Shown in pieces: positions 1-64,000 of a stretch of 64,000 nucleotides of DNA. The number at the start of each line of letters is the position of its first letter. Within the stretch, counting starts at the first letter, position 1. The stretch is taken from NCBI GenBank assembly GCA_036768485.1, contig JAVLUZ010000630.1, positions 349,685-413,684 on the forward strand. The letters run 5' to 3'. Origin of the DNA: Mermis nigrescens (taxonomy: Eukaryota; Nematoda; Enoplea; Mermithida; Mermithidae). The notes under the pieces were generated by a model. It saw only the letters and a list, made by a program, of their open reading frames with translations, was not told the origin of the DNA and ran no database searches. The position numbers and the translations under genes are program-made.

Positions 1-1934
1 CTCCGCGCGTTTGCAATATTATTTAGCTGAAGTTCGAAGCAGCATTATTTTCTGTGCTCAAGCTGGAATTCCCTTATGGCTTCTGATCGTTGCTTACTTC
101 GACCATGATGCAACTTCAACAAATAATCTCACGTTTTGTCATTTTACTTCTCGCTGACTCTTATTTAGTCCGATAAAGTTCATTGTAAACAAACGCGCCC
201 AACTGGCATCTCACACTTGATTTACTGTTTTTTTGAATTTAAGAAAAATATTATGTTTTGCAAGGCTCTAGGTCAAAAGTTCATATGCAGTGTTTACTTA
301 CATACACAGAATGCACAGAAGATTTTAGTCGGATACGTAAATCTGATATTACGCGGATATTACAATCAACATTTATATATAATGACATCACGTCTCAACA
401 ATAGTCTGGTGACAAATTAACATTAGGTGTAAAACAGTTTACAATACTGTTGTGTAAAAAATGTGCCTAACCGACTTCTCACACTTGATTCCTTAAAAAT
501 TTCTAGTCATAAGGAAAAAATTAGGTTTCCGCAAGGCTCTAAAACGAAGATTAATATGTAGTGTAAACGATATGTTAACACCTAGTGTAAAAAAGATTTC
601 AGTCAGAATCGTAATTTTAATATTGCTTCGATATTACGACCAACTTTTATGAAAATAGTAAGTCTCCATAATGTAAGGATAAATTAACATTGGTTTAAAC
701 CACTTTACTGAACTGTTGAGTGTAAACATACGCGCCAAAATTGCTTATCGAATTTGGTTTCAGGTTCATTTACAGACTTGAGAATCATGTCCCTGACTCA
801 TAACCGGAGAAGCTGGCAGAAAGAAACAAGACAGAAACCTGTTCAAAGCACCCCATTCTTGACTTTACACTCGCTTAATATTGGTTTAGACATACGCGAT
901 TCGCTATTACATACAACCCATATAAGGCACTTTATTTTTATTCTATTGGACCTATCCTGACTTCTGAATGGAGAAATAGGCGAACAAAACCCAAACAAAG
1001 ACATATTTTCCATCATTCAGAACATTGTAAACTTTAAAAATCCGTACCGTATCCCCTATTGAGTGTAAAGAAATTCGGTTTGGTACAGTTTGTAGCTTTC
1101 GAGTCGTAGTACGTTTCTATGTGCAAAAATTCTGTTGCAAAAATTATTTGATATGATTTACCAATCAAAATTGGGGAAAAAACGTGTTTTTTCGCCCATT
1201 TTTCACGTCTGATTTCGAACTTTACACCCCCATAAATAACTCAATATTGCGTTTTTTCGAACGCGGTTTGCTGCGACGTGTAGCCCCTAGAAGCTGCTTG
1301 ATTACTGTTATACTCATTTTAGTCCAACTCATAAGCGGAAAAAGCTGGCAGAGAATTCTTAGTTAAAATCTGTTTTTTACACCATCGACCAGAGTGTAAA
1401 CTTTAAACCCCAGGACCTAACTCCCTATTGCGCGTAGAAAAGTCTGCTTGTAGGCAGATTGTAGCCCTTGATCCCCTCTACATTTCTGTCAGAAAACATT
1501 TTTAAAAACTCATAACCGGAGTTAGTATGAGACATGGACAAGTTGAAAACTCGACCAAAATGTGCTTTTTCACCCCCAGATTTTCGCACTCTTTACACTC
1601 CCATTCGAGAACTAATGCGAATTTCAACAAACAAAAAAAAGTCATTCTGGAGCATCCCTTCCTCTACAAATCTGTGCCATAAATTTATTTGAGGAGTCAA
1701 TACTGAGTTGTCCACATGCCGCCTAAAAAACCTCCCAAAATTGATCCCATGTTATAACGTTACACAAAAACTTTACACCTTCTTTACACAGCCAGTTTTG
1801 AGTTTCAAGAAAAACAAAAAAACACGGGCAGCGAATTTTTTTATTATCTTTCTTTCATAAAAAACCGCACCTTCCAGAAGTGTCCCGTTATAGCTGTAGG
1901 GGGTGCACAGGTGTTAGGGGTACCCAAGTATATT
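1..1934 (+). repeat. Diverged tandem modules rich in GTGTAAA/TTTACAC
   Basis: Two kinds of diverged direct repeat are visible. Around 190-740 a unit of about 264 bp recurs: CTCACACTTGATT at about 209 and 478, then GCAAGGCTCTA, then a stretch ending AAATTAACATT. Around 797-1640 other motifs recur: ACTCATAACCGGAG near 797 and 1507, a variant with AGCTGGCAGA near 1326, and CCCTATTG followed by TTTGTAGC near 1052 and 1425 (period about 370 bp). TTTACAC/GTGTAAA occurs throughout. No credible coding region is present; the small open frames lack any family signature. The same family appears in reverse at about 44480-45260. Confidence 0.6.
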
Positions 1935-1961
1935 ATAGGTACGCGCTAACGCGCTACCTAT
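1935..1961. repeat. Terminal-type hairpin of the module repeat, copy 1
   Basis: A near-perfect palindrome, ATAGGTACGCGC / GCGCTACCTAT with a short loop, preceded by CCAAGTATATT. The same hairpin with the same flank occurs in reverse at 44139-44164, next to the other copy of the module family, so it probably marks an element end. Confidence 0.55.
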
Positions 1962-1972
1962 GATTTTTTGTT

Positions 1973-2000
1973 CCATCGGAGCATTTTTCTTTGCTAGTAT
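1973..2000 (-). repeat. Fragment of the GCAAAGAAAAATGCTCC repeat
   Basis: The sequence CGGAGCATTTTTCTTTGCTAG is the end of a repeat also seen at about 39494, 40127 (reverse) and 45896. Only the terminus is present. 2001-2253 shows nothing else recognisable. Confidence 0.4.
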
Positions 2001-2261
2001 TAATATTTCTGTGTGAAGTGTCAATAAATTTTGACATATTCACCTCTGTTTGCACAATGTAGGGCTGTTTGGAAGACACAAGTTATAAATTTGACGCAGA
2101 GTGCCAAAAATTTTGGGCCTAACAGCTCAAAAGTAAGCTGAAATCTATTCTGGCGGGTCTTTTAAATATGTATGCTTCAAGATTTTCAATTTTTCCCTCC
2201 GGTGGACCTTTATAAAAAATACATCGTACTCTCAAAATTAGGGGGAGGACTACATAGCCAC

Positions 2262-2529
2262 CACACATGGGCGTGGGGGTTTGGGGGGTATACACCCCCA
2301 GAAGTTGAAATACCCCCCCAGAAATCAAAATATCCCCCCAGAAAAAATTTTTTTTGCTTTTTCAGCAATTTTTTGATGCCATTGGATAGAGCTTGATGAG
2401 AAACGTCGAAAAATGGTGTTTTTTTGCCATACGACCACTTTTAAGACCCTTTTTGACCTTTAAAAATTTTTTACACCCCCCCCAGAAATTTTTTCACCCC
2501 CCCCAGAATTTGGGTGCTGCCCACCTATG
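2262..2529 (+). mobile_element. MITE-A copy 1
   Basis: Complete 268-bp copy of the window's commonest MITE. It starts CACACATGGGCG and ends CTGCCCACCTATG, and is flanked by the perfect 8-bp duplication ATAGCCAC (2254-2261 and 2530-2537). The body has the family's G-run/C-run blocks, a TTTTTTGATGCCATTGGATA core and GAGAAACGTCGAAAAATGG. No coding capacity. The 8-bp duplication and CA-starting termini fit hAT-type mobilisation. Confidence 0.9.
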
Positions 2530-2813
2530 ATAGCCACCCCTATCCCCCACAGCAACGTGTCTGTTCTGAAATACATGTGGAGGGGACTTGGGGTCCAGCT
2601 AAACCTTCAGAATTTTGAAAAAAATGAGGAATTTTCGGGTGAAATGAAGCCCAAAAATGCATGCAATTAAGCATTGCCTTCAAGCGTGCATGACCAGAAA
2701 CTGTAAAATAATGTAGTTTTATGCTACTTAGGCATTAATACAGGCCTTTTGTGAACCAAACAGCACAATTCTTTACCCTTCCAGACCGGTTGACACACGT
2801 GGACATGAGGAGG

Positions 2814-2858
2814 GTGGACCCCGGAATCCGGTGGACCCCGGAATCCGGTGGACCCCGA
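2814..2858 (+). repeat. 17-bp minisatellite, about 2.5 units
   Basis: Unit GTGGACCCCGGAATCCG repeated in tandem. The surrounding 2538-3084 has no recognisable gene. Confidence 0.8.
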
Positions 2859-3092
2859 ATTGAATTTGGGGCGCCATTTCTGGAAATTTTGTGCCATCGG
2901 ACCCCCAGAATTCGGTTGCTACCCACGTATCCGACTGACCCGCCGTGCTGTGCGTCCATGCTCATTCAACGACTGCCCTGCCCTCCCCTGGCTAAGCGGC
3001 AAAAACTGCGTAATAAGCGCCGCTGCTCGAAGGCAAAGATCATATCGATTTGAGAAAATATTTTAAAGCACCATGCGTTAAACGGTGGTAGC

Positions 3093-3338
3093 CATAGATG
3101 GGCGGCAAGAAAGTTCTGGGGGTGCAAGATTTTTTCAAAGGTCAAAAAACGGCCCTAAAAATGGTGATATAGCGAAAAACACTATTTTTCAACGTTTCTC
3201 ATCAAGCACTATCCATTGGCATCAAAAAATTGCGAAAAAAACGAAAAAAAATTTCAAAAATTGAATTCTGTCTGGTATTTTTGTTCCTGGAGGGAGGGGG
3301 AGTATTTCGGTTTCTGGGGGACGGGGGTGCATAACATG
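3093..3338 (-). mobile_element. MITE-A copy 2, one end deleted
   Basis: Starts CATAGATGGGCGGC after GTGGTAGC (3085-3092). The same 8-mer recurs at 3339-3346, so the insertion is bounded. The C-rich distal end (CCCCCACGCCCAGGTGTG in full copies) is missing. Confidence 0.8.
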
Positions 3339-3352
3339 GTGGTAGCCATGCA

Positions 3353-3613
3353 CATACGTGGGCAGCAAAAAAATTCTGGGGGTGCAAGATGTTTTGAAGG
3401 TAAAAAAATGGCTTTAAAAATGGTGGTATGGCGATAAAAACACCGTTTTTCGACGTTTCTCATCAAGCACTATCCATTGGCATCAAAAAATTGCGAAAAA
3501 AACGAAAAAATTTTCAAAAATTGAATTCCGGGGAGGCTATTTTGATTTCTGGGGGGGGGAATAATTTGTACTTCTGGGGGTGCATACCCCCAAACCCCCC
3601 ACGCCCAGGTGTG
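3353..3613 (-). mobile_element. MITE-A copy 3
   Basis: Complete copy from CATACGTGGGCAGC to CCCAGGTGTG, with perfect TSD GCCATGCA at 3345-3352 and 3614-3621. It landed at the edge of copy 2; their TSDs overlap. Confidence 0.9.
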
Positions 3614-5059
3614 GCCATGCAACCTAAAAAACCAGCGCCAAAATGCGGTGCTGTCTGCATTAATTTGCCGCGAAATTGGTCTGCTGACTTATAAAAACAT
3701 ATTTAAAAAATTCTCCGCTGAAAGATATTTTCTTTCATAATATCAAAATTACAAAAAACTGGATATTTTTGTCTAAATTTTATTATGTTCCCTAACTTTT
3801 ATTACAGTCACGGACTCGCGGCGCGAGCTTAGTTTCTTGTACGAATTCCATAAAGCAGAGTCTTTTTTGGTAACATTGTTTTCCTGTTATTATTGAAGTT
3901 TCTTTGCACTGAACTCAGTTTTATAACGAGAAATCGAGGAGTCTTCCGAGAAAACTCGACTGTCAGTCAGAGCCCTGCCGGGGCGGGTCGGCCCGCCCCG
4001 CCCCGCAGGCCCGCGCGGCCCGCACGGGCTTTTTGCGGGGCGGGTCACACGGCTGGCGGGGGCGGGGCGGGCTTTATTTTCTAAAAATTTTGGCGGGGCG
4101 GGGCGGGCCTTTTTTTAAATTTTCGTTGTGCAAAAGGATACGTGCGCGAAATTGATTTCCATGCACAAGGTTTCGCGAAATAGACTATAGTTCTAAGTAA
4201 TACTCTGCTGCTCATCCTTTGAATAAATACTTAATGAAATAGAACACATGGGGGCTGCTAAAATAATACAAATTGAAATAATCCAGCTTTACCATGCATA
4301 AGCTTACATTTATACAGTGTTTCAAAAAAACGAACGAAACCCATATTTCGTCCCTACCCCGCCAGAGAGGTTCTAAATCCACTTTTTGTGTTTTTGAGAT
4401 AATCGCATTTTAAGTTCAAACTAGAAGGAAAATTCGTATGTTCTACTTATACTGATGAACTTCTTGCACAGGATAGCACAATATAGCCCATTTTGTGTAA
4501 ATATGCTTATTTTGCCATAAGTAGTGTTGTTGGGTTACTGTAGCCGTTTTTGGATTTGGAACCTTTTAGTATATTATTTGCATTCACATTTTATGGATAT
4601 AAAACCTTTATGCAAAGGTTAATTATGATAAAAAATGAATAAAGCATTCAAGATTTTATTCAAAAAAGCAAAACCATAGCACACTGGCTCAATAAACAAA
4701 TGTGGCACGCAAAATCATGGCTCAGCAGAAGATTCACTATCCGATTCATCACCGTCATTGTGCTCCACATCATTGGCAAGTTGGCAGTGACCTAAATTAT
4801 AACACTCCTTAGTTTTGAGTTTTAGCTTTCCTGAATTAAAACTCATTATTACTTAATCCATGCCTGGTATTCAACTGGAATAAGACTGAACAATGAAACC
4901 AAATCAGCTTTTTTAGCTTTCGTTATAGGCAACAATTTTGTATACAATTTCGGCCACACCATACAGTAACCACTGGGGCGACCACGTTTCTTAGAGCAAT
5001 GTCAACAATCTGAAATTACTTTTTAAATAATTTAGCAGTAAAAACAGAGAGTACCTACC

Positions 5060-5295
5060 TATAGTTTGTTTCATTTCACTTTGAGGTTTTTGAAAAAATC
5101 TTGAAAAAAGTGCTCTACAAAAGTAGTTTAAACAAACAGTATAGTTGCCATATTCTAAAGTAGATTGAGTTATGGTGACACACTTGCTATTGCCACAGCG
5201 CATTACTGAATCAAAAGTTTAAACCCCTTTTGTAGCCCGATTCATGCGGCTTAAATTCAAAAGAAAACCTCAAAAGTTAAATGAAACAAAGTATA
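5060..5295. mobile_element. MITE-B (TATAGTYYGTTTCATTT) copy 1
   Basis: Inverted ends TATAGTTTGTTTCATTT... and ...AAATGAAACAAAGTATA, with internal CTACAAAAGT and CTTTTGTAGCC blocks shared with copies at 36479-36724, 42993-43993 and 44250-44478. No coding content. TA at the ends suggests a TA target. Confidence 0.65.
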
Positions 5296-5656
5296 AGTTT
5301 TTTTATACTTTAAATTCCTCAATGTGCTTGTATTTAGCTGATCGTGCTGGGCTGATCCTTGGCAAAGCGAAGGCACTTGATTTTCAACCATTTGATTTTT
5401 TCGCGATTTTCATCTACTGCATTGCTAATCATTGTGTCATTCTGCAGCTTTTTCAGATCAAAAAATTCAGCGTAGCTCATGTGTACAATGTTATATGGAT
5501 TTTTTCTCCGGGCCTTTCCTATTATTGTCGTTCATTCATGCAAACTGTCGACTGACACATTTTTTGCTTCAGATTCTATCGCCGAATGCATGGAATCAAC
5601 ACTCATTTGCGTGTGACCACGTTCTAGATAATTTTGCTCCACAAAGTCCAAGTTTC

Positions 5657-5759
5657 AAAAATGGTGTTTTTTCCGCCATAAGACCAACCACTTCTGAGGC
5701 CACTTTTGTACCTTTGAATATTTTTCACCCCCCAGAATTTTTTGTGCTACCCACCTATG
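5657..5759 (+). mobile_element. MITE-A fragment
   Basis: Only the distal third remains: AAAATGGTGTTTTTTCCGCC, the TTTTTCACCCCCCAGAATTTT block and the terminal GCTACCCACCTATG. Confidence 0.7.
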
Positions 5760-6261
5760 TTTGGGACTGTACTAAACATTTAATTATAAAGAAAACTGTA
5801 GAAAAAATGCCTTTTTTCGAATCTTTCCCTAGTAATTCTTGAATCTTTTCTTGCGAAAAAACAAATTAAGCAAACATGTAAGCATGATAGCATGACATCA
5901 TGAGCATAGCAGGTCAGCAAATGTATGAGTAAGCATCAAAACTTGAATTTGTATCATAGTTTTTTCAAAAATCAAACAAAAAAACTAGATGGATATAGAA
6001 CGTTTTGGCAAAACATTATCTGTCATATACGGACATAAATTTACAAACAAGGCAAAGGGTTTCAAATCCCACATAGAACCTTTTGCCGTATTGGTTTTTT
6101 TCTTCATTGGATATACAACATTAAAAAGTGGCACAAATTTAGCTGTTGGATTTAGAACCTTATTTTATTAAATTACAGGCCTAGGGGATGCGAAAATGGT
6201 CTCATCTCCATTTTTCTAAAAGTGGATTTAGAACCTTCTGGCGGGGTTGGGACGATTTGAC

Positions 6262-7030
6262 CTTGTAACTTCCCAACATCTCGCTCAATTTCAATGCAAA
6301 TTGTTTTAAACGATAGACAGGTAAGAAACTTGCTAAGTTTCGTATCCGTAGCTTGCTGTGTTCTTGTGCAAAGCGCAATTGTGTAAAAGTCCTTTTTTCA
6401 TTAAATACATGTGTGTTTAGAAGAATCATGTGTTTGCAACGTTGCAGCTTTCAATCGAGTGATCATTTTAGAATACGAACTGCTCTATTCAAAAGCCTGT
6501 TTGTTCCAGGTGTTAGCCTGTAAATTTTCGTACTATTTCGCTGCTTGGTTCGAGAGTTATTGAGCTTTTCGCCAAATGTCATTCCTTAGGTCATTCACAA
6601 GCGCAAGAAACTCGCTGCTTATTTTGTCATTGCTGGCTCAATCGCCGAGGGAATGACCTTAGGCAAAAGCTCAATAGCTCTTGAACCAACGAAGCAAAGC
6701 AAAAGCAAAACTTTAGAGGCAACCAACTCAGAGGTTGCAATGAGCTTTCTGATTGAAGCAAACCGTATTCTTAAAACGTTCTTTCGATCTAAAGCTGCAA
6801 CGTCGCAAAACACATATTCAGTTTCTTACGACACATTGGTATTTAATGAAAAAAACGACTTTTACCCATATGCGCGTTGTACAAGGCATCAGTCCAAAGC
6901 TGCGGAAACTGAAACTTTGCAGAGGTTTCATTATGAAGGCTTTTATCTATTGATTAATGCAAGTTGCAATCGCAATTTGAGCGATTCGTTTCGCAAGGTA
7001 CAAGGTCTGAAATGGGTTTCGTTTTGAAAC
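6262..7030. repeat. Diverged internal inverted repeat
   Basis: Sequence from about 6262-6598 reappears in reverse at about 6602-7020. Examples are CATTCCTTAGGTCATTC versus GAATGACCTTAGGC, and GAATACG...GCTCTATTC versus its complement. It forms the palindromic core of the CAGGGTGTTTC element, and a matching core is in 40945-41700. The 124-residue frame across 6653-7027 is an accident of this repeat and has no family match I recognise. Confidence 0.55.
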
Positions 7031-7065
7031 ACCCTGCATATATAGGCAGGCAGGTAAATTACATA

Positions 7066-7352
7066 CACACGTGGGCGTGGGGGGGGGGGGTTTGGGGGTA
7101 TGCATCCCCCCCAGAAGTTGAAATACCCCCCAGAAACTGCGAAATACCCCCCAGAAAAAATATTTTTTGCTATTTCAGCAATTTTTTGATGTCATTGGAT
7201 AGTGCTTGATGATAAACGTGTAAAGCAGAAAAATGGTGTTTTTTTTGCCATACGACCACTTTTAAGACCATTTTTTTTGATAAAAAATTTTTTCACACTC
7301 CCCCTGAAATTTTTTCTACCCCCCTGCAGAATTTCGGTGTTGCCCACCTATG
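7066..7352 (+). mobile_element. MITE-A copy inside hAT copy 1
   Basis: CACACGTGGGCGTGG to GCCCACCTATG, with TSD CCTACATA on the right (7353-7360) and a mutated version on the left. The orthologous insertion at 41743-42015 in hAT copy 2 shares the target, so it predates the duplication of the host hAT. 7361-7780 is hAT copy 1 sequence with no gene. Confidence 0.85.
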
Positions 7353-7845
7353 CCTACATATATGTAGGTACACACTACGTCCTTACATAAGGTAGACTAT
7401 CACCTATAGGATTTGAGTAATGGCGAGCATTGGGATCTGGGAATGTCCCTCTGGGATCCAGCAGACCCCCAAAAATTGATTTTGTTGTGCTAGTTTTGGC
7501 AAATTTCTGAACCCCATCAGACCCCCTCAGAATTTGAGCAATCAGCAGTGCAAGATTATGCCTTTTGCAGCTTACCTACATACCTAACTACACCTATCAC
7601 AATAACATCATTGTTGTTCCAATAAAGTTTATTGCTGTAAGACATTATCTCTTATTCAACTTACTCAAAAATTGCAATGGCACTCATTTCATATCGAAAA
7701 GATTCAGCATCACTCATTGCCCGGTTCTTCATCTTCTTGCATTCTGGCTCCTTTTCGACCGTTGCACAGAAGTCGATACAAGTAGTTAAGGGCTGTGCTC
7801 CAGGGGTGCAACGGTTAAGTATAGGACACGTTGTAGCATAGGCGG

Positions 7846-8400
7846 CCCGGGCACGCCCCAAATTGGTGTACGAAAAATTTGGTAGACTAACAAATAGTTG
7901 CCCTGAGCGACCCCAGATTCGGTGTACTAAAAATTTTGGCAGACTAATAAATAGTTGACCTGAGCGACCCCAAATTGGAATGTACTAAAATTTTGGTAGA
8001 CTAATAAAAGAAGTTGCTCCTGAGCAAGCCTAAATTGGTGTACTAAAATTTTGGGAGGTCTAAAGAACCTCTAGCGACCCTAATTTGATGCAACTAAAAA
8101 TTTAGAGAGACCACTTCGAGATTGCGGACGAAGGTATGGGTAGGATTCGTGTACTAAAAAATAGTTGAGGAGCCTAAATGAGGCCGAAATTCTGGGTGGC
8201 CTGTGATGGACCCCCAAATAATCGAAAAGTCCTAGGCTCAGCCAGGGTGCAGATTGGTATACTAATGTTTTAGTACACTAATAATGAAGGTTAACCTGGG
8301 CACGCCCAAACCCGTGTACTAAAAATTTGGTAGACTAATAAATAGTTAACCTGGGCGAGCCCAAATTGGTGTACTAAAATTTTGGTATACTAAAAATAGT
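7846..8400. repeat. Subterminal tandem repeats, left arm
   Basis: About eight diverged units of roughly 60-70 bp built on CCAAATTGGTGTACTAAAA, TTTGGTAGACTAATAAATAG and GTTGCCCTGAGCGACC. The mirrored array at about 25650-26130 differs by several unit-sized or smaller indels, the least conserved part of the arms. Such arrays near termini could bind replication or transposition proteins (inference). Confidence 0.75.
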
Positions 8401-8810
8401 TAGGGACTGCAAACCCTGAATTTAAGCCTAAGTGTAAAGTGAAGAGGCCGGAGGGTCGCCTAAGTGTAAACTAAGCCTAAGCGCAAAGTACCCCCATATC
8501 TAAGCCTAAGTAAATAATATGGAGTGCAAATTAAAGAGGTTGGGAAGTCAGGCTAGGGATATGAATCCCAGCCCATTTAGGCCTAAGCTAAGCCTAAGTG
8601 TAAACTGAGCCAGTCCTGTAGTAGTTGACCTGAGTGGGGGTGTAAATATAAACATATGCTAACTGTCTTATCCCTAAGCCTAAAAAACCAGGGTGGAGGT
8701 GTAGCCTAAACAAAAAGCACCAACAAGCATAAGTTAAGCTAGTCCTAAAAATGTGAAATAGCTGACCCAAATGGGGGTGTAAATTAAGTTTAAGCACTGA
8801 TTAAGATGAA
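8400..8810. repeat. CCTAAG-rich subterminal block, left arm
   Basis: TAAGCCTAAG and GCCTAAGTGTAAA recur about a dozen times. The mirror block is 25290-25640. The left arm has an extra segment of about 65 bp between TAAGCCTAAG direct repeats that the right arm lacks, as expected from slippage or recombination. Confidence 0.65.
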
Positions 8811-9058
8811 TTTCGAGTATCCTAGATCAAATCATATAAGATACATATGCAACAATAATGGGGGATATGCCCAGAAGGGCATGCAATGTTGAACGCAAAT
8901 TGATATAAATAATTGTTTTTAATAATGGTTTTCAATAATTGATGTAATCATAATCATCATATAAACTAAACAAAATGACGTCTTGTCCAGTCACGCTGTG
9001 TTTCAAGACAGGTACTGGCCAGAGGAACGAAATAAACAAAAAATGATCATCAGAATTT

Positions 9059-9859
9059 TTATAAATTAGGTACACGGGTTATAAGATCATAATGATTATC
9101 AGTAGAATATAGATTGATAACTTTGTCGGCTTCAGGTCCTTCATAAATTTTGCTGCCATTGCAGTATACATTGAGCTGATAAATGGGTATCAAAACATTT
9201 TGAATTTTTTTAACAGCTTCTAAATCATATGTCTCCGCTGCAAGATTCAAACTTGCCTTGCTCAGTAATTCTCGGGCTAATTGCTTCTGTTTTGTATAAC
9301 GATTTTTATCACCTTTTCTAACGGCTTCCCAGTCAGAACTGTTCTCTAATTTAGCAATTCCAGTAACAACTGCACGAGGTAAAGACAGGTTATCATTTGA
9401 TGTAATTTTAATGAAAGCACCACCAGACTTGCAAAATTCCTTAACGTCCTTTTGCAAGCCAGTGCCCCATTGTGCATTTATATCAACAATAATGACTTGC
9501 CAGATCATGGCTTCACTTAAACAAAAATCTTTCTTTGACTGGGCTACACGTTCAATGAGGCTGAGAATTTGTTCAGCATTAATGTTCTGAGCTGTAGTAA
9601 ACGGAACTAACACAGACGAATATAAACGCGGATGTTTTATTTCAATACCGACCTTGCAGTCGGGAGGGTGATCATGCAATAGTCTCCTAATAACATCTTT
9701 AAAAATTAAATTCAAAATACGATAAATATCAGTCCATTGATTCATTTTCTCGAACTTTAAAGTGTACGCTTTTGCAAAAGAATTGAATTTTTTAGCATGA
9801 ATGGGTTTATGAAGTTCATTTAGAGTGTAAAATTCATTAATATCCATATTTTTATGCAT
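9059..9859 (-). CDS. PolB N-terminal-domain protein, left-arm copy
   Basis: 266 residues, ATG to stop, uninterrupted. The layout matches the N-terminal domain of Polinton/adintovirus-type protein-primed DNA polymerase B from arthropod genomes: EFYTLNE near the start, an ERV-containing helix at about 100-106, a WGTG loop at 131-134, NDNLSLPRAVVTGIAK around 155-170, YQLNVY at 227-232, and HYDLITRVP at 256-264. The protein stops there, where related polymerases continue into a Cys-rich segment and then exonuclease and polymerase domains, so it cannot polymerise DNA. The domain resembles an OTU-type cysteine protease fold, but Ser159 sits where relatives usually have Cys (inference). It differs from the right-arm copy at residues 34 (L/F) and 52 (I/V). 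TATATAA lies 38 nt upstream of the ATG. A second in-frame Met is codon 5. Confidence 0.8.
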   Translation of the reverse strand: MHKNMDINEFYTLNELHKPIHAKKFNSFAKAYTLKFEKMNQWTDIYRILNLIFKDVIRRLLHDHPPDCKVGIEIKHPRLYSSVLVPFTTAQNINAEQILSLIERVAQSKKDFCLSEAMIWQVIIVDINAQWGTGLQKDVKEFCKSGGAFIKITSNDNLSLPRAVVTGIAKLENSSDWEAVRKGDKNRYTKQKQLARELLSKASLNLAAETYDLEAVKKIQNVLIPIYQLNVYCNGSKIYEGPEADKVINLYSTDNHYDLITRVPNL

Positions 9860-9896
9860 CGTTACAAATAAAATTTGCGTTTTTGCTATTATTTGG

Positions 9897-9903
9897 TTAT
9901 ATA
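9897..9903 (-). promoter_or_regulatory. TATA box of left PolB-N gene
   Basis: TATATAA on the minus strand, 38 nt before the ATG at 9859, in the same place as in the right arm. Confidence 0.6.
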
Positions 9904-11723
9904 TGCTCTACATGAAACATCAAATTCACGGGTTTAAGCGAAACATGCCCAGACACGCCCAAGGATTAACAATCTTCATTTAACTAAAAGTGGTTGTACA
10001 ACTAAATTAATTTTACATATATGTCATCAAAAGACTAATCTTTTATCAAACTCAAACGTTATTTTTCATTTGAAAAGTATGTTTTATCCTGAATATGCTC
10101 ATTTTTGAGAGGCTGCCACTATTTTAGTGAAATTATGGGATTGTGGCCAGTGCAGTTGAGATGAATCAGGCAGAAATGTACAGATAATCTCTAAAAATAG
10201 TAAATTTTAGAGTCCACAAAGTATATGTTACGCAGGAAATTATGCGTTAGAGTTCCATTTGACTATATTTGGGACAGTTTTCTCACTATATTTTATATAT
10301 TTTCTAATTTTTGACTATATATTTTAGATATTTTGGCTGATTTCATAAAAAATTGTATAAATGAATTATATATTGCAGAAAGTAGAGGCTGTCGAACCCA
10401 AGAGGTGATACAAAAGAGAAAGCTGAAAATAATTGTTGAATAGAAAAACACAATAAAATTAAAAAACAGTTGATATAGTATGACCTAAGGTAGAATATAT
10501 TTAGAAACTTACAGCATGCTTAGTGAAATTGTAAAGAAATAATCAGAGTAATGTAGCATTTCTGAGATTAAATTATGCATTCCAATGGAACATTTTGGAG
10601 GATGAAAGGTCAAAACAAGAAATAATATGGTAAAAAACTCGAAAAGGCATAGTTATTAGCTATATCTTGTATGATTTATGATTGAATTTGACTGAAGTTC
10701 ATAAAAAACGATGGATAAAATCAAACTTGCTACACCTTAGATGTATAAAGGATTCCACAGGGTGTATTAGCTAGAATATAGTCAACTAAAAGTGGCAAAT
10801 GATAGAAATATTATAGTAAGTGTTACTAGCAATTAGATTTGAAACTGAAAATTCTTAGAAAAAAGTATACATAACCGAGAATTCTATGATGTACTGGTAT
10901 CCTAGAAAGCTTTCTGTTTCTTCTTACACACGCATTTCAATGATTCTGAGGCTCACACAAGGTTTTTAAAGACCTTTTTGTGTTATGTGTGTATTAATTT
11001 TATGGGAAAAACAGCAATTTATTGTTTTGCCAAGCAAAAAAAATAAAAAATTGTTGAACTATATTGAATATAACGGTGTCTACCTAACCATATGTGCTCA
11101 TAAAAAAAGAAATTATGACCCCCATAGGCGATTTTATGCTATTTTGGGCCGCTCACACGCACTGAGTGCATGAGAATCATCATCTTTCTGCTTCATTATA
11201 TAAGCTAGCAAAGAAAAAGGATCAAAAAATAACATTATTCATGGCTCACTTAGCACACATATCATAGGAGCATGACGTCAGGGGGACAGTGAAAGGTGAA
11301 ATCGCAATTTTTGGTCGATACAGGGCAAAATTTGGAATTTTTGATAAATTAGTTACATTTTCAGGCATTATTATATCAAAACTGTTTAAAAATGCACTGT
11401 TTTGGCTAAATTGCCCGCCATTCTTAACTTTTGGACTCTCCATTAGGATAATATTCCCCTTTTACCCTATTGTGCATGTATGACATAATCACTTTTTTAC
11501 TAAATTACACACAAATAAATCAAAAAAAGTTCTTATCTAGAAATTTCATGATATTTTAGCTAATTTACAGCAAAAATGTAGCCAGAAAATGTTAAAACGC
11601 TGGGGATATTAGCTTCATGAAACAGGCATTGGTGAAAAATGATGTACGAATAGTGTGAAGTAAGAGCAGCTTTACAGTATACCGTGTAAATTACCTCAAT
11701 GTTCAGGAGAAATAAGGTACAAT

Positions 11724-13337
11724 TAGTGTTATTTTGGTAGCCCAAAAATAAGTAAAATATGATATTGGTATAGTTGACTTATTTTTAATATGATATAAAT
11801 ATGATATTCTGCTATTTTTCATTTAAAATATGATATATTTTTGATATTTGGTATATATTTAATATACTTTTGGTAGGTAAGTTCATATGTATAGGTACCT
11901 ATTATGTAATTTCTGCAGCCATGTAAAAGTACATATAGGTTGTTAGCAAAATAAATAGGTAATTAAGACTCGTTCATTGTATTTCAAAGTCAAACGACTA
12001 ATGCAAATAATCAATATTTTTTCAAAGAAAAGCACAAGCATTACATTTCTAGACGCTGTTTAAAAAATTTTCATTTATTTATAACACTTTCAAAATTTAT
12101 GAGACTAAGTTACAAAATTACATAAATTCCTTTCACTTTTCGTCAAATAACAACATTTCGGAATAACGATCAGACATGCGCGTGAGGATGTGGGGTCTAT
12201 ACCACTCAGAATAGAAAGATGGAAAATTTTGTAGGGAAAATGAGGCAAAATGAAGGCCAAAACAAGATGCAAATTTAAAATTTTCTTCAAACGTGTTTCA
12301 AATTGACCAGAAACCGTGTAATATCGTGGTTTTAACGCTATTTAAGCGCTTATGCAAGTTTTGAGGTCATTTTGGCCCAAAAAGCTGAATTCTTGACCCC
12401 TACCCCAAATTGCCCTTGCTGTACACCACACCTGAACGTGGGGGGTTCAGGGGTATGCATCCCCCGAGAAACCAAAATACCCTCCCCCCTTAGAAATCAA
12501 AATATCCCCCCAGAATTCAATTTTTGAAATTTTTGTTTTTTCGCAATTTTTTGATGCCAATGGATAGTGCTCAATGAGAAACGTTGAAAAATGGTATTTT
12601 TTCGCCGTAACCTTTGAAAAATCTTGCACTCCCCCAGAATTTTCTTGCTGCCTACTTATGCTGTGCACCTATGATTACTATTAGCGAATCACAACGGTAA
12701 ACAATACAGGTGGCAAACAAGCATCGAAAAAATAAGTTTAATTTGATGGGTCAATATCATGTATTGTGGTACATATTTACCGACCTAACTGAGATTTTGA
12801 AATCTCCCAGATGATCTAGGCCACCTTTAATGAGCTGAGCTTGCCAAAAGTTATGCATTTATCAATATCGACAGGATGTCACTCAATCATACTACACTGC
12901 GCTAATTCTTTATATATCTACACACAATTAACGCAGGTCTACACAAACCTTAACGGACTCTACAATATACATATGTACGAGACGAGGTGGCTTGGTTCGG
13001 TAAATGTAGGTACATATGTGCATTAATTAAGTCATGCATACTTAAGTATGCATTATTAAAATATGACCTAGAAAATACCTACTGCATCATGCTTCGAAAT
13101 TTGCAGGTACATAAGGTATAGAGCGAAAGAAGGAAAAAGTGCTACCACTTTATACCAAAATTATACCAAAATTATACCAAAATTATATCAAAAATATTTT
13201 CACATTTTCCGGAATTTTAATATGATAAGAATATGATATACCAAAATTCTCCAGAATTAAAATATGATATTGGTAGTCCAACAAGTGCCTACCAAAATCA
13301 TACCAAAATTTATTTTTGGTATATCAAAATAACACTA
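11724..13337 (+). mobile_element. hAT element (TAGTGTTATTTTG ends), copy 1, left arm only
   Basis: TIRs TAGTGTTATTTTGGTA and, in reverse, TAGTGTTATTTTGATA. The perfect TSD GGTACAAT is at 11716-11723 and 13338-13345. The empty site (ATTGTACC) is intact in the right arm at 21868-21875. Ends are decorated with ATATCATATTTTAAT-type subterminal repeats and ATACCAAAATT units (13150-13195). No transposase frame. A reversed copy of the family lies at 15809-17436. Confidence 0.92.
12427..12660 (+). mobile_element. MITE-A copy inside the TAGTGTT hAT
   Basis: CACACCTGAACGTGG to GCCTACTTATG. TSD CTGTACAC (12419-12426) versus CTGTGCAC (12661-12668), one mismatch. Somewhat decayed. Confidence 0.8.
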
Positions 13338-13535
13338 GGTACAATGTGTGCACAAAATACCTAAAATTTTCAGAAAATGCTAGAAAATCATTATATTTTT
13401 GTAAACAAAACTTGCGCAAACATGCCAGTAAGCCTAAAAAAATCACAATATCACTCTGTTATAGTCAAATCTTTTGATGATATTGCTTTTGGCGTCACCC
13501 AAGGAAGAAATATTAAATCTCATATAGCATATAAT

Positions 13536-13847
13536 TCAAAAAACCCAACACATGGGGGTGTTGGAGACTATTTCAAAAATCAGTAAAATGTGTTTTTCTA
13601 CTTCATTTAATTTAATTTCAGAAGACAAAAAGACAAGGATGAGCTCCACTAGCATATTGACAATGCAGAATAATGACAAAAAAATGCAGCAATGGTTTAG
13701 GGCCGATTGGGTGAAAAGTCTGGACAATTGTATGTATTTCCTACACACAACTGTCGGCGTCTTAGCCTCAAAATTTCGTAGATATCTTTGTATGTTCTGG
13801 TTCAACCTGTAATATTCTTCTTCAAAAGAAGCATGTGAAATAAGCAT
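13536..13847 (-). CDS. 103-aa putative membrane protein, left-arm copy
   Basis: Not recognised. 103 residues, ATG to stop. The first 50 are polar and helical (HASFEEEYYRLNQNIQRYL). Residues about 52-75 are strongly hydrophobic (CCIFLSLFCIVNMLVELILV) and would make one membrane helix; the rest is amphipathic. The right-arm copy (21366-21677) is the same length and differs at two residues (L41F, L44I). A TATAAG box lies about 28 nt upstream of the ATG. Opposite-strand frames of 69 and 86 residues (13377-13586, 13552-13812) are also open in both arms, so the true coding strand is not certain. I prefer the minus frame because of the TATA box and the sensible membrane segment. Confidence 0.45.
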   Translation of the reverse strand: MLISHASFEEEYYRLNQNIQRYLRNFEAKTPTVVCRKYIQLSRLFTQSALNHCCIFLSLFCIVNMLVELILVFLSSEIKLNEVEKHILLIFEIVSNTPMCWVF

Positions 13848-13870
13848 ATTTTTTTACAAAGTGAATTAAT

Positions 13871-13876
13871 CTTATA
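13871..13876 (-). promoter_or_regulatory. TATA-like box of the 103-aa gene, left arm
   Basis: TATAAG, about 28 nt before the ATG at 13847; conserved at 21337-21342 in the right arm. Confidence 0.4.
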
Positions 13877-14333
13877 AGTTCATACAAAATTTACCCATTT
13901 TTTCTCACACATTGCAGAATTCTTGATCACACTATGCGAAATTCTTATGACTTTTTGTGCTTTAATATAATTTTCGACAAATATGGCTAAAATTTCATTT
14001 AAAATCTATATCTTATTGCATAAAATCATGAAATTCAAGCAAGTTGATGCACAGAAAGATTGAGAAAGCATGTCATTATCAGAAAAGCTACAAGTTTTCA
14101 TTGTTTTGCTCCAGTTTTCTATGTAAATTTAACCCGATAGAGATGATTTTTTTAAAAAGCTAGGCTACTGTGATGTTAATGTGGCCAGTGGGCATTCTTC
14201 AAAAAAGTTAGAAAATGCACTTTTTGCCATATATTCTGATATTATTTCTGAAATATAAGCCAATTCAGGCTCGTTTAACATTTCTTTCTATGCAGGTATT
14301 CATGCGGCACACATCACTTAACTGTATTTTAAG

Positions 14334-15199
14334 TAGAGCTGTGCCGGGGCCAGGCCCCGGCCCCGGCCCCGGCCCCGGCGCCGGGGCCTAGGCCCCGGCC
14401 CCGGGCCAGGGCCAGGCTGGCCCCGGCACCGGGGCCGGGGCCAATGTTAGAGTTGATTATAATGTAGAAAATTGATAATGTTTTGGGCAGATTTACCTTC
14501 AAACTCAATTTCAAGCAAACCACAGATCTTGCTAATTCAAATCTTTATTTCACTATGTCAGATTGGTGCAAATTTCTAGTTAATAATCAAAATTGACATA
14601 TTTTAAATTGCAATTCATATAGACGAGCATTTCCAGCTTGCTTGGTAGCAGACAGCTACGTCTATCAGAACAAATAGAATAATAAGCCTAAAAAAGTGCA
14701 AAGTAAAGCACATTGAAAAACGCATCCAAGTCAGAGGAGTTAAATCCATACATGGGCAGCTCAGAAATTCTAGGGGGGTAGTCAAAAAGTGCCTGATAAT
14801 ATATGATAGAGCGAAAAAACACCGTTTTCTCGCGTTTCTCAATGAGAGCTATCCATTAGCATCAAAAAAACCGCAGAAAAACAAAAAATTCTGAAAATCA
14901 ATTTCTGGGGGGTCTAGCGGATTTTTTTTTGGGGGGGGGGGAGAATGTGAATTCTTGGGGGTCTAGATCCCCCCATGCCCATGTTCTGTTATATCTTGTA
15001 ATCCCAACAAATATTAACGCTTGACGTGCATATCTACAAACAAGAATATATGCATAGGTACATATAAGGGGTAGGGCAGGGTCGTACTAGTGAGCATGGT
15101 AAAGCACGCTATTATTGGCCCCGGCCAGGCCCCGGCCCCGGCCCCGGCCCCAGCCCCGGCCCCGGCCCCGGCAAAAAAGGCGGCCCCGGCACAGCTCTA
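14334..15199. mobile_element. hAT element with (GGCCCC)n ends, left arm only
   Basis: Perfect TIR TAGAGCTGTGCCGGGGCC at both ends, running into GGCCCC hexamer arrays (about 14342-14443 and 15118-15190). Perfect TSD ATTTTAAG at 14326-14333 and 15200-15207. Empty site CTTAAAAT in the right arm at 20882-20889. 866 bp including a nested MITE-A. No transposase; open frames in it are GC-array artefacts. Confidence 0.93.
14747..14987 (-). mobile_element. MITE-A copy nested in the (GGCCCC)n hAT
   Basis: CATACATGGGCAGC to CATGCCCATGTTCT. TSD GTTAAATC (14739-14746) versus GTTATATC (14988-14995). Confidence 0.8.
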
Positions 15200-16185
15200 A
15201 TTTTAAGTACATATTATCACAAGGTCAAAACACAAAGAAGTATTATCTATGCATGTCTCAAAGAGCACAAACGAAATTTATTAAATGTGGCGAAGATGTG
15301 CTGAAGATAATTCGAAATTTGAATAATTCCACATCAATTCACGGGTTTTGATGCACAACACGGTATAAACAATAATATCTCAGGCGGATAATTCTAAATC
15401 TGCATGTATACCTTCAATACAGTATGCATTCTAACAAATTAATGAAAGGATGAGCTCAAGCTTGATATGTACATACATCAATCACCACCGTACGTGCATA
15501 CGTTATAACTTTATTTCATGAACTAGCAGTTGATAATTTATTATAGAAGATTGAAAATATTCTTCACCGCTGTTTTAGCATTTATATTGATTTTTGAGGG
15601 CGTTTAGACCCAAAAAACGCAATTTTTTACCCCCTTCTGCAGATTGATCATGCTCTCCATCTTAACTCAACACGAAATTCTAGCGCAAAAATGAGATAAA
15701 TTAGCATTTTTCCACACGAAACTCTTTGTTTAACTAAAAAACATTAGGAAATAGCAAATATGATGTATGTTCGTGATAATTAATGCTGAAATTGCCGGAT
15801 GAATGAAGTAGTGTTATTTTGATATACCAAAATAAATTTTTGTATGATTTTGGTAGGCACTTGCTGGACTATCAATATCATATTTTAATTCTGTGAATTT
15901 TGGTATATCATATTCTTATCATATTAAAACTCTGGGAAATGTGAAAATATTTTTGATATAATTTTGGTATAATTTTAGTATTAAGTGGTAGCACTTTTCC
16001 TTTTATCGCTCTTCATCTTACTTACTTATTTTGTACGTATGATGCAGTAGGTATTTTTCCACAGGTTGTATTATCATATGGAGACAAAAACGTAAGTATG
16101 CATGTATATACGCATACCGAGCCGAGCCCCGTCATACATGTAGTCTGTTGAGGTTTCCTATACACCTACGTTATTTGTGTGTATT

Positions 16186-16428
16186 TAATTGGGCGTCGGG
16201 GAGGGGTTTGTGAGGAATGCACCCCAGAAACCGAAATACCCTCCCCCAGAATAAAATTTTTGAAATTTTTTGTTTTTTTTTTCGCAATTGTTTAATGCCA
16301 ATGGATATTGCTCAATGAGAAACGTTGAAAAATGGTCTTCGTTCGCCATACCACCATTTTTAAGGCCATTTTTTGACCTTTGAAACAAACTCGCACTCCC
16401 CCCCGGAAATTTGGAGCCGCCCATGGTG
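16186..16428 (+). mobile_element. Decayed MITE-A copy
   Basis: Internal blocks (TGCACCCCAGAAACC, GCCAATGGATA, GAGAAACGTTGAAAAATGG, GCCGCCCATGG) are clear. The left terminus has decayed and no TSD could be confirmed. Confidence 0.65.
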
Positions 16429-16533
16429 TACTTGCATACAATTAGCGCAGCGTAGTATGAGTGAAGTAACACCTGTCTGTGTTGATAAATGCGTGATATA
16501 AGGTGAGCTCAGCTCATCATTAAGGTTAGCTTA

Positions 16534-16699
16534 CAGTCTGTTTCACATATGTTTAAGCATAAATTTTAAGAAGTTATTCGAAAGTAAGCCGACGGATTAT
16601 GATAATTATATATCAAATCAATGCTATAATCGCAATCTGTCAATTTGTTGTCGAACATCGTTTTTAAAATTTATGCCCAAACTTGTGTGAAACAGACTG
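16534..16699. mobile_element. MITE-C, short palindromic element, intact copy
   Basis: 166 bp between CAGTCTGTTTCACA and its inverse TGTGAAACAGACTG. Inner inverted blocks AGCATAAATTTTAA and TTAAAATTTATGCCC. The same element, split by a hAT, is at 40444-42614; part of it is at about 45530-45580. Confidence 0.75.
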
Positions 16700-17825
16700 G
16701 TTTTCTTAATCCTTGTTTGCCACCTGTATTCTTGACCGTTGAGCTTCCCTGATTGTGATCCAAATATTCCAAAATTTTGTTATTTGTCGAAAAGTGAAAT
16801 GAATTCATATAATTTTGAACTTAATCTCGTAAATTTTGGAAGTTTTTAAATAAATGAAATTTTTTTTGAAATTTACGTCTAAAAATGTAATGCTCATGTT
16901 TTTCTAGAGATTATTTCACAAAACCTTGCGCACTAAAATCAATTTTATACGATTAGTGAGCAGGTACAGAATATGTTTCTACGTAGATTACTGTAACACA
17001 AACTAGCTATGCTTATTCATTGCTATGCATGACATCGTAATTGTTGCTTCCGATTAAGTGAAAAATCGTTGGGAATGAGGAGTTAATCGTTTAAAAATAA
17101 TTAATTACCTGCATACTTAGCCTTTTGACTTTGAAATAAAATAAACGAGTCTTAAAATATGCATAATTTATTACAGTGCATTGATATGCAAGCATTTAAT
17201 TACCCAACAATTTTGCTTACATAGGTATCTACTTTGAATGGTTTTGCAGAAAATACATAATTAGTATACATAGTATGCACTACTTACCAAAAACATATTA
17301 AATATATACCAAATATCAAAAATATATCATATTTTTAATAAAAAATAGCAAAATATCATATTTATATCATATTAAAATTAAGCTCACTATACCAATATCA
17401 TATTTTAATTATTTTCGGGCTACCAAAATAACACTAGAATGAAGCACTAATTAGTTATTGGTTACAAAAATACACACATTCACCTACAAAATGAGTGAAA
17501 AACTATGGAAACTACCTATTTTCTATAAGATTATGCCAACAAGGAGTCTTAAATATTTAGGAAAATTGAAGAATTTTTACAAGTTTATGTAATTTATTCT
17601 TTCTTAGGCACACAGGAAAAATAACAATGTATGCGTTTTAAATAAAATTTTTGTTTTTAGAAATTAGGGTAGAGGATTATAAGGTAGAGGGATAATTCCC
17701 CAACGTACAACAGGCTATAAATTTAATTCATGCACAAGCTTATGTATTTGATGCTCAGCAGTGTTTAAAGTAAGATTTAACCAAATGGCGCGCCCTTCTG
17801 GACTCAAATTTCGCCACATTTTGGA

Positions 17826-18089
17826 TTAAAGAGGAGCTTTGATTTCTTGCATGGATTTTTCCAAGTTCATGGTAAAATACCAAAAAGCGCGCAATTTTCG
17901 TCTACCTGTGAGCTCATGCATATAAGAGTAGTTTGCAGCGGCTAGTTTCCACTGTGCTTTATAGTCGGCACAAAAACGTTCCCAAAAATAGGACGCCACA
18001 CAGGCTAAGTCATAGTTACTATAGCCATCGTGTATGAAATGGAAGGCCAGCTGAGAGCAAAAAAATTGAAAACATTCTTCAGCCATCAT
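17826..18089 (-). CDS. 87-aa loop protein of the palindromic element, unknown function
   Basis: Not recognised. 87 residues, ATG to stop, rich in aromatics and predicted mostly helical (for example SYFWERFCADYKAQWKLAAA, then GRRKLRAFWYF). No signal peptide or metal-binding pattern. TATAAATA lies 30 nt upstream of the ATG. Its last few codons cross the inner boundary of the left arm at about 17844, so the gene's 3' end is exactly where the inverted repeat begins. That suggests the arm junction formed close to, but without destroying, this gene. It is single-copy in the window. Real-gene status rests on promoter placement and on context beside an Hsp20-like gene. Confidence 0.5.
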   Translation of the reverse strand: MMAEECFQFFCSQLAFHFIHDGYSNYDLACVASYFWERFCADYKAQWKLAAANYSYMHELTGRRKLRAFWYFTMNLEKSMQEIKAPL

Positions 18090-18118
18090 GCATACATAAC
18101 TTTTTAAATATACTCTGA

Positions 18119-18126
18119 TATTTATA
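18119..18126 (-). promoter_or_regulatory. TATA box of the 87-aa gene
   Basis: TATAAATA on the minus strand, 30 nt before the ATG at 18089; same octamer as the Hsp20-like gene. Confidence 0.55.
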
Positions 18127-19397
18127 ATCTTAATTTTATTACAAAAGGTGGTTTCTTTTCTTTAGCTGTAGCCTTAGTTTCAGCTAACTGACAATGTGAG
18201 AAAATACTGCTCTCTGGTGGTGCTCAAATATATTCTACGTATTTGTACACATTTGTATGTAAAAAATGCGTTGAAAGAGCCGTGCTCAACAAATTACTGA
18301 GATATATGCTGTGTAGTTTTCTGAAATTATGCAATAATATAGCACACAAAATGCGACAAATTATCATTTTCGAACATAGATCTAGTAAGGAAAAATCCGA
18401 AAATAGCGAATATAATGTATATTTGTGATAATTAATGATAAAACTGCCTTACATATGAAGCACTAGCTAGTTATTTGATAACAAAACTGCATGGTGAAAA
18501 GGCATTAATCAACCGAATGTGCAAAAAGCTAGAAAAATTAGCCGTTTTCTATGAGATTATGCTAGCAAGGTGTCACAAACATTTAGGAGAATCGAGGAAT
18601 TTCTCTACTTAGCGTAATAATTATGATAACAGGAGAACAGAGCTGCATGATTATTTTTAAATTTTTTGTGAAGATCACTTGAATTATGATCATACTTCAA
18701 TACAATATTGCGTGGAATGTATTAGAAATTGGAAAAAAAGAGTTGATTATATGCTTTTTTATCTTTATTGCATGCTTATATAGTCAAAAATTGGATTCTT
18801 TTAATATGATTTTGTTTGTTTTGTTGTCTAAATATTGCCTAAAATATACAACTTTAATGGGAAACAGGCGAAAATAGATGTAAAAAACACAAAATGCCTA
18901 CACAGGGTGGTTTTAAATAGTGATTGAAAGGCTAAAAATTGAAAGTCAAACACTTTGGACCCTAATTTTGCTACCAGCAATGGTGTTGTGAAACGATGTT
19001 TTTTGCTATGCCTGGTAAATTGTTTGAAAAATGCGTTTTTTATGACAAGAAGATTTACAGAGATGGCTCATTATTTTTAAATTTTCACTTTACTAGCAAA
19101 ATCTTGCACGTTTTTTGACAAAGTTTTGGGAAGATCACTTAAATTTTTTACTATAATTCAATGCAATACTGTGTAAAATGCATTTTGTTGCCTAAATATG
19201 GACTAAAATATACAATTTTTATGAGCAGCATGGGGCGGCGGCGGCGGACGGACGCAAATTGGTGTACCTAAATTCTGATGCATCAATCTGTGCATAGAGG
19301 AAACCGACCGAGACATCCCCAAATTTGTCCCACGTCTTGGGAGAAAAATTATTAATAACCTAAAATTTTATTTAGTAAATTAATAAACACAAAATAC
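18127..19397. other. Non-coding loop DNA with relic duplications
   Basis: 18330-18620 is a diverged direct copy of arm sequence (compare 15690-15808 joined to 17437-17600): shared GATAATTAATG, GAAGCACTA and TTTTCTATRAGATTATGC. 18640-18870 and 19060-19230 are diverged repeats of each other (GAAGATCACTT, CCTAAATAT, AAAATATACAA). Near 19254-19330, CAAATTGGTGTACCTAAATT resembles the subterminal repeat unit. Small frames here have no support. Confidence 0.55.
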
Positions 19398-19811
19398 CTA
19401 ATAATAATCAGTGTGCAAAACATTGGCGGGTAGCATATCAATCTTCTTCAGGCCTTCAATAAACAGCTCGAAATTGTTGGCCGGAGTGGGAGGCGATTCA
19501 ATGATCGGGCGTTTAGTACGGCAATTCTGGGCACTGAAGGTATTTATTTTCAATTCATTTTCTCCATTTTTCTCGGTCGAAATACAAACAACAGAGTTAT
19601 TGTAATAAGCCTTTACATTCTGGAAATTAATTTTTGGCGGCAATAAATGACAGCATCTGAATGAATGTCGTGCAAAATTCTGCCCTTTCAACTCAAACTC
19701 TTTTTTTGCTTCCACAAATACCAATCTATCAACTATTTTTACACTTATTTCATCGATACTGTAGAAATTGGACTTTGTTGGATAAATTCTAACGCAAAAT
19801 ATAGTCGACAT
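19398..19811 (-). CDS. Small heat-shock (alpha-crystallin/Hsp20-like) protein
   Basis: 137 residues, ATG to stop. Residues about 18-82 read as an alpha-crystallin domain: a strand pair like ISVKIVDRLVFVEAKKE, a polar turn, then RHSFRCCHLLPP matching the R-x-F-x-R-x-x-x-LP segment, then INFQNVKAYYNNSVVCIST in place of the usual V-x-A-x-x-x-x-GVL strand. The conserved Gly of that motif is absent. The tail contains RPIIES, possibly the I-x-I/V-type C-terminal anchor. The N-terminal region is very short for a metazoan small heat-shock protein. TATAAATA begins 45 nt upstream. Small heat-shock proteins hold unfolded clients; in a mobile element it might chaperone element proteins or be a captured host gene (inference). 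Divergent enough that a profile search is needed. Confidence 0.55.
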   Translation of the reverse strand: MSTIFCVRIYPTKSNFYSIDEISVKIVDRLVFVEAKKEFELKGQNFARHSFRCCHLLPPKINFQNVKAYYNNSVVCISTEKNGENELKINTFSAQNCRTKRPIIESPPTPANNFELFIEGLKKIDMLPANVLHTDYY

Positions 19812-19848
19812 CCTGAAGACAAATGAAATGATTTGTTGCAGTCATCCT

Positions 19849-19856
19849 TATTTATA
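19849..19856 (-). promoter_or_regulatory. TATA box of the Hsp20-like gene
   Basis: TATAAATA on the minus strand, 38-45 nt before the ATG at 19811. Confidence 0.6.
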
Positions 19857-21336
19857 TCAAGAATGAGTACACTAATGACTCATCAAAGCCCTCTTTAATC
19901 CAAAATGTGGCGAAATTTGAGTCCAGAAGGGCGCGCCATTTGGTTAAATCTTACTTTAAACACTGCTGAGCATCAAATACATAAGCTTGTGCATGAATTA
20001 AATTTATAGCCTGTTGTACGTTGGGGAATTATCCCTCTACCTTATAATCCTCTACCCTAATTTCTAAAAACAAAAATTTTATTTAAAACGCATACATTGT
20101 TATTTTTCCTGTGTGCCTAAGAAACAATAAATTACATAAACTTGTAAAAATTCTTCAATTTTCCTAAATATTTAAGACTCCTTGTTGGCATAATCTTATA
20201 GAAAATAGGTAGTTTCCATAGTTTTTCACTCATTTTGTAGGTGAATGTGTGTATTTTTGTAACCAATAACTAATTAGTGCTTCATTCATCCGGCAATTTC
20301 AGCATTAATTATCACGAACATACATTATATTTGCTATTTCCTAATGTTTTTTAGTTAAACATAGAGTTACGTGTGGAAAAATGCTAATTTATCTCATTTT
20401 TTGCGCTAGAATTCCGTGTTGAGTTAAGATGGAGAGCATGATCAATCTGCAGAAGGGGGTAAAAAATTGCGTTTTTTGGGTCTAAACGCCCTCAAAAATC
20501 AATATAAATGCTAAAACAGCGGTGAAGAATATTTTCAATCTTCTATAATAAATTATCAACTGCTAGTTCATGAAATAAAGTTATAACGTATGCACGTACG
20601 GTGGTGATTGATGTATGTACATATCAAGCTTGAGCTCATCCTTTCATTAATTTGTTAGAATGCATACTGTATTGAAGGTATACATGCAGATTTAGAATTA
20701 TCCGCCTGAGATATTATTGTTTATACCGTGTTGTGCATCAAAACCCGTGAATTGATGTGGAATTATTCAAATTTCGAATTATCTTCAGCACATCTTCGCC
20801 ACATTTAATAAATTTCGTTTGTGCTCTTTGAGACATACATAGATAATACTTCTTTGTGTTTTGACCTTGTGATAATATGTACTTAAAATACAGTTAAGTG
20901 ATGTGTGCCGCATGAATACCTGCATAGAAAGAAATGTTAAATGAGCCTGAATTGGCTTATATTTCAGAAATAATATCAGAATATATGGCAAAAAGTGCAT
21001 TTTCTAACTTTTTGAAAATGCCCACTGGCCACATTAACATCACAGTAGCCTAGCTTTTTAAAAAAATCATCTCTATCGGGTTAAAATTACATAGAAAACT
21101 GGAGCAAAACAATGAAAACTTGTAGCTTTTCTGATAATGACATGCTTTCTCAATCTTTCTGTGCATCAACTTGCTTGAATTTCTTGATTTTATGCAATAA
21201 GATATAGATTTTAAATGAAATTTTAGCCATATTTGTCGAAAATTATATTAAAGCACAAAAAGTCATAAGAATTTCGCATAGTGTGATCAAGAATTCTGCA
21301 ATGTGTGAGAAAAAATGGGTAAATTTTGTGTGAACT

Positions 21337-21342
21337 TATAAG
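21337..21342 (+). promoter_or_regulatory. TATA-like box of the 103-aa gene, right arm
   Basis: TATAAG 29 nt before the ATG at 21366. Confidence 0.4.
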
Positions 21343-21365
21343 ATTAATTCACTTTGTAAAAAAAT

Positions 21366-21677
21366 ATGCTTATTTCACATGCTTCTTTTGAAGAAGAATA
21401 TTACAGGTTGAACCAGAACATACAAAGATATCTACGAAATTTTGAGGCTAAGACGCCGACAGTTGTGTGTAGGAAATACATACAATTTTCCCGAATTTTC
21501 ACCCAATCGGCCCTAAACCATTGCTGCATTTTTTTGTCATTATTCTGCATTGTCAATATGCTAGTGGAGCTCATCCTTGTCTTTTTGTCTTCTGAAATTA
21601 AATTAAATGAAGTAGAAAAACACATTTTACTGATTTTTGAAATAGTCTCCAACACCCCCATGTGTTGGGTTTTTTGA
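21366..21677 (+). CDS. 103-aa putative membrane protein, right-arm copy
   Basis: Same length and reading as the left-arm copy at 13536-13847, with F41 and I44 in place of Leu. A hydrophobic helix at about 52-75 is the only recognisable feature. The changes cluster in one ~20-nt patch, otherwise near-identity. The overlapping reverse frames (21401-21661, 21627-21836) also stay open, so high arm identity rather than selection may explain the conservation. Function unknown. Confidence 0.45.
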   Translation: MLISHASFEEEYYRLNQNIQRYLRNFEAKTPTVVCRKYIQFSRIFTQSALNHCCIFLSLFCIVNMLVELILVFLSSEIKLNEVEKHILLIFEIVSNTPMCWVF

Positions 21678-23689
21678 ATTATATGCTATATGAGATTTAA
21701 TATTTCTTCCTTGGGTGACGCCAAAAGCAATATCATCAAAAGATTTGACTATAACAGAGTGATATTGTGATTTTTTTAGGCTTACTGGCATGTTTGCGCA
21801 AGTTTTGTTTACAAAAATATAATGATTTTCTAGCATTTTCTGAAAATTTTAGGTATTTTGTGCACACATTGTACCTTACTTCTCCTGAACATTGAAGTAA
21901 TTTACACGGTATACTGTAAAGCTGCACTTACTTCACACTATTCGTACATCATTTTTCACCAATGCCTGTTTCATGAAGCTAATATCCTCAGCGTTTTAAC
22001 ATTTTCTGGCTACATTTTTGCTGTAAATTAGCTAAAATATCATGAAATTTCTAGATAAGTACTTTTTTTGGATTTATTTGTGTGTAATTTAGTAAAAAAG
22101 TGATTATGTCATACATGCACAATAGGGTAAAAGGGGAATATTATCCTAATGGAGAGTCCAAAAGTTAAGAATGGCGGGCAATTTAGGCCAAAAACAGTGC
22201 ATTTTTAAACAGTTTTGATATAATAATGCCTGAAAATGTAACTAATTTATCAAAAATTCCAAATTTTGCCCTGTACGACCAAAAATTGCGATTTCACCTT
22301 TCACTGTCCCCCTGACGTCATGCTCCTATGATATGTGTGCTAAGTGAGCCATGAATAATGTTATTTTTTGATCCTTTTTCTTTGCTAGCTTATATAATGA
22401 AGCAGAAAGATGATGATTCTCATGCACTCAGTGCGTGTGAGCGGCCCAAAATAGCATAAAATCGCCTATGGGGGTCATAATTTCTTTTTTATGAGCACAT
22501 ATGGTTAGGTAGACACCGTTATATTCAATATAGTTCAACAATTGTTTATTTTTTTTGCTTGGCAAAACAATAAATTGCTGTTTTTCCCATAAAATTAATA
22601 CACACATAACACAAAAAGGTCTTTAAAAACCTTGTGTGAGCCTCAGAATCATTGAAATGCGTGTGTAAGAAGAAACAGAAAGCTTTCTAGGATACCAGTA
22701 CATCATAGAATTCTCGGTTATGTATACTTTTTTCTAAGAATTTTCAGTTTCAAATCTAATTGCTAGTAACACTTACTATAATATTTCTATCATTTGCCAC
22801 TTTTAGTTGACTATATTCTAGCTAATACACCCTGTGGAATCCTTTATACATCTAAGGTGTAGCAAGTTTGATTTTATCCATCGTTTTTTATGAACTTCAG
22901 TCAAATTCAATCATAAATCATACAAGATATAGCTAATAACTATGCCTTTTCGAGTTTTTTACCATATTATTTCTTGTTTTGACCTTTCATCCTCCAAAAT
23001 GTTCCATTGGAATGCATAATTTAATCTCAGAAATGCTACATTACTCTGATTATTTCTTTACAATTTCACTAAGCATGCTGTAAGTTTCTAAATATATTCT
23101 ACCTTAGGTCATACTATATCAACTGTTTTTTAATTTTATTGTGTTTTTCTATTCAACAATTATTTTCAGCTTTCACTTTTGTATCACCTCTTGGGTTCGA
23201 CAGCCTCTACTTTCTGTAATATATAATTCATTTATACAATTTTTTATGAAATCAGCCAAAATATCTAAAATATATAGTCAAAAATTAGAAAATATATAAA
23301 ATATAGTGAGAAAACTGTCCCAAATATAGTCAAATGGAACTCTAACGCATAATTTCCTGCGTAACATATACTTTGAGGACTCTAAAATTCACTATTTTTA
23401 GAGATTATCTGTACATTTCTGCCTGATTCATCTCAAGTGCACTGGCCACAATCCCATAATTTCACTAAAATAGTGGCAGCCTCTCAAAAATGAGCATATT
23501 CAGGATAAAACATACTTTTCAAATGAAAAATAACGTTTGAGTTTGATAAAAGATTAGTCTTTTGATGACATATATGTAAAATTAATTTAGTTGTACAACC
23601 ACTTTTAGTTAAATGAAGATTGTTAATCCTTGGGCGTGTCTGGGCATGTTTTCGCTTAGACCCGTGAATTTGATGTTTCATGTAGAGCA

Positions 23690-23696
23690 TATATAA
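23690..23696 (+). promoter_or_regulatory. TATA box of right PolB-N gene
   Basis: TATATAA, 38 nt before the ATG at 23734. Confidence 0.6.
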
Positions 23697-23733
23697 CCAA
23701 ATAATAGCAAAAACGCAAATTTTAATTGTAACG

Positions 23734-24534
23734 ATGCATAAAAATATGGATATTAATGAATTTTACACTCTAAATGAACTTCATAAACCCATTCATGCTA
23801 AAAAATTCAATTCTTTTGCAAAAGCGTACACTTTTAAGTTCGAGAAAATGAATCAATGGACTGATATTTATCGTATTTTGAATTTAGTTTTTAAAGATGT
23901 TATTAGGAGACTATTGCATGATCACCCTCCCGACTGCAAGGTCGGTATTGAAATAAAACATCCCCGTTTATATTCGTCTGTGTTAGTTCCGTTTACTACA
24001 GCTCAGAACATTAATGCTGAACAAATTCTCAGCCTCATTGAACGTGTAGCCCAGTCAAAGAAAGATTTTTGTTTAAGTGAAGCCATGATCTGGCAAGTCA
24101 TTATTGTTGATATAAATGCACAATGGGGCACTGGCTTGCAAAAGGACGTTAAGGAATTTTGCAAGTCTGGTGGTGCTTTCATTAAAATTACATCAAATGA
24201 TAACCTGTCTTTACCTCGTGCAGTTGTTACTGGAATTGCTAAATTAGAGAACAGTTCTGACTGGGAAGCCGTTAGAAAAGGTGATAAAAATCGTTATACA
24301 AAACAGAAACAATTAGCCCGAGAATTACTGAGCAAGGCAAGTTTGAATCTTGCAGCGGAGACATATGATTTAGAAGCTGTTAAAAAAATTCAAAATGTTT
24401 TGATACCCATTTATCAGCTCAATGTATACTGCAATGGCAGCAAAATTTATGAAGGACCTGAAGCCGACAAAGTTATCAATCTATATTCTACTGATAATCA
24501 TTATGATCTTATAACCCGTGTACCTAATTTATAA
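23734..24534 (+). CDS. PolB N-terminal-domain protein, right-arm copy
   Basis: 266 residues, intact, and identical to the left-arm product except F34 and V52. I saw only a handful of nucleotide differences between the copies. Same domain features: LPRAVVTG near 160-167, QKQLARELL near 191-199, YQLNVYCNGSKIYEGP near 227-242, HYDLI at 256-260. Stop immediately after RVPNL; no Cys-rich, exonuclease or polymerase domain follows, only 14 nt and then an 8-bp TSD with a TIR insertion. Both copies have the same endpoint, so truncation (or evolution as a stand-alone gene) predates the arm duplication. Could act as an accessory or interfering version of the polymerase N-domain (inference). Confidence 0.8.
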   Translation: MHKNMDINEFYTLNELHKPIHAKKFNSFAKAYTFKFEKMNQWTDIYRILNLVFKDVIRRLLHDHPPDCKVGIEIKHPRLYSSVLVPFTTAQNINAEQILSLIERVAQSKKDFCLSEAMIWQVIIVDINAQWGTGLQKDVKEFCKSGGAFIKITSNDNLSLPRAVVTGIAKLENSSDWEAVRKGDKNRYTKQKQLARELLSKASLNLAAETYDLEAVKKIQNVLIPIYQLNVYCNGSKIYEGPEADKVINLYSTDNHYDLITRVPNL

Positions 24535-24556
24535 AAATTCTGATGATCATTTTTTG

Positions 24557-25047
24557 GGATCTTTTCTAGAATTCCCCCCACCGATTTTCGTAACTTTTTT
24601 CGGCATAAATCGTTTGGGATTGGTCGGATTCGAACCCGGGAGCTTCAGTTCTATAGTTGGGCGCTTTCACCATCTCGCCATTCCGGTCGATAACACAAAT
24701 TATGCGAATTCCTTTATATGTGGTCTTTCAAGGTAGGTACCTATGTCTTATTTTCAGATGTAACTACGTAAGCAAAGTAAATCAAGGTGCCGGCATAAAT
24801 AATGCTATATCGTTCAAAATTTTATCGAATCTGCATTCACCGGTTTTCACCGTTTGCCGCCACATAAATTCGCAAAGGTAACAGACGTTTGACAGATGAA
24901 TGATTTATTGGCTTTAATAGTTTAAACTTACATTTGAAGTTTAAAATCAACTTGTAAATAAGTGTGTACACTATAGCTAATAATGAAATTTTTAAAAAGT
25001 TAGTAGTCATTGGGAAAAACGGTGGGGGGATATTCTAGAAAAGGTCC
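24557..25047. mobile_element. 491-bp TIR element, right arm only (Merlin-like?)
   Basis: TIRs GGATCTTTTCTAGAATTCCC at the left and, in reverse, GGACCTTTTCTAGAATATCC, both followed by CCCACCG. Perfect 8-bp TSD ATTTTTTG at 24549-24556 and 25048-25055. Empty site CAAAAAAT in the left arm at 9037-9044. GG ends with an 8-bp TSD suggest Merlin, but hAT is not excluded. It contains a tRNA-like head. Confidence 0.88.
24616..24688 (-). other. tRNA-like segment (SINE-head type), not a functional tRNA
   Basis: On the minus strand, a box A-like TGGCGAGATGG and a perfect box B-like GGTTCGAATCC lie at tRNA-like spacing. The acceptor strands do not pair and the T stem keeps only about two pairs. Best read as a tRNA-derived SINE head or decayed tRNA captured in the TIR element. 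Confidence 0.6.
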
Positions 25048-25289
25048 ATTTTTTGTTTATTTCGTTCCTCTGGCCAGTACCTGTCTTGAAACACAGCATG
25101 ACTGGACAAGACGTCATTTTGTTTAGTTTTTATGATGATTATGATTACATCAATTATTGAAAACCATTATTAAAAACAATTATCTATATCAATTTGCGTT
25201 CAACATTGCATACCCTTCTGGGCATATCCCCCCTTATTGTTGCATATGTATCTTATATGATTTGATCTAGGATACTCGAAATTCATCTT

Positions 25290-25640
25290 AATCAGTGCTT
25301 AAACTTAATTTACACCCCCATTTGGGTCAGCTATTTCACATTTTTAGGACTAGCTTAACTTATGCTTGTTGGTGCTTTTTGTTTAGGCTACACCTCCACC
25401 CTGGTTTTTTTAGGCTGAGGGATAAGACAGTTAGCATATGTTTATATTTACACCCCCACTCAGGTCAACTACTACAGGACTGGCTCAGTTTACACTTAGG
25501 CTTAGCTTAGGCCTAAATGGGCTGGGATTCATATCCCTAGCCTGACTTCCCAACCTCTTTAATTTGCACTCCATATTATTTACTTAGGCTTAGACCCTCC
25601 GGCCTCTTGACTTTACACTTAGGCTTAAATTCAGGGTTTG
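25290..25640. repeat. TTAGGC-rich subterminal block, right arm
   Basis: Mirror of 8400-8810; CTTAGGCTTAG motifs. Not long or regular enough to be telomeric DNA. Confidence 0.6.
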
Positions 25641-25649
25641 CAGTCCCTA

Positions 25650-26130
25650 ACTATTTTTAGTATACCAAAATTTTAGTACACCAATTTGGGCTCGCCCAGG
25701 TTAACTATTTATTAGTCTACCATATTTTTAGTAGACGGGTTTGGGCGTGCCCGGGTTAACCTTCATTATTAGTGTACTAAAACATTAGTATACCAATCTG
25801 CACCCTGGCTGAGCCTAGGACACGTTATTTGGGGGTCCATCACAGGCCACCCAGAGTTTCAGCCTCATTTAGGCTCCTCAACTATTTTTTAGTACACGAA
25901 TCCTACCCCTACCTTCGTCCGCCAGAAATTAGTCTCCTAAATTTTTAGTACATCAAATTAGGGTCGCTAGGGATCTTTAGACCTCCCAAAATTTTAGTAC
26001 ACCAATTTAGGCTCGCTCAGGGCAACTATTTATTAGTCTACCAAAATTTTAGTACACCAATTTGGGGTCGCTCAGGGCAACTATTTATTAGTCTACCAAA
26101 TTTTTAGTACACCAATTTGGGCGTGCCCGG
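25650..26130. repeat. Subterminal tandem repeats, right arm
   Basis: Mirror of 7846-8400, built on TTTTAGTACACCAATTTGG and CTATTTATTAGTCTACC, with fewer units than the left. Confidence 0.75.
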
Positions 26131-26559
26131 GCCGCCTATGCTACAACGTGTCCTATACTTAACCAGTGCACCCCAGGGAGCCGCCCTTAACTACTTACAT
26201 AGAGTACATGAAAAAATTTTGCGGGGCGGGGCGGGGCGGGCCTAATTTTTGTAACATTACTGGCGGGGCGGGGCGGGTCTTAGGAGCTGCGGGGCGGGGG
26301 CGGGGCGGGCTTTATTTCTTTCTTGGCGGGGCGGGGCGGGTCAAAAAATTTCGGCCCGCGCAGGTCTCTGCTGTCAGTGAAGGATCCATTACGTCAAAGT
26401 CGTTTGCATGATCCTACTTCTACTTTTTTCACATTTAAATTTCGCAATAATTTTCGAAAATTCTTTTGCGTCAAAACTAAAACTATGTAGGTCTAGGAGA
26501 AAAGCCCAGGATTCAGAAAAAATCCTTCTCATGTATGTATAGGTACAAAAATTTTACCA

Positions 26560-27300
26560 AACAAGCAAATGAGCATTGGATTATACACCCTAGCAAAGTT
26601 TCAATCGCTTGTTTAAAGCGTAGCACACAGTATACCTATTTAGGGCGGTCCGCAAAGTTCTGTCTACGATTATTTACAAGTTGCAAGGCCGTAAACGGAG
26701 ACTTTGGAGGAAGTACAAAATTGTTCGTAACGATAAAGTCTTAGAAAAGTGCAAAACCTTAAGCAAAGAGATTAAAATAGCAACTAAGCAATTTTTTACT
26801 GACGAGGAGAGTAATTCGATTAAATCAAATAACATGAAGAATTTTTACTCTTTTGTTAATAAGCGTCTGAGTAGTAAAAAAGAAAATACCGTTGCTTAGA
26901 AACCTTGACAGTGATCTTATTGTTGAAGACGTTGACAAAGCTTACATTTTGAACAAATTCTTTACATCAACTTTTGTGTATGATGATAATGTTTTGCCAG
27001 ATTTTTCCTAACAGAATTAGATGCAAAAAAATTTACTGTCAAATTTGATCTTTCTTCTGTTTTAGGTGCTTCAAAGCGTCTCAAGCCATCACTGTCAATT
27101 GGCCCCGATGGGCTATGCGCCTTTTTCGCTAATAACCACCGCTTGCCACAATTTTTGAAGTCTCTTGTAGGACAGGAAGCCTGACAAATCTCTGGAGCAA
27201 AGCCATTGTAGTGCCTCACGGTGGCCACTGGTTCCCCAAAATGAAATTCCCTGGTGATTTATGGACAATTTCCAGGGTTTAAATCATGCTTTAAACGCAC
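26560..27300 (+). pseudogene. Non-LTR retrotransposon (CR1/jockey-like) fragment: linker and start of RT
   Basis: The frame at 26681-26899 gives RKRRLWRKYK...FYSFVNKRLSSKK, the basic linker between endonuclease and reverse transcriptase in CR1/jockey-type LINEs. After frameshifts the reading resumes as LIVEDVDKAYILNKFFTSTF. At about 27066-27128 it reads ASKRLKPSLSIGPDGLCAFF, the GPDG motif that opens the RT domain. At least two frameshifts and several stops; no catalytic FADD box is reached. 26379-26559 has no gene. A different LINE piece in the opposite orientation is at 31267-31585. Confidence 0.7.
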
Positions 27301-27389
27301 GCTATTTACGCAGAAGTGTCATGATAAGAACATGAAAAAGGATAAGGCGCAAGCAACTTTTAATCTAACAAATGCAAATCCTACACGAA

Positions 27390-27981
27390 ACGATTTGGAA
27401 CAATCATAACTTCTTTTTTAATGATGCTAACGAATTGTTTGTCAATAGCAGTTCTCGCAGCCGCTGATTCTTTTTCGATCTTACGCTTCTTGGCTTCCAA
27501 CACCTTAACCTCCAGAAGTATTTTTCTCTTTTGTTCCTTGGCTGCGTTTGCTGCTGACTATTCATTTTGACGTTCGTCGAGCTTAGCCATATAGCGAGAA
27601 CGGGCAGCTTTACAGTCCTTCATCATCTCTTTTGTAATTTCAATTTTTTTCCGAGCCGCCGGCAAGCATGATGGCATCATAGACGAGACGCTGACTTATC
27701 AATGACCGTTCTTGCAAATTTTCAACCAACAAATCGCCATTAACACTAAACCCGCTTTCAACAACTGCATTTCCATGGGGCAGCGTGAGGACAAGTCGAA
27801 TAACTTTCAGCAAATTTGGCGCAACTGACTCAAATTCAGTCCAAAAAACGTCTAAACGATCCGTTCTATCATCGAATTGCGATGATTTAAAGTCGGCCGA
27901 TTCGAATATACCGTATTTATTTGAATAAACGCCGCGGCGTTTAATATTTTCAGAGGTCATTTTGGTGCGGCGTTTATTCAA
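27390..27981 (-). pseudogene. hAT-type transposase C-terminal fragment
   Basis: The upstream frame (27981 to about 27640) reads FWTEFESVAPNLLKVIRLVL, then LPHGNAVVESGFSVN, then VENLQERSLISQRLVYDAI. This is the hAT C-terminal dimerisation region as found in BED-finger hAT-derived proteins. A one-base change in an A-run near 27648 shifts the frame; reading then continues as IEITKEMMKDCKAARSRYMAK and a Lys/Glu-rich tail to about 27400, with one further stop. No ATG; the N-terminal half is absent. It belongs to the same protein family as the fragments at 37250-38246, so they may derive from one transposon family. Confidence 0.75.
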
Positions 27982-28450
27982 GGGCGGCGATTAATCAAGG
28001 GCGGCGATTATTTTTTTGCAATTCAAAATGGGTATCTATAAAAGTTCACCAAATACACAAGAATAAACTTTTTAGCCAACACTTAAAAATAGAAAGGGAA
28101 TTTAGTAGGCAGGTAATTTGACAACAGAAAATTAAAAAATTTCAACTTCGAAAACTTCATCATCAGATTCAAATTCTGATTCACTCAAGTTAAAATTTTC
28201 GTCACAAAGTTCTTTTTCAAATTCTGGATCTTCAATGGTAATGGTAATTGGCTTATGGGCACTTTGCTGCAACTGCTGATTTTTTTCCGCCAAAATATCC
28301 CGTCCTTCAGCACACTTCTGCTTGAAGTTTACAATAAAGATACGTTTCCTTGAATAATCGCCGCGGCGTTTATTCAAGGGCGGCGATCATTATTTTTTTG
28401 AGACCTTGGGTGCGGCGTTTATTCAAAGGCGGCATCGACAGCCAGTTTTT
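27922..28450. repeat. GCGGCGTTTATTCAAGG repeat cluster
   Basis: AATAAACGCCGCGGCGTTTA at about 27930 and a close variant at 28361, each with TTTATTCAAGGGCGGCGAT nearby and TGCGGCGTTTATTCAA again at 27965 and 28412. These look like TIRs of one DNA-transposon family (pogo/Tigger-like in style) bracketing about 28000-28350. The acidic 81-residue frame between them (28132-28377, minus) has no recognised family. Confidence 0.5.
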
Positions 28451-28636
28451 GTCAAGTACATAAATGCTAAATAAAAGTGCAATGTCATCAATAAAACAAA
28501 TAATGTTTTGATTATTGGTCATCACAAATGGGGTGGTGGACTTTAATCGGCCAAAAATTGACTCACAAAATCGATTTCTTACTGCCCATATCTCAACCCC
28601 AGATTTCGGCCGCTGTACATGTCTACGCGCCACTTA

Positions 28637-28654
28637 AGAAAGAAAGAAAGAAAG
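28637..28654 (+). repeat. (GAAA)n microsatellite
   Basis: AAGAAAGAAAGAAAGAAAG, next to an A-rich stretch running to about 28795. Confidence 0.9.
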
Positions 28655-28830
28655 TTTATTGCAACAGCGAAAATACGTCATCAGAAACTTTAACGAAGAA
28701 AAAAATGTACAGTCGCGGAAAATGTAGAATACAGAATAAAAGACATTAAAGCAGAAGAAAGAAGAAAGAAAAAAATACCAAGAAAAAAATTGCTGTGCAA
28801 GGTCATAAAGGCAGTGCTCTTACTTATGAC

Positions 28831-29363
28831 CACACGTGGGCGTGAGGGCGGGGGGATTTGGGGAGTGCACCCCCAGAATTTGAAATACCCCTCCCCCAGA
28901 AATCAAAATAGAATTCAAATTTTGAAAAATTTTTTGCTTTATTGGCAATTTTTTGATGCCATTGGATAGTGCTCGATGAGAAACGTCGAACATGGTGTTT
29001 TTTTCGCCATACGACCATAGGTGGGCAGCACCAAAATTCTGGGGGGGTGAAAAAATTTCTGGGGGGGGGGAATTTTTAAAGCTCAAAAAATTGTCTTAAA
29101 AGTGATCGTATGGCGAAGAAAACATCATTTTTCGACGTTTCTCATCGAGCACTATCCAATGGCATCAAAAATTGCTAAAAAAGCAAAAAAAAATTTCTGG
29201 GGGGTATTTTTGATTTCCTGGGGGGTATTTCAACTTCTGGGGTGCATACCTCCCAACCCCCCCACGCCCACGTGTGCATACGACCACTCTTAAGACCATG
29301 TTTTGACCTTTGCAAATTTTTCCACCCCCCACCCCGCCAGAATTTTGGTGCTGCCCACCTATG
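28831..29363 (+). mobile_element. MITE-A copy split by another MITE-A
   Basis: CACACGTGGGCGTGAG to CTGCCCACCTATG; perfect TSD CTTATGAC at 28823-28830 and 29364-29371. Interrupted at 29016-29276 by a reversed copy. Confidence 0.9.
29016..29276 (-). mobile_element. MITE-A inserted in a MITE-A
   Basis: CATAGGTGGGCAGCACC to CCCACGTGTG; perfect TSD CATACGAC at 29008-29015 and 29277-29284. Confidence 0.92.
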
Positions 29364-29624
29364 CTTATGACTAAGGTTTATTCTCAATGTTTAATTTTTA
29401 GATTTTCTAATTTTAGCCTAAACACCTGTAAGCGTTTAATACAGATTCAGGGTGCATTTTCCAAACATTTTTTATTCTGTGACTGAAAAAATATTTCTTC
29501 AAATTAGATTTTAGAGCAGTGACTTTTAATTTTTAATTTTAATGTGTTGGTGGATCTAGTGTTGTTGTCTGATAATGTGAAGAAGTGATTACATTAACAT
29601 CAACTGCTGAATAAAACATTTTGT

Positions 29625-31240
29625 ATACCGTCAACTGGGGTTTCTTTGCCGAATATGGGGTAACTTTGCCAATCAAGGTTTTTTTCATTGCAGACTGCTT
29701 TCATTGTCGCAGGTCATGTGTGGTGCGCTATTTTTTGATGTTTTCGATTTATTACTGTATTATTCATCTAGCAACAAAGAAAGAATGGATTCTTTAAGTT
29801 CTTCGTGTGTCTGTTCTCGTCTTTGTGAGGGCTATTATTTTTTAGCAAATTTGTATCAACTCATAAGTGTTCAGGCCACTCGGAAACCTGGCAGAGATTG
29901 TTTTAATTGTTCAGGTTTATCGAAACTAGAGATAATTTGCTTCCAGAAAATGTGTCTTTTCATATTTTATTGTATACAAAGTTTCCAGGAAAATTGGTTG
30001 GCAATGTTACCCCGCAACCTATTGTAAAATGAAAAATTGTTTTACCCTATTGTTAAACTCGAAAACTCCTCAAAATAAAGGATTTTATTTATGTTTAAGC
30101 ACTGATAAGAGTTTTGAATCGTACTTTTCAGTCTCTGAATAGAAATATGGGCAATCTGTCATCATTTATCAAGACTAATATTGCCTAGGCTTAAATTTCT
30201 TTTTGTATGGGACAAAGATTTTGAGGCTCGTTCAAAGATTTTTGGGGCAATCTTTGTACAGATTGTACACGAAGTATAGACGATTTTTGGCTGATTTTTC
30301 ATAGAACAAAAAAATCGGAAGGTTTTATACCAAAAAAACAGTGCCTATGCTAGATTAATTTATTTCTTCCATACCTTCCCACTTTTATTGCGCATGTTCA
30401 GAAGTTTGTATGATTTTATTTCTAAGCTTTTGCATGATTTTATCATTGTATCATTATTTTGTGGCAATTTTTTGCACACTTGTGGTCGCACTTGAGTTTT
30501 TGTATTGGGCTTGGGAGTTATTATGGAAAAAGTTATCATGAAAAAGTATGAGCCAAGGCAGGGGCGGATTTAGGGGGCGGCGGGGGGGGGGCGTGTGCTT
30601 TAAAATGTTGTGCAATCTTTTTCCCCGTTGTTTTTTGGTCTATCTTCTTAATTTTTAAAAATTCCCCACTATGGCAAAGTTTCCCCGCCTATCCTTAACA
30701 CATATTTTTTATTACAACAAAGCATAACATCATTTTTTACACATTTGTCGCCGTTTATTTATATATTTTATCGAATTCACTGGGTATTTAATTTTTCTCT
30801 CCGTTTTTCAGTCATTACTGATGACTATTCACGAATCGACACCACATTTACTTGCTCTATTTGGCTTAATTGAAATTATTAGCTGCAGTGCCAATTATTA
30901 TTCTCATTGGGCATTACAAATTGATTTATGCCGGATTTAGCCATCAATACCTAGTCGGATTATCATGATCTGAAGGTGTGATTTATTTGGTTCTCCCTGC
31001 AACAGTGTATTTCTGAATCTGTTCAGGGAGTGGCAAATTTACCCCACTTCAAGGTCAAACTTTGCCATACCACTTTTGTGTAAATTATTCGTTTTTGTAG
31101 CCTGTTTGAGCAGAAATTCTGTATGGAATACATTCAACAACTCGATCTTTATGTTTTGGCAAAATTACAGTATCCAAAAACTATTACATCATAAGTTATA
31201 CTAAGAAAAAGCCAAAAAACGTGGCAATGTAACCCCAGTA
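29625..31240. repeat. Repeat with GGGGTAACTTTGCC motifs
   Basis: TACCGTCAACTGGGGTTTCT near 29627 and, reversed, CAACTATGGTACTGGGGTTAC near 31245 look like diverged ends. Inside, GGGGTAACTTTGCC or its complement recurs (about 29657, 30005, 30670, 31033). The 107-residue frame at 29704-30027 has no family features. A CAGGGGCGGATTTAGGGGG terminus at 30560 marks another MITE end inside. No gene supported. Confidence 0.45.
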
Positions 31241-31266
31241 CCATAGTTGAGTCGTACAAAAACCTT

Positions 31267-31585
31267 CTATTTTCCAGAGATTCTGGATTTAACACCTGAA
31301 GTCGATCCTGATAAGACATGATGTTTGGATAATGGCACCCAAGACACGTTTAGTAAAGTATATCTTTGAACCTTTTCAATATTACGAATATTTTGCGTTG
31401 TATGTCGTGACCAAACACAGGTTGAATATTCTAAAAGAGACCGTGCATAAGTTTCATAGGCCATTGTGAGAAATGTCAAGTCCTTACTTTTGAAACAGCA
31501 AAACATTAGTGACATGCGATGGAAGGCCCGCTTTACAAGTTTGCTTATGTTTTCATCAATTAATATGCCTAAATCTTTTACAGGA
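31267..31585 (-). pseudogene. Non-LTR retrotransposon fragment, C-terminal of RT
   Basis: Reads VKDLGILIDENISKLVKRAF, then FLTMAYETYARSLLEYSTCVWSRHTTQNIRNIEKVQR. This is the region after the RT thumb in jockey/CR1-like elements, where LLEY..CVWSPH and IE.VQRR are typical. It lacks the upstream catalytic domain, and an internal deletion has joined ISKLVK too closely to KDLG. The frame is open to 31267 but the protein is clearly partial. Confidence 0.75.
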
Positions 31586-31603
31586 AATTTTGAGGTTTCC
31601 CCA

Positions 31604-32838
31604 AAAAATGCAGAAAAATCGGAAAAAATAGGACTTTTTAAACGTTATTTTGTGCTATTTTTGGCCTTTTTGGGTTTAGTCTCCCCAAAATTGGTGTTAA
31701 TCCCCCAAGATAGGACGGCCAGCTATGTGCCTGATCTCTTCTTTTACTACCTCTAACAGAAGTTTCTGTCTAGACACAGCAATGGACGGCTGTTGTTTGG
31801 CCAAATTCGGTAGGAAGAATGACAGGGATTTTGTCGCGCGAAATTTTAATGGGCAACGTTCTAAGATTTTCGCAATATAGGCCAAAACGAATTTGACGCA
31901 GTCGTTATAAAACGCCGTCACTTGAAGTTCAGTTGCATTTTTACATTTCGTAGCAATATATCTAAGAAGTTTACCGTTTCAACAAACGAGTTCAACAGAT
32001 CGCCTGCAGTAGTATGACCGAGGAATACCGAATCGATATATATATATATATCTGGACATAAACAGATTCAAAGCTATCAGATAACGATAAACTGTAGTTT
32101 TAAAATAGTTTGATGCAATGGTTGATTTAGGGGGCCCCATTCGCCCGAAGTAGGCGATAGGGACTGAGTAGAGATTTTTAGTCAGTTTTAGGCCTTAATT
32201 CGACTTTTGGGTCCAAAGTAAGGTGGCGACCAATTTTATGTACAAAATTTGGAAAAACGCGGTTTGTCTTCTCTCAGCCCTGGACTCCAATCATAAGCAG
32301 GTAGTTAAACAGCGAAACAAATATTAAAGCAAAAAATCTTATTTTTTGGAATTACATGTTATGATTTTTATGACAAATCACACTATGATGCTTGAGCCGA
32401 TGCAATATGAGAATGCTAATTTTTTTACTCAACCTTATGAAGCAGAACTAGTTTGGTCAAAAAATGAAACTCTATTTGTTGGGAAATTGGGAGAGCAGTC
32501 AGCCCCAATTTTGAAAAATGAAAAATATTGAAAATAAGCATTTTTAATCCAAAATGACAATTCTTATCGTGAATTGGAGGTAATGTCTTCAAAATAAAAC
32601 AAGTGTTCTACCATTTGATTTTAAGGCACTAGAAATTTATAAGCGCTTGACAGACTTTATCATTTACAAGTGCGAAACTTTACACAGAAGCAGTTTTGGT
32701 ATTCAGGCACATAGCTGGCCATCCTATTTTAGGGGGGCAACACCAATTTTGTGGGGTCCAGGGTCCAAAAAGGCCAAAAATAGAACAAAATAACGTTTAA
32801 AAAGTCATATTTTTCCGGTTTTTTCTGAATTTTGGGGG
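31604..32838. mobile_element. About 1.2-kb element with ~130-bp inverted ends
   Basis: 31604-31737 (AAAAATCGGAAAAAATAGG, TTTTTAAACGTTATTTTG, CTATTTTTGGCCTTTTTGG, GGCCAGCTATGTGCCTGA) reappears in reverse at about 32700-32836. No TSD confirmed and no transposase; the interior 31740-32700 has no gene. Confidence 0.65.
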
Positions 32839-33878
32839 TTGTCCGGACCACACCTGGGCGTGGGGTCGGGGGGTATGCACCCCCAGAAACCAAAATACCC
32901 CCAGAAATCAAAATACCCCCCCCAGAATTCAATTTTTGAAAATTTTTCGTTTTTTTTGCAATTTTTTGATGAAAATGGATAGTGCTTGATGAGAAACGTC
33001 TAAAAATGGTGTTTTTATCGCCATACCACAATTTTTAAGGCCATTTTTCGACCTTCAAAAAAAATCTTGCACCCCCCAGAATTTTCTTGCTGCCCACTAG
33101 TGATCGACCGGGGCGACTTTTTTGGCCGGGGCCGGGGCGGTACCGGGGCTGAAAAAAATCCCCGGCCCCGGCCGGGGCCGGGGCTGGCCGGGGTCAGACA
33201 AGGAAAATATTGCATGACACATACTTGGGGTGAGCATAGGAAAAGAAATAATGAGTGACTGCTCCATTCAGTAGTAAATGGCAAGCGCAAAGTTAGGTGT
33301 GCCTTTTCATATCAAGTTTTATTACTATTTATGTCACAAGAAACAAATTTAGTCCATTGTTTCATTGTTTGAATCATCGATAAAGTCTATGTCGCTGCTA
33401 TTAGCACACTCTATATCATTTGAATCTTCGCTACTGCTACTGCTGCTGTAGCGATTGGATGCAATAGGTATTGGATGTAATAAATGAGACATCACACATT
33501 CCCATAAGAGGGAGGGGTATTACCCCCTCAGGGTCCAAGACACAAGTCACTGTCAGACGATTTTTGGTGAAAACCTTTTGAATTTAGCAAAAGTGTACCT
33601 AACTATAAGAATTTCACGAAGTGATACATTATTTTAGAATTGCCAAAAATGGGGGAGGGTGGTCAAATATTTTCTGACTTTCAAGGAAGTTCGGGGCTTC
33701 AAAGCGTGGATGGGGGATGGCCCAAACTCCCTGTCACATGTATATTTCTCGGCCTCTTTAGGGGAAGGGAGGTAAGCGGCTCCATTTTTACAGCCGCTTA
33801 CCCCTGAAAATCTTTAGAATGGTAGAATTTGCAATAAGGAATTCTACACCATTTTACAGTTTTTGTTCTTCAAAAATC

Positions 33879-34930
33879 TTTGTACATGTACAAAGATGGT
33901 CCTGAAACGTCTTTGTACATCAGCAAAAGTCTTCGCCAAATACGAAAAGACCGTGCTTCTAAATGTGATAATTCGGCCTGAATTTAGTTGATAATATTAC
34001 TTCGGCGCGAAGTGCCGAAATTTTTATGAGCTTCTGATGGAATTCACACATAAAACTCGACTGAGAAAGCTAAAACAACTTGTACTACAAAATCAGAAAT
34101 ATTACAAAATTGTAATATGCAAATTAAATCTTGTAATAAGCAACACTACGCTTAGAATGGAAAAATGTCAAAAATTAAGAAACCCAAAAATTAGCCAAAT
34201 ACACCACTAAAGGTCGAAAAACTATGTTCTACCACACTGAAATCGTTACTGTACCATATTAAAGTATACAAAAATTTGCATGTACAAAACAGTATTTTTT
34301 TGTATTCGCCAAAGATTTTTCCCGATGTACAAAGACTTTTCAGGACTATCTTTGTACATGTACAAAGATTTTTGGGAAGATAAAGATTGTAAAAAGGTGT
34401 AAAATCCCAAAAAATTTTCGGCGCTTTGCTCCGATATGAAAAAGTGTCTGTCATATATATCTTTAAAATGGCAAAATTTGTATTTAGAATGGAAAAATGT
34501 CAAATTTTTAGGCGCTTCGCGCCGTTTTGAGACAATTTTAGTAATTTTTGGCGTTAGAAACCCAGAAATTAGCTAAAATATACAATCAAAAGTCAAAAGA
34601 CCCTGTTTTACCACACTAAAATCGCTACCGTACCATATTAAGGTAACCAAAAATTTGTGTGTACAAAATGTACAAAGACTTTTGAGGACCATCTTTGTAC
34701 ATGCACAAACGGACCGTGTACAAAAAAAACAGGTACAAAATGTACAAAGACTTTTGGGTACCATCTTTGTTCATGTATATACAAAGGTACATTGTACAAA
34801 AAAACACTGTCACATACTGATAGTGTGGGAAAATGTGTATGTTTAAAAATATATTTATATAATATAGCTACAAAAATTTGTTAGCTCAAACAAAGACCTT
34901 TTCGGAGATCTTTGTACAAGCACAAGAAGC
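33879..34930. repeat. Array of TTTGTACATGTACAAA palindromes
   Basis: The palindrome is perfect at 33879-33894 and about 34350-34366. Half or decayed copies with the phrase TACAAAGACTTTTGAGGACC recur at about 33915, 34325, 34670, 34695, 34742, 34768 and 34905. GGCGCTTCGCGCC-type hairpins occur at about 34005 and 34510. Frames here (for example 34191-34454) only reflect the repeats. Confidence 0.7.
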
Positions 34931-35855
34931 TCGTACAACAAAACAGAGTCGGCTAATAATAGTCCACCACTTAATTTTCTGGTCCTCCAGTTTGGGATTT
35001 CACCCCTACCTCAACTCTGGACCTTAGGAAACTATTTGAGACATATTAAGTTTATCGGATCGGACGCAATTCTGCAGTGTAGTTTATATTCGCCTATAAT
35101 TAACCTCTGTCCTAATAACTATTACACAAAAAACGCGTTTTAAAGCAAGTTCCCATTCAATTAAATGTAAAAGTGTTTTTTTGTAAAAATAGTTTGTTGA
35201 AAACGTACAATTTCCAACTAGAAATAGAACGTATTTGTTAACTCTAAATCTTTTAGCCATAGCTATCAATGAATGAATAAAAAGTAGCATTTAGTTTAAA
35301 TAAATTAAGTGGAGGAATTGAAGACAAGCATATTTTCCTGAACATTTATTCAGTAAAAGCTCATTTATACACAGTAGCAAAGTTATAACAAGGACTAAGT
35401 AAGTATACATATGGTTTAAGGCACTGATTATTGGCCAATGTTGGCCCCGAATTTTTCGTTAAAGGCCAAAATTGGCCAATAACGCGTGCATTAGGGGCCA
35501 ATATTTGTAAGATTTGAAATTCTTAAAAAGCTTCACATGCGTGGGTTTCGAACCCCGTACTTTCGTGTTTGTAAACTCACGCGCGCACACTGCGCCAAAG
35601 CGAAATTTTAACAAAATTTTGAAGAATGATACTAATGCTATCTGTTATATACAGTACCTATACGCAATTGCTATTTTTTGTTTGAAAGAGATTGCTTATG
35701 CTTTCTTTTATGCCTAAGTAGTTTGAATTGTATGGTGTAGGTATTTCTAATTGTCGTTGGTTTGCCTTACGTATTGCAAAATCCTACATATGTATGTACC
35801 TACATAAATACATATGTACGTACATGTGTGCATAAATATTCTAATGCCATGTCAG

Positions 35856-36383
35856 CATACGTGGGCAGCAAGAAAATTCTGGGGGGGGTGCAAGATTTTT
35901 GAAGGTCAAAAAATTGCCTTAAAAATGGTGGTATGGCGATAAAACACCATTTTTCGACGTTTCTCATCAAGCACTATCCATTGAAATCAAAAAATTTCGA
36001 AAAAACGAAAAAAATGTTCAAAAATTGAATTCTGGGGGGTATTTTGATTTCTGGGGGTTATTTTGGTTTCTGGGGGGTGCATACCATACCTGGGCGTGGG
36101 GGTTTTGGGGGGTATGCACCCCCCAGAAACCAAACCCCCCCAAAGAAATCAAAATATCCCCCCCCCCAAGAATTCAATTTTTGAAAATTTTTTCGCTTTT
36201 TTCGCAATTTTTTGATGCCAATGGATAGTTCCTGATGAGAAACGTCGAAAAATGGTGTTTTTATCACCATACCAGCAATTTTAAGGCCCTTTTGACCTTC
36301 AAAAAAAATCTTGCACCCCCGCCCAGAAATTTCTTGCTGCCCACGTATGGTGCATACCCCCAAACCCCCCACGCCCAGGTGTG
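35856..36383 (-). mobile_element. Nest level 4: MITE-A
   Basis: CATACGTGGGCAGC to CCCAGGTGTG; perfect TSD CATGTCAG at 35848-35855 and 36384-36391. Split by the next level. Confidence 0.93.
36085..36349 (+). mobile_element. Nest level 5: MITE-A inside MITE-A
   Basis: CATACCTGGGCGTGG to CTGCCCACGTATG, 265 bp; perfect TSD GTGCATAC at 36077-36084 and 36350-36357. Confidence 0.93.
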
Positions 36384-36478
36384 CATGTCAGTATGCGATT
36401 TCAAATAGCTAGGTAGAGGTTACCTACCTATGTAACAGGACAATAGGTTGTATGTACGTATAAAGGTACCTATGCAAC

Positions 36479-36724
36479 TATAGTGTGTTTCATTTGATCG
36501 AGGGTTTTTTGACAAGTTTAAAGTGGCTACATAAGTGTTTTATACTAATGCGACAGCAAATAGGTATATTTTACAGAATATCGAGTTGCATTATGATCTT
36601 TGATACTGCTAAGAGGAAAGACAGCATCATATAGGTACATATGTACTTAAAGGTCACTTTTGTGGCCTGGTTTATGCGGACTAAATTCAGCGGAATAGCT
36701 TTCCAATAAACGAAACAGACTATA
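36479..36724. mobile_element. MITE-B copy 2
   Basis: TATAGTGTGTTTCATTTG to GAAACAGACTATA; internal TTTTGTGGCCTGG block matches TTTTGTAGCCTG of other copies. Confidence 0.65.
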
Positions 36725-37249
36725 CTTAATTCTGGTCATACAGATCCGGTGTGGACATCTTACGCTATACGGTAGGTTGAAATTCTCCTAAACATTTACT
36801 TGAATGTAAATAGTATTTTTTCAGCAGGTTCTAATTTTTCTACATAATATGTTTATCATTATTTACTGTATTTTTATTAATATTGGCCCCTAATGCACAG
36901 CGTTATTGGCCAATATTGGCCTTTAACGAAAAAATTTGGGGTCAACATTGGCCAATAATCAGTGCCATGGTTTAATCAGTACAGTTCTCAAAATTAACAC
37001 TTGCTCATTGATAAATAAGTGCCAGTATCACAGCCTGTACAAAATACGAATTACATTAAATTTTTCCCCGGCCCCGGCCATTTTTTGACCTAGCCCCGGC
37101 CGGGGCCAAGGATGCTTAAAAATGGCCGGATTGCCGGGGCCGGGGCCCCGGTCGATCACTACTGCCCACGTATGGTCCGGACCCCCACCCCCCACATTGC
37201 CCCCAGAGCTACGTGCCTGCTGGTATTCAACAATATATAATAATTAAAA

Positions 37250-38246
37250 TTAAATGGGGTAACTTGAGAAGCTGTCGAACCTAGTTTGAACACCGTGTGA
37301 ACCAAAATAGCGGAATAATATATCCATCTGACATTCCTGAGATATTTTGTTAAGAGCCTCATTGAAGCAAATCACAAAAACAGAACAACCTTTCAACGCC
37401 GCCTTTATTTTGCACAAGAAATAGGGCGCCAGTCCAAAGCAAACCGTATATGCTAGTTTAGTTTTGCTCATCGCAAATTTGGCAGCAATGTCACTGTCGG
37501 GAAACATCAATTTAAGAAGTTGGCCAATGTTAGAACAGCTTCTGTAACTAAAATAGCCATGCACGGACTTCAGTGCCCAAACGATTTAGACCCTAATGAC
37601 TTGTTCACTAATAACAAATGGATTTGGCGACATTTTTGATCATTTTTTTGAAAAACGCGAAAAAGAAACAGTTAAAAAATTGGGAAAAACACTTTTTGGC
37701 TAGTTGCTGAACAACATTGCCTGGATTTTAGTTTAGTATGATGGAACGATAACGGCACATAATGCAATAACATAAGACAGAATGAAACAAGATTTGACAG
37801 ACAACTTCTTTCTTAAAGTTCTTGGTGATGTCAACCGATATAAAATGGAGTGAAACTACGAGTACATATGTAACATTTTAATTTTTTCTTCTTCCATAAT
37901 CACTTTTGTTACTTTAAATTATTTAACTTCGAAAATCAACCAGACCCCAGAATTCTGATGCAGCAAATCGATACTGGTTAATTACAATAAAGATTTTCGC
38001 ATACTTACACAATAAGCAAGTGAACAAACAATATAAAACTTTTGCGAATGTTAAATGCTTCTTCGACTTCGAATGGCTGTTCAGGGCTTGTCGACCCATG
38101 GTTGCAATATCAATTTTCTTTTTGCACCAAACGCAAAGAGAGGATTTCGGATCCTTCTTATCTTCGCGAATCCATTGAGCTAGCGAGGGATACAGCGAAG
38201 GATTAATCCACTCCTCCTTAAATCGGCAGCTATCCATATCGATCAT
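37250..38246 (-). pseudogene. BED-finger hAT-like transposase, N-terminal and middle pieces
   Basis: The first piece (38246 to about 38040) starts at a real ATG and reads DSCRFKEEWINPSLYPSLAQ, then a BED-type zinc finger (C38, C41, H58, H64). A non-coding interval follows, and the second piece (about 37580 to 37250) reads ALKSVHGYFSYRSCSNIGQL, MFPDSDIAAKFAMSKTKLAY, GLAPYF and CFNEALNK...QMDI. Together they follow the order of BED-finger hAT-derived proteins. The interval could be an intron (AAAA/GTTTTA is a weak donor) but a TAA lies just upstream of the second piece and the C-terminus is missing. The C-terminal region of the same family is present as a separate fragment at 27390-27981. Confidence 0.7.
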
Positions 38247-38822
38247 TACACACGTAACAACGTACGGGACAATTGGTTCTAGGCTCTGAATAGGCTCTAA
38301 AAATGTGTCAGTTACTCAAAATTACCACATCATTTTTATTACAACTGTCACTTTTTAGGAATATGCAACGCAACAGGAAGACAGTAGTAATTGGCATACT
38401 AAGTTAGTGATCATCCGGTCGGCCGAGCCATACTAATCTTCTCCGACCCATTAATCAAATTCACGCAGCCAAATTATCACGGAGTGAGAAATCCCTAAAA
38501 TGAAGTTCTTATTAATTGATGATTTTTTAGCAGAATGTCATTTTAGGTCGTTGAACTCAGTCATACAGCAGTCGATCTGGAAATGATAAGCATGTCCTAA
38601 CCATAAAATAGTGGCGTGTGGCAAAACTAAGGAATATTCCATAGATTGTACCGCAGTTTTTGTTGTTAAAAGCAGGTTTTTGTTCACTAAAATAATTAAC
38701 TGACCTTTCTTGCTGTTAGGAAAACTTTTCATTAATAAATCATAGTGAGAAAAAGGGAAAATTTGGAACGCTTCACGAATTTGCGTGGTCATCCTAGCGC
38801 AGGGGCCAGGCCCATGCTAACC

Positions 38823-39012
38823 CATGGACGTAACCAGAGGGGGGTCAGTGGGGTCTTTTGACCCCCAAAAAATGGAATCGTCACAAAAAAATTCAAAGGG
38901 GGAGGGGTAAAGGAAAATAAGCCACCTTCAAGTTGAACGTCGTTTTTTTACTGTTTGAGATCCCCCAAAACTGCTCCTACATCCCCAAAATAACATCCTG
39001 TTTACGTCCCTG
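38823..39012. mobile_element. Probable short MITE
   Basis: CATGGACGTAACCAG at the left and inverted CAGGGACGTAAACAG at the right, about 190 bp. No convincing TSD. The rest of 38247-39490 has no recognisable gene; the 84-residue frame at 38538-38792 matches nothing I know. Confidence 0.45.
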
Positions 39013-39493
39013 CAACCTTTACAGACAATAAAAAGAGCGAATATTACTTGACATGTTTATCTATTAATAAAACATTAGCTTCACGGGTTTAACCTAAAAA
39101 AGATATAAAAAATCTTCACGATCCCTTTCTAGTGACGATTGGTGCAATATGCTTGCTATGTATGACGTCACTATGCATAACATTAGCGTATTGTAGGAAT
39201 TCGTTGCATGTAGCATATAGATACTTCAGAATTTGGGACGAAATTGTAAATATTGGTCGAAAAATGCATCTGACTGCTTAAAAATATGTGCAAATTTCGT
39301 TTTTCTCACGTGTTATGATTTCTCTCCTCAGAAAGCACAGGAAATAGAAATCGATTAGGAAAAACAAAATAACACGGAATTAGTCTCACTCAGACGCGAG
39401 AACCTACTGAGGTATGTATTTGCCTAAATGCGGGAAATGAATATGCACTGTACATCAAAGGAATAAATTTGTAGCATGAAGTTGATGATTTGA

Positions 39494-40141
39494 TTAAACA
39501 AAGAAATTGCTCCAATGAAACAAAAAAGACGAATATACTTGGGATTGTGGATAATTAAGGATGTAAAAGGAGGGTACTAGGAAAAAGCTAACTATTCATA
39601 CGCACAAAGTGGCAAAATCTGTTAGAAATCAGACTTTCTCTGAGCAACGCAAAAAACCGAAGTGTATTCTGCGGCCTGCAGATTGAAATAAATCATTAAA
39701 CCAAAACAACGAAGCAGCGAGTTAGCTATGCAGTAGCTATGGGAAAGTTGATGAAGTAAATTAGGTGCAACTTGTAAACCAATTGAATGAAATAGCAAGC
39801 ATGGATGCATTAAAGACTATCAAAGAAATTCTTGGTTTAAAGCGTAGGGAACGCATAAGCTTACGTGAAACAGACTGCATCTTGGTATACTTGTTTGCCC
39901 GCAACGATTATATACATATGCACTAACCAATACGCCAGGTTTGCTTGCTAAACTGCTCATTATAACAAAATAAAATACTTCGATTTTTGCGTTGCTTAGA
40001 GAAAGTCTGATCTTTAGCAATTTTGTGACTTTAGGCATTTGCATCAGTTGCTTTTTCCTAGTCCCTTCCTTTTACATCCTTAATAATTCATAATCCCACG
40101 TATATTCGTCTTTTTTGTTTAATAGGAGCATTTTTCTTTGC
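39494..40141. mobile_element. Inverted-repeat element, GCAAAGAAAAATGCTCC ends
   Basis: 39494-39690 (AAACAAAAAAGACGAATATAC, AAGGATGTAAAAGG, CAGACTTTCTCTGAGCAACGC) is mirrored at about 39955-40141. Related single ends at 1973-2000 and 45890-46000. Confidence 0.65.
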
Positions 40142-40909
40142 TAGTACCCTACGTTTAATTGGCACGTTTTGAGTAAATCAGCCGCCAGTGCCACAATAAT
40201 GACAGCAGTTCAAGAACGCAGAAAACAATATTGTTTTGAACCCTAAACAAGAAACCTTACCTTTTGGATCAAAGATTTGCAGCATAAACTTTACGCAAAT
40301 ATTGGTTGTAAAGAACACTAACGCCCAGATTCGTATTTTCTGACTGTTACGTTCTTATTATATTTCGATTATAGGAACATTTAAGCAAACTGATAAACCC
40401 AGGGTTGCATATAGCAACGCTTAACTACTGCAACAATAATTATTTCTGTTTACACAAGTTTGGGCATAAATTTTTAGCCGACAGATTGCGATTATAGCAT
40501 TGATTTGATATTTAGTTATCGTAATCCTTCGCAGAGCCTTGCGCGGGGCGGGTCGGCCCGCCCGCCCCGCAGGCCCGCGCGGCCCGAGCGGGCTTTTTGC
40601 CGGGGCGGGTCACACCGCTAGCGGGGCGGGGCGGGGGCGGGGCGGGGCGGGGCGGGCTTTATTTTCTAAAAATTTTGGCGGGGCGGGGCGGGCCGGGCCT
40701 TTCTTTTTTTTAAATTTTTGTTGTGCAAAAGGATACGTGCGCGAAATTGATTTCCATGCACAAGGTTTCGCGAAATAGACTATAGTTCTAAGTAATGCTC
40801 TGCTGCTCATCCTTTGAATAAATACTTAATGAAATATAACACATGGGGGCTGTTAAAATAATACAAATTGAAATAATCCAGCTTTACCATGCATAAGCTT
40901 ACATATATA

Positions 40910-41712
40910 CAGTGTTTCAAAAAAAAAAGCGAAACCCATATTTGACCTTGTAACTTCCCAACGGCTCGCTCAATTTCAATGCAAATTATTTTAAACGATA
41001 GACTGAAACCTTTGTAAGAAACTTGCTAAGTTTCGTATTCGTAGCTCTGCTCTGTTCTCGTGCAACGCGCAATTGTGTAAAAGTCGTTTTTTTCATTAAA
41101 TACAATGTGTGTTTAGAAATAAATCATGTGTTTGCAACGTTGTAGCTTTCAATCGAGTGAACATTTTAGAATACGGTCTGCTCTATTCAAAAGCCTGTTT
41201 GTCTAGCTGTTAGCCTGCAAATTTTCGTACTATTTTGCTGCTTGGTTCGAGAGTTATTGAGCTTTCGCCAAATGTCATTCCTTAGGTCATTCACAAGCGC
41301 AAGCAACTCGCAGCTTATTTTGTCATTGCTGGCTCAATCGCCGAGGAAGTGACCTTAGGCAAAGCTCAATAGCTCATGAACAAACAAACAAAATAAAAGT
41401 AAAATTTAGAGGCAACTAGCTAGATAAATGAGCTTTTGATTGAAGCAAACCGTATTCTAAAATGTTCACTCGATCTAAAGCTACAATGTCGCAAACACAT
41501 ATTCATTTCTTACGACACATTGTATTTAATGAAAAAACGACTTTTACCCAAATGCGCGTTGTACAAGAACAAATGAAGCTGCGAAAATGAAACTTTGCAA
41601 GATGATTATGAATGTTTTTATCCATTGATTAAAGCAAGTTGCATTCTAATTGAGCGATTCGTCCCGAAGTGCAAGGTCTGATATGGGTTTCGTTTTTTTT
41701 TGAAAAACCCTG
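40910..41712. mobile_element. CAGGGTGTTTC-type TIR element, copy 2
   Basis: CAGTGTTTCAAAAAA to GAAAAACCCTG flanked by TATA; 803 bp. Counterpart of 4315-7036 without its internal insertion. Confidence 0.65.
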
Positions 41713-41742
41713 TATATAGAGGTAAGAGCAGGTACCTACATA

Positions 41743-42015
41743 CACACGTGGGCGTGGGGAGGTTTGGGAGGCATGCACCCCCCGGAAGTTGAAATACCCC
41801 CCATAAATCAAAATACCCCCAAGAAAATTTTTTTGCTTTTTCAGCAATTTTTTGATGCCATTGGATAGTGCTTGATGAGAAACGTCGAAAAATGGTGTTT
41901 GTTTTTTGCCATACGACCACTTTTAAGACCATTTTTTGACCTTTAAAAATTTTTTCACCTTCCCCCTCCACCAATCTTTTCACCCCCCCCTAGAATTTCG
42001 GTGCTGCCCACTATG
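41743..42015 (+). mobile_element. MITE-A copy in hAT copy 2
   Basis: CACACGTGGGCGTGG to CTGCCCACTATG. TSD CCTACATA (41735-41742) versus CCTGCATA (42016-42023). Same insertion event as 7066-7352. Confidence 0.88.
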
Positions 42016-42992
42016 CCTGCATATATGTATGTACACACTGCGTCCTTACATAAGGTAGACTATCACCTATAGGATTTGAGTAATGGCGAGCATTGGGATC
42101 TGGGTTGTCCCCTGGGATCCAGCAGACACCCAAAATTGATTTTGTTGTGCTAGTTTTGGCGATTTCGCCCCATCCAGACCCCCTCAGAATTTGAGCAATC
42201 AGCAGTGCAAGATTATGCCTTTTGCAGCTTACCTAGATACCTAACTACACCTATCACAGTAACATCATTGTTGTTCCAATAAAGTTTATTGCTGTAAGAC
42301 ATTAGCTCTTATTCAATTTACAAAATTGCATTGCACTCATTTACATTGAAGATTTTGTATCACCCATTGTCCGGTTCTTTATCTTCTTTACATGAAAAAA
42401 TTTTGCGGGGCGGGGCGGGGCGGGGCGGGCCTAATTTTTTGTAACATTACTGGCGGGGCGGGTCTAAGGAGCTGCGGGGCGGGGCGGGGCGGGCTTTATT
42501 TCTTTCTTGGCGGGGCGGGGCGGGTCAAAAAATTTCGGCCCGCGCAGGGCTCTGATCCTTCGGCTTACTTTCGAAAAAATTCTTAGAATTTATGCCCAAA
42601 TGTGAAACAGATTATAGCTCGATAGCTGATACGGATACTTCTCATAAGGCAACACGTTGTGATTGAAGAAATTAGTATATTATTTACTTGATGCCAAATA
42701 TAAGTAAGTAAACTAAGTTAATGACAAACATCCGACAGCAACACAGAATTGCTAACGAAAGAAGCGGGCGCACGCGCAATCACCTCAACAAACGCGTCCT
42801 ACCACAAGCCGGAACCAATCGGGACAAACATAGACGAACGCGGACAGCGGGCCAGCCAATGAACCAAACAGCAGGGCGTCATAAAATGTCAGCAATAATA
42901 GTTATGTGTTAACTGCGCGCAATGTGAACAAACATTTTAGTTTAAATTTGCATGAGTACATGATGGTCACGAAAATAATGTCGTTACCCGAT

Positions 42993-43993
42993 TATACTTC
43001 GTTTCATTTAGCTTTAAGATTTTTAAAAAAATTCAAAGCGCCTACAAAATGACTTTAAACTGATGCCATAGTTATGATATTCTTCAGTATATTGACTTAT
43101 GCTGAGAAGTTTGCCTTTGTCAAGCCGCATCACTGTATCACAATTTAAAACCACTTTTGTTACGGAAATAATTAGTTTAAAAGTAAACTTGAAAAAAGTC
43201 GTTGAAAATAAATCTTGGAAAAAAATGGTTGAAATTTATCGTGCGACAGAAGTTCTACAGTATTTCAAAGGTAGTTTTTGACGTAATTTTTCAAGCCAGA
43301 AAGCTCACAATTTTGAATTAATAAGCTCACTTAGCTGTCAATTTGATTAATGAATGTTCGACTTATTTGAAAAAATTCGATCAATTTGTATAAGACACTT
43401 GAATATCAGAATACATTTAGCATAAATTAGTTCATTGAATAATCAACTTGTTTGGTGCCATGTAATGTTTTTTTCAAGCCAGAAGGACCATAAAGTTGAA
43501 AAAAATGGTTGATTGCATCTTGAATTTCGCCATTGAAATTACCCATAAAACTTGAAAAATTCCATTAAAAGTATGCATTTCACGACGAATCAACCATTTT
43601 TTCAAGTGATCCTTCCGGCTTTCCGTACTTAGATGTCAGTTTGATTCATGAATGTTCGACTTATTTGAAAAATTTCGTTCAATTTGTAGAAGACTACTTG
43701 AATATCAGAATACATTTAGCATAAATAAGTTCATTGAATAATCAACTTGTTTGGTGCCATGTAATGTTTTTTTCAAGCCAGAAGGACCATAAAGTTGAAA
43801 AAAATGGTTGATTGCATCTTGAATTTCGCCATTGAAATTACCCATAAACTTGAAAAATTCCATTGAAAGTATGCATTTCACGACGAATCAACCATTTTTT
43901 TCAAGTGATCCTTCCGGCTTTCCGTATTTTGTAGCCTGATTCGTTCATATTAAGTTGAAGAGAAAACCGCAATATTAAATGAAACGGACTATA
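42993..43993. mobile_element. MITE-B copy 3 with internal insertion
   Basis: TATACTTCGTTTCATTTAG to GAAACGGACTATA. Family sequence stops near 43165 and resumes at TTTGTAGCCTGATTCG (about 43926). 42615-42992 has no gene. Confidence 0.6.
43329..43927 (+). repeat. ~297-bp direct tandem duplication
   Basis: Two almost identical units (about 43329-43630 and 43631-43927) starting near TGTCAATTTGATTAATGAAT and ending CCTTCCGGCTTTCCGTA. Each holds an inner inverted pair, AAGCCAGAAGGACC...AAAATGGTTGATT versus AATCAACCATTTTTT...GATCCTTCCGGCTT. Confidence 0.85.
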
Positions 43994-44138
43994 GAGCAGC
44001 GTCGTTTTTCATGATACTATTGTTAACGAAAGAACATTCATATTTGTATGAGTGTAGATAAATGACAAAATTGCGTAGGTCATGACAATAATATTACTAT
44101 AAAGCTGAATAATGTAAATTGCACGTTGATACAGTATC

Positions 44139-44164
44139 ATAGGTAGCGCGATAGCGCTACCTAT
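44139..44164. repeat. Terminal-type hairpin of the module repeat, copy 2
   Basis: ATAGGTAGCGCGATAGCGCT followed by ACCTAT; reverse-oriented partner of 1935-1961 with the same ATATACTTGG flank. Confidence 0.55.
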
Positions 44165-44249
44165 AATATACTTGGTCATACTTTTTCTTGTATGTTTATC
44201 ACAGCGAGTGCGAATTTTGTGTCCCCTCACAGTAACAACGGCACACACC

Positions 44250-44478
44250 TATAGTCCGTTTCATTTAGCTTTGAGGTGTTTTAAAAAATTCAAAGTGGCC
44301 TACAAAAGTGCTTTAACCAACAGAGTAGTTATGGTATTCAACAGTACACCGAGTTATAGAGAGACTTTTGCCACTCTAAAGCCCCATTACTGTATCACGA
44401 TTTTAAACCATTTTTGTAGCCTGCCTCATGCGGATTAAATTAAAGAGAAAACCTCAAATTTAAATTAAACAGACTATA
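44250..44478. mobile_element. MITE-B copy 4
   Basis: TATAGTCCGTTTCATTTAG to TTAAACAGACTATA; the best-preserved copy, 229 bp. Confidence 0.75.
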
Positions 44479-44479
44479 C

Positions 44480-45260
44480 GAGGTGCGGTTTTTTTAATTG
44501 ATAAAAAATTAAAAAACTCGACTTTAATTTTTTTAAAATTTGTTTACACTCAATACTGAGTTAGCAATGAGTGTGCAAAGTGTAAACCGAAAAAATCAAA
44601 TAATTTTCGGAGAGCCAATTTTTTTAAATGTTGCCCCTGAGTTGTAGATTACGAATCTGACCCTAAAATTTCTTTACAATCAATGGTTGTTGCATAAAAG
44701 TGTAAAGTATACGTATTTTATACTCTTTGCGTATCCTAGAGCTTACCTACCTGAATTTTGGTTTTCTGTGCAGTTCAATTGGTTTTATAATGTAGAGGGC
44801 TACAATATCTCAAAAAGAATTTTTTTCAACGCAATATTTCTCGATCTGTGATCGTTTTAATGTAAAGAATTCGAGACGAAAAAAGAAGTTTTTAGCTACT
44901 CCGCTAGGCGGAACATGCTGTTTATGCTTAAAATGTGCTCTGACCTAAGCGTTGCACTTCCTAGTTTATTTTGTTTCCATACACCCAACATTGCGTTATT
45001 AGCGCAAATGTAAAGTTCACACTGAGAAGCCCTTTTCCACCCAGAGCATTGGATATGGTCTTTCTTTTTAAAATAATCTCCGTAACGTCAGAATAACGAA
45101 TCTGACCTTTAAACTCTTCTACAGCCGGAGGTTGTTGAGTTGTGAAGAGGTGAAGTTTGAATTTTGCACATGTTTGCTACTGCCAATATTTAACTCCTTA
45201 TTGCATATTTTTTGATCACTTTTTTGTTTCAAAGATTTGAATCGTTTTTATTCACAAACA
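44480..45260 (-). repeat. Module repeat family, reversed copy
   Basis: GTGTAAA/TTTACA motifs, AATGTAGAGGGCTACAATAT (reverse of GTAGCCC...CCTCTACATT near 1465-1485), ACGAATCTGACC twice (44650, 45097). Same family as 1-1934. No gene. Confidence 0.5.
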
Positions 45261-45889
45261 TACAGTTTTGAAGATTAACTGTGATAAGAACCATATTTCA
45301 AAATACTACCTGCAAATTATTTCATAATAATAATTCTTATGCACTGTCTTTATCAAATTGATTCCAATATTTTTTCTTGTTAAAATCCATACAGATTTAT
45401 GTCTGTCCATTATTGGAATGTATGCGGCTCATCAATTCTCTTAAATTGTTTGCATTTGGTGACAGGTCGACCGGTTTATTGATTTACGGCCGGAATCTTA
45501 AATTTTAAAACCATATCTGACAAAAAGCTGACAGATTACGATTAGAGCATTGATGTAATATATAATTATCGTAACCCTCGCCTCACTGCTTCAATTCAAT
45601 AAATTTTCTGACTACCGTTGTTATCTTTCTTTCCATATCAACACTTGATATTGAAGCGATAAACTGTTGAAGAAAAAGCAAAAACTGTTGCTCTTAATCT
45701 TTGCTTATGCAAGCTCTGGATTTAACTTTCCTCGAGCATTTGTGTTGTGAAATATATTAAGAAAATATTTACGCTAATTTTTAAATCGATCCAACGGGGG
45801 ACTTTTATGTAGTTTTCCCATTGATTAAGGTTAGTTTGACTGCCTTTTTTGTATTGAGAATGTAGTGTTTGAGGATATAATCATGCGTA

Positions 45890-46000
45890 AAAAAAGTAGA
45901 ATACTGGCAAGAAAAAATGCTCCGATGGAGCAAAAAAGGTGAATATACTTGAATTTCTTCATTGTTAAGGATGTAAAAGGATTTTGCCTGTCAAAACTTC
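45890..46000 (+). repeat. Single end of the GCAAAGAAAAATGCTCC repeat
   Basis: GCAAGAAAAAATGCTCCGATGG and AATATACTTG...TTAAGGATGTAAAAGG match 39494-39570. 45261-45889 and 46001-46612 show no other recognisable feature; the 114-residue frame at 46018-46362 has no family match. Confidence 0.55.
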
Positions 46001-46620
46001 ATAAGCGTATTTCCTTTTTAATCAATAAGTTGCTTTGTCGTACTTTCGATCTTGTGGGATATTTGCGATGTATCCACCGTGCGGTCTATTCTGAGGTAAG
46101 TGCCTTTATTGGCTAAATGATATCGAATCAGCCAGTTGGAAGACATATCAATTATCATGCTGAGATGAATTTCGATTTCGCCTGCAGAAACGAAGATCTT
46201 TCTTATTGGAAGGCAAACGAGAACGACCAAACGATTAAAAAAATTAATTGTGACAGATGTGAATAAAAATTCCGTTCGCCTTTGGTTTAAAAAATTCAAG
46301 TCAGAGCTCAGGAGATTACCTGAATAAATATCGTTCGGCAAAAAAACAATGGAGGCACACAAGAAGAAAGAAAATTCTGTGGGGTCCGATGGGACAGAAA
46401 AAAGTTACCTACATACCTGAATAGACATTCAAAGTAAATTTTAAAAAAGTAGGTGTTGTAAGACAATTTTTGAGATAAAGGGCGGAAAATCTAAATCACC
46501 ATTCTAATTTAAAACAAAAAACAGATACACAACAGTACAAATGTCAGTTTTTCTAAATATAATTTTTTTCTGCACATTAGCGGTCATCTCACATGATCTA
46601 GGGGGTTAGGGGGTTTTTAC

Positions 46621-47164
46621 CATACGTGGGCAGCAAGAAAATTCTGGGGGGGGTGCAAGATTTTTTTGAAGGTCGAAAAATGGCCTTAAAAATGGTGGTA
46701 TGCACACATGGGCGTGGGGGGATCTGGGGGGGGGGTCTGGACCCCCCCAGAAACCAAAAGACCCCCCCAGAAATCAAAAGACCCCCCAGAAATCAATTTT
46801 TGAAAATTTTTTTTCGTTTTTTCGCAATTTTTTGATGCCAATGGATAGTGCTTGATGAGAAACGTCGAAAAATGGTGTTTTTATCGCCATATCATCATTT
46901 TTAAGGCCATTTTTTGACCTTCAAAAAATCTTGGACCCCCCCCAGAATTTTCTTGCTGCCCACGTATGGTGGTATGGCGATAAAAACACCATTTTTCGAC
47001 GTTTCTCATCAAGCACTATCCATTGGCATCGAAAAATTGCGAAAAAAACGAAAAAAATTTTCAAAAATCTGAATTCTGGGGGGGGTATTTTGATTTCTGG
47101 GGGGGGGGTATTTTGGTTTCTGGGGGGGGTGCATACCCCCCTAAACCCCCCACGCCCAGGTGTG
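46621..47164 (-). mobile_element. MITE-A split by another MITE-A
   Basis: CATACGTGGGCAGC to CCCAGGTGTG; perfect TSD GTTTTTAC at 46613-46620 and 47165-47172. Confidence 0.93.
46703..46968 (+). mobile_element. MITE-A inserted in MITE-A
   Basis: CACACATGGGCGTGG to CTGCCCACGTATG, 266 bp; perfect TSD GTGGTATG at 46695-46702 and 46969-46976. Confidence 0.93.
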
Positions 47165-47206
47165 GTTTTTACCCCCCCCCAAATTTTAACCATCCGCAAA
47201 AATTTT

Positions 47207-47460
47207 TTCACCACCCCAGAATTGGCGATTTTTTTAAAGTTACCGAAAATTTTCAAAAATTTGTAGAAAAGGTGTTTTTAAGCGTTTTTAGCTATTTATT
47301 TCTTCAAAAGAGCCAAATTTTTGAGGCTCCGCGCCATTATACTCATGTTTTGACTGTATTTCGTTCAATTTGTTCCGACTTTTTTTGATTTTTTCGGAAT
47401 TTTTTCAATGTTTGTATGCTCTAGAATAATAGAGCATCGTCAGAAAATGCATATATACGC
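47207..47460 (+). repeat. Family-D repeat (hairpin GGCGCNTCGCGCC), copy 1
   Basis: Block order shared by all copies: CAGAATTGGCGATTTTTT, AAAAGGTGTTTTTAAGCG, a GGCTCCGCGCC hairpin, TATACTCATGTTTTGACTG, TTCGTTCAATTT, TATGCTCTAGAA, GAGCATCGTCAGAAA. Probably a MITE; limits unclear. Confidence 0.5.
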
Positions 47461-47757
47461 AACGCAATCAGATGCATACATCGAGGATACGAGCGGAGTC
47501 AGCCCGGCCTGGGTGAGGTCAACCGAAAATTTTATGGGGCTAAATTGGTCAATCAATATAAATATTAAGATAATATGACTTAAGTGGCATTTTCTGATCG
47601 ATTTCACGCATTGTTGCAAGGAAGTCTAAATTTTTGACCGTTTCTCTAGAAAATGTATCTTTTTTGTTTATGTAGGTACTTCTGTAATCTGGCTGGACTC
47701 AAACCTTCTCCCCACGTGCATCGTGCATGCCAGCATAGAAATCGACACACTCAGTCG

Positions 47758-47930
47758 CATACGTGGACAGCGCCAAAATTCCGGGGGGGGGGGGTGTGCA
47801 AGATTTTTTAAAGGTCAAAAAGATGGCCTTAAAAACGGTGGTATGGCGAAAAAAGCGCCATTTTTCAGCGTTTCTCATCGAGCATTATCCACTGGCATCA
47901 AAAAATTGCGGAAAAAAACAAAAATCATCA
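47758..47930 (-). mobile_element. MITE-A, 3'-truncated
   Basis: CATACGTGGACAGCGCC and the internal core are present; homology ends after TTGCGGAAAAAAACAAAAATC. Confidence 0.75.
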
Positions 47931-48004
47931 TTTGCGATCATACAAAAATTTTTTACAACATTTTAAAATTTTATGTAAACATGGCCGCTTCCATACGTGC
48001 ACAG

Positions 48005-48277
48005 CATACGTGGGCAGCAAGAAAATTCTGGGGGGTGCAAGATTTTTTTGAAGGTCGAAAAATGGCCTTAAAGATGGTGGTATGGCGATAAAAACACCAT
48101 TTTTCGACGTTTCTCATCAAGCACTATCCATTGGCATCAAAAAATTGCGAAAAAAACGAAAAAAAATTTTCAAAAATTGAATTCTGGGGGGGGGGGTATT
48201 TTGATTTCTGGGGGGGGGGGTATTTTGGTTTTCTGGGGGGGGTGCATACTCTCCCCCAAACCCCACGCCCAGGTGTG
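48005..48277 (-). mobile_element. MITE-A copy
   Basis: CATACGTGGGCAGC to CCCAGGTGTG; perfect TSD GTGCACAG at 47997-48004 and 48278-48285. Confidence 0.93.
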
Positions 48278-48289
48278 GTGCACAGGACC

Positions 48290-49550
48290 TAAAAAGTGTA
48301 AAAAATCGCCCCCATACGTTGAAAACACCGTTTTTTAGACGTTCCTCGATGTCGCGCATCTTTTAAAACAACTTTCATGGCTTTAAGCCATAAAAAGACA
48401 CTTTCGAAATTTTTTCGAGCCTGACTATCAAGATTCCCACGTTGTAAAATCTACACTGTGGCATGGGAAATCAGCGTTTTCGCTAGAATGCGAGAAATTT
48501 ATAAATGGCAAATCCTGTATGAAAAAAAGTATTTTAATCGATAAGAAATAAATTGACAAACGGTTAAACGCAATATTAAGATTTATGAAAAGTTAAAGGA
48601 AGCGGATCAATTGACAAAAATGAGCATCAGTGCGAAATTTTCTAATTTTTTTCCTCAAATTTGGCAGCCTTGTCGACGGGCGCGCATTCTAATTCCTGGA
48701 ATTTATCATGTTCCCACATGAAATTATCCTCCGGCGCCGATCTCCCTGAGAATGCAAAATAGATATGTTTGAATCTTACATTTAACGGCCTGGAATTTTG
48801 GGGGTCCCGGCCAACTTAAGATGGGGTGGGGGTAATTACCACAAATTTTTGGCCAAAAATGATCAAAAAACGACTAAGAACGGCCAAAAATTCGATTTTT
48901 TCCCCAAAAAATGGGGAGGGGTCAAAAATTTCCTGGCGTCGGTGGGGGGGGTGGGGGACGTCTGAATCTAGGTGGGGGACCCCCATCCGTCTCTTACATC
49001 TATGATTTTAATAGATATACAAACAAAAAGGAAAACAAAAATGCAAAGCGCAATGGAATGCAAAATTTTAAATCGCTCAAACTGAAATCCATCAAGGTTT
49101 GGGTTTTTGAACCAAATTAAATCAGTCTAAATCGCTTTCGCTTGATTCCAGAAAACTCAAGCTGATTTGCCAATTTAAATTAGTAGAAGTGACTCAAAAA
49201 TGCGGTTAAAAAGATATCTAAAATTCATGGTTGTTTACACTATTTTTATATCCTTTCGAATAGCTTGATTTACTTTACACCTAAAAAAATCGCTTTAAAA
49301 TTATCATACAAATTAAATTAGTTTTTTAATTAAAAAAAATTAGTTTTTAAATTTTGAAAAATTATAAACTTTTTGAAATTTCAGCTATTAAATGCTCTCA
49401 AACGTGAAATTCTTTCGTCTTCATTTTATTTTTCCACTTTTTCAGTTTTTTTATTTCCTTTATAAACGAAAATCAATTAAGAGCGGTATAAAATGATGGA
49501 AACATCAGGAAAAATAGCATGTCGAACGCTTAAGGTAAGTAGACGAAAAT
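48290..49550. other. No gene seen; G-rich patch
   Basis: A family-D relic (ACACCGTTTTTTAGACGTTCC near 48325) and a G-rich stretch at 48800-48990 (TGGGGGGGGTGGGGGAC) that may be a MITE end. The rest is AT-rich without credible frames. Confidence 0.4.
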
Positions 49551-49564
49551 TTTTGGCTCTCATG

Positions 49565-49823
49565 CACACCTGGCCGTGGGGGGGTTTGGGTGGGGGTATG
49601 CACCCCCAGAAACCAAAATACCCCCCAGAAATCAAAATACCCCCCAGAATTCAATTTTTTCGTTTTTTTCGTCTTTTTTCGCAATTTTTTGATGCCAATG
49701 GATAGTGCTTGATGAGAAACGTCGAAAAATGGTGTTTTTATCGCCATACCACCATTTTTAAGGCCATTTTTTGACCTTCAAAAAATTTTGCACCCCCCAG
49801 AATGTTCTTGCTGCCCACGTATG
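49565..49823 (+). mobile_element. MITE-A copy defining the termini
   Basis: CACACCTGGCCGTGG to CTGCCCACGTATG; perfect TSD CTCTCATG at 49557-49564 and 49824-49831. With this TSD both ends start CA (CACACCTGG and CATACGTGG), which fixes the family's TIR. Confidence 0.93.
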
Positions 49824-50390
49824 CTCTCATGTAATATTTTTGGCATTTGAACTTATTGGTACTTAAATACATTAAATACACGATATTTATTTCTTAAATG
49901 ATATTTGAATGTAAAATTTACAGATTTATAATTGATTTGAATTTTTTGAAAATTCCAAAGTGCATATGGAGAAAGAAATGTTCCAAACAATCGTTCATCT
50001 TTATCTATGTATCAATTCGAACTATTTAATTTTGAGATCCTTACATAGATAAATAATAGATCAGGCCATATATTCTCAAACTGATTCAAAATTTAAATTT
50101 TGTCAAGTCACCGCGAATTAAGATATAAATTTCCCAAAACAAGCGTTATTTTAGATTTATCGTACAGAAACGCGAGCGAAAAAAGAATCTTTTTTCCTTA
50201 CCTATTTCAAAATTCTCGTTTTTTTCCGGATAAACAGATGATGCAAAAAATTGCTTTTATAAGATATTTTGAAGAAATTTGATGAAAATAAACAAAATAT
50301 CGGTAGAACAAACTCTATGCTTCACACCATCGTACGTGAATGAGCGGTAAGTGCAAGAGATGAAATTTAAGTGCTTTGCACAATACGCGA

Positions 50391-50622
<232 letters not shown>

Positions 50623-51877
50623 CGGCTCGGAATCGGAACAGGAGGACCCAAGAAAATTTTTTTTTGGGGTTAGAGAAAGTGAGTCCAATTTTTGGCTAAA
50701 AATTGCGAAAAATCAATAAAAAATTGCCAAAAAATTGGACGGTTAAAAATTCCTGGTTTAAGGAAAAGAGAGAACGACGAATCCCCTGTAAAATGTATTC
50801 GACTTTACATCGCTTCAAATATTGCTCCTGAAAAAGTGCTTTACACCGCTACTAATAACTATAAAATCAGTTTGTTTACAATACGAACGTGGAGAATAAG
50901 TTTAAAGATCTATTCATCAGTACGTTTCGAAATCATAAAGGAATATTTCTCTTACACGCAAAACTTTAAAAAACAACAAACATGAGATCATATATTGTGT
51001 AAAGTACGCAAAATACGGGTGGTGTAAACGAAGAACACCGAGATAAGGAGCAGAATGGCCGAAAATAAAATAAAAAATTTTCGAAAAAATGTAAAATGTG
51101 TATATTACGTCTTTTATCGCTCCACGGTCCTCTGAATTGCCTAAAACTTTCGTAGCCGCTTCGTTCTTCGTGCTTAAACATAATGTTATTAATGCTACAC
51201 TTAATTATTTCTATATTAATAGGCTTTTACACATTGTACTTACCGTGATACGTTTATTTACACTCTACTTTACACTGCGATAATTTTACTCATTTCGATA
51301 AATAGATGATAGATAAAGACCACTCGCTAATCAAGTTAGACAACAAACATCGACGTAATCATAGTTAAGAGGCCATTTTCCGATTTTTCGACTCGTCGCC
51401 ATTTATTTAAAATTTATTCATAATTGAAATTTATTTAAAATTATGGATTTTCGTTTTTTTCTTTTTTCGAACAAAAATTTTTGAAAAAATCGACAACACT
51501 AATAAACTCTTTTATATCACTTTTGTCTACGCTTAACTTTACACTAATAAGCTTGTTTACGCTTTATTACATTTGTTACACGACTCTCGATTCAGTTATA
51601 ATTGCTAATTCATAAGACGAATAAGTATAATAGAATATTATTCTTTTAATAATTACTATTATGTTATATTTCCATTTTAATATATTATTATAGTAATTTA
51701 TAATGATGTAATTTGAAATGAAAGCTATACGATGGCAGGAAAAATAATCAGATCGATGACAAAGCCAGATAAGGTTTACATAATTATTGCAAATACGTAA
51801 TAATAAATATTGCAGTTATATAAGTATATAAGTATATAAAAAAGTATATATAAATAAAAAATAAAGTATATACGTAC

Positions 51878-52026
51878 TTCGAAATAACTTCTGCCTTTCG
51901 GCACTTGAGTAGGATCCAATAGATTTAGCATAATTTTCTTTTCTTCGACCTTTTTCGGCACTGGCTGCGTTTGTGCCGGTCTCCTTTGGTCTACAGTACG
52001 AAAATTCTTCGGTCGATATCCTCGAC
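51878..52026 (-). CDS. Internal coding exon of an unidentified host gene
   Basis: On the minus strand, TTTTGTCTTAG precedes 52026 (acceptor) and GTACGTATA follows 51878 (donor), enclosing 149 nt open in one frame: one base from the previous exon, two to finish the first codon, then 49 codons. The product reads RGYRPKNFRTVDQRRPAQT, then PVPKKVEEKKIMLNLLDP, then TQVPKGRSYFE. Basic, Pro-rich and repeat-free, unlike its surroundings. I do not recognise the family; other exons should lie upstream (above 52026) and downstream (below 51878) on the same strand. The candidate at 58524-58886 could belong to the same gene but no link is visible. Confidence 0.55.
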
Positions 52027-52119
52027 CTAAGACAAAATATTTATTAAAATATTTAAATAGTAATGACAAAAGTATTAACGATCTTGAGGGGCTATAGCGG
52101 GGGTTTCCACCCATTTCCC

Positions 52120-52400
52120 AGAATTCGCGATCATCCTAAAAAACCCGTGAAAAAGACGTTTTTTAAAATCATTCTTAGCAATCCGCCAGCTCAAAAGCGT
52201 CAAATTTTCGGCGTTCCGCGTTTCTTTATTGTTTTATTCTCCTAAAATTTTTATTTTAATTTTTATTTTTCATTTTTTAACTATATTTTGGTCAATTTAT
52301 CTGAATTTTTGCGACTTTTCGGAATTCGTAAGCGTTTTTACGAAGTAGAAAGACAGCGGGTCGGCAGAAAGGCCAAAAAATGACGTTTCTGACGCACATC
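52120..52400 (+). repeat. Family-D repeat, copy 2
   Basis: GAATTCGCGAT, TCAAAAGCGTCAAATTTTCG, GGCGTTCCGCG; TGACGTTTCTGACG near 52380. Confidence 0.45.
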
Positions 52401-52799
52401 CACAGTTTTTGAGCCATAAAATGCGCATATTGGAAAATTTGTCTGCTTTCGCTATTCCGCCTTCCAAAAATACCCGTCGCTGTGAACGTCCGGTCATGAA
52501 CCAATCAATAAGCGAACGGCATAGCGAAATTTAATGTAAGCGTACAGTACGCCTGCCACAGCCCACACATGTACTAGAAGGATGGCCGCTTCCAAATCAA
52601 CCGCCTCATTCTACAAAAGGCCAACCAGCATCTTTCGCCACCACTACGAGTTTAGAAAAAAACGTCCGTATTCCGGTATTTTATTTGCTATTTTTGGCCA
52701 AAAAATGTCACTTAACACCAGACGTGTTCTTGGAGGGCTATAGGGGGGAGTTTTCGACCCACCCTAGAATGGCAACTGACCCCCGCTAAATGGCTGCGA

Positions 52800-53275
52800 A
52801 CCCTTAGAATTATCGATTTTTTGTAAAAGCTGGTAAAAGTTGTAAAAAGTGTGCCTTTCTAAGCATTTTAAACCTATTTCTGGCTCAAAAATATCAAATT
52901 TTCGGCGCTTTGCGCCGTATACATATTTATTGACAATATTTTGTTCAATTTACTCAATTTTCAATATTTCCGAAATTTTATTCCGTTTTTATGCTCTAGA
53001 AAGAACGAGCATTGTCTGAAACGTCAAAAACAGTGTTTTTGAAGTGTAACCATCGTTTTAAGACCAAAAAAGGAACTTTTTACACATTTTTGACAATATT
53101 TTGTTCAATTTACTCAATTTTCTCACGTTATTTCGAACTTTTTTTACGTTCTTGTTTCAGAAGGAACGAGCATTATCGGAAAAGTCAAAAAACAGTGATT
53201 TTGACGTGTACCTATCGTTCTTTAGCCCGAAAAAGGCACTTTTTAAAAAATTTTTGGCCTGAACTCCCCCCCCTA
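52800..53275 (+). repeat. Family-D repeat, copy 3, with a partial tandem second unit
   Basis: AATATCAAATTTTCGGCGCTTTGCGCCGTATAC at 52885-52920 (shown by its parts), TTGTTCAATTTACTCAATTT at 52941 and again at 53101, GAACGAGCATT at 53003 and 53164. Confidence 0.6.
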
Positions 53276-54109
53276 AAATTCCCACGCCTTACATGTATGC
53301 TTAACACCATATATGAGCGTAGGAAATGAATTCGGTAAACCCCGGAGAATCTGAAAAAACCGTCACAAATCGATAGTCGCCTCGTCAAAATTAAATTTTT
53401 GATAGTAGTCTTGGTAATTTTGCTTCATCGGACCCCCATAATTTGGTTACTACTGCCCATGCATGTTTAGCATCGCCTCCTCAGCCATAGAACAATACAC
53501 ATTCATGATGGTTGCAGGCTTGACCCCCAAAATTTTTTTCATTTTCTTCATGATTAAAAATTAAGCAAATCAGAATATCACACCGCATCGATTCAAGCCA
53601 CATAAAGTTACTGATTGACTTGATAAACTTCTGGATTAATTTCTAATGTGTTGCCTTTTTTCCGTATTGGCTTATTTTATCAAAAATTACAAATTTGAAT
53701 AAGTAAATATGAATTTGACGTATTTCATCCATTCGATGCAGAAAAATGCTTCAATCACGCCTTTACGCACCTGCTTGGAACTTCGGCTGCCTCGAAAGCG
53801 GATCCGATTGCCTTTTAATCGTTCGATATCTGCTAAATACGATTCAACATTATCAGTATTTTTATTCGCTTTTCATCGAGTTGATAATAAAAACGAAAAC
53901 TTGTGTGCTCTGTCAATTAGAGCAAAGTCAAGCTGAAACGGCAAAAATGTCAAATTAGGCGTCACTACGTGCAAAACGGCAAAATAATTAACATTCATAA
54001 TAGGACAATAATCAAATTCGAAACTTTTACTCGACTTATCTGACTCGTATATGGTAATTTCGACTAATTTTTCAAAATTTCACACCTCCATACCGCTTTT
54101 GACAACCCC

Positions 54110-54400
54110 TCCCCAACCAAAAATTCTTTCAACCCCCAAAACTTGCGATTTTCCAAAATAAAAATTCGCACAAAAGGTGCTGTTTTAGCCCTTTTTATTC
54201 GCTTGGTTTGCCGAAAAGTGCCAAATTTTCGGCAAGTCGCGCCCTATACTCATTTTTGACTACGTTTTTTGGTCGCATTTTTTTTACATATTTTTTCGAA
54301 ATTTTTTGTTTTTTCATTCCTAACAGATCGAGCGTCGTCAAAAGCACAAAAAAATAAAGATTTTCAGAGCCCAAAAAGACGCCTCAAGCATTCACCTTAC
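54110..54400 (+). repeat. Family-D repeat, copy 4
   Basis: ACTTGCGATTTTCCAAAAT, GTGCCAAATTTTCGG, TCGCGCCCTATACTCATTTT, CGAGCGTCGTCAAAAG. 53276-54109 holds no gene; the 75- and 70-residue frames near 53709-53958 overlap each other and match nothing. Confidence 0.5.
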
Positions 54401-54754
54401 CCAAAATTCCCATGCCGTGCAAGTCTGGTACCTAATCAACTTTGATGCGTATCAAAAGGCAGCCGCCTTTCATTTTCCAGAAACTAGAAATACTGTATCC
54501 ATTTCACGACTTTTGGAATAAAAGCTTATTTTTCTTGACCACTAGTCTTTTAGTCCACGGTCGCTAACCCCAAAAACGCCCTTAATGTGCGGAAACCATT
54601 CAAATCAAACAAATAAATAAAAATAAATAAGATTACTGGAATAAAACTAAAGAGGGACGACCCGGTAGATGATAAAAAAGTGCAAACTGGACTGAAAGCT
54701 GATAAAAAACCTGTGCGTTTCAAGGAGCCCAACGGAACAAGCTTACGTGGAACA

Positions 54755-54925
54755 TTGCTCGCGAGATGTGGCATTTTGACGTCACAACGCTTAACGATTT
54801 ATATGTACCGCATATTTAAGCAAGCATCAAAGTAATCGGTCGCAGCTAAGAGATGAAGGTTATTTATGCAAGAACATGTCAAATCATTTTGCGCTATGAC
54901 GTCAAAACGCCACATCTCCGTAGGA
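54755..54925. repeat. Inverted repeat around TGACGTCA
   Basis: CGAGATGTGGCATTTTGACGT at 54761 and its inverse TGACGTCAAAACGCCACATC near 54898 enclose about 120 bp. Both contain a CRE-like TGACGTC. 54926-55238 has no gene. Confidence 0.5.
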
Positions 54926-55238
54926 GAGGGCGCTGAAGTGCAAAATATGGATTCACGATGTTTTGACCTCTATTTATCATATAAGTCTCTCTTGATATTT
55001 TTTCTTAGGCTTGGGCTTAGTTTGAGATAAAGCAGAATTTTAGGCTGCTTAAGTCGACATATAGCTGCTTAGGTCGACTTTTAGGCGTACAGATGAAAGT
55101 TGTCAATCACCAATTGCGCCTGAACGCCAAATGCGCCAAGACGCCACTTTTGGAAAAATCATTTTTTACAGGAAATCGCAAAAGTGCCGGTTGATTTGAA
55201 GAAGTGTATTTCTGTGCAAAACATATTAGTAGTAATTA

Positions 55239-55352
55239 GGGATGCAGCGGGTGCACATTTTTTGGAATAGCGGGTGCGGGTGCGGGTACCAAAATTTTGC
55301 TTTTAGCGGGTGCGGGTGCGGGTGTCGCACCTTAAAAATAGCGGGCACGGGT
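55239..55352 (+). mobile_element. Solo hAT-type end with (GGGTGC)n array
   Basis: TAGGGATGCAGCGGGTGC followed by GCGGGTGCGGGTGCGGGTA and a second GCGGGTGCGGGTGC run. No matching right end in the window, so a truncated element or one solo terminus. 55353-56400 is AT-rich with no supportable gene. Confidence 0.55.
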
Positions 55353-56399
55353 GGCGGGTTTAGCAGTGAGATATAGCATAATATAAAGTGGGCTAAAAAT
55401 GCTCCATTTTTTTGTCCGCTTAATGCAGTTATTTACTGTGTGCAAAATTCATATTAATCTTCAAGCTGATTGTCTTTTTCTTTGCAGACTACTCTCTCAA
55501 TGAATTAAATTTGCAAACTAAAGATAAGTAAATTGTCAATGATTGAACCATTGACCAATATGAGTAATATATTTGCACTTTGCAGAATACAATGTTTAGA
55601 CACTTGTTGTTGTCATTCTCTTCTTAAAAAGCGGTCTACGACGTTTTCGCGCCAGCAACTTAAAAAATATTCTAACTACATTAATTTTGAAGCAATTTTT
55701 AAGTAAATTATATATTCAGAATCGACGAGTATTCATTTGTGTACGACTGAAAAACTGTAGAAAATCCAGTGTATTTTTAGATGCGTTTAATTATCTCATT
55801 AAATTCAAAGATATTCTAAAAGTAATTTGTACCATCACGTAGAGAATTGAATGAGCTTTCAGAATCTGTATTATACTTTAATCATAAATTAAATGTAAAC
55901 AATTAATAATATTACAACGAGTATGGCGCCAAAACGGCAGTGCCAAAACGTCCTACTTCGTCCTAAAAAAGCAATGTACAATACATTGCTGCATAAACTG
56001 ATACATGTAAAGACTGACACCTAGACCCTTCTTTTAAAAAGCATAATTCGCATAATTGGAATTAACAATAAGACAGCTGAAATGTATCTGCAGTCCAGAG
56101 GGGTACCTAAAAATATGACTCATTACAAGTAGATGTTCGCTTTTCCAATATGTACTACTAGGACGTTAGAACACACTGTTATACATTTTTGGTTTTTTCA
56201 TTAACGTGCGCGCACCCACGAAAATCGTTTGTCACTGTAAATTCTATTACTTCTGTATATCACCCACCCTTCGGCGCGCTCACTTGTCTTTTTGTAGATT
56301 TTTGGTGCAAATACTCATTCAAAATACTTGCGAAATTTTGCAGATGTGAACATAAAAAAAAGCGAAACATAGCAGGGCAGGTACGTTGCAGGTATCTTT

Positions 56400-58520
56400 T
56401 TCACATCCTAAACATTGTCTCTCCCCTGCTTCCATCAATGAAAGGATGTGTGTCTCCCACACCAAACAACAAACAAACACTTCCACAGTACTAAAATCCA
56501 GAACTGTGTTGCTGCATGGCACCTATGTAATCAGTAAGACAGAATGAGGCATCCCTTTTAGACATGAGGATGATTAGGCCTCAAAGTCAAAATCCTATCA
56601 CTCAGAAGTCAGCAGAATATTTTATCATTCTAGCATTGTGCTTGAAATCCCTGCTCTGCTCTAAACTGCAAATTTAACTCCTATGTAACTAGAAGTAACA
56701 GAAGCCTTCTTGTAACTAGTGTGTGAGACCTCAAACAAGACAGAGAGTCACTGGTTTCATTGTGCTCTAAGAGCTAAGAGCTACTCAGCAGCTGAACTAC
56801 TCGGACCTTTTCAAATCAGGGAAACAGCACTCTTCAACACCATTTGTAGTATTTGTCTACTAACACCTCTTTCAATCTTTGGAAACGGGATATCTTCGTT
56901 TGCACTAGAGTCATTGTGCGATGTTTTCATATCATTCCCATATCTAGATACTCAAGCATTCTTTCAATCCTCCTTCGTATGTTTTCCTCATGTTCCCCTT
57001 CCCCTTCCTCTCACTAGCACTAGAAACTACTTTGTGTGTGTGCGTTCAAGTTTCACAGAGTAGATACACAGAGACACGCTTTCTAGCTTGTAACTTGTAA
57101 CTTCGTTGTGATGAGGTCCTAAACACAGAATCATTCTCAGAAACTCATACCAGCTCTGCATTCAAGGAGCAACTCATCTCACAGAAAGATTCCCATTGCT
57201 TGTAGTTATGAAACACTCTTGTCATGTCATTCTGCTTTTTAGGCATTTGAACGCTTCCCACAGCTGCAAACATCTCCTAACAAGCAGACAGAACTAGCAT
57301 ACTGCAACATCTCTGCTTTCGATGTGTGTGTCACAGAACTCTGTGTGTGTGTCTCGCTTTCTGGTATCACTCTTGTAGTATAATGGATATTTGGACTTCT
57401 TTGAGGCCTTCCTCATCTTCATTCATGGCTAACTGCTAGACAGACAGAATGGCAATGCTTTGTGTGTGTGTGTCCTCAGAACAGTTTCAATCCTTTCTCA
57501 CAGAATGAATACACAAAGATGACTGTCTGGCTATCTGAAGCAGGTTTCCTTTTCCTTTTCAAACCGTCAATTGAACTCTCCTCTTGCAAACAATTTTCCA
57601 ACAATTCCACTAAAACAGAATCATTTCTATGCACAAAACAGCAATGGTTCAACTCTGTTCAATCCAACACAACACAACACAAACTTGCTGTGAAGTTTGC
57701 AGAATATGAATATTTCCTTTTTGGAATGCATGATGAGGATCAACTCTTCCAAACAAACAAAACACCATCTCTCTTCCAAACACAACCGTGCCTTTAAGAT
57801 GCAATTGAAAGACATATCACAAAGAAGCAGATTGTTCCATGTCATCGTCTCCACGTGTGTATGTGCCTTTATCATATCCTTTAAACCTTTCATGTAACAA
57901 ACAACAGAATGGTTTATTCTATTCAGACAAGAACTCTTTTATGCTGTATCAAACGTGCTCTACCAAAACATTCTTTGTTTATTCTGTTTATTTCTGAGAA
58001 CATTCCAACGCTTGCTTTTACTATTCTCCCACTTTTAGTAAACTTCTTAGTTTCCTTTTCTATCACAGCATGTCAATTCTTCTCCATTTCATCATCACCA
58101 TTGTGTGTGTGCATTCAAAGTCCTAAGACTCTAAAGTCCATTCTTTTCCCTTTTGGAAACCCCTATTTCTTTCATTGCTATTTCTCCGCTTTCAAACTAG
58201 ACAGAGTCATTCATTATTTCTCTGAGGTGAGCTACTCATCTCAACTCACCTTTTAACCTTTCTGTTTGCAGTGTTTTGAAACACTCTTTCTGTAGTATCT
58301 GCAAGTGTATCTCATTGCTAATGATTTCGTTGGAAACGGGATAACTTCGTATAAAAGTCAGATTCACTACTCAGAAACGAGCTACTGACAGAGTTGAAGG
58401 TTGCTTCAATGGTATCAGTCTCTTTTTTTTGTCATCTGCAAGTGGACTTTGACTTCGTTTCGTTGGATAATCTTCATCTTCACATATAAACGACAGAGAA
58501 ACTCAGAACAATTCTGAGGA
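56400..58520 (+). repeat. Alpha-satellite-like tract (foreign composition)
   Basis: Unlike the rest of the window: CT/CA-rich, few A- or T-runs. Several blocks read as primate alphoid DNA: TGGATATTTGGACTTCTTTG then AGGCCTTC (57382-57410); TTTTGAAACACTCTTTCTGT then AGTATCTGCAAGTG (58274-58307); TTGGAAACGGGATAACTTCG then TATAAAAG (58330-58357); CAGAATCATTCTCAGAAACT (57127); AGAAACTACTTTGTGTGTGT then GCGTTC (57021-57047). Between blocks the match is loose. Plus-strand frames of 111-115 residues here (56719, 57462, 57909) reflect low stop density, not genes. Confidence 0.7.
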
Positions 58521-58523
58521 CAT

Positions 58524-58886
58524 TCAAGTCAGACAATCATTCATGAAGATTAATTTCTTCTTCATCAGGCCTTCTTGATATCCCGTCAGGTTGTACGAAT
58601 CCGTCACTATGCTGAAATTCTTGCGGCCAGGCACGCGGCGGCTCTGTAAACGCGGAAACTCGCAGGGCACTTCCTCCACGAGCCGCTTCCACCGCTTTGA
58701 AAATTGTTCAAAATCAGGACTTTCGATTGGCCGCTCTTGATGCCAATCTGTTGCTTTTCCATTTTTAGAATAAAATTTTTGCCTTTTGTTAACTGGCGTC
58801 CAGCAACCGTCGCCTCTTTTGGTGTGTGTGGCTGCCGTTGTTGTCGTCACTAATCGGCCGCCGTGGTAAAAAGGTATAGTAAACAA
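58524..58886 (-). CDS. Unidentified open frame, possible exon
   Basis: An open minus-strand frame without ATG (it begins at a TTG codon). The protein looks non-random: WTPVNKRQKFYSKNGKATDW, then HQERPIESPDFEQFSKRWKR, then EFPRLQSRRVPGRKNFSIVT and a short Lys-rich tail. Mixed charge, several Trp, no repeats. I see no clean acceptor at its 5' side, and the 3' side runs into the end of the alphoid-like tract, so the junction may cut it. Family not recognised. It may be a host exon, perhaps of the gene with the exon at 51878-52026, or a pseudogene fragment. Confidence 0.35.
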   Translation of the reverse strand: MFTIPFYHGGRLVTTTTAATHTKRGDGCWTPVNKRQKFYSKNGKATDWHQERPIESPDFEQFSKRWKRLVEEVPCEFPRLQSRRVPGRKNFSIVTDSYNLTGYQEGLMKKKLIFMNDCLT

Positions 58887-59589
58887 ATAATTAAAATGAG
58901 CTGTGACCTTTGGCTCAGTGACTTATCACTGCTCGACCTAAAATAAAGAAAGACCTATAAGTGGCAAAAAAAACGCAAGTTTTTGCCAAAAATCGGGTGT
59001 AGGGGTGGAAAAATTTCCTGACTTAAACAAAGACCGACTCCATGAGCGGGGGCAACAAAAACTGCAAAAATACTCTAAATTTCAGAACTTTCGACAGCTT
59101 CCGTACCTAACTGTGCCAAGTCAACGATTAATTTGAGAACGTTTAAAATTGCTTAATTATTTAATTTGTTTCGAATCGATCTTGTTCTTCAATTTTTATA
59201 TAGTTTCGAATCTTGTTGGGCCTTGTTTAAAATTTTTATTAAACTAATCAAAAAACCAGCCACTTATATTCGAGGGTTCTAATGATCATAAAACATGCTT
59301 GTATCGCTGAACTTGGCGTTTTACCGAACTACCGTCAAAAGCTCAGGTATCTCCATGAAACGATTTGCGTAGTGATCGACCGGAGATCCGGCTCCGGCCT
59401 CCGGTAAAATCCGGCCATTTTTTCAAATCCGTTGCTCCGGCTGGAGCGACCCCAAAAATAGGAGAGCCGGAGAATTTTGTTGTTTTTTATTAAATAGTGA
59501 CCAGACATATTCGTAGCCGGTCTTTGCTATTACATTTACTAAATGTAGTCACAGAAGATGAAAAATTTGGATAAAACAAGTAGGAGGAT

Positions 59590-60910
59590 CAAATAAAAAC
59601 TTCGTGATACAAATAGCGGGATACTTTATTCAAAAGGACGCGTTGTGCGATCATATTGCGGAGAAAAGTGGTTATACATATGAAATAACTCGTAGGGCTC
59701 TTAAGGTAGCATAAGTTTGCTGCACAAGAGCATACAAGATCGATTTCGTTACTAGTTCTGTTACACGTGATTTTGCTGCAGGTCCAGACACAGTCTTTTT
59801 TGTTTCTTAACAATTCTTGCAAAAGGCAAGAAAGAAATGATATTGAGTAATATGCAATTTATGTCTGTTTGGCGCCCAACCACTTGTCAATTCAGAATTT
59901 GAAAATTGTGCTTAAGTCAGAAATGTATTTTATCCAAGATCAGAGCAAACATCATATAAAATTCGGGGGTCAGCTCACAGCAGCAAAAAAACTGCTGAAC
60001 TAACAATTTTCAACTTAAATACATTGGGTGCATTTTAAAAACAATTGGCGAAATATTTTATTCAAAATGACGCGTCGTGCGATCATATTGTGGTGAAGAG
60101 TGGGTATATGTATGAAATGACTCGAAGGGCTCTTAAAGTAGCATAATTTTGCTGCTCAAATGCATACAACCATATGTGAGCGCCACCAACGTTCTGGGGA
60201 GGTGTGTGTTAAAATGGTGATATGGCGAGAAACATCATTTTTCAATGTTTCTCATCGAGCAGTATCCATTGATACCAAAAAATTGCGAAAAACCGAAAAA
60301 AATTTCAAAAATTGAATTCTGGGGGTATTTTGATTTCTGGGGTGCATACCAACCCCAACCCCCAGCCAAGATATGCATACAACTATAGCCCAATTTCGTT
60401 ACTAGTTCTGTTATACGTAATTTTGCTACAGGTCCAGACACCGTCTTCAATGTTTCTTAACAACTGGGGGGTATTTTGGTTTCTGGGGGTGCATACCCCA
60501 CCCCACCCCAACCCCAGCCCAGGTATGAATACAACTATAGCCCAATTTCGTTACTACTTCTGTTACACGCAATTTTGCTACAGGTCCAGACCTTAACAAT
60601 TTATTAAGAAGGCAAAAAAAGAAATGATATTGAGTATAAGGCAAAAAAGAAATGATATTGAGTAATATGCAATTTATGTCTGTTTGGCGCGAAACGCCAT
60701 CAAAAACACAGCTAAGAAATTGTTGCGAAAGCTTAAAAGCGCGTCCTCCCAGCCTCTTGTCAATTCAGAATCTGGAAATTGTTCTTAAGTCAGAAACATA
60801 TTTTATCCAGAATCAGAGCAGGCATCATATAAAATTCGGTGGCCAGCTCACAGCTGCAAAAACTGCTGTACTAACCGATTTCGGCTTGAATGCATTGGGT
60901 GCACTCTGGA
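59590..60910 (+). repeat. Direct duplication inside the hAT
   Basis: 59600-60030 (CGTTGTGCGATCATATTG, CGTTACTAGTTCTGTTACACG, GAAATGATATTGAGTAATATGC, AATTTATGTCTGTTTGGCGC, CTCACAGCAGCAAAAA) recurs at 60065-60910, where it has gained a MITE-A and a further partial duplication. The 134-residue frame at 60652-61056 lies in this repeat and matches no family I know. Confidence 0.75.
60171..60375 (-). mobile_element. MITE-A copy, shortened
   Basis: CATATGTGAGCGCC to CCCAGCCAAGATATG; perfect TSD CATACAAC at 60163-60170 and 60376-60383. A partial second copy of its end (60464-60522) came with the local duplication. Confidence 0.85.
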
Positions 60911-61179
60911 AACAACATTTTTTTAAATTTTCATACCCGATGTTCTTTCCCATTTTTTGGAATCGGAAGCATAGAAATCGTTTAAAAAATGTGATCAAAT
61001 TAAAGTCAAAACTGATTTTCATAGCTTTCATGGGGAATTTAAAATCATGCCGGTAAGTTTTCTGGAGAGATAAATCCCAAACGTGACTCTAGCAGCGACA
61101 GTATTGTAAAAAGCACAATTGCAGCCTATTTTGGGGTCAGCCTGATGTAAGGTGAGCACGATCTTCGAGTTCCCCTCCG

Positions 61180-61470
61180 CACCCGGAATTCGCGATTTTT
61201 CAAAAAATTCGTAAAAAAGGTGCTATTCTAAGCGTTTTAGCTATCTGCTCGCTCAAATATGTCAAATTTTTGGCACGCGTTTTTAACAGTACTTCCGTCA
61301 ATTTATTCGAATTTTTTTTGGTATTTTAGAGCTTTTTAAATGTTTTTACTTTTCTTGAAAGATAGAAAGCCGCCAGAAACTCAAGAATAGATTTTTTGAG
61401 CTAAAGAAAGGCGCTTTAGAACCGAAATTTTAAGCCACTTTCAATTTACTGTATTGTGCACGTCTAGTGC
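61180..61470 (+). repeat. Family-D repeat, copy 5
   Basis: GGAATTCGCGATTTTTCAAA, AAAGGTGCTATTCTAAGCG, TATGTCAAATTTTTGGC, GTCAATTTATTCGAATTTTT. 61471-62400 has no gene. Confidence 0.5.
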
Positions 61471-63394
61471 TGAGCATGGATGAACAGCATGGCCGATCGC
61501 GGGAGGGTCAGCCGGTCTGCGGTGGTCAAAAATTGAGCGTTTTAGGTCAAAATGAGCTCAAAAACTGAAATAAGCGCTAATATAGCGTTAGAACTACGTT
61601 ATTACTTATTTTCTGGTCAATTTAGGGAAAAATGGAGAAAATTTCCGATCTTCATCCATTTTCCGCCTCCACTTTACTCGTTTCCTACACAAAATTTTCT
61701 AGTTTTCCATTCTGTTGAGTCTAGAACCCCACCCTAACCCTCCACGTGCAAGTCAGGTGCTGGGCCGAGAATAAACAGGATAAATTTCTCATTTCCCTGG
61801 CGCAAGCTGACCCTAAAGTCAGTGTAAATGTCAAAATAGCACAATTACTTCCTTTATCACATAACTGAAAAAAGATTTTGAATGCTTTTTGGGAAAAATC
61901 GGTTTTTCGAACATTTCATGGCCTTAATGTTTGTTTTATTCTCTGGGGCGCACAACAACTCGTATGCAGGTGCTTAACATGCCCGATCCTGGATAGTATA
62001 GCCATTAAAAAACCTTAATTCCTCGACCCATTAATAAAAAATAGCTTAAATCCTAAATTAGCATAGAAACTACATACATACCTTCAATTCACCGTTTTTA
62101 GATTTCTCACGGCTATTCATATGAGAAATTAAATTTTTATCAGCTTTTGTCCCTACTTTCCTGCCTGAAATCACTATTTTTTCCTTTTCGATGGCATTTT
62201 TGGCCTCGGGATTACCCCCAATCACCAATAATAACACGTAATTATGATTAATCTCGCTCGTGTTTAATTATTTATGAGATTAAATTTTCCTGAATAAATT
62301 AGTCAATTTTGCATGTCTAACTTGCTAATACACGCACTAATACGCATTAATATGCATGTGCACCATACAGTCACACTGAAGCGGTTCATATGTTTAAAAA
62401 ACAAAGGGCATTTCTCCGGTCCCTGCTCCGGCTCCGGCTCCGACCGGAGCAACATGGACAAATTTGGATCCGGCCGGATCTCCGGCTCCGACCATTTTGG
62501 CCGCTCCGGTCGATCACTAGATTCGGCAGCAAAAGATAAATGAATTTGAAGAGAGGCCGAAAAATTGGAATTTGAAAGAAAAACCAAAAAGTTCGAATCT
62601 TAAGGCGACTCGAAAAAATTGCCGAAATACCGTCTTCCAAAAGGGCCAAGGTTTTATTATCCCTGCCCCGATTTTCGTCAAAAAACTTGCGTTCCTTTTT
62701 TACCTATTTTTGTGCCATTTTTGCTAAAAAAACAGAAGATGGCTTACTTTACCCCGCCTCAAAACGGCCAACGAAGCCCCTCTTAAAATTTTGAACCATT
62801 AAGTGCATAAATAACGCATATTACATGATTTCATGGCGGTAAATTGAATTTAAATTAATTGAATGTTTGAAAAAACACTGTTTAGCCGATAATAGAAAAT
62901 TTTTTGATAAACTACAAAAAATGAATTTTGGTATCAACGAGTTTTCCGTTTTAGAAACATGTTTAATACCGTATGAACAATTGCTTAAAACAGACGTTAA
63001 TATTAAAGACATCATTTTTTGAGAGAAAATTGAAAAAATGGATTTTCCGTTAAAATTCGTAGAATAGTTTTAATTTTTCGATTAAAAACGTATTAATAAT
63101 TGAAAAGTTGCTGAATTTCGAAGCTAAAAACAAGCTCACATTTGATCGCTTAATTCAGTACTAAAGTAAGACTAAATTTGACCGATTCTGTCTTCAGTTC
63201 TCAATAGTTTTAAGTAAGTTCGAAATTCTCAATTTTTAATCGATAATAAATCCCGAAAAACGCCGAACAAACTAAAATTTGACCGCTTAATGTATTACTA
63301 AAGTTAGGAGAAATTTTATTGATCCTATTTTAAGTTCCCAATTGTTTTCAGTCTGTTCAAATATCTCAACTTCTAATCAGGCATGCACAGAACT

Positions 63395-63780
63395 GTAATT
63401 CTGGAGGGGTGAAATTCCAAGGTGCGCCGAAAAATGTTGGGTACGCGTCAAGAACACCGTTTTTTGGCGTTCCTGACGATGCTCTATCTTTCTGGAGCAT
63501 AAGAACAAAAACAAAATTTTAAAAACATCAAAAAGTCGAATAATTGAATAAAATAGAGTCAAAACATGAGTATATGGCGCGAAGCGCCGAGAAATTTGAC
63601 ACTTTTGAGCAAACAATTGGCCAAAAACGCTTAAAAACACCTTTCCTACGAGTTTCTAGAAAAACTTTTGAAAACTTCCGAAAAATCGCGAATTCCGGAT
63701 GGCGGGGTGAAAAAATTTCTGCAGAGGGGGTGAAAGTGTTTCTGGGGGGGCCGAAAGGTGAAAACCTCCAAACCCCTCCA
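63395..63780 (-). repeat. Family-D repeat, copy 6, reversed
   Basis: GACGATGCTCTATCTTTCTGG, AATAAAATAGAGTCAAAACATG, the perfect hairpin GGCGCGAAGCGCC near 63577, TGGCCAAAAACGCTTAAAAAC, ATCGCGAATTCCGG. 62528-63394 and 63781-64000 have no supportable gene. Confidence 0.6.
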
Positions 63781-64000
63781 CCTTTCCCCCCAGATCATGT
63801 ATGATATCAAGAAAATCTTTTTGCTGAAAAAAACTGCGCAAAATATAGCTCCAGGCTGTCAAGAGAAAATGCTACCTATTAATAGGTATCGATAAATCAA
63901 ACCACTAAAAACCTAAAGACGGATAAGACTTTTGCCAGAAAAATAGAAAAACGGCGAAAAAATTAAAATACAAATGAAAGATGAATGATTACTTATTATG

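Follow-up and report, generated by a model that had tools for sequence, protein, structure and literature searches.

The nematode Mermis nigrescens carries, in at least nine places in its genome, a palindromic element of about 14 kb, and we consider it likely that this multi-copy element originated from adintovirus-like protein-primed replication, as a copy-back (snapback) by-product, and would now use the polymerase and integrase of such viruses; we infer both the copy-back mechanism and the dependence on a helper PolB. Adintovirus-like viruses integrated in this genome have termini and gene types in common with the element. The evidence for a satellite consists of features seen directly in the assembled sequence, namely the turn-back junction of a related element (C268), 6-bp duplications framing palindromes, near-identical arms and two lineages with a shared internal order. 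The copy described here lies in a window of 64,000 nucleotides (the whole stretch analysed); the search space was the whole assembly (524 Mb), and C-numbers (C49, C187, C268 and so on) label elements or copies elsewhere in it.

Structure of the palindromic element

The element at window positions 7781-26195 consists of a 2-kb loop between two inverted arms, each about 5.9 kb long once the four later insertions are discounted (Table 1). Three later insertions are the sole reason that the left arm is longer than the right. Identity between the arms is 99.0-99.5% in the inner blocks; it falls to 92% in the subterminal part and to 86% over the final 280 bases. Both termini, AGTAGTTAAGGG...CCCTTAACTACT, are exact and mark the limits of the arm homology. 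A sequence-only reading of this DNA had already described near-identical inverted arms, a loop of ~2 kb, these termini and subterminal repeats; each is borne out, the repeats as units of about 55 bp at both ends, and where that reading had allowed for arms running past the terminal ends, they halt exactly there. An uninterrupted relative of the host repeat into which the element is inserted lies at window 40940-42554.

Table 1. Features of the palindromic element and its surroundings (window coordinates)
Feature	Position	Strand	Remarks
Left arm (A)	7781..17843		about 5.96 kb minus its three later insertions
Right arm (A'), reversed	19882..26195		about 5.8 kb minus its one later insertion
Unique loop	17844..19881		block B (17844-19280) + block S (19281-19881)
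Terminus AGTAGTTAAGGG	7781..7792	+	common to polymerase-bearing elements of same genome
Terminus, reversed (CCCTTAACTACT)	26184..26195	-	right end of element
Left subterminal repeats (unit about 55 bp)	7856..8402
Right subterminal repeats (unit about 55 bp)	25648..26122
Later insertion, left arm	11724..13336		8-bp target duplication
Later insertion, left arm	14336..15199		8-bp target duplication
Later insertion, left arm	15809..17436		8-bp target duplication; ends related to those of 11724-13336, inverted
Later insertion, right arm	24557..25046		9-bp target duplication
Host repeat interrupted by element, left part	6255..7738
Host repeat interrupted by element, right part	26205..26370
Predicted stand-alone terminal-protein + pseudo-vOTU gene (266 aa)	9059..9859	-	outward transcription; homology to C49 PolB N-terminus
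Predicted second terminal-protein + pseudo-vOTU gene copy	23734..24534	+	outward transcription; TATATAA 44 bases upstream
Hsp20-like gene (137 aa)	19398..19811	-	Pfam HSP20 match
87-aa ORF spanning arm/loop border	17826..18089	-	TATAAAT 37 bases upstream
103-aa ORF, left arm	13536..13847	-	probably not a gene
103-aa ORF, right arm	21366..21677	+	probably not a gene

Copies, lineages and target duplications

Nine distinct insertion sites with an end read were found for this lineage, satellite A (C587, C187, C335, C59, C51, C68, C268:137 kb, C585 and C709), and a tenth (C194) was recognised by its genes only. The loop boundaries 17844/19881 recur, both in C187 and one in C335, so that the further copies at unrelated loci anticipated by the sequence-only reading do exist; the contrary outcome that it had named, a single copy with no related termini, is contradicted by these nine sites together with polymerase-bearing elements having the same ends. 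The terminal 12-mer is not enriched by itself (60 hits versus 81 for the reversed control), and hence pairing and longer homology carry the weight: across the whole assembly 11 of 12 neighbouring pairs within 20 kb face each other, which is not a chance arrangement, and 12 of the 37 single hits are without family homology at the end (nine have none at all, three only to a repeat further in). Among the best 144 of 2172 candidates, all 13 close pairs (<20 kb) of terminal-protein genes point outward, and six of these read as palindromes.

Most satellite-A arms compared differ by about 0.7% or less, and the arms inside one element by 0.06 to 1.7%. The two arms of C335 are of unequal age (about 1 versus about 60 changes of their own), which marks this copy as chimeric. 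A second lineage (satellite B, C101) likewise has near-identical arms and shares its internal order with satellite A, from which it is 21-33% apart where alignable; the C101 arms differ from each other at 16 of 2605 sites, and from another copy of their lineage at 67 of 1982 and 75 of 1986. Fold-back read chimaeras also yield large palindromes, but an assembly artefact from self-folding reads is exceedingly improbable here, given the divergence between arms of one element, the arm-specific insertions with target duplications of their own in the window copy, the uniform orientation of the 13 close gene pairs (best 144 of 2172 candidates) and the order kept by both satellites despite their distance.

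Exact 6-bp target duplications were present at seven of the 13 elements checked. They frame the palindromes C187 (GATACC), C268 (AACCTT) and C726 (GATACC, if the right end is taken to have three AGTs and the left end two), and the polymerase-bearing element C49 has TACAAA. Among the same 13, no exact 6-bp duplication occurs at the window copy, C101, C128, C335 or C191A, and that of C331 is imperfect; TACA was dropped as the duplication of the window copy, since those of the family are 6 bp long. A palindrome could also be made in the chromosome, if opposite neighbouring insertions or an inverted segmental duplication lost the intervening DNA and the result was later copied as one. The window copy, C335, C101 and C128, being without target duplications, are in keeping with this, as are the C335 arms, whose different ages fit recombination between copies. 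Nevertheless, such an origin appears improbable, and for C187, C268 and C726, each framed by one 6-bp duplication, it is largely refuted; furthermore, internal boundaries are common to copies at unrelated sites and the arms end exactly at the termini.

Genes of the element

A 266-aa ORF is unbroken in both arms. Profile scans of Pfam and PHROGs with its product gave nothing useful, a protein search among relatives of similar length returned none, and searches of viral contigs found no relatives, either with the protein or with a degenerate motif (DNLCLARA-like). Its homology was established by comparison with the PolB of the same genome, the N-terminus of C49 PolB being matched by BLASTP at E 4e-57 with 36% identity (95/262 aligned columns). 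The PolB N-terminus of such viruses is described as having terminal-protein (TP) and vOTU roles (PMC11071308). Judged from sequence, the arm gene is a stand-alone terminal-protein/vOTU module and not a truncated polymerase; the sequence-only reading, which spoke of PolB N-domains, was right as to the homology but not if a truncated polymerase is meant. Two structure predictions were unusable (mean pLDDT 38 and 43), and the fold is argued from sequence alone. The module is present also in non-palindromic elements, for example C131. The vOTU catalytic Cys is replaced by Ser in all five stand-alone families read, with the His retained, and is present in the three polymerase-fused sequences read cleanly (C191A and C191B, too damaged at that site, were left out); the protease of the stand-alone module is probably dead.

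Between lineages the terminal-protein gene has an omega of 0.207 (bootstrap 0.135-0.305), pointing to purifying selection, and it is frame-broken in C101 and C68, at different places. This selection could be taken to mean that the palindromes are kept for the benefit of the host, with the terminal-protein and Hsp20-like genes forming a permanent antiviral defence that impairs replication of the helper; an excess of AAV snapback genomes is described as inhibiting the full genome (PMC8235507). We regard this as rather unlikely, because selection for the element's own spread gives the same pattern, most satellite-A arms lie within about 0.7% of each other and genes are broken in several copies.

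The Hsp20-like gene named in the sequence-only reading is supported by a borderline alpha-crystallin domain match to Pfam HSP20 (21.9 bits, cut-off 20.8, E 2e-4), with a best PDB sequence match at E 0.041; it is stop-free in C59, C194 and C585 and broken in C187. BLASTP gave no significant link between the 87-aa ORF and the 108-aa genes that C131 and C726 carry. Four small genes had been thought to be TATA-driven: the right-arm 266-aa, Hsp20-like and 87-aa ORFs do have TATA-like motifs, 37-45 bases ahead of their start codons, but the scan found none upstream of the 103-aa ORF, which looks non-coding (omega 0.91 over 41 codons).

The window element is without PolB or integrase of its own, its ORFs being the TP/vOTU, Hsp20-like and small ones. 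Giant inverted ends and the lack of any capsid gene seen in it might suggest that viral genes were captured by a fold-back DNA transposon from some other superfamily. This is very improbable, as none of the six ORFs of the element that were scanned against Pfam is a transposase, and its termini, subterminal repeats, TATA spacing and the 6-bp duplications are those of the PolB elements of the same genome.

Polymerase-bearing candidate helpers

Adintovirus-like elements that bear a polymerase and the satellite termini are present in the same genome (C49 and C128), 80 of 1062 PolB candidates having been scored genome-wide. C49 has DNA_pol_B_2 matches on separate ORFs (E 1.1e-19 and 3e-20) and an rve integrase (E 4.6e-11); rve is joined by Chromo in the related integrases of C131 and C726, and no chromodomain was found in the 207-aa C49 ORF itself. 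Adintoviruses and Polintons are further marked by an adenain-like protease, an FtsK/A32-type ATPase and a double jelly-roll capsid protein. The protease match of C49 (E 0.0013) is below the cut-off, and an A32-type ATPase above it (Pox_A32, E 3.6e-6) was scored on the C268 copy. A capsid-like protein, so named from its place and size only, has 11 metagenomic relatives and no Pfam or PDB profile match; viral-contig searches with it and with C49 PolB found no relatives. Thus the same-ended partner for which the sequence-only reading called was found in C49, with PolB, integrase, capsid-like gene and sub-cut-off protease, the ATPase being that of C268. As its PolB is divided over three ORFs, this C49 copy is not itself an intact helper. 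TATA placement resembles that of the window element in four of the nine C49 ORFs scanned; three, including its stand-alone terminal protein, have no upstream TATA motif. Inward of the terminal-protein gene, satellite-A arms resemble none of the 12 helper stretches with which they were compared, and neither C726 nor C131, so that no direct, non-palindromic parent of satellite A was found.

Origin and way of life

C268 is a 13-kb palindrome of the capsid half of a C49-type virus, with a turn-back junction, and its arms are 99.1% identical over 4480 bp. Collinear with C49, it runs from the right end through the capsid genes and integrase to about codon 102 of PolB, where it reverses and returns as far as a point shortly before the capsid-like gene. 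By this collinearity C268 is a snapback genome, one end being inverted-duplicated round a spacer that is contiguous with one arm in the parent. It thereby displays the event postulated in the sequence-only reading, a head-to-head duplication of one end with loss of the core. Other subfamilies too have palindromes, C726 and C590, both with an integrase of their own, and these indicate that palindromes arose repeatedly. Loop block B is present twice, inverted, in C59; judging by this copy and C101, the palindrome appears once to have been longer and to have lost one side of the loop, so that 17844/19881 are probably not the original fold-back and were dropped as such. The view of the element as a satellite of defective-derivative origin is supported by the copies, the same-ended partner and C268, but not as regards these boundaries.

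We propose that a strand would be copied inward from the end bearing the terminal-protein gene, turn back onto its own complement and run out to the same end. The product would be an arm, a spacer and an inverted arm; it would lack the core, and have two like ends and two copies of the terminal-protein gene. These ends would be primed for a helper PolB by the terminal protein that the satellite itself encodes, and the vOTU may be dead because a terminal protein made separately does not have to be released from the polymerase. The likeness of the arms may be kept by a hairpin form being corrected against itself in each replication round.

With about even confidence, we further suggest that defective-interfering (DI) genomes of an integrating protein-primed virus became heritable, self-propagating mobile elements, the split between terminal protein and polymerase having enabled them to own the primer and borrow the polymerase. 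This would encompass PolB-less elements with capsid-like genes (C131), integrase-bearing palindromes (C726, C590) and palindromes that retain only genes for a primer and a chaperone (the window element). The palindromic form might be favoured because a primer gene and an origin then lie at both ends.

Comparison with known systems

A literature search for a printed description of this palindromic satellite found none. Virophages and satellite viruses are reminiscent of it in that the satellite would depend on the enzymes of a helper virus, but virophages encode capsids and no capsid gene was seen here. AG...CT ends and 6-bp target duplications are typical of adintoviruses and Polintons (Mavericks). 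These are described as encoding a PolB with TP and OTU-like N-terminal domains and an rve integrase with a chromodomain (PMC11071308, PMC11071296). Their core is complete and their terminal repeats are of the ordinary kind, whereas the satellite is almost wholly inverted repeat, without PolB, integrase or capsid gene.

The priming systems of AAV and these elements differ. AAV snapback genomes are described as self-complementary halves, derived from the left or the right end and either symmetric or asymmetric (PMC8235507), and C726 and C268 resemble them as self-complementary halves. Those of AAV were found in particles, whereas the palindromes described here are known from assembly sequence as integrated, multi-copy and old lineages with a gene under purifying selection. 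A hairpin-forming deletion derivative of the kalilo linear plasmid, named in a title cited in PMC11071308, offers a similar hairpin from a linear plasmid of this replication type; kalilo is, however, mitochondrial, and the cited title claims no integrating multi-copy family. In adenovirids the terminal protein is described as encoded apart from the polymerase and the vOTU as inactive (PMC11071308); there the vOTU-like domain lies in the polymerase, whereas in the satellite the apparently dead vOTU is still attached to the terminal protein.

Copy-back genomes are usually held to be dead-end by-products, but here they would be integrated, repeatedly formed and long-lived families beside polymerase-bearing relatives, so that the step from a defective genome to a transposon can be put to the test. 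The satellite would also be a natural example of a terminal protein that exists apart from a Polinton-type polymerase, and would explain giant palindromes that repeat annotation could mistake for artefacts.

Structure and dispersal of the palindromic element

The window element is an inverted duplication with the exact ends AGTAGTTAAGGG...CCCTTAACTACT. Its left arm appears much longer only because three later elements, each with an 8-bp target duplication, have inserted there; the right arm carries one later insertion with a 9-bp target duplication, and removal of all four leaves a unit of about 13.8 kb. The element interrupts a host repeat, and comparison with an uninterrupted relative in the window shows some 41 and 9 extra bases flanking the element ends. 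A 6-bp target duplication was sought at the ends of this copy and none was found. Its left flank ends in GATACA; GATACC is the target duplication of two unrelated palindromes, C187 and C726 (in C726 provided that three AGTs are assigned to the right end and two to the left). A short repeat containing GGGGGG/CCCCCC tracts is dispersed through the window in many copies and also occurs within two of the left-arm insertions.

Coordinates of features in the window and in related elements
Feature	Location	Remark
Palindromic element	window 7781-26195	
Uninterrupted relative of the host repeat	window 40940-42554	
GGGGGG/CCCCCC dispersed repeat	window 2262-3630, 28829-29363, 32817-33097, 35846-36355, 46700-47185, 48002-48285, 49550-49831	
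AT dinucleotide array	window 50395-50621	nearly pure, about 113 copies
TATA-binding protein gene, C49	L014:2534-3238	Pfam TBP
TATA-binding protein gene, C131	L069:4695-5213	Pfam TBP
F-box protein gene, C49	L014:3345-4211	Pfam E 1e-11
C131 element	G000:C131 about 551476-561918	stretches L069 and L072

Exact matches to the terminal 12-mer number 60 across the assembly (860 contigs, 524 Mb), against 81 for its reversed control, and 11 of the 12 neighboring pairs within 20 kb face each other. Ten facing pairs besides the window were read, as were 0.8 to 2 kb inward of 37 single ends, with longer stretches taken in C51 and C59. For satellite A, the kind of palindrome to which the window element belongs, an end was read at nine distinct insertion sites, and several copies at unrelated loci are what the sequence-only reading had named as support; two additional matches share their flanks with counted sites (C754 with C585, and C268:475 kb with C268:137 kb). 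Compared over their inner parts, the arms of C187, C59 and C335-left are 0.02-0.11% apart from one another, 0.30-0.34% from the right and 0.54-0.60% from the left window arm, and 0.60-0.71% from the arms of C51, a star-like pattern which, on these comparisons, is that of a recent burst. C335-right is about 1.7% apart from the C187, C59 and C335-left arms, and hence C335 is a chimaera.

That reading had also asked that the copies share the window's loop boundaries (17844/19881). Both recur in C187, and the left one in C335, where the other side is lost. The loop itself, though, appears to be derived. C59, whose right end is cut off, has the order A-B-S'-B'-A', with loop block B on either side of a 0.6-kb spacer S containing the Hsp20-like gene. 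The B-S' junction recurs in C101, which represents a second lineage (satellite B; identity to the window element 68-79% in alignable stretches) and whose second B is reduced to some 59 bp. The six bases TTTGAT are found at either end of the block that is missing at the A/S border of the window element. The form seen in the window is accordingly best interpreted as a longer palindrome from which one B was lost via deletion between short repeats. The arms of C101 differ at 16 of 2605 sites and from the C68 copy at 67 of 1982 and 75 of 1986; being closer to each other than to that copy, the arms within one element are, by these counts and in this one testable case, sisters.

Polymerase-bearing partners and probable fold-back derivatives

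Two adintovirus-like elements, C49 and C128, share the termini of the window element and have similar subterminal repeats. Between their termini lie ORFs for PolB, an integrase, a minor-capsid candidate, a capsid-like protein, an adenain-like protease, an ATPase, a TATA-binding protein and an F-box protein (Pfam searches used the C49 ORFs, except for the ATPase, which was scored on the C268 copy); they answer the sequence-only reading's call for a partner with PolB, integrase, ATPase and capsid genes, the capsid gene here being a capsid-like one. Metagenomic relatives of the capsid-like protein number 11, at 48-62% identity; the protein itself returned no match in Pfam and no profile match to solved structures. 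PolB of C49 is split across three ORFs; among the best 80 of 1062 candidates, PolB matches elsewhere lie within long open frames, for example of 1377 (C75) and 1380 codons (C86). The TATA-binding proteins of adintovirus-like elements match Pfam TBP with E of 2e-48 and 7e-43, and TATAAAT stands 37-57 bases upstream of the start in 4 of 9 scanned C49 ORFs.

The window element had been interpreted as one end duplicated head-to-head with the core lost, and an event of this kind is seen in C268 (13.0 kb, target duplication AACCTT). From the right end this element stays collinear with C49 across the capsid genes and the integrase and into PolB as far as about codon 102; from there its sequence returns to a point immediately ahead of the capsid-like gene and continues out to that right end again, with at most one base common at the junction. 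Its arms are 99.1% identical over 4480 bp around a spacer of about 4 kb. In C726, a nearly perfect palindrome, arms 99.0% identical over 4493 bp enclose a spacer of about 146 bp, and both arms contain an integrase; the interior of C590 (arms 98.2% over 1988 bp) has a single integrase in the spacer. The inverted ends of the partly masked C191A (3.1 kb, 92% identity) take an intermediate place between the usual terminal repeats and giant palindromes. C331 and C777 (6.3 and 4.3 kb) are apparently one insertion read on opposite strands, perhaps its two haplotypes.

Terminal protein and chaperone genes

The 266-aa ORF of the arms aligns with the PolB N-terminus of C49 (36% over 262 columns), a region which, in a passage of PMC11071308, is assigned by structural analysis to a terminal protein (TP) and, after it, a vOTU protease presumed to release it by cleavage. 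Every one of the five stand-alone families read (satellites A and B, C131, C726, C590) has serine in place of the vOTU cysteine and lacks about 13 residues; the cysteine is kept in all three cleanly read polymerase-fused sequences (C49, C128 and the metagenomic P0012). C49 and C128 have an extra, separate 123-aa gene ending about where the TP part ends. Between satellites A and B, omega, computed on in-frame stretches as the C101 gene is frame-broken, is 0.31 for the first part of the gene, 0.16 for the second and 0.21 overall, with none of 2000 bootstraps reaching 1. Among the best 144 of 2172 first-look candidates genome-wide, all 13 TP pairs within 20 kb diverge outward. Six were read and are palindromes (C187, C335, C587, C59, C726, C590); the remaining seven (C585, C754, C51:18.2 Mb, C61, C192, C814, C48) are palindrome candidates by gene orientation, C585 and C754 being a single site.

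Within 20 kb of these 144 TP loci there is no PolB locus from the best-scoring 80 of 1062 candidates. The C131 element (10.4 kb, 413-bp ends, duplication TAAGTA) has a stand-alone TP, an integrase with chromodomain and a TATA-binding protein by Pfam, and ATPase, capsid-like and protease genes assigned by reading of ORFs; no PolB ORF was seen in its two stretches. Its capsid-like ORF seems to be interrupted by a stretch resembling, by reading, a hAT transposase. Eight loci carry the TP of C131 in identical form. A passage of PMC11071296 already mentions genomes that have adenovirus-class virion genes and lack a recognizable PolB or integrase.

At 9 of the same 80 PolB loci an Hsp20-like match lies 2.8-3.3 kb upstream on the same strand, and the PolB-element-like end at C101:2747 kb contains a damaged gene related to it. 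On these occurrences, the chaperone gene most likely came from the virus and was retained by the satellite.

Proposed mechanism and comparison with known systems

Beyond the shared termini, TATA placement, target duplications, fold-back junction, arm homogeneity and selection visible in the sequences, we propose that copy-back took place while DNA was replicated by protein-primed strand displacement. Priming would be by the terminal protein that the satellite itself encodes, PolB and integrase would be those of the helper, and arm correction might take place within hairpins. Protein-primed replication of adenovirus and phi29 has a jump-back start, with which the AGT-AGT ends, and the three versus two AGTs at the ends of C726, would be compatible. 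No family of this plan is described in the titles and abstract openings listed from the openly available literature on adintovirus, Polinton, Maverick and snapback topics, or in passages of PMC11071308, PMC12721341, PMC6431247, PMC8235507 and PMC11071296. The asymmetric plan of C268 is the same as that of the snapback genomes described for AAV in a passage of PMC8235507.
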